Part shown: piece after piece, positions 1-53,091 of the stretch
How positions within the stretch are numbered: position 1 is the first letter of the stretch
Layout: the number at the start of each line of letters is the position of its first letter
Assembly: GCF_000264995.1 (NCBI RefSeq)
Contig: NW_006767455.1
Coordinates: 155,291 to 208,381, forward strand
Length of the DNA stretch: 53,091 nucleotides
From: Punctularia strigosozonata HHB-11173 SS5
Lineage: Eukaryota > Basidiomycota > Agaricomycetes > Corticiales > Punctulariaceae
Direction: 5' to 3'
Position numbers and translations under genes: made by a program
The notes under the pieces: generated by a model
What the model was told of the DNA's origin: nothing
Database searches by the model: none
Seen by the model: only the letters and a program-made list of their open reading frames with translations

Positions 1-434
1 CCCACCAAATTGAGCCCTATCCTACATATGTTGTATCTATATATAGTACAGAGACCCCCAACACCCCGTCATCTGGAACCATTGACATATGGGATGTGTC
101 CATATTCCACATTGGAAGTGTGGAGATAGGTAGGTTCCTGCACAGTATGGAGGCCCAAGTTCAGGTGAGGAAATACAGCTTGACACAACCATATAAGATA
201 TTGTAAGCTCTGTATATTGTTGCTACATTGCTTGGGTCATGGGAAACGAAGGCTACCTATGCAATACCTATGCCACCAATATGGAAGGTGTGATTGACCC
301 AAAGTATGGGAGCATCCACATGGAAGCACCCATATAGGATGGAAGGAGTCATGTGTCTGAGCCCTGATAAGGCCAATTAAATGATGTTAAATACCCCTAA
401 GATGTCGGCCTTTTGGGGGTGACTGAGGTGATGG
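1..434. other. AT-richer non-coding left edge
   Basis: No coding region is visible. The stretch is clearly richer in A and T than the GC-rich DNA to its right and is full of similar short words built on 'tatgga' and 'catatg'. The composition changes at about 430. It could be the end of a transposable element whose body lies left of the window; I see no terminal repeat that would prove it. Confidence 0.3.
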
Positions 435-2280
435 ATGTGTGCGCGCTCGTCGCGTCGTCATTCCCGTATGCTGACCTTCCTCAGCCCCATAGATATGGTG
501 AACACGACTAGATTACGCTCACGTATGCGCGTCTTGCCCCTGGTACTCGTCGCTCATGTTCGTCCACTCCCGCGGCCTTACTCAAGCTATCGGTGTCAAT
601 GCCTCTACAATCTCTGGTACCGAAGTTTCCGCCTTGTCCATTCAGGTCCCCTTCAACCGCATGCATACACCATGAGGCCGAGCTACATACGGGGGAAATT
701 GCCCGTTGGCAGCCGGATTTTTGGGATATTTCTTCGTATGTGTATGCCCTCTATACGCCGTCATCTTCACGCTTTGATTACTTCCGTTCCGCAGGTACAA
801 AGTATGAGTCGAACACCGACACCGTATCTCGATCAGCATTCAGCGAGCCGACATTGTCTTGAAGCCTCTGCATCAGCCTACTCTGCATGACACCCTATAT
901 GCACGCGCCTTGTCACCTCTAACTCATGCGTGCAACGAGGTGAGTTCCAACGCATCGTCGACGCCTAGCGCTCCATCTCATATAAACGTCAGTCGTTTGG
1001 ATGCGCGGCGTGACACGACGAAGGCCCGATCTCCAGCCACAGATGGGCAAGGATGCAAGATGCGGACGGCGGAATGCGTGGCACCTCCATAAACCCGGCG
1101 ACGGTTAGCAATCGACGCGTGAACGGCGCTTGTACTGACGTCTGAACATTCACGTAGCTCCGTCGCCGGAATGACATCCACTCCTGGACCGCGTTCACGC
1201 TTCCATCGCTAATTCCTACGCGTTACCCTTGCCATCTAAGCGCCCGACCTCATCGATTGGATCTTAAAGCTGCGTCCAAGCGCATCACGTTGAGCTCTCG
1301 GAAGTAACGCGTCCGGCGGAATGCGTGTGTGCCTATCGACCCTTCCATCTCCGGCCGCTGACGCGCCTTTGTCTACAGGCACGGCAGGCCGATTGAGTAG
1401 CGGCGGCACCATGAAGATCTAGTGTCGGTGCCAACTCAAAGATGACACCCCGCGCTCTCGACAACTGATCGGAAATCACGTCTCCACGTACCCTCAACCA
1501 TACCCGACGCGAGTGACGTCGCACCCTCACCGCCCCCTGCCTCATCCAACACGGCTTCCTTCTAGATTCCCAATGCTCTGCGTAACCTCGACCATGGCAT
1601 GGCATGCGGTCCGTGACACCAAGCACACGGGATCTGCTCTGCCTCAAGCGAACTTGGCTTGAGCGGGTTTGGCGGGTCCTCATTCGCTGCATGCCCAAAG
1701 TCTGAGCCAAACTTCCGCACATCGCGGTCAGCTCCACCAGCGCGGACTTTGCCAGCCGGACCGCCCCACGAGTAAAGTGTAGGCGAGAGCTTGAGCAGTT
1801 GCCGACGATGTTCGTTGTATTCGGGTAGCATATCCAGAGGCATCGAAGGGATCGTCGCTGGAAAAGGACTATAGACGAGGAAAATCGACATCTCAGCCTG
1901 AGCCGACTGCCCCATGCGCATATACGCTCAGTATGGCATTGAAACGCGATCTTGTATCGCCGAAGATCCAGGCGCGCGGAGCCTCCGTTTGACTATGTCA
2001 GCGTGGACGCCCGACATCGCGACGCAGACGCTGGCGGATGGGCCAGATGAGGGGTCTGCATGCTGGATCAATATTATTGGAGTCTCTGTGAAGGGTGCCG
2101 TGGACCCACGACGGACATCTGTACGCCTTGCGAATCGTCTTTGCCGGTCATGGACCCCAAGAGCGACGCATGCGCGGCAGGCGAGCCTCTCGCGTCGGAT
2201 TACTTTGGCCAAAGCACGTCCTTCATCATCGAGCTCATATCGCCCGCCTGCATGGAGGCTGTTAGTCCTCGCATGCAGCC
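435..2280. other. Gene-poor stretch, no supported gene
   Basis: Open frames on both strands are short and overlapping, and none resembles a family I recognise. The segment near 435-510 is loosely similar to 3715-3800, which suggests an old duplication inside this arm. I see no credible start, intron chain or domain. The longest frame (minus, 1928-2563) lies partly within repeat copy A. Confidence 0.5.
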
Positions 2281-2289
2281 CTCTTGGCG

Positions 2290-3600
2290 GGCCAAAGAGG
2301 CGTACACAGCGAGATCTTGCATGCATATATTCAGACAGCCTTGACCGGGAGCTCTCGCGTGGGCGGGCCGAGATCATCCACGAGCCGAAAGGACGCGTTA
2401 CGCTGTCTTCCAGAGCGTGATCTATGAAGATGTTGTGATCGTCGGCTCGAGGGTCGAAAGGAGCCATAAGGCGAGGATGGCAAGCATACCTATGACGGGT
2501 CGCGACAACTCCCTCGCAAGCCGGGTGCATATATGATGCAGCCCGGCGGCATTCCTGTGCCATGCGCTAGCACGATATCGCTGGCCGGGTCTAGGGAACA
2601 GATGCCGCGGGCGTCGTGTCGGAGCCTGCCTCATCGAAGCGTGACCCAAGGCAGAGGAAGGGCTTCGGGAGAGTATCCGGCTCTCTCATCGCGAGCATAT
2701 AGGCTAGGTCGCGGGGCTTGCCAGCGTTGAGTTGAGATCCATGTTACGCCGCTAACGAAGAGTTGCCTCGGACGGTCAATATGCCAGGATTCACCGGGCT
2801 CCCGTGCGCCTGTCGACAAGTCAGCCCGACTCGCAACACGTATTTGGGGAACGCTAGAAACTCAGGCGGTCAACCCGAGCAGGCGCCGGGTACGATCATC
2901 CGCCGAGGTTTCGGGGACTCCGCGCTCCCCCCAGCAGGTCCTGCACCAGCAACCTCTCGAGCCGTCACAGAAGGTACTCACCAGAAATTCAAACTTGGAA
3001 ACGGCGCCGGTGAAGATGCAATCGCGGGTGAGTCCTGCGTTTGTGGTTTCATGCGGGATGCGTGCCCAGAGACGTCGGTAGGTCGTGCCGGCAAAGCCGA
3101 GAGTTGTCGACGTCGAGGTAGGTAGTAGGTAGGTAGTATTATCCGGTGCGGTCCCAATACCGGAACAGCCGGTGCCCGAGGCCTCGCTTTGGCGAGCTGG
3201 GACACAATGGCCGAGAGTCGCAAGAGAGTGGAGCTGAGCTGACAGAGGTGGTCCGCTCCAGAATTGGAAAGCGACGTTTCGAGTTTGGAAGCAGAGTCGA
3301 GATCTGAGAAGGCAAGGCTGCCATGTCCAGGTTGAAGTCGGCGCGAGACGTTGAGGGGCAAAACGCGACCGACGATCCCAACGTCATCGTCGCGTCTCGT
3401 GTCTTTGCTCTCGCACGGGCCAGGCACGTCCACTGCAGCGCACACAACGCGGGCTCTGAACCAAGATCACCGTCAAGTCCTTGTGAAGCGCGAGCGACTT
3501 GTCCGCCCTCACGTATACGCCCCCGCCTACGGCCTCCGCCGCTCCGCCCGTGATGGGCCTCTTTGACTCCTTGCAACCCATGCGTCAGCCTGAATCGACC
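2290..3600 (-). repeat. Dispersed repeat family, copy A
   Basis: This stretch matches 14405-15610 (copy C), part of 12580-12790 (copy B) and, inverted, 35365-35615 (copy D). It shares several blocks of 15 nt or more with copy C, for example around 2900-2960, where both read through a 'catccgccgaggtttcgggg' block. On the minus strand both A and C keep an exon-like frame beginning near 'GTTYRRLWARIP' in A and 'GTTYRHFWASIP' in C, ending at a GT donor near 2980. Stops and indels break everything else. It looks like a decayed multi-copy gene or an element-borne gene. I do not recognise the protein. Confidence 0.65.
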
Positions 3601-5990
3601 CACTCGCATCAATATCTATCGAATATCCGGCGGCGGCATCGCAAACCTAACGGCTCACATTTCAGCTACGCGCAAGTCCTATCACGCCGATCTATGAGGG
3701 GATCTCATTCGCCGGTTCATCCTATGCACGTCGCCCGGCCTCGCTGCGTCGTCATCGCCGCATTCTGACCTCCCTCTGTCTTCCACAGGTATGGTATATG
3801 GGTAGAATGACGGTCTGGATATGGTGACCGGCATCTACTGGCGCTCTCGCCTCGACGTCTTTACATTGGCGGACGCTGCGCCGCCGGCCTGCGTGCGTCT
3901 CACCACCTTCTGATCGCACATGCGCCCCGGAGTGAGTAACGAACTGTTCTCGATTCCTCGGACGCCATCTCACATCTGTGCCAGCGATCCAATCCGAGGC
4001 GTTCCATTGACGAGGACCTGATGATCAGCGAATGGCAGGACCGATGCAACATAGATTGGGCGGAGCACGACACCTCTGCACAATTGACGATGGTGAGTCG
4101 TCGCCGTATGCACGGTGATCGTACAGATGTTTAATATCAGCGTGCAGCTCTGCCTGACGGAATGCAATCCGCTTCCGGGCTCGACACTTCCATGTTGAAG
4201 GATATCCCCATGGTCGGATCCCCCGACGCTCCCCTTGCCACCATCCGCGTGAACTTCCAAGGCTCCGAAGCCGCATCGCGAGAACCTCGCCGCTTCGAGC
4301 TTTCGGGAGATATGCCGTTGGGCGGCTTGTGTTTGAAGGGCAATTTCCGTGCGCGCACCTACGCCTCCTTCCATCCTCGAGATGCTAATACCTGGTGTTA
4401 TACAGACACGGCGCACAAGGCAACCAGTAGCGCCGTTGCGCTAATACAACGGCCGCGGCATCGACTCGACGACCACTCGCCTTGAACACGATATCGCGAG
4501 GAACTCTCTGAGGTGAGTTCCGTGGCACTTACGACAGCTCGAGCGCAAACTGACCTATACCCGTGATAGCTCACTGACAGCCGGGCGTATCTTGGCGATG
4601 ACGCAGCTCCCGTTTGGTAACGGCAATTGTTCAAGCAGTCCAAGCCATAGTGAGTTCTCTCGCCCAAGGTCTGTGCCGACGCTCAACTTTTGCTTCCAGC
4701 TCCGCAGGCTCAGGCTTCGCGAACCGGGACGCGTCCGCAAATGTGGGCCTATCGTGACCCGCTTGCTATGCTTGGCTATGAGAGGTATCTTCGCCCATCT
4801 ACGTTCCCTCTGCACCTTCGGACGTTGCCTTGCGCCGGCGATCAGACGGACGAAGACCCACATGATCGTCCATATGCGTCGATGCAAATCTCGTTTGTGT
4901 TCGCAAGGACGCGCGAGAGGCAAAGCCCCTCTTGTCAGTGGATGGACTAATGCCCGCACCGGTCCGCAACGACGCTGACGGCCGTCCCAGCTCTTTGCCT
5001 ATACTCGATCCAACCTCCCGCGCGATCGAGCACGACCTACACGACGGATACCCATGCCGTCCGTCGATCCCAACTGGCCGTGACCGTTTAAAGATCTTCG
5101 CTCATCGAGATGCGCTCACGGCCTCTTCGCCGACGGCATTCCGGTCTCTGGGGAATACGACAGATCAAGGCTGGGCGAGCAGGCTGCCTTCCCCCTCTGA
5201 CGTTATGGCTGAGGCGTCTCGATCTGCTTCCGACCTTCGCTAGCTGCCTCGGACCGTCGACCGATGGCACCTGCTCGGCAGCGCTGGTCGTCCCCAAGCT
5301 ATGCACGAACCGCGCTGGTCGTTGATCGTGCCGGGTCGAAGAGGTTGTCTGGGAGGACGGCTGGGTGACGAACATCTGTCCGGGACGCGTCGAAGGATCG
5401 GGCTCCGCGCGCTGGGTGAACTTCGATGGGCAGATGGTGACGGAATGGAGGGATGAGGTAACGTCGCATCCATAACGCGCTGATGTTCCAACACTGCACC
5501 CAGTACCTCACTCCCCTCCGTTGGACGCCCTTTCGAATGAATGGATGATGAAAAACTTAAGGATGTGCGACGACGTGAAAATATGTTGTTCCCTGGGCAC
5601 CCCAATCACTCGCCCTCCGTTGTACTTCGTTGTCGAGTGAATGTTACACTGTCGCCTCCGGGTCAACCGCTGTATTCATGGCGTGTGGCACATAAGGGCA
5701 CTACGTTGACAACAACGGGGAAGCGATGCACATATACACGGCGTACGGTACGTGTTACATCTTGGAAGATCTCGGTATGAAAACACGGCGGCCACTGAGT
5801 CGCGCGAACGGTCCCTGAGGTGCCTTTCGAGCCGCTGACGATCCCCAAGATATCATAACTGCATGGATGATGTTTCGCGGGTGATCACTGGTTCATGCGT
5901 TTCCAGCCGGTGGACGCAAATCGATATCATCAACTACCATTGACTCGTCAGGGAGGTCCATGCACGATGAAAGCGGATACGCACCTCGAA
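3601..5990 (+). other. Eroded exon-like sequence, no intact gene
   Basis: Several pieces look like former exons joined by GT-AG introns on the plus strand. One lies near 4018-4102, followed by a possible intron to about 4140 and a frame to 4400. Another near 5335-5458 contains 'VEEVVWEDGWVTNICPGR' and ends at a GT donor, with a possible acceptor near 5505. Stops and frame changes between them prevent any complete model and I recognise no domain. The right-hand end also holds the 3' flank of the minus-strand gene that stops at 6021. Confidence 0.3.
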
Positions 5991-6020
5991 AACGATCCCA
6001 TTCCGATACCCCACGCTGGC

Positions 6021-9000
6021 CTAATCGACCTCTCCATCCCATATTTTCACCATGTTGTCACCACCCCCCGAGACGACGCGCTTGCCATCGTGCGAGAACG
6101 CGACGGCCTGCACCCCATACTCGCCACCGTGAGCTTGCCAAGGCCCCGCCACGGTCTGTCCCGTCTGCGCGTCCCATATCCGCATCGTGCCGTCGTAGGA
6201 GCCGGAGACGACGTCCTGGCCATCCCGCGAGAATGCCACGGATGTGACGCCTTCTCCGTGCCCATGCAATGGCCCCAACACTGTCTGCCTTGTCTGAGCA
6301 TCCCAGATCCGGACCGTCTTTTCTCCTGACCCCGAGACGATGCGCGCGCCAACGGGGGAATATGCGACTGACAAAACGGAGCTATCGTGGCCTCGCAGCG
6401 GGTCCCCGACTGGCTCGCCTGTCTCAGCGTCCCAGAGTCGAATCGTCCTGTCGCTGGATCCAGAGGCGATGTTCTTCCCATCCGGTGAAAAGGCGACGCT
6501 CAGAACCCTGCTATAGTGACCCCGTAAAGGCTCGCCGATGGCCTGTCCGGTCTGCGCGTCCCAGAGTTGGAGCGTCTTGTCTTCTGAGCCCGAGACGATG
6601 CGGTTGCCGTCGGGTGAGAATGCGACACACAAAACCAGCGACGTATGCCCTTTGAGCGGCTGCCCAATCTGCTGCCCTGTCTGCACGTCCCACAGTCGCA
6701 CGGTCTTGTCATATGAGGCCGAGGCAAGGCGCTTTCCATCGGGGGAAAACGACACCGATCGGACCCAGTCAGTGTGCCCCCGTAAAGGCTCGCGGATTTC
6801 CTTTCCGGTGTCCGTGTTCCAAATGCGGATGGTGTTGTCATTTGAGCCCGAGGCGATTTGCGAGCCATCCGGAGAGAATGAGACGGAGCACACGATGTTG
6901 GTATGGCCTTCAACAGCCTTTAGCAGCCCTGTTGATAATATCAAGAGTTAGAAGGTATGGGATACAACGTACATGAGTACAACGCACTGCCAGTGAATAT
7001 CCGCTTGATCTGCATCATGGCCTCATCGATTTCTGGCCGCTCCTGATAGGGATCGGGCAACAGCTTCTTCAAATCGTGCCTCGAGTATTGCTTCGCATCG
7101 GGCGGCAATGCCGTAAACTTGCCCAAAACCCATATTATGTCGGTGACGCGTGCCTTTCGCAACTCAGGATCCATCCCACTGTCTTGCACGCGCCCGAGAG
7201 CATTGAAGAGTTGCATGGTGACGACACCCTCTGCAAACGCCTTCTTTCCGAGGTCTTTGCAGACTTCTAAGTCGCCGGTATGCAGAACCGTGTTGGGTAT
7301 ACTCACCTGTCGACACCATCCTCTCCAGCACATCGCGGTCTGCGTCGGCCATCCCGTCACTCGCGAGCTTGGTCGTTATATCACCTGCGCGGGTGCGGAA
7401 CGAGGATGCAATGCGATCCTTAGCAACAGAAAGCCTGCGTCGATCGGTATCAAGGTTCGAAATCACGTCCGCAACTTCAGGTTCCAGCAGAACCTCCATG
7501 CCCGTGGAAAGCGAGGAAAATGCACTGAGAGCTGCCACTATATCGGTGATGTGCGTTCTGCGGAGGTTCGGCTCCATCTTAAGGTCAGTCGCTGTATCTT
7601 TCAGGGCGTCGGATAGCTCGGTGAGCTTCCCGGAATCCTCGATCGATTTCCTGCCAGATTCTGCGCAGAGAGCGAATTCAGGCCCCGGGAAGGATAAGCA
7701 GAGAAGCCGTGCTCACTCGTAAACAGCAACATATCGAGCTTCCGGCGCTGTCCGACAGAAAGCCCGGTGCGGTTGACCAGGCAGCCGACAAGCTCCTGGG
7801 CGTTGCTGCGGGCGGTGCACATGACCCGGTCAAAGACCCGGTCAATGCCCGGTCGCTGCTGGACTAGAGGGAACAATCTCGCCAGATTGTGGTTCAAATA
7901 CCGTTTCGTGTCTTGCGACCGCAAAGGGAATGCACCCAAGAGGATCAATAAATCCGTAATTCGCTCTTCGCGGAAGCGCCAATCCGGGTCATTCTGTACG
8001 GTATTGAGAGCTTTGACCAGCTCAGACTCCTTGGCAATGTCCGTGATAACCATTTGGCCGAAAGCTATGGAAGGTGAGCTTTTGTAGGATAGAATGGGGC
8101 ATGGAGGCATAGCGGACTGACCGGTGACTGCAATGATACATAACAAATCACGGGCGGTGTCTGACAAGACTCGCCTGTTCGATAGGTCCATCAGGAGGTC
8201 TCCTGTAACTACGCGGAACGGTTGCTCAAGCTTCTCGACCGCTTCTTGATGACTCGAAAGATCTGGGGTTTTCCGGTCACCAAGAGACAAGATACCCCCG
8301 GCTTTGCGCATCCAAGTCTGAGTTGGAGCGTCGTTGTGTGACATAGGAAAAGCGCTAAGAGACAAGAGGCAGTCAATCGTATGCGCTTCCGAATCTTCCG
8401 TGGACTGCATGATTTTTTCCCAAAGCTGTGACGCATCCACGCTGTCTGCTACAGATCGCTTGCCATCCTCTGTATAGGATGTCACGTAAAATTGCAAATA
8501 GCATGAAGCGATGACTGACCCGATGATAACAGGGTTACGAGCACGTTGCGATCTGCGACCGAAAGCTCTTTGCGTGAGACATCCTTCAACACCCCTTTGG
8601 CCGAGATATAAGGGTCATGTTCGATGAGATTCCGCTGTTCCTGAGGTTGTGCGTATTGTTGCAGTACATCATCCCATGTTTTCCCGGAAGGTAGGCGGGC
8701 TCTCCACTCGGGGAAAGGTCGCTGATCCGAAGCCGGCGCTGCTGCCAGGTGCGGATTAGAGACCTCTTCAGGGTCCTGCGTAGAGGAACGCTCCGAAGAG
8801 ACGTTAGGATCGCTCTGCTGCGCTACTGAAGACGGCTTGATGGAATCAAGGACGGACTCGTGTATTAGCTGTCCTTCCATAATCTGACGCGGCGAGGCGA
8901 GGTGACGGCTGAGGAACAGCGGTCCTTATCAGTGCTAACAATGAAGCGCGAGTGACCATACGATGATACTCACCTCCACCGTGTATGCTCCCTATCCCGG

Positions 9001-10941
9001 TTAGGATCGTACGACAAATGTTTCAGGGGAAACCACTCCAGCATCCTCCAAAACCAATTCATGGAGTCGGTGGGCTTGACTTGCTTCCAATTGCCTTGGA
9101 AGTTCTCTGTACGGAGTCCTGCACGCGACGCTTCGTACGACATCCAGCGCAGAGCCGGTCCAAACTGGTCCAGATCTAAATTTACGTTGCTACCGCCGCC
9201 GCTGACCGTCTGCTCAGTCAAAGCCAGAACGAGGAAGAATTTTCTCGAGCGACTTACATGTCCGAATGAGACCCTGCGAACCAAACTTCCTTAACGTCTC
9301 CCTGATCCTTCGCATCATCTCTTGCAGCCGGCCCGACACCACCGTTTGCGTATTCGGGCAGGAACTTGACCCGAACCTCGTCGAGGGCAAGCGCGTGCCG
9401 GAAGAAGCAGACGTGCTTCATCCCCGTCGTCGTTTCTGGAAGACCCGGTCCGCGAGCAATTCCGATCGATGAAACAGTATCCCTGGTGGCAAATTATCGC
9501 TCCGTGGTCACGAAGGAATTGCGATTGAGCTCACCATGCGCCGACGAAGTGGACCTTGACATCCTTACGAGAAAGCGTACGCTTGAAGCGCTCACTCAAC
9601 TTATGGGGATCGGCCTTGCCGTCGTTGCCTTTGGATGCGTTCCCTGACTTGGGAGATGAGCCATTGCACTGGTTCACCGGCGTCTTTCGCGCAGCCCAGG
9701 TTGGCCACGCGACCCACGTCGGAAGGCTCCACGTCCATGGGAACCAATCTGCTTTGGACGGGTTTACGTTGCCCGGGGTGTCTGCACCGGCAGACCCGTC
9801 CTTGTCCTTGGAAGCTTCCTCGTGTTGCTGTGATCCCGCATCTGATGACGCCCGGAATGGCCAGAACGAGAGCTTCGGGAGCCAAGTAGGCGTGTTGCTT
9901 CTCGCTGAATTCGTGCCGGCAGAAACGGGTTCATCCTTTGATACGGTGTCCGCAGTTGGAGATTCGGAAAGTCTCTCCTGTTCGGCGAGAGTTGCCATAT
10001 AGAGCCCATGGGCGCTGTCATGCATTGTGAGTACATCGCTGAATCATGAAGACGAGCTACTCACAAGGATATCTGCCCGTCATTGCCTTTGTGAAGCAGC
10101 CCAACCTGGTATGTAAAGTAGGTAAGTCGACGTGTCACATGCGAGCGACCGGAAGTCGCACCCTTTGTATCATCCCTGCAATGATTCGGACTTGGTATGC
10201 GCCCCGCGAGAACCCTGCGATAACGGTAAGAGCGACGCCTACGGACTGATGCAGATGACGCACCGAATAAGAATATCCTGTCGTCCGGTTCGTAGTTTTC
10301 GGACAGCCACCGGTAGGCATCGAAAACGATATTCTCGAGGTTCCTGAGTGAAAGCTGGTGAATAGCTGTACCGGCGGAAGAGACGAGGTCAACGGATCGT
10401 CTCGTGCAACGGCTCACCATGCAACCGCCATGTCGACATGATGATACAATGCTTGCTTCCAGTAGTCGAACGACCAGCTGTTCTTCCTTGCGTACGTCCC
10501 AATACCGCTGTTATAGTACGTGAGCTGTTTTTTATCCTTGATGAGGCGGCTGTATAGCTCGACGACGTTCGTATTCTGGGGATCAAAGGTTAAGCGTCTG
10601 CGCGGAGAGAAGTGGTCTTTGCCGACCTTTTCGCTGAACTGATTGGCAGTCCCATCGATACAGACGACCAAGTTCCTGCCGTTGGGACTGCAATTGCACG
10701 ACTTGTTGGTCTTTGCCTCTGGTTGTTGACCTGCTTTGTTTGGAGCTTTGGTCGTTGGGTCAGAGCCAGACGTCACGGGAGGTGGATCAACAGCGATGAA
10801 CTCGTCATCCTCCGAGAGCGACACTGAATCCCAATCAAAGATCATGTCGTCGCCGGTCATCTTGGGACCATGGGTAGGGCCATGCACTGGGGGCGGATTC
10901 GGAGGTGATGTTGAACCCATGCCGTCGTCGGAGGGAGGCAT
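6021..10941 (-). CDS. DUF2235 hydrolase / helical repeats / WD40 propeller protein (paralog 1)
   Basis: Model, minus strand: exons 10941-10627, 10575-10418, 10343-10264, 10214-10162, 10105-10065, 10014-9535, 9482-9258, 9201-8974, 8908-8520, 8469-8122, 8064-7717, 7660-7307, 7254-6973, 6928-6021; about 1402 aa. Residues ~90-525 are a DUF2235 (Tle1-like phospholipase) fold: 'VCIDGTANQF', nucleophile elbow G-F-S-R-G with Ser ~187, 'AWDTVSS' with Asp ~377, and 'HSDIGGG' with His ~448, a plausible Ser-Asp-His triad. The lid region is Trp/Pro-rich. Residues ~640-1100 are four related helical modules of ~116 aa, each on a phase-1 exon. The last exon encodes seven WD40 repeats, one full propeller. There is no NACHT or NB-ARC domain. 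I infer a sensor-type lipid hydrolase. The joins at 7254 (alternative 7266) and 6973 (alternative GC donor, exon ending 6991) are the least certain. Confidence 0.85.
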
Positions 10942-12500
10942 CGGTCAACAGGCCTGGCACTGAGATAGAGGTTCGCTGTGGGTGGGGGATGTGGACGAGT
11001 GGCGGCCAGATGCAAGCAATACAAGACCGCTAAAAATGCGCATGCGATGCCCTCGCGGGTCCTTTTCTCATGCATGCAAGGGCACGCAATCCACGAGGCT
11101 TGCGATGGAGAAGCATCGCAGCAAGGTTCAATATGACTTGTACGTGCCTCACGGTGGATGATCGATCCCGGCGAAAACTTCGAAAGACGTGCGAAGCCAC
11201 CGCGTTAGTCTTAGTCGGACTTCCGCAATGGTCTTGATGATCTCCAGAACATCTCAATGAGTTCGTTCAAGTAGGTCGTCTCGCGGGTCGAGGTTGCATC
11301 GCTCTTCGATGGCCGCGTCCCTATGCTTCCGAGTCGCTTTACATATGTCACGTATGCGCATTGCGTAGGTGGGAGCTGTTGACAGAGCGTTCACGGTAAC
11401 GTCGCGAATGAGCCATGGCCATAGTCAAGAAGAACGCCGAATGCGTGAGATGGGCGCCTATGCGCCTATGAACGTGTTGGGTGGCGCGAACTTCCGGCCT
11501 CGTCGTATCCCTGATGGCACACTTGCAACGTTGGTCATTTGTGCCCTCCCGCTCACACCTTATCGCCTGTTGCTGCCGGAAACCATCCTTTTTGTCCGTC
11601 ATCAACGTAATGCAGCGGCAAGACGCCGGCAACGGCGAAACTTGCAACATCGTCGGTGCTCACGTACCACATACTGTCGTACGTACCACGCTTTGTGCAT
11701 TCTTCCTGACCAGAACCGTCCGCAATTAGTGCACTCTGACGTCTATCTTCAATGGATTGGTGCCACCTCGTGCTCACCCCATTCACATACATGAAGCACG
11801 AGGAGATTGACTGGTCGCTCTGACCGCACTCCGCTGCAACAGCCCTGGACCAGAAGACGGACCCTGCATGCCGCAATGATGGAGAAGCACAGGCGGTGGC
11901 AGCGACGAGATGCTCGCTGAGATTGGACGGACGCCACGACACGATTCTCATTGAATCGCGCTTGTCCACACCTCTAGGAGCAAGAACCTCTGAGGACTGA
12001 ACGATGTCGAACTATGTACCCCGAAGCAGTCCCAGTCCGTTCATTCTCCGGGTACTGCAGCGCTGAATCCGCGCCCGCAGCGCACGGTCGCGATAGGGTC
12101 ATGAAGGTGAACGCTTCCTAATACTATGTTCCGCCGCCTTCCCTCCATCCAGCTAATTGCTTCGGCAAATATGCCTCGCGATTGTCCATCCTCATCGAAT
12201 TCACAAACAGCGGCGCAGTCCTGTGGGACTGAAATCTGTACTTCGCGTTCATAAGACGTATGGTAACATATACATTCACGTATCCATTTTCATCGCCCAA
12301 TCTTACGGCGTTATTGTGTACCAGTACTACGTAATTGAAGCGACGGGTGCGGTACATGCTACGAAATTGTGAAGCAGCAACACTCTCTCAGACTCCTCGT
12401 CAAACCAGTGGATACCGAATATGCAGTGGGACAGGTGAGCCTCGCGGATTGACTCACGTCGACGAAGGTTTTGCCGTCCGTCGTTGATCTCGTACCGCTT
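10942..12500. other. Gene-poor stretch upstream of the DUF2235-WD40 gene
   Basis: This must hold the promoter of the minus-strand gene starting at 10941. Two minus-strand frames, ~11553-11948 and ~12124-12357, have fairly protein-like composition but no recognisable domain, no ATG-led conserved start for the first few residues and no clean splice partners. They could be relics or exons of a gene I cannot assemble. Confidence 0.35.
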
Positions 12501-12579
12501 GCCTAACGGTGAGTGTCCGCGCTGAGTCTGGGCCGGCCAAGAAGTTATGCTCAGTGAGATCTCGCAGACATAGTAAATG

Positions 12580-12800
12580 GCCTAGTGCGCTCTCGGGTGG
12601 ACAATCCGACAGCTCACCCGAGCAGGTGGGTGTGTCCCCCGAAACGGAGACCTATGAGAGCGCTAGGTTTGTTAGCTTAGGATCGAAAAGAGTCATAGGC
12701 CGAAGGTGGTAGGCAGATCCCTGACAAACCTGCAGCGACTCTCCAAGCGGTCAAGACTGTCAGGCCGAGCGGGCACCGAGGACGCGTGGTTGAGGCATCG
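12580..12800 (-). repeat. Dispersed repeat family, copy B (partial)
   Basis: A diverged segment lining up with 14430-14615 of copy C and ~2345-2500 of copy A, in the same orientation. Shared landmarks are the 'cgctctcg.gtg.acaatc' start, a 'ttgttagcttag.gatc' centre and a 'cctgcagcgact' end. It lies just beyond the stop of the SF3A1-WD40 chimera, so that chimera sits between two same-strand pieces of one repeat family. Confidence 0.55.
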
Positions 12801-12910
12801 TGGCACCGTCATAAGCTTTAGGTCCCGTAATCATGTCAGGCATATTCATGAATGGCAAAAGTGGGTACGCGCCAAAAACGGAGTGACCATGTCGAGCACG
12901 CCCGATCGGC

Positions 12911-14395
12911 CTAATCGTTCTCCGCGTCCCAAACCTTTACCAAACCGTCTTCACCGCCAGAAACGACGCGCTTGCCATCGGGCGAGAACACAACAGACCA
13001 TACGCTGTTGCTGCTCCCCACGAACGATCCCGCCACAGTCTGTTCCGAGTGCGCATCCCATATTCGGATCATGCCCCCGAAGGAACCGGAGACGATGTTC
13101 TGGCCATCCGGTGACAAAGAAACGCTAAAGACCTCGCGTCTGTGCTCTCGCAACGGCCCCAACACCGTCTGTCTCGTCTGCGCGTCCCAGACCCGGATGT
13201 TCTTACCCTGGAATCCGGAAACCATGCGCGTGTCGTCCGGGGAATAGGCAACAGACCGAACCCAATGATCGTGGCCTAGCAGTGGCTCTCCGACTGGCTT
13301 GCCTGTCTCGGCGTCCCAAGGTCGGATCGTCACGTCGCTCGATCCAGAGGCGATATGCTTCCCGTCGGGCGAGAAAGCCACGGTCCGGACCCAGTTCGGG
13401 TGTCCTCGCAATGGCTCACGAACTACTCGCACCATTGAACGTCCCAAAGTGGGGGCGGCTCCGAAGACATCCACAGGCGTGCGCGCGAGCGTTTTGAGCG
13501 GAGAGACCACGTTCGCGCCGCGCTGCAGCTCGGGCGTCTGCGCCTTGCAAGCCTCAAGCGCGTCTCGCTGCAACTTCCAACGCGGATCGAGCAGCTCGAT
13601 GCGCATGTGCTCCGTGAGTTCGTCAACGGGGATCTGCTGGCGACATTTTGTACAGCTCGTGGTAGCAGATGCCTTGGCTTTTGCGCCCACTATATGCACG
13701 CATAGAATAAGAGATACGCGCGCATATACGCATAGAGGAGATGCACGTACGTTTTGGTACATAGTCTGTTTCGATCTTCATCGGCCCACCTGCGCCAAGC
13801 GAGCTCGCCTGGATCGCCCTCGCCCTTTCGACGTCCCGCATCTGCTCCCTCTCTTCCCTCCTCCTCCTCCTCCTCCTCTTCCCGCGTCCTCCTCTCCTCG
13901 TCCGAATCTTCGTCGTTGTCCTGCTGCATTTCATCTTCGCCCGTGCCGGCGCCAGCTGACGATACCGCCATAGCTCAACCTCTTGTACGCTCATGGGCGG
14001 CGGCAATTCGGCGGGTGCGTCTGTTGCCGTGAACTCGATGATATGTAAGATCGCTTGATCATGCTGATCAATTTTGGCGAATGTGACTACCACGAAAGCC
14101 CGATCTTGTCATCATTGACTGAGGGAGGATAGGGTGAAGATACTCACTCCGCTCAGCCTCCTTCCGTCGTCCCTGGCCCTGTATTGCGCCCGTTTGTTGC
14201 TCTCCCATATCCTCGCATCCTCAAGCGACTTTCACCTCGCGCCCTCCTGCGCCTTCTCTGCCACGGTCGCCAACACCGCCCTCGCTTGGGACCAGCACCT
14301 TCGTATATCGGTCAACAAATAGGTTGAAGTACCCTAATGGGAATGCGCCTTCTTCACGAAGTCGAACCGCAATCTATCCGTGCCTGACAGGAACT
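12911..14395 (-). pseudogene. SF3A1 (Prp21) C-terminal fragment fused to a WD40 array
   Basis: On the minus strand, ~14395-13440 encodes pieces of splicing factor SF3A1: 'RFDFVKKAHS', 'YFNLFVDRYTKVLVPS', 'IEFTATDAPAELPPPMS', 'MKIETDYVPK' and, after an intron near 13745-13690, 'EHMRIELLDPRWKLQRD' and 'VSPLKTLARTPVDVFG'. These follow the family order. The SURP-bearing N terminus is missing. An in-frame stop and frameshifts break the part beyond 14150, and the acidic stretch near 13850-13960 is in a shifted frame. From ~13435 the same open frame continues without a stop into WD40 repeats equivalent to repeats 4-7 of the DUF2235-WD40 genes and ends at 12911. Exon 13762-12911 is therefore a real in-frame fusion, but the SF3A1 part as a whole is decayed and a functional product is unlikely. 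Confidence 0.75.
13690..14147 (-). other. Two intron relics kept in the SF3A1 fragment
   Basis: A GTGAGT donor at 14147 and an acceptor at 14087 bound a 61-nt gap between 'KEAERS' and 'FAKIDQHD'. A GTACGT donor after 'MKIETDYVPK' and a TAG acceptor before 'GAKAKAS' bound a ~57-nt gap. Both removals restore SF3A1-like sequence. Keeping introns shows that this copy arose by DNA duplication and not by reverse transcription of an mRNA. Confidence 0.6.
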
Positions 14396-14399
14396 TGTA

Positions 14400-15615
14400 C
14401 CTCGCGAGATCCTGCATAGTTCAGACGGCCATGCGCATACGCTCTCGAGTGAACAATCAGAGAGCTTACACGGACCAATATTGGTCGTCGTGCCGCCTCC
14501 CGAGAGCACGAACTTCCAAAGCGCTGCTTTTGTTGGCTTAGAGATCAAAATGTCTAAGGGCGAGGATGGCAGGCGTACCAACGACGACCTGCAGCGACTT
14601 CCCCGGCAGTATGATTGAGGTGTCAAGGGGCCTGCGGCTCTCCTGTGCCATGCATGGGCACAGCCATAGGCGGGGCTTGGGAACGCGTGAGGTGGATGTC
14701 GTTCTCGAGTCTGCGTGATGGAAGTGTGGCCCGAGGCAGAGGAAGGGCTTCAGCTGAAGCCTCTCGTCACGGGAGGATAGACACGGCCGCGGGGGTTGCC
14801 ACAGTTGACTTGAGATCCGTGTTGCGCCGTGAATCAAGGATTGCCGCGGGACGGTCGATATGCCAGGATTCTCCGAGCTCCTATGCGCGCCTCAACAGGT
14901 TAGTATGACTCATGACACGCATTTGGTGACCGCCAAAAACAGGCGGTCAACCCGAGCAGGCGCCAAACACGATCATCCGCCGAGGTTTCGGGGACACCGC
15001 GCTTCCCCCAGCAGATTCTGCACCAACAACCTCTCGGGCCGCATGAAGCATAAGACGGCGTAGTACTTACCGGATAATCGGGCTTGGAAGTGGTGGTCCC
15101 GATGAAGGCGAGGTCTCCGGCGAGTCCTACGTCTGTGCTTGCATACGGGATGCTCGCCCAGAAATGTCGATAGGTTGTGCCGGAAGAGCCGAGACTTGTC
15201 GAGGTCGAGAGTCAGAAGAGGGCTGAGCTGACGGAGGTGATCTGCTCCAAGGTTAAGCGCAAGCGACGCCCCGAGTTTGTGAGCTGACTCCGAGTGCAGA
15301 TGGGAAGCCAGTACTGAGTCGTGTCAAAGCGAAGTCGGCGCAGGGCCAAGGCGACACGGCGGGAAATCCCTGGAATCTGAGGGAAACATATAACAAAGAT
15401 ACTGTATGATAACTATGGTTGTTACTGACATATCTGCAGCTAAGCTATGTAGTCTGAAGTTATGACAGGATTATCTCAAGGATGCAGATATATGTCAGAA
15501 ATATGTATATTTTGCCCAGATTCAGCCTGTTTCCCGCCGTGCGACCGACGATCCCGACGTCATCGTCGCGTCTCGCACTTACCGCGCCGGCCAAGGCATC
15601 TCCACTTGAATGAAC
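14400..15615 (-). repeat. Dispersed repeat family, copy C
   Basis: Best-preserved partner of copy A (2290-3480). The match runs from the 'gcgagatc.tgcat..ttcagac.gcc' block at 14400 to the 'cgaccgacgatccc.acgtcatcgtcgcgtctcg' block near 15545-15580, with indels throughout. On the minus strand it keeps the frame 'GTTYRHFWASIPYAST' near 15190-15160. It is split at 15355 by a small inverted-repeat element. It directly abuts the broken 5' side of the SF3A1 fragment and may have caused that truncation. Confidence 0.65.
15356..15540. mobile_element. 185-bp MITE-like element with terminal inverted repeats
   Basis: Ends are perfect inverted repeats of 11 nt (ACGGCGGGAAA at 15356-15366 and its complement at 15530-15540). 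Partial pairing continues inward through a shared GAATCTG block. The element is flanked by GCGAC at 15351-15355 and 15541-15545, a 5-bp direct repeat. The homologous copy A at about 3370-3375 has a single GCGAC and no insert, so the empty site is visible in this window. The interior is AT-rich and non-coding. The superfamily is unclear; a 12-nt repeat starting CAC with a 4-bp duplication fits equally well. Confidence 0.75.
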
Positions 15616-16066
15616 CCGCCTCTCAGCCTGTTGCGAGATCGCGCCGGTCATGGCACCCCCCGCCTCAGCCGACGATCAACATCTACCTATGTTGCTTAGT
15701 CCATCGAGGATGCTGTTCCCAAACCATCCTAATACTCTGTAGTCCGCGAGCGGATCTATCTCTCGTCAAGGCATGTCGATATCGATAGTGGTAGACAGAG
15801 CGACGACCGACACTCTGGTCAGCCAAATGAGTATAGTACAAGGTGCACATAGAACGGAGGGAGAAGCAACGGAATACTCAAATATAGGTGACGATCTACT
15901 TATCGACGGGCCAGAGACAGACAGCGTACATTGGGATTGCATTATAGCCGGGAGCGGGAGTCGGACGATAAAGGAGCGAGAGCGTTCAGACGAGGATAGG
16001 GGATAATCAAACCCGAGAGACGGCACAAAGATGGCATTCCATTCACCGGATCGACAGGGAGGGAGA
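15616..16066. other. Intergenic, nothing recognised
   Basis: This is the 3' flank of the minus-strand gene ending at 16067 and the edge of repeat copy C. I see no conserved frame or repeat in it. Confidence 0.5.
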
Positions 16067-17267
16067 TCAGTGCCACGTCGAGACGAGCAGCACGCCGAGC
16101 CCGCTCTCCTTGACCCACCCGAGCGCGGCGCGCTTCCCCTTGTTCTTCGTGAGCTCGCGCCGGAGCGCAGCGCGGCTGGGGTGCATCGCGGCGCGGAGCG
16201 CGGACAGGCCGCGGTCGCGAAGGGCGAGGTAGTCGCGCACGTTGAGAAAGACGGACGACTTGAGGAGCGCGGTCGCGGCGGTCAGGCTCCGAGGTAGGTC
16301 GGGGATGTGCGTAAAGAGTGGGGTATGAGATGAGGTGGGCACGGAGGAGGAGACGGTCGGGGGAGGAGTGTAGAGCCCGAGTTCGATGATGAGGGCTTGC
16401 AGGAAGGCGAGCCGGGAGGATGCATCTGCCCCGAGGGGGTCCTTGAGGAAACTGGTTTCGGTTGATGGTAGTCAGTACAGCAAGTAGTATTGGATAGAGA
16501 GAGCGTGCACACCTCGTGATATATCGGACGGCTTCTTCGTAGAATTTGCTGCTCGTGGCCTTGCCGTCCTCCTCCTCGACGAGTGGGCGAGTGCCGAACC
16601 CGACAACGATACTAGCAGCAGGAGCCGCAGCCTTCGGGGCCTGCTTCTTACGCTTGCTCGCTTTCGACTTCGCTTTCGCGGGTGCGGCTACGACTGTGGA
16701 GGCCGCGCCGGCGGTCGCGGTCGCAGTGGAAGGCGCGGTGGCGGGTGACTTGGCTTTCGCCTTGGCCTTCTTCGCTTTCTTCGCCTTCCTCTTCGCCTTG
16801 CGTTTAGCTGCCTTGGCCGATGCCGGCGTCGCGACGGATGCGGACGCCGCAGCGGCCTGCGCGGCGCGGGCCCTCCTACGGGCACGCTTGCCAGGCTTCT
16901 TCACAGGGGCAGGCTGGGGCGTGATTGGGGCAGCAGTGCCATCGAGAGAAGGCGCGGGGACCGGCCGAGCGATATCGAGCGCCGGCGTGGGGTCTTCGTG
17001 CAGAGTCAGGGACGAGATCGCGGGGGTGAGCTCGAGGTCGGCGGGCGTCGAAGACGCGACGGGGACGGATGCGCCGAGAGGGTCCAGGACGACGAGATCG
17101 TCCTCTTCGTCCTCGGCCCACACGAGCGCACGCTCTTCGCCGGACGCCTTGGGGTACACGATCCGCTCCTCCTCTTCGTCCGAGAAGAGCCCGTCCTGGG
17201 AGATACAGTCGAACGACTCTCCTGCGCTCGAGAGTGACACCACGTCGAACGACGAGCTCCGCGACAT
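16067..17267 (-). CDS. Conserved hypothetical Lys/Ala-rich protein
   Basis: Two exons, 17267-16513 and 16451-16067, separated by a 61-nt intron (GTGTGC...CAG); 379 aa from the ATG at 17267, or 388 aa from an in-frame ATG at 17294. The N-terminal third is acidic and Ser-rich. Residues ~150-230 are a low-complexity basic tract (repeated AKRKAKRKAKKAKK-type sequence), likely a nuclear or nucleolar localisation signal or nucleic-acid contact. The C-terminal ~150 residues look folded: 'SKFYEEAVRYIT' before the intron, then 'FLKDPLGADASSRLAFLQA', a helical stretch with 'LLKSSVFLNVRDYLALR' and an end in 'WVKESGLGVLLVSTWH'. The C-terminal part reads like a conserved domain but I cannot name it. It is followed by two other minus-strand conserved genes. 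Confidence 0.8.
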
Positions 17268-17294
17268 CGTGGGCACCGTTCCATGAGACTGCAT

Positions 17295-18321
17295 AATGTA
17301 TATTGTTCCTCGACCCCTCAGGAGTCTGCTGTAGCACGATTCAGCGCCCGACGACCCCTTCGCACGGATATGCAGACGCTCACCTACGCTAATGGTGCTA
17401 GTACCGATAAGGAGGGGGGCGGGCGGGCGAAGGGGCTCTAGAGGTGCGAAATGAGAGAGCGGGGAGAAGGAGGGCGGGTTACCAGCTGAGTCGTCCTGGG
17501 CAGATGGCTACTATAGATAGGGGATCGCGCGGAAAGCTGCTCAGGGGGCCCAGACAGGCTCCCGCAAGGCCGCACCTCGAGCCGGCCGCGTGGAGGCCGC
17601 AAGGCTGTCGAATACAGCAATTGTGCGAGCCAGAGAGGGAAAGAGGACAGGGAAGGAGAAGGGCGTGCGCGCGCCGACCGAAGGGCCCGAGGTTATAACG
17701 CGATCGGGCCGCCGCCGACCGCTCGCACCGACTAAATGAAATGATATCGGCGCGCGCTCGGTAGACGGGCATCCTGTCCGCTCGTCGTCGCTGTTATGGC
17801 GACGGACGTATATCAAGGAACCGCTTCAGGGGTGGATCATAATCCCATATCCCCGCGATATACTTGGCCATCATGCCAGAACACCCACGAGCACGAGCGA
17901 ACCCGTCACCACTCTCGACGGCACGGCAACAGGATGTCAACGAGAGTAATGGCGATACTCTGAGTGCCGCGAAATCGTTCATACTGTGATAAAAACCGCT
18001 GTACAAGAACCGTATCTGGACATAACCTTCCCCCGATCACATACTCGACAACAGCATGGACATCAACAGCGCGGCCGACGGCTCCACTCTACCTGCAGCC
18101 CAAACAGAACGCCATGAAGGCATGAGGGGGTGGGACCTCTTTCGATTCACGAGAAGACGTCATGGGCGATCCAGGCAGCTGCTGCACTCTACCTGTGAAA
18201 TCGTAGTCCAAAATGAGCACACGCGGAACGAAAGAAACGCGGCCAAGACAGCCAGCCGCACAGCACTCACGAAAAGAACACGTAAACCGACACTCCCGGC
18301 AGCGCCAGACTAGAAGATGCG
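17295..18321. other. Intergenic, promoter of the 17267 gene and 3' flank of SIP5
   Basis: A GC-rich stretch with several overlapping shadow frames but no convincing protein. It must contain the promoter of the minus-strand gene starting at 17267/17294 and the 3' untranslated region of the SIP5 homologue. No repeat or RNA gene was seen. Confidence 0.5.
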
Positions 18322-20391
18322 TCAACGCGCAGACGGTCCCAACCCCGATGTCGGGCTCTCGACCGTATCCGCTCCCAGCAGCGGCACGCGCGCCACCGAC
18401 TCGCCCTCGTCGTCTGACCCGAGCCGATCGTACGTCTCCGCCCGCGCCGAGTCGACAGAGGCGACCGACGATGCGAAGGACTCTGCGTGCACTGGCCTCG
18501 GGGGCGCGGGCACCGGCAGACCCGCATCTGCGGTCGCAGGCGCGCTGCTCCCAGATCCCTCGGCGTCGGCGTCGGGAGCAACGACGACCGGAACAGAGAG
18601 CGCGGCGCCCGCACTCTCCTCTGTCGGCGTCGCGGTCCCGGGTGCACTCGCCCTCGGCGTCTGCGTCCCGCTCCCGCCCGGCGCACGCTCCGACGCTGGC
18701 GACGGCGTACCCACCGCCGCGGCAGTCGCGCCCACGTTCCTGAACGCCGCACTGACCGACGATCCTCTCGGCGGCGACGGCGACCTGCCGCGTAGTCTCG
18801 ACAACGACGCCGAGAAACGGTGCCGCTTGCCCGATGCCGGAGTGGTCTCGGTCGGCGTGAGCGATCGCCGCCTTTCCTCCGTCGCATCCAGGGAGGTCCT
18901 TCCTGACGATGACGCGGACGTGCCGGGAATGGTCAGTGTCGGAAGGTTGCTCGTTCCTGCCCGAGGAGCAGTGGTAGCGGCGCTGCTTTCGCCCGCTGAC
19001 GTAGATGCTGACGCCGCCGCCGACGCGCCGTTCTTCGCTTGCTCGGCTTCCTCCTTGGCCTTCTTCTCCCGCTCTTTCCTCTGCCGCTCCTCCTCCTCTA
19101 TTAACGAGAGCCGCATCGCCTCCATTATCATAAGCTATAACCCGTAGCCTGTCAGCATCCGTAGCATCCTCGAAATATGATTGCACACCAACCTCCTCGA
19201 TATCTTGTCCGCCCAGCCCCAAGAACTCGCCAAGACCAGGATTTCCTTGGCCCCGTCTCCTCGACCGCCTCCCGCCACTCGAACCCCCGCCACCCTCGCC
19301 ATCGCCCTGACCCAGCGCGCCCTCCGCTCCTTCCGGCAAGAGATGCACGCGTCCGCTGGTAACGCCCACAGGGATGAGTCGATCCCCGACCTGGCGCATG
19401 ATGATCCGCCGCGCTGCACGGCGAGCCACCGCTGCCTTCACCGCCGCCAGCTTCTGCTCCCAGTCGGGACGGATGTAATCTGTTAAAAGGCGATGAAAGA
19501 AGGTTGTTGAGCGACGTTGCGGTCGGTGAGGGAAGGCAATGAGCGACGCGCACCTATAGTAACTACTTCCGGGTCGTTCGCGCCGAAACTCTTTCTTCTC
19601 CGTGTCGGTGGTGGATTGGACGGCGAGACTTGCATACCCGGCGACGGCGGCATCTGGTATAAGCGCGATTGTTGAGTTGAGAGAGGCAATGGCATGAACA
19701 GTAGATAGACGTACCGCTCCTTCACTCCCGATGCCCGCCCGCCACTTCGGTGGAGTATACACGACGCCAAAGTTTTCTTGAACGCAATATGGACATGCGG
19801 CAGGCTCCGATTCGAGGTGCTGCGGCGTCGGCTCGGCCCTCTTGATCTGAACGAAGCATTCGGTGCATATAGGCTGCTCACAGCAGCGCGAATAGTTGAT
19901 GTTCGGCGGATAGTACTGCACAAAGGAACGGAACCAATCGGATCGCATCATGAGCACGACAATCCTGGCCCAAAAAAGAGCGACGGTGTGAGTGTACTCG
20001 CCAGGAAACAGATCGGACACTCGACGGCGCCTCTATAGATGGCCGCCTCCGGATGCCGACTGGGCTCCTTTCCCGAATGACTCGACCGCTTCCCGTGCGT
20101 CCTGCTGTTGACACTCTCCGCGCGGTGCGCGTGGCCGCTCGAGCCTTCGCCCGCGCCCTCGGCGAGCTCGGGCGGGGGCTCCTTCCTGGCGGCCATGATC
20201 TGCTCCTCGTCCCAGCTCTCTTCGTAATCCTCCAGCGGGCGATAGAACGGCGCGAGCCGGCGCTCGACGATCGCCTGCGCGACGACGGCCTGGTTCCAGT
20301 CGCGCTGGCCGGTGTACACCTGCGGGGTGAGGAAGCCAAAGTCGACGGTCTCCTCCTGGTGGCCGCGGCCCGTGGAGGAGCTGTTGCCCAT
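18322..20391 (-). CDS. SIP5: Sip5 homologue (RING-like zinc-finger protein)
   Basis: Five exons: 20391-20002, 19915-19715, 19653-19554, 19479-19193, 19134-18322; 596 aa. In yeast, SIP5 was named as a Snf1-interacting protein thought to link the Snf1 kinase with the Reg1/Glc7 phosphatase in glucose signalling. Seen here: start 'MGNSSSTGRG' (a possible N-myristoylation signal, Gly2); 'WDEEQIMAARKEPPPE'; a Cys-rich finger split by intron 1, 'ECPICFL' then 'YYPPNINYSRCCEQPICTEC' and 'CPYCVQENFGVVY'; and a conserved 'DIEELMIMEAMRLSLIEEE' helix joined across intron 4. The last ~200 residues are Ser/Ala/Pro-rich and low in complexity. Intron 1 has a GC donor. The gene lies downstream of and in the same direction as the calcium ATPase. 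Confidence 0.93.
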
Positions 20392-20713
20392 GGCGAGAGC
20401 GTGTGAGCGTTGCGGTTTGACGAAGGTGTGGTCGAAAGAGAAAGGACGGATGGATGTGTGCTGGACTCCGAGGAGGAGGCAGTCTCGCGCGAGGCGAGTG
20501 GTCAGCAAGGAAGGCAGTGGATAGCCGTGTGAGGCTGATGACTTCACCCCATGCCCCTGCTGCCACTTTCGGCAATCGTCGGGGTAAAGGCAAACGCGTT
20601 CACTCAGCTCTGTGTCCTGCTGCGAACTCTTTGCGTTTCCCTGGTATATGCATTTTTGACGCAAGAAGGTACATGGCTCGTCGTATACTCCAACTACAGA
20701 TTAATCTACACAT

Positions 20714-24271
<3,558 letters not shown>

Positions 24272-26275
24272 CCTTGACGACTAACGTTATACCAAAACGC
24301 GAACAACGACAGTTGTGTGTTGGACCAGAGAGAGAGATGTTGGCGTTATCCCAGCGCTCGTGCGGGACGAGAAAGCGGGCAATGAAAACGAGAAGAGAGC
24401 CGTTGGAAGGCGGGTTTACAGCCAGCACCACCGGCCGAGCTGGAAGTGGACCTGAAATGTAGGAGCGTGGGAAAGAAGCTGACGTGGTCGCTCGCACGTG
24501 GGGGAGGCGTCCCTGTGCTTTGCCTTCCACGCTCGCCGAGGCTTGCGAACGCCCGGTGGGTATTGGATGTCGCTTTTTAGGCGTTCACAGCCAATCAAAA
24601 CACAGAGCTTGCTTTCTTTCTCTCAGAGCTTTACCGGCTTGCATGGACGACTGCCTACACCTCCGGGAAACTTCGCACAGGCCCATGGAATGTCCTAGAA
24701 GCGCCGAGAGGAAAAGCGCGAAGAGTCGGGGCAACAGCCTATAGCTGGACGATAGGATGAATGCATCTTCATGTCCAAAGGTCCGACCGCCTCATCCGGG
24801 ATACGCTTCAGAATCACCACGTCGAAAGCGCTGGGACAATTGTATTCAATACTGCGAGTAACGTGGCGTTTTCAGTATCGGCCTGAGGTGCAGTAGAAGA
24901 TCCGGGGTTGCGGAAGATCCAGACCGCTTCAATGGACCCGTCTCTCAGCGTTGTCCATAAGTATGAGAAGATGGCACGTTTGCTTATCCCACCAATGAGA
25001 TAAGATAGGTGCTACAGCGACGTGTGCCAATCTGATATCGCTTATTTGCAGTTCCTGGTCCTCGTTGTCACTCAAATAGCTCAATTTCGGATGGCAACTC
25101 CTCTCCTTGCTGCTCCGGGGCTCAGAATCGCCGTTACTCGGCTATTGGCGTATCGTACCGCCGACGCATGATCGATGAATGTCTTTCACATGACGCTCTC
25201 AAGTTGCAGCGGTGTGTTACAACCAAAGATGTAGTACTCCAGTTCTTTATACTCGTGATTCATTCGTGCCCTTGCCGTTGTATCAACAAAATCTCAACCG
25301 CAACACTCTCCAGGCTGTCTATATCACTTCGCAGGCTCGTCTATTGACTTGTGAGTTGCAGCAATCACTGAAAGGGCTGCATTCATCGCTGAATTCCCAA
25401 TCGCTGCTTGTGTAGGATTTCCTGGGGCTTCTACTCTTCGGCGATGTTAGGGGCCATACCGGCGAGGTATGCGAAAACACCGGGATGGCTTCAGAACGAT
25501 GCAACCGTGTTGTTGGTGCCGGTGCACTCTTAGCGGTGCTTCACCGACAACGCAGATGTGAATCTCTGATACATACTCTATCCGGGCCAGAACTCAGCTC
25601 GTTGCGGGCGGCTTACTCTCGCTGTCTGTCCTGCGAACAACATTCCAGTCACAATTGGCGCGCTTCCCTATTGCTCGACGTTGCGCGCTCCTCGTGGGGA
25701 GCGTTCGGCGGTGCTCTGTACGCGTTCTCATGATTCGTGATGCCGAATGTTCGCCTGGCAGCCTAATTCCCCCCTTCGTTCATCACGCACAGAATGACAA
25801 GCTTTCCTTCATAGTCGAAACGTTGACCAGACATTTGATCCTCTACGATGTGACATATATGATACAGAGCCGTACGTGACGAAAATAGACGCGTCGAGAG
25901 CGATGCGCTTCTACCCGTGATCGAAGCGGCGGTTGCCCAGATTTCTTTCCCGATCTGTCCGGTTGCCTTCCTGATCCGTATTTCTGAGACCCGCGTGACG
26001 TCCGGGGGAGCCTTTGACGTTGACCGTCACTCGCTTCTGCCTCGCCGCCCCCGCGTTTTTTGGACCCTATTTTCCTCTTGGCCGTGTTTGTTTAGCGAAG
26101 TGAAACACCGCCGTCGTTCCTTGTCCTCGTCCGTTGTCGACGCTTTCGCTCATCCCCTCTCTCTCACCGTCGCTCATTGTTCTCATCACCGCTTTCTCGC
26201 TTTCTTGCGTATACAAACAGTATCACTCGTCACATAGTCCTACTACTCTAGTCCTCACCGATTCGACCGACCACA
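24272..26275. other. 2-kb intergenic region between divergent genes
   Basis: It separates the minus-strand calcium ATPase from the plus-strand secreted protein and so holds both promoters. Only short unconvincing frames are present. The last ~150 bases before 26276 are pyrimidine-rich (many CT and TC runs), a pattern often seen just upstream of well-expressed fungal genes. No RNA gene or repeat is recognised. Confidence 0.45.
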
Positions 26276-27418
26276 ATGCGCACCTTCACCGCCGGCCTCC
26301 TCGTCGTGGCGCTTTTGGGCGCGTTCGCATCCGCGGAGAACGCGCACGAAGCGCGTGGCCACCGCCGCTCCAGGAGCCTCTCTCAGCAAAGCGCGCGTTT
26401 GACCAAGCGCTTCATCAACGCTCGCTTCACATTCTACGAGACCGGACTCGGTACGATGCTCCATCTTGTTATTTCCGTTACGAAGATGCTCATATGGCTC
26501 TTCATAGGCGCATGCGGCAAGACCAACACTGACGCTGACTTCGTACGTTGCTGCCGTTTATCCGGTCTAGCGCCGTGCTCATCCTCCTCCTAGATTGTGG
26601 CCCTCAACTCGCAGGTATGCGCTCCTCTTTCTTCGGACGCTCCTGAGCATTTCTGACCCACCCATAGCAATACGGCAGCGGGGGAAACTGCTTTGACATG
26701 ATCACCATCACCGCGAACGGCAAGACTACCCAAGCCCAAATCACTGACGAGGTCTGTCGCTTCGCCCGCCGTCTGCACGCAACCTAAGCTCATTACCACT
26801 GCGCCTCCGTTTCTTTCTCACTGTCACCTCCGCAAACTCTCACCACCCGTCGCGCTCGTCGCCGCCCATGATGCTGTGCTCGTCCTCCATCCGTGATCCA
26901 TAATCGCCCACGTGCGCGCATATACGCAACAGTGCCCAGGATGCCCGTACGGCGGCCTTGACCTATCCCCTGGGCTCTTTTCTTTCTTCGCGGACCAAAG
27001 CGCAGGCGTCATCTACGGCTCCTGGAACTTCGGCTCTGGCTCGGACCCGGCGCCGAGCAGCACCTCCACCACGCACTCGCCCAAGCCGACGCCGACCACG
27101 ACCTCGGAGCCGCCCCCGCCAAGCACCACCTCAACCAGCGAGCCTCCCCCGCCGACCACGACCTCCAGCAAAACGCACAAGACCTCGTCCTCGTCGACCT
27201 TCACCCCCGAGACGACGACGACCTCGTCCTCGGAGGCCATTGCGAGCACCACTTCGTTGGTCGAGAGTATGCCGTCGTCCAGCGCGGAGCCGAGCCCGAC
27301 CAGCAGTGCGATTGAGGCGTTGCCCACCGGTACGGATGTTGGCCAGCTCGAGCTGTTCAATGAGGCGATGATGGCGCTCGGCGGATTCCTCGTGTCTGCG
27401 GCTGGCGCTCAGCAGTGA
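26276..27418 (+). CDS. Secreted double-psi beta-barrel (RlpA/expansin-like) protein
   Basis: Five exons: 26276-26450, 26508-26542, 26594-26614, 26668-26751, 26933-27418; 266 aa. The N terminus 'MRTFTAGLLVVALLGAFASA' is a clear signal peptide, followed by a propeptide-like stretch ending 'LTKR', a likely Kex2 site. The mature domain 'ARFTFYETGLGACGKTNTDA', 'GGNCFDMITITANGKTTQA', 'DECPGCPYGGLDLSPGLF' is the RlpA-like/expansin double-psi barrel with its conserved Cys pairs. The catalytic or carbohydrate role in fungi is not established. The C-terminal half is a Ser/Thr/Pro-rich tail, likely O-mannosylated, and suggests cell-wall association. Exon 3 is only 21 nt. The last intron (181 nt) is longer than most here. 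The tail end is only weakly GPI-like. Confidence 0.88.
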
Positions 27419-27698
27419 GCAGCGACCCTGCGTGTCCCTCACTTACCCGACGGGATCTCGGTTCGGTCGGTCGCTAGATCCATCGTTGGGCGGTCGCATC
27501 GCGAAAGTACTTATTTATTGTAATCGGATACATACTCCAGTAATGCGCATATATGCACACAAAATGTTCGTCGGTTAGCTTGCATCGCGTTCAGTTATGG
27601 GCCAGGAAAAGGCTCGAACACCGGAGTGCGCCATATAGAAATCTGAAGTTGTAGACATCTATTATCATGATCGAAAATTTACCCCGATAGGCAGTAGT

Positions 27699-29375
27699 CT
27701 AGTAAGCGAGGTCTTGGGGGAGCAATGCACAATCCCCTTTCCTAACGTACAGGGTGCCGCTGTTCCGCATATACAGCATCTCCGCGTCGCCGACCGCTCG
27801 GCGGACCCTACGCAACTCCCGTCGTGGCAAGTGCTGAACACCTTGGAGGACGAGCTCGAATGCTGGACCGGACGCGTGAAATCGAGCCACGAGGAGGTCC
27901 AGGCAGCCCTGGTGGGGTTCCTCTCGTTCGTATTGTGGCACGGTCAGCTGTATACGTCCAAGGGCCGGGAGCGGCATGTCCGACGATGACCCGTCTGAAT
28001 CCTCGCCCGTGCCGACGGTGAGGAAGGGCATGACCACGTTGCACGTTTCAAGACCTCGGAGATGGAGCTCACGTAAGTTGGGGGAACGGTGAAGGATGTG
28101 CCGAATGTGCAAAGGATTGAAGTAAGGCGGCAAGCTGAGCTCCAGGAATTCCATCGCGTCGTAGCGCATCTTGTAAAGAGCCCGGAGGGTGCGATCGGTG
28201 TCGAACCAGCCTTCGAGATGGAGCAAATATGGCCAGTCCCCGCCCGGATCCCTTTTCCGATCCGCATCGAGCCTGTTCACAGCGGTGTAGGACACGTGTA
28301 ACACCAGACGATGCACGGCCGCGCCCTCTTCGCCCCCGAATATCACGTTGTCTTCCAGAAAAGCGATCAACGCAGAAGGATCGACCACGTCAAATTGGAA
28401 GGGGTTCGGTTTTAATACCAGCCAGGCCGTTCGGGCGACTTTCATATGAGCCAGCCATGTCTGAATCTGCAACCAGCGCGGGCCCGTGATCGACAAAGAA
28501 ACAAGTTGCTCTAGCGCCACTACCCCGATGGGCCCGTCCGTAACGACCGGGCGCGGCGTGTCATCGCCGGAATACCGATACACGTCAATCTTGAGTTCAC
28601 GGAGGACGGGCATAGACATGAGAGCTGCCGTGAGTTCCCGTGCACTAGGACAACAAGCCTTAGGCAGCTTCTCCAGCTTCAACAGCGTCAGGCCTCCAAC
28701 GAGCGATTTGCAGCTAATCATGTCCCAATCGAACCGGGTGTTCGACAGTTCTAGGCTGCGTAACTGCGGGGTATATAAACCCAAGAAATTGTGCGGGACG
28801 CGCCCTCCTTCGAGATCCACGACGCAGCGGACCAGCTTTGGTGCTGAACGCGAAAGATGCACCTCGTCGCTCCGATCTTTTTCGTACCCGTGGAAGATGA
28901 GCCTCTCCGCGCGGTCCAAATTCCGTAAAGCCGTGCTTCGAGCATCCGCCGTAGGCCTGCCACATATGCTCAGAGGAGGGCTGATTCCTATATAAAGTGT
29001 CATGGACTTCGCCCTCGATAGGAAGATCTCCGTCAGCTCCCGAGAGAGACGGGGAACCTCCGTCCAGAGAATAGCGGCGCCCAACGCGACCTGTCGCCAG
29101 CGTCGACAGACTCCCACAAATGAATGGCTTTGAGGGAAAGACAGGAACCACAACTCTTCGAACACAATCATGCAGAATATAGAGGATAGGACTTCTGGTG
29201 GGAGCCTATGAACGGGGGACAAGTAGTTGCGGCGCTCGTGAAGACATCGCACTCGTTCTAGTAGGTCGCTGGTACGGCATTGCGGCCTTGTGTTGTCGAG
29301 CGATGGCTCACTTGCCGTGTGTTCTTGAAGACTCTCAAGTTGTCGCAGCAAGGTTTCGATCTCTGCGTCGATCAC
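27699..29375 (-). CDS. F-box protein, large variable fungal family
   Basis: One long open frame on the minus strand, 558 codons as read from 29375. Near residue 55 'YLSPVHRLPPEVLSSIFCMI' matches the F-box pattern, followed by 'FVGVCRRWRQVALGAAILW', the usual continuation in Agaricomycete F-box proteins; an N-terminal coiled coil ('IETLLRQLESLQEH') precedes it. The rest is a divergent Leu-rich region, probably for substrate recognition, acting with Skp1 in an SCF ubiquitin ligase. This family is very large and unstable in basidiomycetes. Oddity: the frame starts with GTG at 29375, and there is no in-frame ATG between the upstream stop (~29450) and the F-box. The true start is therefore probably in an upstream exon that I could not place. 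Confidence 0.85.
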   Translation of the reverse strand: MIDAEIETLLRQLESLQEHTASEPSLDNTRPQCRTSDLLERVRCLHERRNYLSPVHRLPPEVLSSIFCMIVFEELWFLSFPQSHSFVGVCRRWRQVALGAAILWTEVPRLSRELTEIFLSRAKSMTLYIGISPPLSICGRPTADARSTALRNLDRAERLIFHGYEKDRSDEVHLSRSAPKLVRCVVDLEGGRVPHNFLGLYTPQLRSLELSNTRFDWDMISCKSLVGGLTLLKLEKLPKACCPSARELTAALMSMPVLRELKIDVYRYSGDDTPRPVVTDGPIGVVALEQLVSLSITGPRWLQIQTWLAHMKVARTAWLVLKPNPFQFDVVDPSALIAFLEDNVIFGGEEGAAVHRLVLHVSYTAVNRLDADRKRDPGGDWPYLLHLEGWFDTDRTLRALYKMRYDAMEFLELSLPPYFNPLHIRHILHRSPNLRELHLRGLETCNVVMPFLTVGTGEDSDGSSSDMPLPALGRIQLTVPQYEREEPHQGCLDLLVARFHASGPAFELVLQGVQHLPRRELRRVRRAVGDAEMLYMRNSGTLYVRKGDCALLPQDLAY

Positions 29376-30193
29376 TTCCTGACCGTCATTGTACGGGCAG
29401 ATACGTGCGACGAGCGTGGGGCCAGGTGCTTGAAAATGAAAGATGCATGAGTTATGTTATGCTGAGGCCACATGGGAACCACCCACTCATTCGTCAGTCG
29501 ACTTTGGGCACGCAAAAGAGTTACCCGTTGACGTTTGCGTATACGGGCGGAAGGCAGGCGAGGTGCAAACAGTCCACAACGTGGCATCATGGGTCACATG
29601 ATCGTGGCGTTGGCCAGCGCTTTCGGTCGAGTTTGAGGACTTGACTTTCAAGCTTAAGTTAATGAGGCTTCGGCTGCAAAGCTTCATCGGCTGCACTATG
29701 CAATCCTGTTGTCTGCATCTATATTGGTCTCCGGCAACACCCTTCCATCTGTTTCAGAATGCACGGACTTTACATCGACACCGGTCAATATCTAAAGGCA
29801 GTAGCTGCCGGCTCATCTCCGGTGTCGCGTTCGTGCTTCTGCCTCATGGGAACTGCATGCTCGGTGGGGAAGGTTTCATTGGGCGGTATCTTAGCCCATA
29901 AGCCTGTCTGGGACACGTCTCAGGACGCGAACGTAGCCGTGCAAGTGAGTAATAGGTGCTTCTACGCGTTCAAATGCGGACTAGCTCGTGTACACGTTTG
30001 GGATCTTGGATCCTGCAACGTTCTCGAGCTTATTTTCCAGCAGAAAGGGCACGCCGTAGCCTACACTTAGCCGCCTGCTCTACATGTCAAAATGCTGTCG
30101 AGCTACATGGTTTGCAATCGACGAACCGGCGGACCAACCTCCCCTGCCTCCTAGGGCCCTGCTACAACCCCTTAAGACCTCTCGCATCCCGCG
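29376..30193. other. Intergenic between divergent genes
   Basis: This lies between the F-box gene (minus) and the second DUF2235-WD40 gene (plus). It probably holds a short first exon of the F-box gene; a minus-strand ATG-led frame near 29590-29525 ending at a GTAACT is one candidate. No other feature was seen. Confidence 0.35.
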
Positions 30194-33100
30194 ATGTTCT
30201 CTGAACCGCCTATGTCTGACAATCCAACACGCCAATCACCGGATTCGAGCGATAGTCCTGGACCTTCGTCGCCCTTAGGAAATGCGGCGTCACCCGGCAG
30301 CGCAACTCCAGTTGTCGAAGAAACGGAGAACACGGTGCCGGGGATCACTGATGCAGAGAGTAACAGGAAACCAAGCTGTCACTGCCCGAATACCGGCCGG
30401 AATCTCATCGTGTGCATCGACGGAACGGCGAATCAATTCGGCATAAAGGCCAGAATGTTGTCACAGCCGTCGACTTCTTGGTAATAACCTGTTGCTCTTG
30501 TAGAACACGAATGTGGTAGAGCTGTACAGTCGCCTCGTTGAAGACAACAAGCAACTCGCATACTACGATAGTGGGATCGGCACCTACGTCAAGGAGCGAC
30601 ACTCTCTGCGCTACGTGGCACAAGTCGTCGATCATACCATTGATATGGCCATCGCATGGTAAGGAGAGTCGTGTATATCCGTGAACCATGCCCTTGACCG
30701 TATCGACGCCGTACAGGAACTTCAAAGAGATTGTTCTCAAGGCTTACGAATGGCTGGCAGAAAACTATCAGAAAGACGATCGGATATTCCTGCTCGGTAC
30801 GATCTCAGCTGTACATCTTTTACCTCGTCTGAGCTGTCCGCAGGGTTCTCTCGCGGCGCTTATCAAGTTCGTGTTATCGCAGGGATGTTAGAAAAGGTAC
30901 GTCCATGCTCTCAGTATCTTCTTGACAGGCAACTCAGGTGTCCCTGGAGGTTGGCCTCCTCAGGAAAGGAAACAATAGGCAGATACGTTTGTGCGTACAC
31001 CACTACTCATAGAAGATTGATTAAGGCTGATTCCATCCAGCGCATACGATCTGTATGAATCTGCCACTGCACACGAGAAGAGGCGGTATGATGAGCCTGA
31101 CAAGACAATGGGACAAGACGCCCAACAGAAGACCAGATCTCACGAACAGAGCAACAGTCAACAATGTACGTTCTCTTCTTTCTGTAACAGTTCAAGTATT
31201 GAACTGGTTCTCGTAGTGAACATCCATTCCCACTTCCGCCCCTTCGTGTTCTGGCTTCTGCTCCTCCTCTCTTTCACACCCTGCATCGCTTCTCTACTCC
31301 CTTACTTTCTTGTCTCTCTTCTTCCTCCATTTCTCCACTCCGCATTGACGATTCCGATCATCGCTGCAGTTCTCGATGTCCTCGAATGGATCCCCGTGAT
31401 ATTTGCATTCCATCTCTTGCTAAAGCGCATGAAGCGGGGATTTCTGGGGGCTGCCGCCTCCGCCGGTAATGCATCCGCCAGCTCTCCTCATGAGGAGGAG
31501 CGCAGTGCAAGTGCAGGCCGCGCCATACGGGACGAATCCCCGAAAGAACGGGAACCAGAGGCTCCTTCGCCCGAAGACCTGTGCAAACACTTCAAGTCGA
31601 CCTTGTCGCGCGAAAACGTGAAGGTTCACTTTGTCGGTGCATGGTGGGTCACGCCTTCCGTGCGCGCGGCGACGCTTGTTAAGTGCGGTATTCCTAGGGA
31701 TACTGTATCATCCGTCGGCGTTGCTAGAGGTCCTACGCTACCCGAAACCACCACCGGGATGTCGCACGTCTGTGTATTCAGACATGCGCTGGCACTCGAC
31801 GAACTGCGGGTCAAGTTTCTGCCCGAGTACGCTAACGGAGGAGCTGGACCGAAGGAAAGCAAGGGCAACGTCAAAGAGGTATGGTTCGCAGGCTCTCACT
31901 CAGATATGTAAGCAAAATACATCGTACGAACGGAATCTTCCGATGGACGCTAACAGAAACCGTCGCAGCGGGGGAGGGAACTTACCGAATCTTGAGAGCG
32001 ACCGTTTCGGACCAGCGCTTCGCTGGATGACGTCCGAAGCCACGCTATGGGGGCTTCGGATGAAAGCCGATAGGGGCAAGTGGTACCCGTCACAACTGAC
32101 CAAGTCTATGAACTGGTTCTGGTGGTTCCTGGCTTCCCTGCCGATCAAGCGACTATCGTACGAAGACGCGGAGAGCACAAAGAGATGGCAAGTTCGCCCT
32201 TTGGCTTCCGATATCGTAAATTTCCACTCATGCCACGCAGGCCGCCTCATCTCGCGGCACCTCGGCAGGTGATGGAGGATCAGCTCATACACGAGTCTGT
32301 CTCCGACGTCGGGGAGACCTACACACCTCGGGCTCGGCTCCCACCTACCTACCCGGTAGGCTGGAATTTTGACGAGCTGAAGTTCAAAGGGAGGATAGAA
32401 GAAGACACCTACGTCTCCGCCCGTGCAATCATCGGCGCTCTTAAAGAAAGTGGCACTCTTACCGAGAGGCAAATACAGCGGCTGGCGGATCTGCCTTCGT
32501 CAGGTAAGTGATTGTTTTCTTCTAGTTTAAAAACAATAATAAAGGAATCGGTCAGATCATGGACGACAGCTCATTATCGACTACCCAAACTCCTGTACAG
32601 TATTGCTCGCCGCGCTTGAACGAGAATACGGACGCGAAGATAGAGAAATGCAAACAAACCTGCTCACAAGCGTTGCGATGGCAATGACAGCGTTTCACTT
32701 GGTGCCTCATGCACAGACGCGCGCAGTATCCAAGCTACGGCGTATAGTAGACATGATTGAACGAAATACCCCCGAGAAAATGTCCGCTGCAAATCATCTC
32801 CTGAAGGTGTTCCGTGACAGTAAGAGAGTTTCGCCACTCCGTGGATAGCATAGCATCCTCACGGGCTTGCAGGACAGGTCATCGCTATGGAAGGGCACGA
32901 GGATCATGTGATGTCCGTTGCGTTCTCTTCGGATGGCTCGCAAATCGCGTCGGGCTCTCGGGATAACACGATCCGGATTTGGAACGCGGACACCGGAAAG
33001 GAAATCCGCGAGCCTTTACGGGGGCACACTAATGGGGTCAACTCCGTGTCATTTTCCCCCGATGGAAAGCGCCTTGCCTCGGCCTCATGGGACAAAACCG

Positions 33101-33807
33101 TGCGACTGTGGGACGTGCAGACAGGGCAGCCGATCGGGCAGCCGCTCGAAGGGCATACGTGGCTGGTTACGTGTGTCGCATTCTCACCCGATGGCGACCG
33201 CATCGTCTCGGGCGCATGGGACAAGACACTCCGACTCTGGGACGCGCAGACGGGACAGGCCATCGGCAAGCCTTTACGGGGTCACTCTGACTGGGTTTGG
33301 AGTGTCGCATTTTCACCGGATGGGAGGCACGTCGCCTCTGGATCCGAAGACAGCACGATTCGACTCTGGGACGCCGAGACAGGCCAGCCAGTCGGGGACC
33401 CGCTGCGAGGCCACGATAGCTACGTTTTCTCGGTCGCATATTCCCCCGATGGCGCGCGCATCGTCTCGGGGTCCAGTGACAACACGATCCGGATCTGGGA
33501 CGCTCAGACGAGACGGACTGTGCTGGGGCCATTGCATGGGCACGGAAAAGGCGTCCCATCCGTGGCATTCTCGCCGGATGGCAAGCACATCATCTCGGGC
33601 TCCGCCGACGGCACGATACGGATATGGGACGCGCAGACGGGACACACCGCGGCGGGGCCTTGGGAAGCTCACGGTGGGGTCATCTCCGTTGCGTTCTCGC
33701 CCGACGGAAAGCGCGTCGTCTCGGGCGGCGTCGACAACAGGGTGAAAATATGGGACACGGAGATCGGTTGGGCTGGTTTGGGATGTCAGAATGGGATTGT
33801 TTGCTAG
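30194..33807 (+). CDS. DUF2235 hydrolase / helical repeat / WD40 propeller protein (paralog 2)
   Basis: Exons 30194-30448, 30504-30658, 30717-30796, 30844-30896, 30950-30990, 31041-31643, 31698-31907, 31969-32187, 32241-32503, 32556-32819, 32873-33807; about 1025 aa. Intron positions and phases match paralog 1 up to the repeat region. DUF2235 motifs: 'VCIDGTANQF', G-F-S-R-G with Ser ~166, 'AWDTVSS' with Asp ~397, 'HSDIGGG' with His ~463. Residues ~262-322, inside the hydrolase before the Asp motif, are strongly hydrophobic ('FVFWLLLLLSFTP', 'IPIIAAVLDVLEWIPVIFAF') and could form a membrane hairpin. Only one helical module (exon 10) precedes the WD40 exon, against four in paralog 1. There are seven WD40 repeats; the stop seen in the relatives is lost (TAG to TGG), adding a short tail. 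Two introns use GC donors. Confidence 0.85.
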
Positions 33808-35360
33808 GTGCGTATTCCGCGCTGGCTCCGTACGGACCTACCTGACGGGCCGATGGCGACGGACAGCGTCGAATAATGGACTAGATGTATGCGCATGAAG
33901 TCGTGATCATCCACGATCCGACATCCCTCCAGTCACCGTACCACCTTGGACATTCCCCGAAGTTTGGATGGCGCCGCGAAGGCCTTTGGCCCGTATCGGC
34001 TGCTGTGGGCCTCTTCCAAGTTGTACATAGACGCAACACGTCGCGTAGGCCGTTTGTTTTCCCTTGGTTTACCGATGCGCGTTCGTTGAAGCGATAACCT
34101 TATGTATCACACATCGTGCAAGTAGCGGTCGCCCCAGAGTCGACAGTGTATTATTCTTTGAATTGGACATGATGGGGAAGTACAAATATGACTGGCGGTT
34201 AACCGGGGTGCCGAGGAAAGAACGCCCCCGCACAGCCGTGTTTCTCATATCCATCGAGCAAAGGTACGTCCAACGAGTTGCAGCGCGGTCCTGAGGAGAG
34301 CAATATCAATGGTGAACACTAGCGCACGACGTCAATGTAAGCTCACCTCATGCATATCGTCTTCGATCCCACCCCCATCTTGCGATCAGAGTGCTCCCAT
34401 CGCGAGGATCTCTGTATTTCAAAGCGTCTTCGACGTGCGCATCTCTGATGTTCATCGTCCATCCGCCCTCCTCCCAGCTACCTCGCCCCGTTCTACTCCA
34501 TCTCGCACGTTCAACACCCGGAAGGTGGTCGCGACGGCGCACTGCGTGCACAGATTGGGGATGAGCTGCGGCCAAGTAGGTGCCATTGCGATCGATAGTC
34601 CGCGCAGGGGAGCAAAGTCAGACGCACAGCGTTGCCCGTCAGAGCCTCGGAGGACCGACGGTGCCGCATCGCCGTTGAATCGATGTTGACTGGCACATGC
34701 ACATGGTGACGGCCTTGTTCAATTCGTGTTTTCATGCCCTTGGACATGATGAGGGCATTTTCTGACACGGATACGTTTCAGCGTGACTAGTGTAGCACGG
34801 CTTGAGCTCTGGTGGGGTCGCAACATGCTACGCATGAGCATCCACACAGATACCGGACATTGGGCGAGACCGTACCAGTGTTGAGTACGCGGAGGTATCA
34901 TGAGTGTAACCGGCCATACGGTGCCTCCTCTGCATCTCGGGTTTGAAATCCCGTCGTCGTTCATGAGATGCGGGGAATCGTGGCACTGGCGCATATGTGA
35001 GATCGCGCTCGAAGCGTCGAAGATGTATTGCAACGCACCTCGGGCACGCATGTCCGAACCAAAAGCGACGACGCGCTCATGAGGTGCTATGCAGTGTTCG
35101 CCAACGACTTCGAATTAGGAGCGCTACCGGATGCCGGCAACACTTCTTGAGCTGCTACTCGACTCATTCACCGCGACTGTGGATGAGGTCGGAAGACGAT
35201 GCAGACATCGGGGGCGCTCACATACGTTGGATAGCCCAGACGAGTATCTCTCGTGGTTCATCCGTCATGATAGAACTTCCAGGCAGCAGGAACATCAGCA
35301 GATGGGTTCGTACAAAGCGAGAGAGATGTGTCGTCGTCGGAGTCTTGACAGGGTTTGATG
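33808..35360. other. Gene-poor stretch after paralog 2
   Basis: The first ~80 bases still resemble the 3' flank of paralog 1 ('aatgggat.gttt', then 'aggtgcgtat.c', then 'gacct.cctgacg'). Beyond that I see only short, unconvincing frames and nothing I can name. Confidence 0.4.
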
Positions 35361-35364
35361 CATG

Positions 35365-35615
35365 ACCTCCAGCGAATCAGACACTGGGGTTGCGAGGAGT
35401 CGGGCAGGCCCGACGCGGACGGAGTACTTGGTTGGCCTTGAGCGGCAAACGACTTGGGCATACGTGGGCGCGGACAAGTGACCTACGCCTCACCGGGCAT
35501 CGGCAGTGATGCGGATACAGGGCCCGCGTTGAGACGTTAAGCGCAGTGGGACGGTGGGGAGACATGGAGTGGCCATAGACGAAGAGGGAGATGACGATGA
35601 CGTCGGGATCGTGTT
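35365..35615 (+). repeat. Dispersed repeat family, copy D (inverted, partial)
   Basis: It matches the reverse complement of about 3372-3600 in copy A: 'cga.tcag' then 'gggttg.gaggagtc', 'catacgtg.g.gcggacaag', 'ca.agcccgcgtt' and 'gatgacgtcgggatcgt'. It covers the end of the family that copy C has largely lost. In copy A this piece encodes the frame 'GGGVYVRADKSLALHKDL'; in copy D the same frame has stops. Confidence 0.55.
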
Positions 35616-38600
35616 TGGGTGGTAGCTCGCATGACACTTTTTTTTGACGTTGATGCGACGCGACGTGCGGGTTTCCCAGCTACCACCCAAACGTCTGCTC
35701 GAGACTAGAGCGCACCGTAAGTACGCATGCAGAGATCCGAGGGCGACGTTGCTGCTCCGATCCGCTGCAACGCCGGCATCTCCCGGCCCACACTTGCTCA
35801 CCTCGACGAGATCGTTGCGCTCTCAGCGCTTTTCTTTCATACAATCTCCGTCTAGCAGCTCTGTAGTCGGTTCTCTCGTGAACATACGTGTCCTCCTGAT
35901 GTCTCGCTAGGCCTGTCTTCACGAAGTCGCACCATCGGGGTCCCAAAGTGAGCGGCCAGTGCCCTGCATCCCATGGCCGCCCGCGAGGCTTTCGGCGCGC
36001 TTCAGTAAGGGAATCGTGGATTCCTCGAAACCTGAGTGTTGAACGTTGAACTTACCGGCCGCTTACCTGGGTCAACTTTTGTTTATTTGCTTCTCCTCTT
36101 TCTGCCCTTTGGTTGCGTGTTGAAGTTACAGGCTCAGACACCACTCACCATGCTCGGGACCCTTCCTCAAATACCTAGCTGGTTCGACTACCCCGGGTAT
36201 AGCGCGGTGACGCTCACCTACGATGACCGAAACCGGAGCTCCAGCAGAATGAACTTTGCGACAGCTTTCGACGAGGCGCCATTGAACACGGTACTTCAAA
36301 AGCCAGGGCTCCCGTATCTGCGACGATGGACGCGCACGTCGTGTATAACAAGAGTAGACCGTGCCCGATGGACGCGCTACAACGGGCTTCAGGGAAGAAA
36401 GGTCATGAATGAACCATTAGGTACGCCCGCCGGTTTCTGTCGCAGTACCGACTTCGACGACCTGCTGACGCGTTCTCCTTCCTCGTAGCCCCCGCCATCA
36501 CCAGGAGGCGGTTCTCACGAAGATCAGCCAACTCGAGCGGGTGTGGCCATCTCATCTTCTGTCGTCTGCGGGATCATGGCTGCAGCCAATCATTGCACAT
36601 GGAGACAGTAATTCACACACACAACGCATGTCCTCATATTGGTACGCCGCATTTCTACGCATGAACGGATAACAAAAAGGTGTTAAAACGAGCGACAACG
36701 GTCTGACTACACAACATTATCCTGCAATGCTGTTGGATGAATACATTGGACGGCGTTATCGGCCGCTAACCCGTCATCTGCCGCATCCTAGCGGAAAGGG
36801 TTGTTTCTTCCCGACGTGACGTGCACGCTTGGTGGGTACTGTGGCTGGACAGCCTGACCCATTCTCTCGGCCCCGTTCCATCCCGTCCAGCGAGCGCCAG
36901 CCGGACTATCGACCAGGGTCGACGTCGTTGATGCAGTGTCTTGTCTATAGGCGGAAGGACGGCCTGCAGGGGACGTCTGCTGGCGAGGCTTGCGCCCGCT
37001 TCCGTCGCCGTTATCGGAATCAAGACACGCGGAAGACTGGATCGACGGCGGGGGGTCTTGCAGGCGAATGTAATGGCGCCTGTCAGGTGAATCCGCCGTG
37101 AGACTCGAATCGCTGTCCCATCGCGACGAGCCATCATGAGAGGTGGCAGACTGCTGAATGGGAGAAGGAATAGACCCCTGAGTCGATGTCCCCAGACGAC
37201 CCAGCGGGTGGAATCCTGGCGCGCTTGTCGAGAGATCAGCTCTGTTGTCGCCGGTCCAGACCCCCAGGTGTCGGTGTTGATATCTTTTCTTACAAGCGGA
37301 GAGCCCAGTGACGGCTTGTTATCAAAAACGGACGTGTGGGGTTTTATGTCCCATTAGTAAAAATCAAGTGCTCCTCTCGGAGTGTGGACGTACCGACGAT
37401 CATTGTAATCAAACCGGCCCCGTAAACGAACCGAGTCATGGCGCAGTGACGATCCAGTCCAATCGCTGCGTAATCTTGACAGAGCGGACTATTACGGACG
37501 CTGGTGGGGTTGGAGTCGTCACTTTTGCCGGACCCGTTTACGGCCAGCAGCGTTACGGAGGAGGCTGATGGAAGGATGATAGCCGCTGGTCAGCTACTGG
37601 TGTTTCCAAGCGATGGAAGGGCGTACTCCCGGTAGCAGCAGCAAGGCATCCAAGCGCCCAATAGTTCAAGGAGGCAGTCGTTCCTAGGTACGCACACCGG
37701 AAAAAGTGTCGCAAGCGGTTCCCGCTTCGGCGCCAAGCGCCGACAAGACCGTGTACGAAGGCCCAGATGATGCTAGAAAGTGCTCAATTTTCGCGCATGG
37801 ATCAACGCATTTGAAGACGTACTGGCCGAGCAATACGGCGATGTTTGGAAGGACCAAGCAGAAGAAGGCAGCCTTCTCACCGCCTGCATGCGAGTGTGGT
37901 CGATTAAGGTTAGGAACGATCAATAATGAGATAGCGGCGGGAAGACTAACGTATGTCTCGTTCTTTCAGTCTTGGATCGGCATTGAAAACCAGTTTCGAC
38001 AGCCACATCGCCATAACGGCACTGATAGAGAGTGTCCACACTGGAGGCGCGGAGTCATTAGGCGTTGCTCCGTAGCAGATGGGAGCGGAACAAACGGTAA
38101 ATCAGAGACATGAAAAGCACGAAATCAGTCCTGTGCCAGTTAGCAATGGCCATAACGTTGATATTGATGTTTGAAGCCTAAAAGATGGGATATAACAATA
38201 TAACAGGTGCGATCGCTGAGGAGGGTTAAGCCGTAGAGATTCGCATCAACCGATGCAACTTCTTATACGCCGTTCCCTGTGGACCTCGTCAGGAGGCAAG
38301 AGCGAGTGCCGGCCACCGTGACAATGCGCATGCTGTCTTGCAATGGAGCCACCGCCAATTATGGTCACAAAGGAATGCAATGGCACCTGTTATCCACACT
38401 ACTTGCACGATACTGAGTTCTGAAATGAAGACTGGCGATCGAGTGTAAGCTCTTGCTTCGGCCCCAAAAAAGGTAAGGCGTACGGTAAGTTGGCGAGTTG
38501 TATGTCTTGCATGGCCATGCGCGACAAGACATAGTCGGTCGTTTCGGGACAGGGAAGCGAGGGAAATGGAAAGGATTCAGGGGAGTGACGAGATCGCCAA

Positions 38601-39490
38601 TTGATACAACGTATATATGAATCCGTCGGGAACACAGCCCAAACCATGCCGCAAAGTAAGTTACCGTGTTCTTGCTTCCTTGCACCATCCAAATATGGCC
38701 TCGCGATTATAGGGGAGAGATCAACATTAATATGGAACCGGAAGGGAACTGCTTCTCGACTGAGCCGCATATCACAAAAGCCTTGCCTATGAACGAACAG
38801 TACAATCCGCTTGTTGCACTCTGGACAAACACAGCCCATCCTTTGGCTTGCGATCGCCCCAATCTGGACGGATTCCCCTACGGGCTCCACATGAGGGAAA
38901 TGTTAATACAGACGGCATGCGTGTTATGGTCATGCTCTCAGATTTCCAGCAGCGTTCATGATGTATTGAACGTTCATCGCTGCTGAATCCGAAGCCTATC
39001 AACATCAGCACCTTCGAGTGCGATAGGCAGGGTACACACACACGATTGACAATACGCGACATCTATGCAGTTGTTATGCCGGAGGCGCCAGGATAACCAC
39101 CTTAACCCTCGTGATGGATTGTGCACACTTCTGTTAACGGGGCTCGATATTCGGTACGTCGCAATGACCAACCTAAACCCGGCAGCAAGATTGGGATATT
39201 AAGGTTACTTCCTGGCCCCACAGTCAACTCCCCTCCGTCAGCTGGTCGCGTATCTTGCGCGATCAAATTTGCGTCTTCACGATGCCTGCTTATAGTTGTG
39301 AGTCGGCTGTCCATGCCTTAGTGTTGTTATCAAGGCTAGGTATAGGTAAAGTACCCGACGTGTGAACAAGCAACAGCGAGCCAGTAGCAGATTACGCTAT
39401 CGAGAGTGCAATGATATCAGACCCAGGTATCAAAACAATGTTGCCTGCCCGTACTTGCCGACCGGGATGCCGATCGGGAAGGCGTCAGGT
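35616..39490. other. 3.9-kb gene-poor stretch
   Basis: Candidate frames at ~36150-36488 and ~37706-38113 (plus), ~38399-38890 (minus) and ~38666-38986 (plus) mostly start at non-ATG codons, have no recognisable domain and show no consistent exon chain. The piece 'INMEPEGNCFSTEP' near 38720-38760 is the most protein-like but remains unassigned. Composition is less GC-rich than the gene block to the right. I take this as decayed accessory DNA. Confidence 0.4.
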
Positions 39491-40678
39491 TCACGGCTGC
39501 AAACTCCAGCTGGACAACTGCTTGCCAATCCGAACGCAAATCTTTTCCACGTCCACCTGGGCAACTTTCGCAAGTCGCGACGCATAGGCTTCGTTCAAGG
39601 CCGGAATCAAGGAGGGCGGTAAATGCGGGATTGTCGGAAACGTCGCCTCTTGCTGAGTTTCCCCAGCCTCGGATTCTGGAGGAGGATAGTGTTCATCCGT
39701 ATGCGCGTCGCCCTTTGGTATGGCTCCGTGGTTGGTGCCATTCGACTTCGGGGGACGTGCTCTGGGCGAAGAGGTGGGCGATTGACATGGATCAGGTTTA
39801 GCGGGGACAGGCTCATGGGTGGTGATTATGGAGGAAGTTTTCGCGCCATCGAGGAGCGCCCACGCGATCGAAATATGGTATCGTGGTTGATCGTAGAAGG
39901 TACTTTGACGCAGAGCACTGATTGCTGGACTGAGCACTGAGGTGAGGGCCTTCAACTGGGTGGAATGAGACCAGTAAATATTCCGAATGCGGCGGTGACG
40001 AGCATATAGAGCACGTACGTTATCCCATCCCGCACCAACTTCTGCAACTACGAACGTCCGGGTCGCTTCGTCGTTCTGGAGTTCGTCGAATTTTGCAAAG
40101 GAAGCGTGAAATCTGTATCGTCAGGATCAGGCGGCGGTTTGGAATACCTGGCACGGCGTGCTCACTTCCTGTGCGAGTGTGCGAGACTCTTCACCGCGCA
40201 CTTGAGCTCCTCTCTCTGATGCGCACGCAAGTAGATAGGGCGCGTGAGCGAAACATGCAGCTCGAGTTCGTCGCCTCCAGACGAGGCTGCATCGCTCTCA
40301 CTGCTCAGACGGTCAATGGGATGCAGTATCGGCACCGCAGTCTTCGCGTCCTTGATCGCTGCCTTCAAGACTTTTGCGAGGCCTGACTTAACAGGGATGA
40401 AGATCGGGACGTAGACATACGCGCAGAATTGGCCCTCGACAAATGGCACGGTCCGCTTGCGACCTTGGTGGAGAGACGGGTCGTCCTTTGGCTCGCTCGG
40501 GTCCACAAAAGGCGTCAACTTTCTGTGCCTCCCGCTGTGAGGATGACCGTGATGGGCGGAGCAATGACATGTTATCGCACCTTTTCTTCGCGGCTGGCGG
40601 CTTCCCGTCCTCACGTCGGCCTGACCCTGCGTCCTCGCTTTCCGAGTCACTTTCGTAGTCCACCAGCTTAGATTTCAT
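39491..40678 (-). CDS. USB1: Usb1 homologue, U6 snRNA 3' phosphodiesterase
   Basis: Four exons: 40678-40581, 40534-40166, 40112-40019, 39955-39491; 341 aa. Usb1 is a 2H-family exonuclease that trims the oligo-U tail of U6 snRNA and leaves a terminal 2',3'-cyclic or 3' phosphate, protecting U6 for splicing. Both catalytic H-x-S motifs are visible: 'ELHVSLTRPIYLRAHQ' in exon 2 and 'PRYHISIAWAL' in exon 4. Also conserved are 'GQFCAYVYVPI' before the first motif, 'FVVAEVGAGWDN' between them and the C-terminal 'VRIGKQLSSWSL'. The N terminus is acidic and Ser-rich, ending in 'PPAAKK'. An insertion of ~65 mostly polar residues separates the second motif from the C-terminal end. It is divergently transcribed from the STRAP homologue. 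Confidence 0.95.
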
Positions 40679-40958
40679 TCATAACCGTCCTTCACGTAGA
40701 TATATTGCAGCAACTGCTGCTGTCGACGAGTGCCACAACAACGAAGTACAAAAGAAAACAGTGAAGACCGAAACGCGCTACTGCCACCGAAACATCTTGC
40801 CTTCACGCCGCCTTCTGCCCTCTTGTCATCGCGCCGAGCGCGCTTCATGGTCCTCCTCTAGTCCTTTCTCCCAACAAATAGCTTCTTGACCTCATCTGCA
40901 TTCAACGACTTGCCTCCTGTAACGATAACGACTTTACACCCACCCTGCGCCGCCCAGG
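40679..40958. promoter_or_regulatory. Shared divergent promoter, Usb1 / STRAP
   Basis: Only 280 bases separate the start codons of the two divergently transcribed genes, so both promoters must lie here. The plus-strand side carries a pyrimidine-rich stretch (~40790-40905) before the STRAP start. I see no clear TATA box on either strand, which fits housekeeping genes. Confidence 0.6.
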
Positions 40959-42312
40959 ATGTCCGCGCCAGCCGTCAAATCGACCCCGCTCGTCGCGCCG
41001 GGGCACACGCGCCCCGTTACCCACCTCTCCTTCTCCCCGATCCTCGATGACGGCACGTACTTGCTCATCTCGAGCTGCAAGGATGGCAACCCTATGCTCC
41101 GCGAATGGACCGGCGACTGGATCGGCACCTTCCTCGGTCACAAGGGCGCCGTCTGGTGCACCAAGCTCTCGCCCGACTCGTCCAGAGCCGTCTCCGCTAG
41201 CGCTGACTTCACTGCGTGAGTGGCCAGATTCGCGTTCGGTGACCTGAGCGTGCGCTGACGGCTACTCTCTTTCCTTCCCTCGTGCTATATATGGCCGCGC
41301 GCTTGATGATCGCCGCCGATTCCATCTCACCTCACCTCGTTGTCATGCTCAATCGGAATCGCCGCCGAGCAGCAAAGTGTGGGATACGTACTCGGGCGAG
41401 GTTCTGCATTCCTTCCCGCACAACCACATTGTGCGCACGGTCGCGATCTCGCCCTCGGCGACGCACGTCCTCACGGGAGGGCAGGAGAAGCTCGTCCGCA
41501 TATTCGACCTCTCGCGGCCAGACGGTCAGCCGGATGTGCTCCTTACGGACGGCGCGACCACCTCGCACGATGGCACTGTCAAGAGCGTCGTCTGGGTCGG
41601 CGAACACACCGGCGTGAGTGCCGGCGAAGACGGGCAGATCAAGTACGTTTCCTCAACTTTCTCTTCCATCATTACCTCCCTCTTGACAAGATTCTGACAA
41701 GATCCTTGTTTCTTCCGCAGATGGTGGGATCTACGAACGCGCCAGCTCACGACTTCGCTTTCGTTCCCGGGGCCGATCACTTCGATGGAGCTTTCGCCGC
41801 AGACGAACCTGTTGGTGGTTACCTCTGGCAAGACGGTCGCGTTCATCCCCGCGCTCCCGACCGGTGGGAGCACGCACACGCTCACGCTGCCGTACGCCCC
41901 GTCGAGCGCGTCGATCCACCCGACGCTCAAGGACCGATTCGTGACCGGCTCGACGACGGACGAGTGGGTGCGGGTGCACGGCATGGACGGTGAGGAGCGC
42001 GAGGTGCTGAAGGGTCACCATGGTCCTGTGCACTGCGTCGAGTTCAGCCCGGATGGCGAGATGTTCGCGAGCGGGAGTGGTGCGTGGCTTTTCATTCCGT
42101 TCGCTACCGCCATCGACGCTGACGTATGTTGTCCGACTTCTATCTGCATCCTCCATCGTTATGGCATGATACGCTCAGAGGACGGTGAGTCATGCTCCAC
42201 TCCATCCTAGCCGTCTTAGCGTCTGATGACATCGATAGGCACCATCCGATTGTGGCAGACGAACCCGGGGAAGAGCTACGGGCTTTGGATCGGCCAGAGT
42301 AACGGCTCATAG
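40959..42312 (+). CDS. STRAP: STRAP homologue, WD40 protein of the SMN complex
   Basis: Five exons: 40959-41215, 41373-41642, 41721-42079, a 6-nt exon 42179-42184, and 42239-42312; 321 aa. STRAP (unrip) is a seven-bladed WD40 protein that in animals binds the SMN complex in snRNP assembly and also TGF-beta receptors; only the first role is likely in a fungus. Matching stretches: 'PGHTRPVTHLSFSP', 'GDWIGTFLGHKGAVW', 'SADFTAKVWDTYSGEVL', 'LTGGQEKLVRIFDL', 'LKGHHGPVHCVEFSPDGEMF' and 'SGSEDGTIRLWQT' then 'KSYGLW'. The 6-nt exon supplies the Glu-Asp of the last motif. The protein ends shortly after 'YGLWIGQS', without the long C-terminal tail of the animal protein. The first intron (157 nt) is unusually long for this window. 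Confidence 0.94.
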
Positions 42313-44259
42313 ACCCTCGACTCTCCTCGACTTTCCTCGCTGTCGTTGCATCTCATGATAATAAACAACCGGCATGTGTATCGTACGTCGCGTCTGGGTC
42401 ACCTCCGCCCGGTCATGCTTTCGTTAAGCTTTCAGCAACACGCACTAAGTACTTTCCAGTAAATCCATCTTTTTGTAACCACCCGCGTGACACATATGCA
42501 AAGGATATAGATATCGTCGAATCTAGTCGCAGTCTACGAAAGGAACGTGGCATGTTATTTGGGCACGGGAAGACGATATCCACCGCTATCGCGTGCGCGT
42601 TCGCGTTGTGCAGTGCCACTTCGAGGTCGGATCTTCTGTGCGGCTTCTTCCTTCAGTCCGTCTTGCTTCTTTCTATCAAAGCTTCGCCGGTCCACTTCGC
42701 GCATTCAAGAGCGTTATAATTTGCGGCCCGGAGAATTATAGCGAAGGAAACGCGGTGCCGAGAATGTCCGAAACCGCATGCGACGACCCACGAGCCAGGA
42801 GCCTGTTGAGGCTTTGACAAGCGCCCTCTCCACTCCTACACACGACGCGATGGAGAAGAGATTGCTCGCCATTCTGTTCGATCGATCAGGGCTTCCTGGC
42901 CAGCAGGTGGGTACATGCCTACCTTCTTCCTAGTACCTCTCGATTCCGCCGAGTCTGCAACCGGGCGACTTCGTTGACAACGCTCGCTCCACGATATAAC
43001 ATCGCTGTCTCAATATGCACGCATGATAGCAAGCCTATACGCGATTTCCAGCGTCTCGCTCGTCATTGCACCACCCCTGCGAGCGAACGCGATAAGTTTC
43101 ATCGGTTTCGGATTCTTCGGCTCGTCCCAGCGCAACTCACGATGGCTCGTCGGTAGTACCGGCGGTACGTACACATGAACCTGGCTGGGAGCGGACCGGA
43201 CGGGATAGGTTGGCCGGATACACAGGCATCAGAGCCAAGGCATGGCCGCCTGTCGAAGGCGGAAGGCCAATCCGTGTCCGTAAAGCGGCCGGTCGCGTGC
43301 ACGCCAACACTGCGGCGATGTCCGTCGGCAAAAACGGACTTTAGGTTCTGGTGCTCTTGAGCTGAATAATTTTAGGCTCAGAGAAGCTCCGACGACAAGG
43401 TCGTTGGGTGTATGCAGCAAACCTTGGTGCGTGGGGGCCTGAATTAACTCCAAGGGGCCCTGCGTAGCGTGCATGAACGCCAAATTGGCGGGCGTAATGG
43501 CATCGATGGCTAGGTTGTACTCTTGATCCATGTTTCTCTGTCCATTTGAAAGCGAGGACGAGTTGGAACCTGGTCGGAGTTGGAGGCGATCGCCGGATCC
43601 AGGGCGGATGAGCGTTCAGGATATGTACTTCGGGGGGACCGTGCCAACGCTGCGTAGAATGACGTCCGGTGCGGGACATCGTGCAGTATCCAGGACTTTA
43701 CTCGTCTTGTCGTCGGGTAACCTCAGCAGAAGTGGCTACTTACTGGACGAATAAGGACTATTATAAGTTATCGTTTTCGCAAGTGCGCTTGCGGTCCATC
43801 CTCCTCCACTCGAACTTGCGAGATTGACGCCCCGACCGTGGGGAGTTCGAGCCCCGCGAAGCTTTGTCAGCGACGAACTGGCAAATCGGTGTGCTCCCGC
43901 CACCGTCGCGTCAACCTCGTCTACGATGGCGTGCTACGCCCATGCCATTGCGCCTCCGCCAAAAAGTTGCGACAAGAATGAGTGGGCGTGTGCGATCGCG
44001 ATATAGGGCGGGGTAACCGTGCCTGCGTCTTGCTCGCTTTAGTCTGTTGTGCTCCCACCGACCATCGCCCCACCGTTGCGTGCTAACCCCAGCGCCGACG
44101 AGCACGAAATCCGCCCTGACTCTGGCGAACCGTGCCCAACTGCACCCGCTAGTCCGTCCCCCCTCCTTCCGGACGGTATAAAGACCAGGACTTGGTATCC
44201 GGGCTATCTCCGAGCTCGAGAACCTCGACTCCCACTCCGCGCCTTTGCAATTAAGTGCA
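42313..44259. other. 1.95-kb intergenic region
   Basis: No supported gene. A short ATG-led frame at 42850-42909 ('MEKRLLAILFDRSGLPGQQ', followed by GTGGGT) and another near 43022-43160 ending at GTACGT look like exons, but I could not join them into a product. The 3' part holds the promoter of the SulP gene. Confidence 0.45.
44177..44183 (+). promoter_or_regulatory. TATA box of the SulP gene
   Basis: TATAAAG lies 77 bases upstream of the ATG at 44260 and is followed by a mixed 5' leader. The distance is normal for a fungal TATA promoter, with initiation expected about 30-60 bases downstream. Confidence 0.55.
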
Positions 44260-46973
44260 ATGCCTTCCTCTGCGAAGGACACCGCGAAGAAGCTGGGCAA
44301 ACGGGTCGTCCACGCACCGGACGACCCGCCTCCCGTCGTCTCCGTCCGCGACTGGATCCGGGGCCTTTCTGACGATCCGAAGCGCGACGTAAGCCATCCT
44401 TTCCATGCCGTCGACTTTCCAACCGACCCAGTAGACTTTGCCAGGTCATCAATTACTTCCGCAGTCTCTTCCCTATCTTCGGATGGATAACGCGCTACAG
44501 TGAGTTACTCGACACTCCCGCATACTCCATGGCCGACTCACGTACTGGCAGACTTGGGATGGGCCACCGGTGATCTCATTGCCGGCTTCACGGTCGGCAT
44601 GGTGGTCGTGCCCCAGTCCATGTCGTACGCGCAGGCAAGTGCACTTCCTAATCGGGTAGGGACGAGAGGCTGACCTTCCGCAACAGATCGCAACGCTTCC
44701 CTCTCAATATGGTCTTTACAGCGCCTTCGTCGGCGTCTTCGTCTACTGCGTAAGTCTATATTGCTTCGAGAACGTTCAACACGTCTGATGTCGTTCTTAG
44801 TTGTTCGCCACCTCCAAGGATGTCTCTATCGGTCCGGTAGCCGTCATGAGTTTGACGGTTTCGCACATCATCAGTACGTGTTGCCGTATTTTCCAACAAG
44901 CGAGGCTGTTACTCATTCTGATTCTCCTCTAGAAAACGTCCAGGATGCCCACGGAGACAGATGGGATGGCCCTCAGATTGCCACCACTGTTGCCTTCATC
45001 TGTGGCTTCATCGTTCTCGGCATCGGTCTGCTACGCCTTGGTTGGATCGTCGAGTTCATTCCCGCACCTGCCGTCTCCGGTTTCATGACCGGTTCCGCGA
45101 TTAACATCGTTTCTGGCCAAGTCCCCGGTCTCATGGGCATCACCGGTTTCGACACTCGCGCCGCAACCTACAAGGTCATCATCAACTCCCTCAAGGGGCT
45201 CCCGCGAACGAAGATGGACGCCGCGTTTGGGCTCACTGGGCTCGTCTCGTTGTACCTTATTCGCATCACCTGCGATCTCCTGACGAAGCGCTACCCTCGC
45301 CGCGCCCGCGTCTTCTTCTTCATTTCGGTCTTCCGTAACGCTTTCGTCGTGCTCGTCCTCACGATTGCGTCCTGGCTCTACTGCCGCCATCGCAAGAGCG
45401 CGTCCGGCAAGTACCCAATCAAGATCCTGAAGACTGTCCCCTCCGGCTTCCGCCACGTCGGCCAGCCGAACATCGACCCAGCTCTCGTCTCCGCCCTCGC
45501 GGGCGAGCTCCCCGTCGCGACGATCATCCTCCTCCTCGAGCACATCGCCATCTCCAAGTCGTTCGGTCGCGTCAACAACTACAAGATCAACCCCAACCAG
45601 GAGCTCATCGCCATTGGCGTCACGAACACCGTCGGCACCTGCTTCGGCGCCTACCCGGCCACCGGCTCCTTCTCGCGTTCCGCGCTCAAGTCCAAGTCGG
45701 GCGTGCGCACGCCGCTCGCGGGCATCGTCACCGCGCTCGTCGTTATCGTCGCGCTCTACGGCCTCACCCCCGCCTTCTTCTGGATCCCGACCGCGGGTCT
45801 GTCCGCCGTCATCATCCACGCCGTCGCCGACCTTGTTGCTTCCCCGCCGCAGGTGTACAACTACTGGCGCGTCTCCCCGCTCGAGTTCGTCATCTGGCTC
45901 GCCGCCGTCCTCGTCACCGTCTTTTCCACGATCGAGAACGGCATCTACACCTCCATCTGCGCCTCGCTCGCTCTCCTCCTCGTCCGCATCGCCCGCCCGC
46001 GCGGATACTTCCTCGGCAAGGTCCGCGTGCGCCCGGAGCCGAGCGGCGATGCCGAGGCGCGCGACGTCTACGTCCCGCTCCAGACGGAGAACGGCGTGCT
46101 GAACCCGCACGTCAAGGTCGACCCGCCCTCGCCGGGCATCATCGTCTACCGGTTCGAGGAGAGCTTCCTCTACCCGAACTCGTCCCTCGTCAACAGCGCG
46201 ATCGTCGACTACGCGAAGGAGCACACGCGCAGGGGCCGGGATATCGCCGCCGTCAGCCTCAGCGACCGCCCGTGGAACGACCCGGGCCCGCGCCGCGGCA
46301 CGTCCGAGGAGGACGCGGAGGAGGCAAGGCGCGTGCGGGCGAATAAGCCGCTGTTGCACGCCGTCGTGCTCGACTTTTCGGGCGTGTCCAACATCGACAC
46401 GACGGGCGTGCAGGCGCTCGTCGACACCCGCACCGAAGTCGAGCGGTGGGCGGACCGTCCTGTCGAGGTAAGCGGCCACGGCGTCCTCCTCCTTTTTCTC
46501 GTGGAAGCTGACTTGACTTTCTTTTCTTCTTTCCTTCCTCGTAGTTCCACTTTGCGACCATCCTGTCTCCGTGGATCCGCCGCGCACTGATCGCGGGCGG
46601 CTTCGGCGCCGGTGCGGGTTCCGCCGTCGGACACGAGATCGCCGCCGTCGTGCCGTACCGCGAGGGGCACCGCGACGAGACCGCGCGCCGCCGCGAGGAA
46701 GACGCACGGATCGATGACCTCGACCTCGAGAGCGGCGCGGGCGCCCACCACCACCGCCGGCAGCCCAAGTTCCACGCGGTCGAGGTGTCGGAAGCGGCCG
46801 TCGGCTCGTTCGAGAGCATCGTGCCGGCGGACACGCCGTTCTTCCACCTCGATCTGGCCGGCGCGGTGCGCGCCGCCGAGGCGGGGTTGAAGGGTTCGGA
46901 GGCGACGGATTCGGCCGTGAGCTCGTTGAAGGGATACCCGCGCGACGAGAAGCGGACGTCGGACGAGGCTTGA
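44260..46973 (+). CDS. SulP (SLC26-type) sulfate/anion permease with STAS domain
   Basis: Seven exons: 44260-44388, 44445-44499, 44552-44634, 44687-44749, 44801-44873, 44933-46467, 46545-46973; 788 aa. It is a plasma-membrane proton-coupled sulfate transporter by family. Seen: 'GDLIAGFTVGMVVVPQSMSY' with 'LPSQYGLYSAFVG' (SulP signature, helices 1-2), 'TSKDVSIGPVAVMSL', 'FIPAPAVSGFMTGSAINI', the 'GVTNTVGTCFGAYPATGSFS' region, 'EFVIWLAAVLVTVFSTIENG', then a cytosolic STAS domain, 'LLHAVVLDFSGVSNIDTTG' and onward. Intron 3 has a GC donor (CAG|GCAAGT); no GT alternative keeps the frame. The coding part is strongly biased to C/G at third positions, suggesting high expression. The C terminus past the STAS core is charged and unconserved. 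Confidence 0.95.
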
Positions 46974-47529
46974 TCGAAGGTGAAAACACCGAAGAGTCAA
47001 AGAAAATCTAGACGGTTCGGAATCCGTTCCCTTGGTTTGCGTGCGGTGCTCGATGTTTGTGACGAACCCTCTCACGACTTTTTTTTCTTCTTAACGCATC
47101 GCTATATTGGAAGGTTCATGTAGTAGCGCAATTGTACAACAGTAGTCTGTACCAACAGGATTAATTGGAACGGGAAATAAGTTCCCGTACATCACTTTTC
47201 TGTTCCAACAAGTATCATAAGCTTCCGCTTGCACTGGAGTTCATGTCCGCCCATGCGCCTACGCAGTCAGATACAGAGCAGAAAAACAACGGAACTGCGC
47301 ACTGGAATACACGGTATGCGTTCCTGATCCGAAACCAAACATTGTGAAGTCCATCCATCGTATCGTTGTAGGTCATCCCAAAATCATGGGTGTCATCTAT
47401 TCACAAGGGCGGAACATTACACATGCATGAAATGATGTGTATGGGCGTATGGAGTATAAACGTGCTAATAAAAAAAAGAGAAGCGGAACCCATCGCTCAA
47501 CCCCCAGGGCCTGTAGCGTCGATAACCTC
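46974..47529. other. Convergent 3' intergenic region
   Basis: It lies between the ends of the SulP gene (plus) and the cupredoxin gene (minus) and holds both 3' untranslated regions. A poly-T stretch near 47080 and an A-rich stretch near 47466 (the latter downstream of the cupredoxin stop on the minus strand) are candidate 3'-end signals. No gene was seen. Confidence 0.5.
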
Positions 47530-48511
47530 TTAAATGAGGAGAACAGCGCCGAGGACGGCACCGGCGGCGGCGGTGAGACCGCTCGCGACGAGGCCGACCG
47601 CCCCGCTCTTCTTGGTGGAGCCCGAGCTCGAGCTGGCCGAGGCCGAGGCGGTGGCGGTATCGGCGGCGGACGCGGTGGCGACGGCCCCGACACCACCCGA
47701 GGCAAAGCCAGTGTCGGATTCCTGAGAGGCGAGGATGAAAGGATCAGCTGAGAGCTGGAGGAGAGGAGAACAGAGACGGGGCACTGACAGTCTTTTCGCT
47801 GCTGCCGATCTTGACGGCGGCGGCCTGGAAGGCCTGGAAGGTCTGGTCCCCGGTCGTGGGCGCGTTGATGGAGCCAACCATGCCGAGACCGCAGTGCGTG
47901 GGCGCCTTGCAGTGGAAGTAGATCGCTGGTGAACGCGAGAGTGTGAATCCATGAATCGCAAAATGTGGCAAGTGGGGAAGTTATACTCACGGACGCTAGC
48001 GTCGGTGATGTTGATGGTGAACTGGGTGCCCTGCTGGAGACCGGAGTCGAAACCGGCCGGGCTGCTACCGTTGGACGCGAGGTGAGTGCACGGCGCGTCG
48101 AAGGAGCTCTGGGTCACCGAGTGCGCAATAGCACTCCTAGGTACAAAGTCAGAACCGTCAAAGGAAATCCGTCACAAGCGGTACACGTACGGGAAGAAGA
48201 AAGTAACCAAGGTACCGACAGGGGCAGTGACGTTGCTCGGGCTGAACACGAACTTCTGGTTGGCGCCGACTTGGATCTATCGTATCGTATGAGACGAGGA
48301 CTCAGGAACATCGGACGGTGAGTGAACGCACGTTGACGTGACCGGAGGTGCTAGCAGGTGCAGTAGGGACAGCGGCAGCAGCAGACGAAGACGAGCTGGA
48401 GCTGGAACCAGAGCCGGAGCCACCGGACGGAGGGCCGTAGCCGTATTGAGGGTTGGGGCTCGCGATGGCGACAGCCGCGAGGGTGGCGAGGGCAAATCCG
48501 GCGTTGAACAT
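47530..48511 (-). CDS. Secreted serine-rich cupredoxin, probably GPI-anchored
   Basis: Five exons: 48511-48332, 48276-48191, 48136-47991, 47925-47789, 47721-47530; 246 aa. The signal peptide 'MFNAGFALATLAAVAIAS' is followed by a Ser/Gly-rich linker, then a cupredoxin domain: 'VGANQKFVFSPSNVTAPVG', 'TFFFPSAIAHSVTQSSFDAPC' (first His ligand) and 'IYFHCKAPTHCGLGMVG' (Cys, His and Met positions of a type-1 copper site). A Ser/Thr/Ala-rich stretch leads to a hydrophobic tail, 'GLVASGLTAAAGAVLGAVLL', as expected for a GPI signal. Members of this fungal family are abundant extracellular or wall proteins of unclear function; copper binding is likely from the ligands. All introns are 54-67 nt. Confidence 0.92.
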
Positions 48512-50115
48512 TATCCCAACTTGGAACGGTAGTAGTTGGTCGGGAGGAGGAGGGGTATAGGATGCTTGGCAACGCCAAAGGACCGTATAGAAGGAGGACA
48601 GGTCTGAACCTGAGAGAGCGTGTCCCAGGAGGCTTTAATACCTGAATTCAAATAAAATCGAGAACTGCGGAAGGGTGGGCAAGCGGTGCGACATTCACGC
48701 TCGATGGCAGGTGAAGGGAAAAGCGCAGCCTACTTTTGTCATGTGGAAGGCGAATCGCAATCCATACAGCGGGCCAGAAATGGACCTGGGAGGCGCGGGT
48801 GAGTACGCGGAATACACTCGTTACCCGATGAGGATGCTTCTCACCCAGGGTGCTTCTTGTCAAACAAGTTGTCGGAGATCCCAGGCCCCTCATGGAATCC
48901 CGATGCGCAAGGCGCTCGCTGGACTTTTACCGCTTCCGTGGTACTCTGGCATCAAAGTATGTAGACCCGACCGTACGGGCCTGCAAGTAAATGTCGACAG
49001 GGATTGGCACTCTAGATGAGGATAGCGTGTCAGTGAAGCTGTGCGTTCTCCTGCAACAACTCCCCACCGAGGCGTGTGTCGAGATGCCACAGGCAGGCGT
49101 GTGAGAGAAAGAGCGCTTGCAGGTGTACATAACACTCCCGCGCAGCAACCGTCTGCGTTTGATGATAGGATGAGTGGGGTCCCGCCGCTACGCTTCCCAT
49201 GGCGGGGTAGATGTTCCCTCGGACATATCATCGCGTTATGCGCCAATAGGAATGCGGGCAAATGAGTCCCGACCCGACGACACGATCCCGACTGAAAGAA
49301 CGGGGCGCTCTGTTAACTGCTTCTGCGCAGCAGTGGCAATCATTCTAGACTCAGTAACATTGGCAGGGCTGGCCAATCGAGCATGCGTGGCGTAAAAGTG
49401 TTTCTGATCACGTCACGGACATCATTCCGTACGAGGCCACAATCGCGCTGTCGCCGCAAGTAGAAGCTGCGCGCTTGAGGATGATCCAAGTTGGAGCATT
49501 CGAAGGGAACGAGAGAAGCCAAGGATAGCGCCAGATGGGACTGCGGATATCGAGAGAACGAGGCGCGTGCGGTCCGGAATAACGACCCGGAGTCGGCGGC
49601 AAGCCGGAGTTGGTGGGTGGACACCCACGCTCGAGGGACCATTCCACGGCGATGTCGGGCAGGAATCATAATTGCAATCTGCCAGGCAGGCGGCGAGTTG
49701 CACAGTGCAAGCAAGAACGCGCCTTGTTGATCGGGACTGTGCGTGATGCGAAACACACGCCAAAAAGTCAACAAGGACACGATGATATCCGCAGGTTTCT
49801 ACCGTAGCTCGGTGGGTCGCGATGCCGAACGCAAACCCGCTGCATGATACCCAGCACATTCCTTCAAGTCGTTGGCTCGTCAAGTTGTCGTTTGCCATGT
49901 TGTGCAAAGGAAAGGGGGTGGACACTGTACACAGGCCGCAGGCGTCGGTGAGAGAGCGAGCACCGAGCGAAGCTCGGTGCGCCGTCTTGGGCTCGAGGGA
50001 GGAACTTTGAAACTCCGACGCGTGTCGCGCCTCTCTCCCTCAGAACCCACTAGCAGCTAGAGACAGCGAGTAGTAGCTTCAGCGTATTATCGACTCGACA
50101 CTAGCCATCTGAGAC
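48512..50115. other. Intergenic: cupredoxin promoter and retroelement leader
   Basis: A TATTAAAG motif (minus strand, 48640-48633) about 120 bases upstream of the cupredoxin ATG is a candidate TATA box. The middle has only unconvincing frames. The last ~200 bases are probably the 5' leader or terminal region of the retroelement. Confidence 0.45.
49960..49980 (+). other. Perfect 9-bp hairpin in the retroelement leader
   Basis: GCACCGAGC, loop GAA, GCTCGGTGC. It sits about 135 bases upstream of the gag ATG in otherwise non-coding sequence. It may be an RNA structure of the element's leader or a remnant of a terminal repeat; the role is not known. Confidence 0.6.
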
Positions 50116-51823
50116 ATGCCTCCGTGGGCCCCGCGGGACAACCCCTTCAACAAACCCCACTATCGGCTCAACCGGGCAGCGCTGGTCGAACTGGCGGAAG
50201 CCCTCGGCGTCGACCCCGGAGGGAACGTCCACGACCTCAAGGCACGGACGAAGCAAGCCTTGCTCGACCGCAAGGACGAACTCATCGACCACCCGTCGTT
50301 CACCGCCCTTTACACAGACAGGGAGAAGAACGAATACCTCCAAGGTCGCGTCCAGGACACAGAAGACGAGGACTCGGAATGGCAAGGCTTAGCCGACACC
50401 CAAGAGCAAAGCCTCCCGTCCGTGTCCACGCGCTCTCACTCGCGGACTCCTAGTGAACGTACGAGCTCGCAAAGGCTGCAGACACGCTCGGAGAGCAGGG
50501 GGAGAGAATCACTTCGGCCGGCGCGGGCGCGGGCAGAGACACAACCGCTCCCTCCCCCGACATCATCGGGTGAGCAATACACCTCACTGAGTTCTTTAAC
50601 ATGCCTCCTTCCTTGCTTTCCCGGCCTCCTCGCCAGATGTAAATTATCACCTTGCTCGCGTCTTGCTACACGCCTCCATATTCTTGCTACGGCTCGAGCC
50701 ATACATTCTTGCTAGCCCCTTCCTTGGCACACACCTGCTACCGGTCCTGTGGACTCACAGAAAACCTAGGGCGTCCGAGCACCAACCGCGAATTCGGGTC
50801 GGAGTCGCCTAGCCCGGAGCCGGATGAGCTGGAGGACCCGGGCGACCATCCCCGCCCAGGGCGCGGGGCCGCACGACACCCACGTCTTTCGTCCACGGCA
50901 CCCAGGGCGGCCCCCCGTCAACAGGCCCGTCACGTCGACGAGTTCCCGACTGTACACGCATCCCCGACCCCGTTATCATCGCGAGGCTGTCCGGCACGCG
51001 TCGCCGGGGTCGTAGCAGACGTCAACTTCTACGTCATCCCTCAGCAGATTTGCGACATCTTTGAGAGGGGACACAGGAGGCACGTACCGCTGCAACACCT
51101 CACGGACGCCGCCTGCATGGCTCAAGGCATCGACACGAACGCGAACCTGGCGAATCTGTGGCAGATAGAATCCGGGGGCCTAGTCCCAGTCCAGCAACCG
51201 CTCTCGCCGGAAGGCAAGATGCAGCTTTCGTTCGCCGAGTGGCTCCAAGCGTGGCAACGTTACCTCCAGTTGTTCGAAGAGTACCTCCCTCACGAATACC
51301 TGGACTGGCACACCCATCACGAGAACATTCGCTTCCACGCGAACACCATCGCGCGATCTGGGACGACCTCTATATCGCTCACCTCGGGAGGCGAGTACTC
51401 CAGCCGCAACCGCAACAGGCCCAGCTCGCGCTGGCCAACCGCAGGCGGGAGCCCGCAGGAGCATCGTCGGCCTCACGGGGATCGCGGAACCCGGTCTCGA
51501 CAAGACACCGAGTTTCCGACCAGAACGGCAGTTCCTTTCGGAGCTGCTTTCTCTGCGGACGCTTCTCCCACCGCACGAAGGAGTGCTTCGCGAAGACTCT
51601 TGCCAACGGGAGTCCCATGTTCATCGCGAGGACGCAAGACGGGGGCTACGCCGACAAGTCCGGTAAGAGGTACTGCTTCCACTTTAACATGCAGAGGGGC
51701 TGCTCGGCCACAGGCACCTGCGCACACGGAGAGCACCGCTGCACCCTCTGCAGAGACGCCCACTCTGCAAGCCTCTGTTTCATCGCTAGCACTAGCCGTG
51801 ACGACCCCGTTCAAACCAAATGA
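50116..51823 (+). pseudogene. Retroelement gag-like ORF with zinc knuckles
   Basis: The ATG at 50116 opens 'MPPWAPRDNPFNKPHYRLNR' with a helical 'LVELAEALGVDP' segment. The frame ends soon after 50569, but a GTGAGC...CACAG gap (50570-50760) restores it through 'NLGRPSTNREFGS' to a capsid-like region with 'FAEWLQAWQRYLQLFEEYL' and 'EYLDWHTHHENIRFHAN'. At ~51345 the sense switches frame and continues 'AIWDDLYIAHLGRRV' to a 'CFLCGRFSHRTKEC' knuckle and a second Cys/His cluster ('CFHFNMQRGCSATGTCAH' with 'HRCTLC'), stopping at 51823. The knuckles indicate nucleic-acid binding. I infer one frameshift mutation, or a real recoding site, at ~51345. Confidence 0.65.
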
Positions 51824-53091
51824 ATGGGAGTCGCTGCTTGACTCGCTCGGTTTGTTAGATACCTTCTCGGACGTCCCCTTAGGCATGCGGATCGGATTCG
51901 ATATGGGCATTCCGTCCCCTGTACACATCACTTACACGCCACCTAATCATAAATCCTCACTGTCGAATGCGGAAGCAATCGACTCGTATATTCACAAAGA
52001 ACGCGCAGCTCGTCGCTACACAGGCCCCTTCGACTGCGAGAGGCTCGAGACGCTCATCGGCCCATTCCGTACCTCCCCCTTAGGCGCGGTACCAAAGGCC
52101 GGGACCGCCGAATTGCGGATGATACAAGATTTCTCGTACCCACGCAACGATCCCGCCATCGCATCGGTGAACACCGCTATCGACTCCGACTCGTTCCCAT
52201 GCGAGTGGGGCACCTTTTCGGAGATGGCAGTTCTCGTCATGGATGCCCCGCCGGGCACGCAGGTGGCCACACTTGACGTTGATTCCGCCTTTCACTGCAT
52301 CCCCATCCGCCCGGACCAGCAACCACACTTCGTGGTCCAGTGGCGAGATCAATTCTGGATCGACTCGTGCGCGCCCTTCGGACCGGCAAGTTCTCCAGGG
52401 GTATGGGGCAGGGTCGCTGACTGCATGGCAGCAGTATATTTGAAAACCGGTGTCGATGCCCTCAAGAAGTGGGTAGACGACTTCGCATTCGTCCGCTACC
52501 CCATCCGCGCGAGCGAAGGCCGACCTCCGGAATTCGCATATAGCTTAGTTGAGGTACACCGGCTGGCAGAGCGGCTGGGCTGGCCGTGGAAGCCGTCGAA
52601 GACCAAGGATTTCGCGCCGACCTTCCGCTACCTAGGCTTCGACTGGGACCTCGAGCGCAAATGGGTCTCGGTCCCCGAAGACAAACGGGCTCGATACGTC
52701 ATCAAGCTCGATCCGTGGGTCGCCGGAAGCACCTTCACACAGCGCGAAGCCGAGCGGGTCATGGGGACCCTCGTCCATTGCAGCCTGGCCATTCCGGACG
52801 GGCGCTCTAAACTCGTAGCCATATCAAAGTTCTCGTCCTCATTCCCACTGGCCGCCTCGGCCTTCTCGCGGCGGACGCCGAACAGCCAAGTCCTAGGCGA
52901 CATCGAATTCTGGAGGACCACCCTGAAGGCGGGCCCCTGCGGGAGTTCGCTGCAGCGCCCACCAGAGATCACCGAGTGTGACTTCTGGGTAGACGCCTCC
53001 ACGTCGTGGGGCGTCGGCGTCGTCCTGAACGACGAATGGGACGCCTGGAAGCTCGCGCCCGGCTGGCGCTCGGAAGCGCGGAAGATCGGCT
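51810..53091 (+). CDS. Reverse transcriptase / RNase H polyprotein (3' end beyond window)
   Basis: Uninterrupted frame to the window end. Motif A is 'TLDVDSAFHCIPI' (52269 on), motif B 'APFGPASSPGVWGRV', and motif C 'KWVDDF' with the catalytic Asp pair at 52476-52481. The connection domain includes 'FRYLGFDWDLERKWVSVP'. RNase H starts at 'FWVDASTSWGVGVVL' (52983 on) with its first catalytic Asp at 52992. The same frame is open backwards without a stop to 50761, so it overlaps the 3' half of gag in another frame. No ATG marks an obvious start; expression by frameshift, reinitiation or splicing is possible. All catalytic residues in view are present, so the copy may be young. Confidence 0.85.

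What the first reader, a model, noticed from the sequence alone, without database searches (positions are those of the whole stretch)
6021..33807. Two inverted DUF2235-helical repeat-WD40 genes: a candidate NLR-like sensor without NACHT
Seen: both genes join a DUF2235 domain with its Ser, Asp and His motifs intact, a modular helical linker, and a complete seven-blade WD40 propeller. Known: DUF2235 is the Tle1-type phospholipase fold used by bacterial type VI effectors, and fungal HET-E-type NLRs carry hypervariable WD40 arrays on a NACHT core. Inference: here the NTPase core is replaced by a different helical module, giving a lipid hydrolase directly controlled by a recognition propeller, possibly an allorecognition or immune cell-death device.
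Basis: partly seen in the sequence, partly recalled or inferred. Interest (0 to 1): 0.85.

Follow-up and report, generated by a model that had tools for sequence, protein, structure and literature searches.

The report
Candidate lipase-headed fungal recognition receptors
Two genes of a wood-decay fungus join a lipase-like enzyme head directly to a propeller whose contact residues change fast under selection, as in known fungal self/non-self sensors but without their usual switch domain, and very similar propellers also occur behind a protein kinase head.

Summary
Gene A (10941-6021, minus, 1406 aa) and gene B (30194-33807, plus, 993 aa) each splice to one open frame: DUF2235/Tle1-like hydrolase with Ser, Asp and His motifs, linker, seven WD40 blades. 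B needs two GC-AG introns. The genome is Punctularia strigosozonata; both genes are already in databases. The architecture is common in Agaricomycetes; no open-access paper was found that holds both DUF2235 and WD40.

Of the 27 highest-scoring of 45 WD40 places in this genome, 12 lie behind DUF2235 and 13 behind a protein kinase. Blades are mosaics across head types. No NTPase was found in the linkers.

Best reading: NOD-less, NLR-like receptors sharing a recombining pool of recognition propellers. Diversifying selection on the sensor is well supported; lipase activity and cell death are inferred.

The parts
6021..10941 (-). Gene A, 14 exons, 1406 aa: DUF2235 - helical linker - WD40
   Evidence: Splicing; same as public P0027 (PUNSTDRAFT_139370) apart from intron 1 and edges of exons 13 and 14
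9041..10680 (-). Gene A DUF2235/Tle1-like hydrolase (Ser 10207-10209, Asp 9479-9481, His 9266-9268)
   Evidence: PF09994 245 bits, the only Pfam family in the first 502 aa at E up to 1; codons checked
6973..8908 (-). Gene A helical linker, exons 9-13; exons 10-13 are symmetric phase-1 modules
   Evidence: Exon phases; no Pfam family at E up to 1
6021..6928 (-). Gene A WD40 exon, seven blades
   Evidence: PF00400 seven stretches; matched at 45 places in the genome, itself included
30194..33807 (+). Gene B, 12 exons, 993 aa, same order of parts; two GC-AG introns
   Evidence: Splicing; donors compared; public P0002 is a partial model
30395..32120 (+). Gene B DUF2235/Tle1-like hydrolase (Ser 30849-30851, Asp 31699-31701, His 31897-31899)
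   Evidence: PF09994 260 bits; codons checked
31217..31425 (+). Hydrophobic stretch inside B's hydrolase (maximum mean hydropathy 2.27), absent from P0001
   Evidence: could be a membrane insert or an unrecognised intron
32601..32819 (+). Gene B single linker module (phase 1 to phase 1)
32873..33807 (+). Gene B WD40 exon, seven blades
   Evidence: PF00400 seven stretches
12911..14108 (-). Third WD40 piece: splicing-factor (PRP21/SF3A1-like) fragment running into four blades; looks like a relic, not a receptor
   Evidence: PF12230 and PF00400; parent arrangement, SF3A1-like gene then kinase-WD40 gene, in L032

Best explanation
A and B are members of a family of intracellular recognition proteins that work like fungal NLRs but lack the nucleotide-binding switch. 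The seven-blade WD40 propeller is the sensor; its face is diversified by selection and by recombination among genes. The helical solenoid couples it to an N-terminal effector head, here a Tle1-type alpha/beta hydrolase. I propose that ligand binding moves or clusters the solenoid, frees the hydrolase, and that it cleaves membrane phospholipid, giving lytic death or a lipid alarm, in allorecognition or defence. Shown: domain order, intact catalytic motifs, purifying selection on the hydrolase core, diversifying selection at the known WD40 contact positions, decoupling of WD40 from head, and closely related WD40 and linker behind a kinase head. Inferred: ligand binding, activation by conformation or clustering, lipase activity, cell death, and the allorecognition or defence role.
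For: HV positions 10, 11, 12, 14, 30, 32, 39 were fixed beforehand from PMC12222747. A-B: dN/dS 1.35 against 0.32; seven C23 genes (six DUF2235-headed, one kinase-headed), 21 pairs: 1.56 against 0.34; 959.6 of 1475 nonsynonymous differences fall there and 0 of 50,000 random sets of seven positions reach that; five DUF2235-headed genes off C23: 1.29 against 0.38. 25 exons: 1.24 (12 DUF2235-headed) and 1.41 (13 kinase-headed) against 0.30 and 0.25. DUF2235 core dN/dS 0.13 (A-P0012) and 0.14 (B-P0001). WD40 decoupled from head: A-P0036 head pS 0.79, WD40 pS 0.10. Head swap: the 27 highest-scoring of 45 WD40 places carry 12 DUF2235, 13 kinase, 1 SF3A1-like chimera, 1 none seen. The linker module is upstream of WD40 in both head types (5 of its 15 matches at E up to 0.001, two of each head type and one unassigned). 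The same kind of head is also joined to NACHT (P0019), TPR-S/TPR (P0122, P0028), a caspase-like PF00656 (P0044) and ARM repeats (P0134) in other Agaricomycetes, as expected of an effector.
Against: No transcript, population or biochemical data. One genome only for the codon tests; gene pairs are not independent, and synonymous change at HV positions is raised too (pS 0.34 against 0.14), so part of the excess may come from conversion among divergent blades. Position 39 is only the eighth most variable, and across species positions 10 and 39 do not stand out. B may be damaged at intron 1. 9 of 25 DUF2235 loci examined showed no WD40, so the head also acts in other settings. Blades within a gene are only about 62% alike, so the repeat-shuffling mode of HNWD genes is not seen.
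Confidence: 0.6

Rival explanations
1. Recognition and hydrolase are real, but the output is a lipid signal or the killing of an intruder (bacterium, virus-like element), not self cell death; the Tle1 fold was kept as a weapon against non-self membranes.
For: DUF2235 is described as a toxin domain acting on lipids in bacterial conflict (PMC3482391, passages); kinase-headed relatives suggest a signalling output for part of the family.
Against: No evidence here for either target; the one characterised fungal phospholipase-headed NLR met in the passages read, PLP-1, kills the own cell (PMC12881547).
Confidence: 0.2
2. Ordinary enzymes or scaffolds: a lipid-metabolic hydrolase and a kinase family that use WD40 only for steady protein binding; variation is neutral.
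For: WD40 is a very common binding fold (recalled); 9 of 25 DUF2235 loci examined have no WD40.
Against: dN/dS above 1 at the seven pre-specified positions with strong constraint elsewhere; 23 to 25 distinct residue heptads among 25 genes in each of six blades, gaps counted as differences.
Confidence: 0.1
3. Decaying tandem copies: a duplication-prone region spawns WD40 copies, some already pseudogenes, and the pattern reflects relaxed constraint plus gene conversion.
For: The SF3A1-like/WD40 chimera in the window; B's intron-1 donor; a truncated copy on C7.
Against: 11 of 11 kinase-headed WD40 exons fetched are open to a single end stop; DUF2235 core dN/dS 0.13-0.14; other WD40 codons 0.25-0.38.
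Confidence: 0.1

Closest known systems
HNWD/NWD NLRs of Podospora anserina (HET-E, HET-D, HET-R)
   Same: WD40 sensor with the same hypervariable positions under diversifying selection; exchange among paralogs; an N-terminal effector
   Different: No NACHT, no HET head; seven blades; blades within a gene about 62% identical at nucleotide level instead of 80-100% (PMC12222747, passages); homogenised blade for blade between genes
PLP-1 type NLR (patatin phospholipase - NB-ARC - TPR, Neurospora)
   Same: Lipase-type head on a repeat sensor
   Different: Patatin instead of DUF2235, has NB-ARC, TPR sensor (PMC12881547, passages)
Fungal gasdermin-activating proteases fused directly to WD40, TPR or ANK
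   Same: An enzyme head fused directly to repeats is already described (PMC12881547, PMC10197012; passages)
   Different: Protease head and a gasdermin partner gene; here a hydrolase or kinase head; no partner gene was sought
T6SS lipase effector Tle1 / Tox-ABhydrolase1 (DUF2235)
   Same: PF09994 domain and Ser-Asp-His motifs
   Different: Carries linker and propeller; nothing points to secretion (not tested)
PkwA of Thermomonospora curvata (bacterial kinase-WD40)
   Same: Its WD40 is among the closest solved structures; kinase-WD40 order as in the sister genes (order recalled)
   Different: Bacterial; no DUF2235

Membership tests
NLR / STAND proteins | Central NACHT or NB-ARC P-loop NTPase | tested here: not met
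   No NTPase family in the linkers or in the N-terminal 502/500 aa at E up to 1; in models of P0001 and P0036 no strand of three or more residues lies in the linker; the Walker-like string in A (ARLPSGKT, aa 597) is not kept in the sister gene P0012
NLR / STAND proteins | C-terminal superstructure-forming sensor repeats | tested here: met
   Seven WD40 blades in A and B
NLR / STAND proteins | N-terminal effector domain | tested here: inconclusive
   DUF2235 head with intact motifs; effector action not tested
HNWD family | Hypervariable WD40 positions 10, 11, 12, 14, 30, 32, 39 with high dN/dS | tested here: met
   dN/dS 1.35 (A-B) and 1.56 (seven genes) against 0.32-0.34; position 39 weak
HNWD family | High identity among the repeats of one gene (over 80%) | tested here: not met
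   Mean within-gene nucleotide identity 0.621 (A), 0.634 (B)
HNWD family | HET domain and NACHT | tested here: not met
   PF09994 is the only family above its cut-off in the first 502/500 aa; linkers give neither
HNWD family | Allelic variation in repeat number and incompatibility phenotype | not testable with these tools
   One genome, no crosses
Tle1-like (PF09994) hydrolases | Domain above the curated cut-off | tested here: met
   245 and 260 bits, cut-off 27
Tle1-like (PF09994) hydrolases | Ser-Asp-His catalytic motifs | tested here: met
   Present in A and B; 128 of 140 proteins have all three motifs; aligned, weakly (E 0.043), with solved 9j3f
Tle1-like (PF09994) hydrolases | Phospholipase activity | not testable with these tools
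   Needs an assay
Gasdermin-protease gene pairs | Gasdermin gene next to a protease-repeat gene | not tested
   Not searched for; the head is not a protease

The most novel reading that the evidence does not exclude
In Punctularia, and probably other Agaricomycetes, a NOD-less receptor system has evolved in which one recombining pool of hypervariable WD40 propellers on a modular exon-shuffled helical stalk is plugged onto interchangeable enzymatic heads (Tle1-type lipase or protein kinase), so that one specificity can be moved between a killing and a signalling output.
Probability: 0.45. Interest if true: 0.8.

Novelty: new variant of a known kind. Interest (0 to 1): 0.62.

Why it matters
The fungal NLR surveys whose passages I read define the class by its nucleotide-binding domain, so receptors of this kind fall outside them, although many Agaricomycetes carry them. 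If they are recognition receptors, they show that the switch domain is dispensable, give a lipase/kinase head swap on one sensor, and offer candidate loci for self/non-self recognition in Agaricomycetes (recalled: largely unidentified there). The prediction is directly testable: isolates should differ at the seven positions per blade.

Tried and rejected
Hidden P-loop in the linker: a loose Walker-A pattern over 140 proteins gave 13 matches in 12 proteins. Six lie in the WD40 consensus (AFSPDGKS/T); one is the NACHT P-loop of P0019; A and its public copy P0027 share one string in the linker that the sister P0012 lacks; P0017, P0057, P0076 and P0104 have single strings at scattered places. Taken as chance; rejected.

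Relatives of the linker alone: P0012 residues 620-1092 found only P0012 and P0027 (2 proteins at E up to 0.001), so its origin is open. A 49-residue piece found 15 places in the own genome at E up to 0.1, 5 of them at E up to 0.001; eight belong to DUF2235-headed and six to kinase-headed genes, one (C8:2523) has no head assigned; the weaker ones rest on position as much as on score.

Hydrophobic insert as a membrane anchor: only B and P0062 of 115 segments reach mean hydropathy 1.6; not taken as a family trait.

Fold search with the P0001 model was filled by WD40 propellers and, in the viral library, largely by viral WD40 and other propeller proteins; it says nothing on head or linker. The P0036 model is of lower confidence (mean pLDDT 73.7, much of the linker under 70), and its public model lacks part of the hydrolase.

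NCBIfam gave only weak propeller families, all far below cut-off.

Literature: ten searches of open-access PMC papers; none holds DUF2235 with WD40. Subscription papers and preprints were not searched.

Not done: NB-ARC and other NTPase families were not searched in the genome (only NACHT); gasdermin or other partner genes were not sought; the codon test was not made in a second species.

Caveats of method: dN/dS is Nei-Gojobori with Jukes-Cantor correction over blades 1-6 only; gene pairs are not independent. Dropped rows: of the 14 exons aligned, L020 and L032 are in neither set; L013, L015, L016 and L020, the C7 partial copy and the window chimera are not in the 25 exons; exons were trimmed to 300 aa there, L044 lacks the start of blade 1, and B's blade 1 lost two columns. 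The head tree assumes no recombination, which contradicts; it is used only to show that heads do not form one clade (0 of 200 bootstrap trees). The kinase-headed genes were not spliced; head and propeller are joined by strand, distance (about 0.7-1.2 kb from the kinase match to the WD40 match) and, in six, the linker module. The genome searches score only the best candidates, so counts are lower bounds.
Full report
WHAT IS THERE. The window is C23:155291-208381 of a 33.6 Mb genome. Contig C23 is 261,686 bases long, the length of the contig holding public proteins P0001, P0002, P0012, P0027 and P0036 of Punctularia strigosozonata HHB-11173 SS5, an agaricomycete of the order Corticiales. Gene A (minus, 10941-6021) has 14 exons and codes for 1406 aa; gene B (plus, 30194-33807) has 12 exons and codes for 993 aa; neither has an internal stop. 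P0027 is gene A as annotated and P0002 a partial gene B, so the genes themselves are not new to databases.

THE LINKER. In A it includes four exons (348, 348, 354 and 294 nt) each bounded by phase-1 introns; B has one such exon of 219 nt. Such symmetric exons can be added or lost without breaking the frame. Pfam gives no family for A's linker at E up to 1 and only two weak unrelated ones for B's. In P0001 and in P0036 (longer linker, lower confidence) the model has no strand of three or more residues there, so not the beta sheet of a P-loop NTPase. So the NOD domain that defines NLRs was not found.

HOW COMMON. The search with B's first 700 residues gave 431 proteins at E up to 0.001 (a capped candidate list; best 120 shown), and one with a Psilocybe DUF2235 gave 1074 (best 120 shown). 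Of A, B and the 138 homologs held, 112 of 140 carry WD40 blades by my profile and 43 have exactly seven. Genera include Auriscalpium, Pleurotus, Hohenbuehelia, Dendrothele, Moniliophthora, Auricularia, Exidia, Lentinula, Gymnopus, Obba and Gelatoporia. The same kind of head is also joined to NACHT (P0019, with P-loop GVAGCGKS), TPR/TPR-S (P0122, P0028), caspase-like PF00656 (P0044), an S9 peptidase (P0041) and ARM repeats (P0134). In the own genome, 16 of 25 DUF2235 loci examined have WD40 blades on the same strand (14 of 23 fetched loci, plus A and B); a 26th match, a fragment on C32, was not examined.

HYPERVARIABLE PROPELLER. In the Podospora HNWD genes, repeat positions 10, 11, 12, 14, 30, 32 and 39 are the high-dN/dS sites (PMC12222747, passages read). 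I fixed these beforehand and mapped them by the GH and WD anchors of the blades (alignment). Between A and B, 42 HV codons have dN/dS 1.35 and 216 other codons 0.32. Over seven C23 genes (A, B, four more DUF2235-headed and one kinase-headed; 21 pairs) the values are 1.56 and 0.34; 959.6 of 1475 nonsynonymous differences fall on the seven positions, and none of 50,000 random sets of seven positions reaches this; six of the seven are the six most variable positions, and 39 ranks eighth; five DUF2235-headed genes off C23 give 1.29 and 0.38. At the protein level, over 576 blades of 112 proteins from many species, positions 30, 14, 12, 11 and 32 are the five most variable within proteins, but 10 and 39 do not stand out.

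CONSERVED HEAD, EXCHANGED PROPELLER. The DUF2235 core is under strong purifying selection (dN/dS 0.13 for A-P0012, 0.14 for B-P0001). A and B have saturated synonymous sites in the head (pS 0.77) but pS 0.20 in WD40. Of the paralogs compared, A is closest in head to P0012 (pS 0.37), yet its WD40 is closer to that of P0036 (pS 0.10 against 0.144), whose head is saturated against A's (0.79). Unlike HNWD genes, blades within one gene are only about 62% identical, while the same blade in different genes is 81% (86% among 12 C23 genes): exchange runs between genes, blade for blade, not by shuffling repeats within a gene.

TWO HEADS ON ONE SENSOR. A's WD40 exon is matched at 45 places in the genome, itself included. 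The 27 highest-scoring (over 250 bits) include 12 downstream of a DUF2235 head, 13 downstream of a match to one kinase query, the SF3A1-like chimera of this window and one partial copy without a head seen (the kinase is PF07714). A's propeller is closer to most kinase-headed ones (80-89%, one 72%) than to the DUF2235-headed ones on C8, C9 and C15 (77-80%). The linker module before the WD40 also occurs in both kinds. Kinase-headed propellers show the same selection pattern (1.41 against 0.25). On framework codons of 25 exons the heads need at least five changes on the tree, two forced by well-supported branches, and 0 of 200 bootstrap trees unite either head type, with the caveat that recombination breaks the tree model. 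Nearest relatives switch from blade to blade: on framework codons A's blade 2 is 99.1% like a kinase-headed gene, its blade 4 97.2% like two DUF2235-headed ones. Of 23 NACHT matches none is on C23, and the longer WD40 matches near NACHT genes on C7 and C12 are 65-67% like A's, with short pieces up to 82%; similarly divergent WD40s also stand behind kinases on C3, C22 and C8, so a separate NACHT pool is suggested, not shown.

MECHANISM. Established: the anatomy, constraint on the enzyme, diversification of the sensor and its exchange between heads. Inferred: the propeller binds a variable self or foreign partner; the solenoid holds the head inactive; binding frees or clusters heads; the hydrolase attacks phospholipid. 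DUF2235 in bacterial conflict is described as a lipid-acting toxin domain, also listed in fungi (PMC3482391, passages), and bacterial Tle1 is reported to be inhibited while bound to its carrier VgrG (PMC10433429, passages), which makes release on binding plausible.

AGAINST KNOWN SYSTEMS. PMC4986451 lists patatin and SesB-like heads (passages); PMC9815663 counts alpha/beta hydrolases among the largest fungal NLR head families and says SesB-like ones are almost missing from basidiomycete NLRs (passages). Neither contains the term DUF2235 or Tle1. Enzyme heads fused directly to repeats are described for gasdermin-cleaving proteases (PMC12881547, PMC10197012; passages). So the principle is not without precedent; the DUF2235 head, the kinase twin and the shared hypervariable pool are what I found no paper on (ten searches, listed under Tried and rejected).

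WEAK POINTS. B's intron-1 donor is GC, unlike the 15 other paralogs listed, and its hydrophobic insert is unusual. All codon tests come from one assembly. Activity and phenotype are untested.

Against the calls I mended the wording of the 27 places (by score, not identity), the NACHT comparison, the P-loop count, the kinase-WD40 distances and the HET test (one search added).

Noticed in passing
window 12911-14108 (-) and L032 4823-9064: A splicing-factor (SF3A1/PRP21-like) fragment runs in frame into four WD40 blades. In L032 (C23:30000-39500) an SF3A1-like gene stands just before a kinase-WD40 gene, so the window piece looks like a copy of that pair with the middle deleted.
   Followed up: partly
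window 2586-2964 and 14671-15041: Two similar stretches (74, 76 and 89% in three blocks) about 12 kb apart: a small segmental duplication on either side of gene A and the chimera. No Pfam family for the reading frame 2862-3383.
   Followed up: partly
L033 104-2298 (-), L032 6522-9064 (+), and 11 further places: A family of at least 13 protein kinase - WD40 genes, clustered on C23 and C8, with the same hypervariable positions under diversifying selection.
   Followed up: yes
P0041 (Pleurotus djamor), P0044 (Psilocybe cyanescens), P0019 (Stygiomarasmius scandens): DUF2235 heads fused to an S9 peptidase, to a caspase-like domain and to NACHT: further candidate effector combinations in Agaricomycetes.
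   Followed up: partly
window 30449 and 32188 (gene B): Two GC-AG introns in one gene; the one at 32188 is shared with paralogs in L027 and L030, the one at 30449 is B's own among those compared.
   Followed up: partly
P0121 (Gymnopilus dilepis), 1797 aa: Two DUF2235-WD40 units in one predicted protein (14 WD40 stretches, two PF09994 stretches); may be a fused gene prediction.
   Followed up: no
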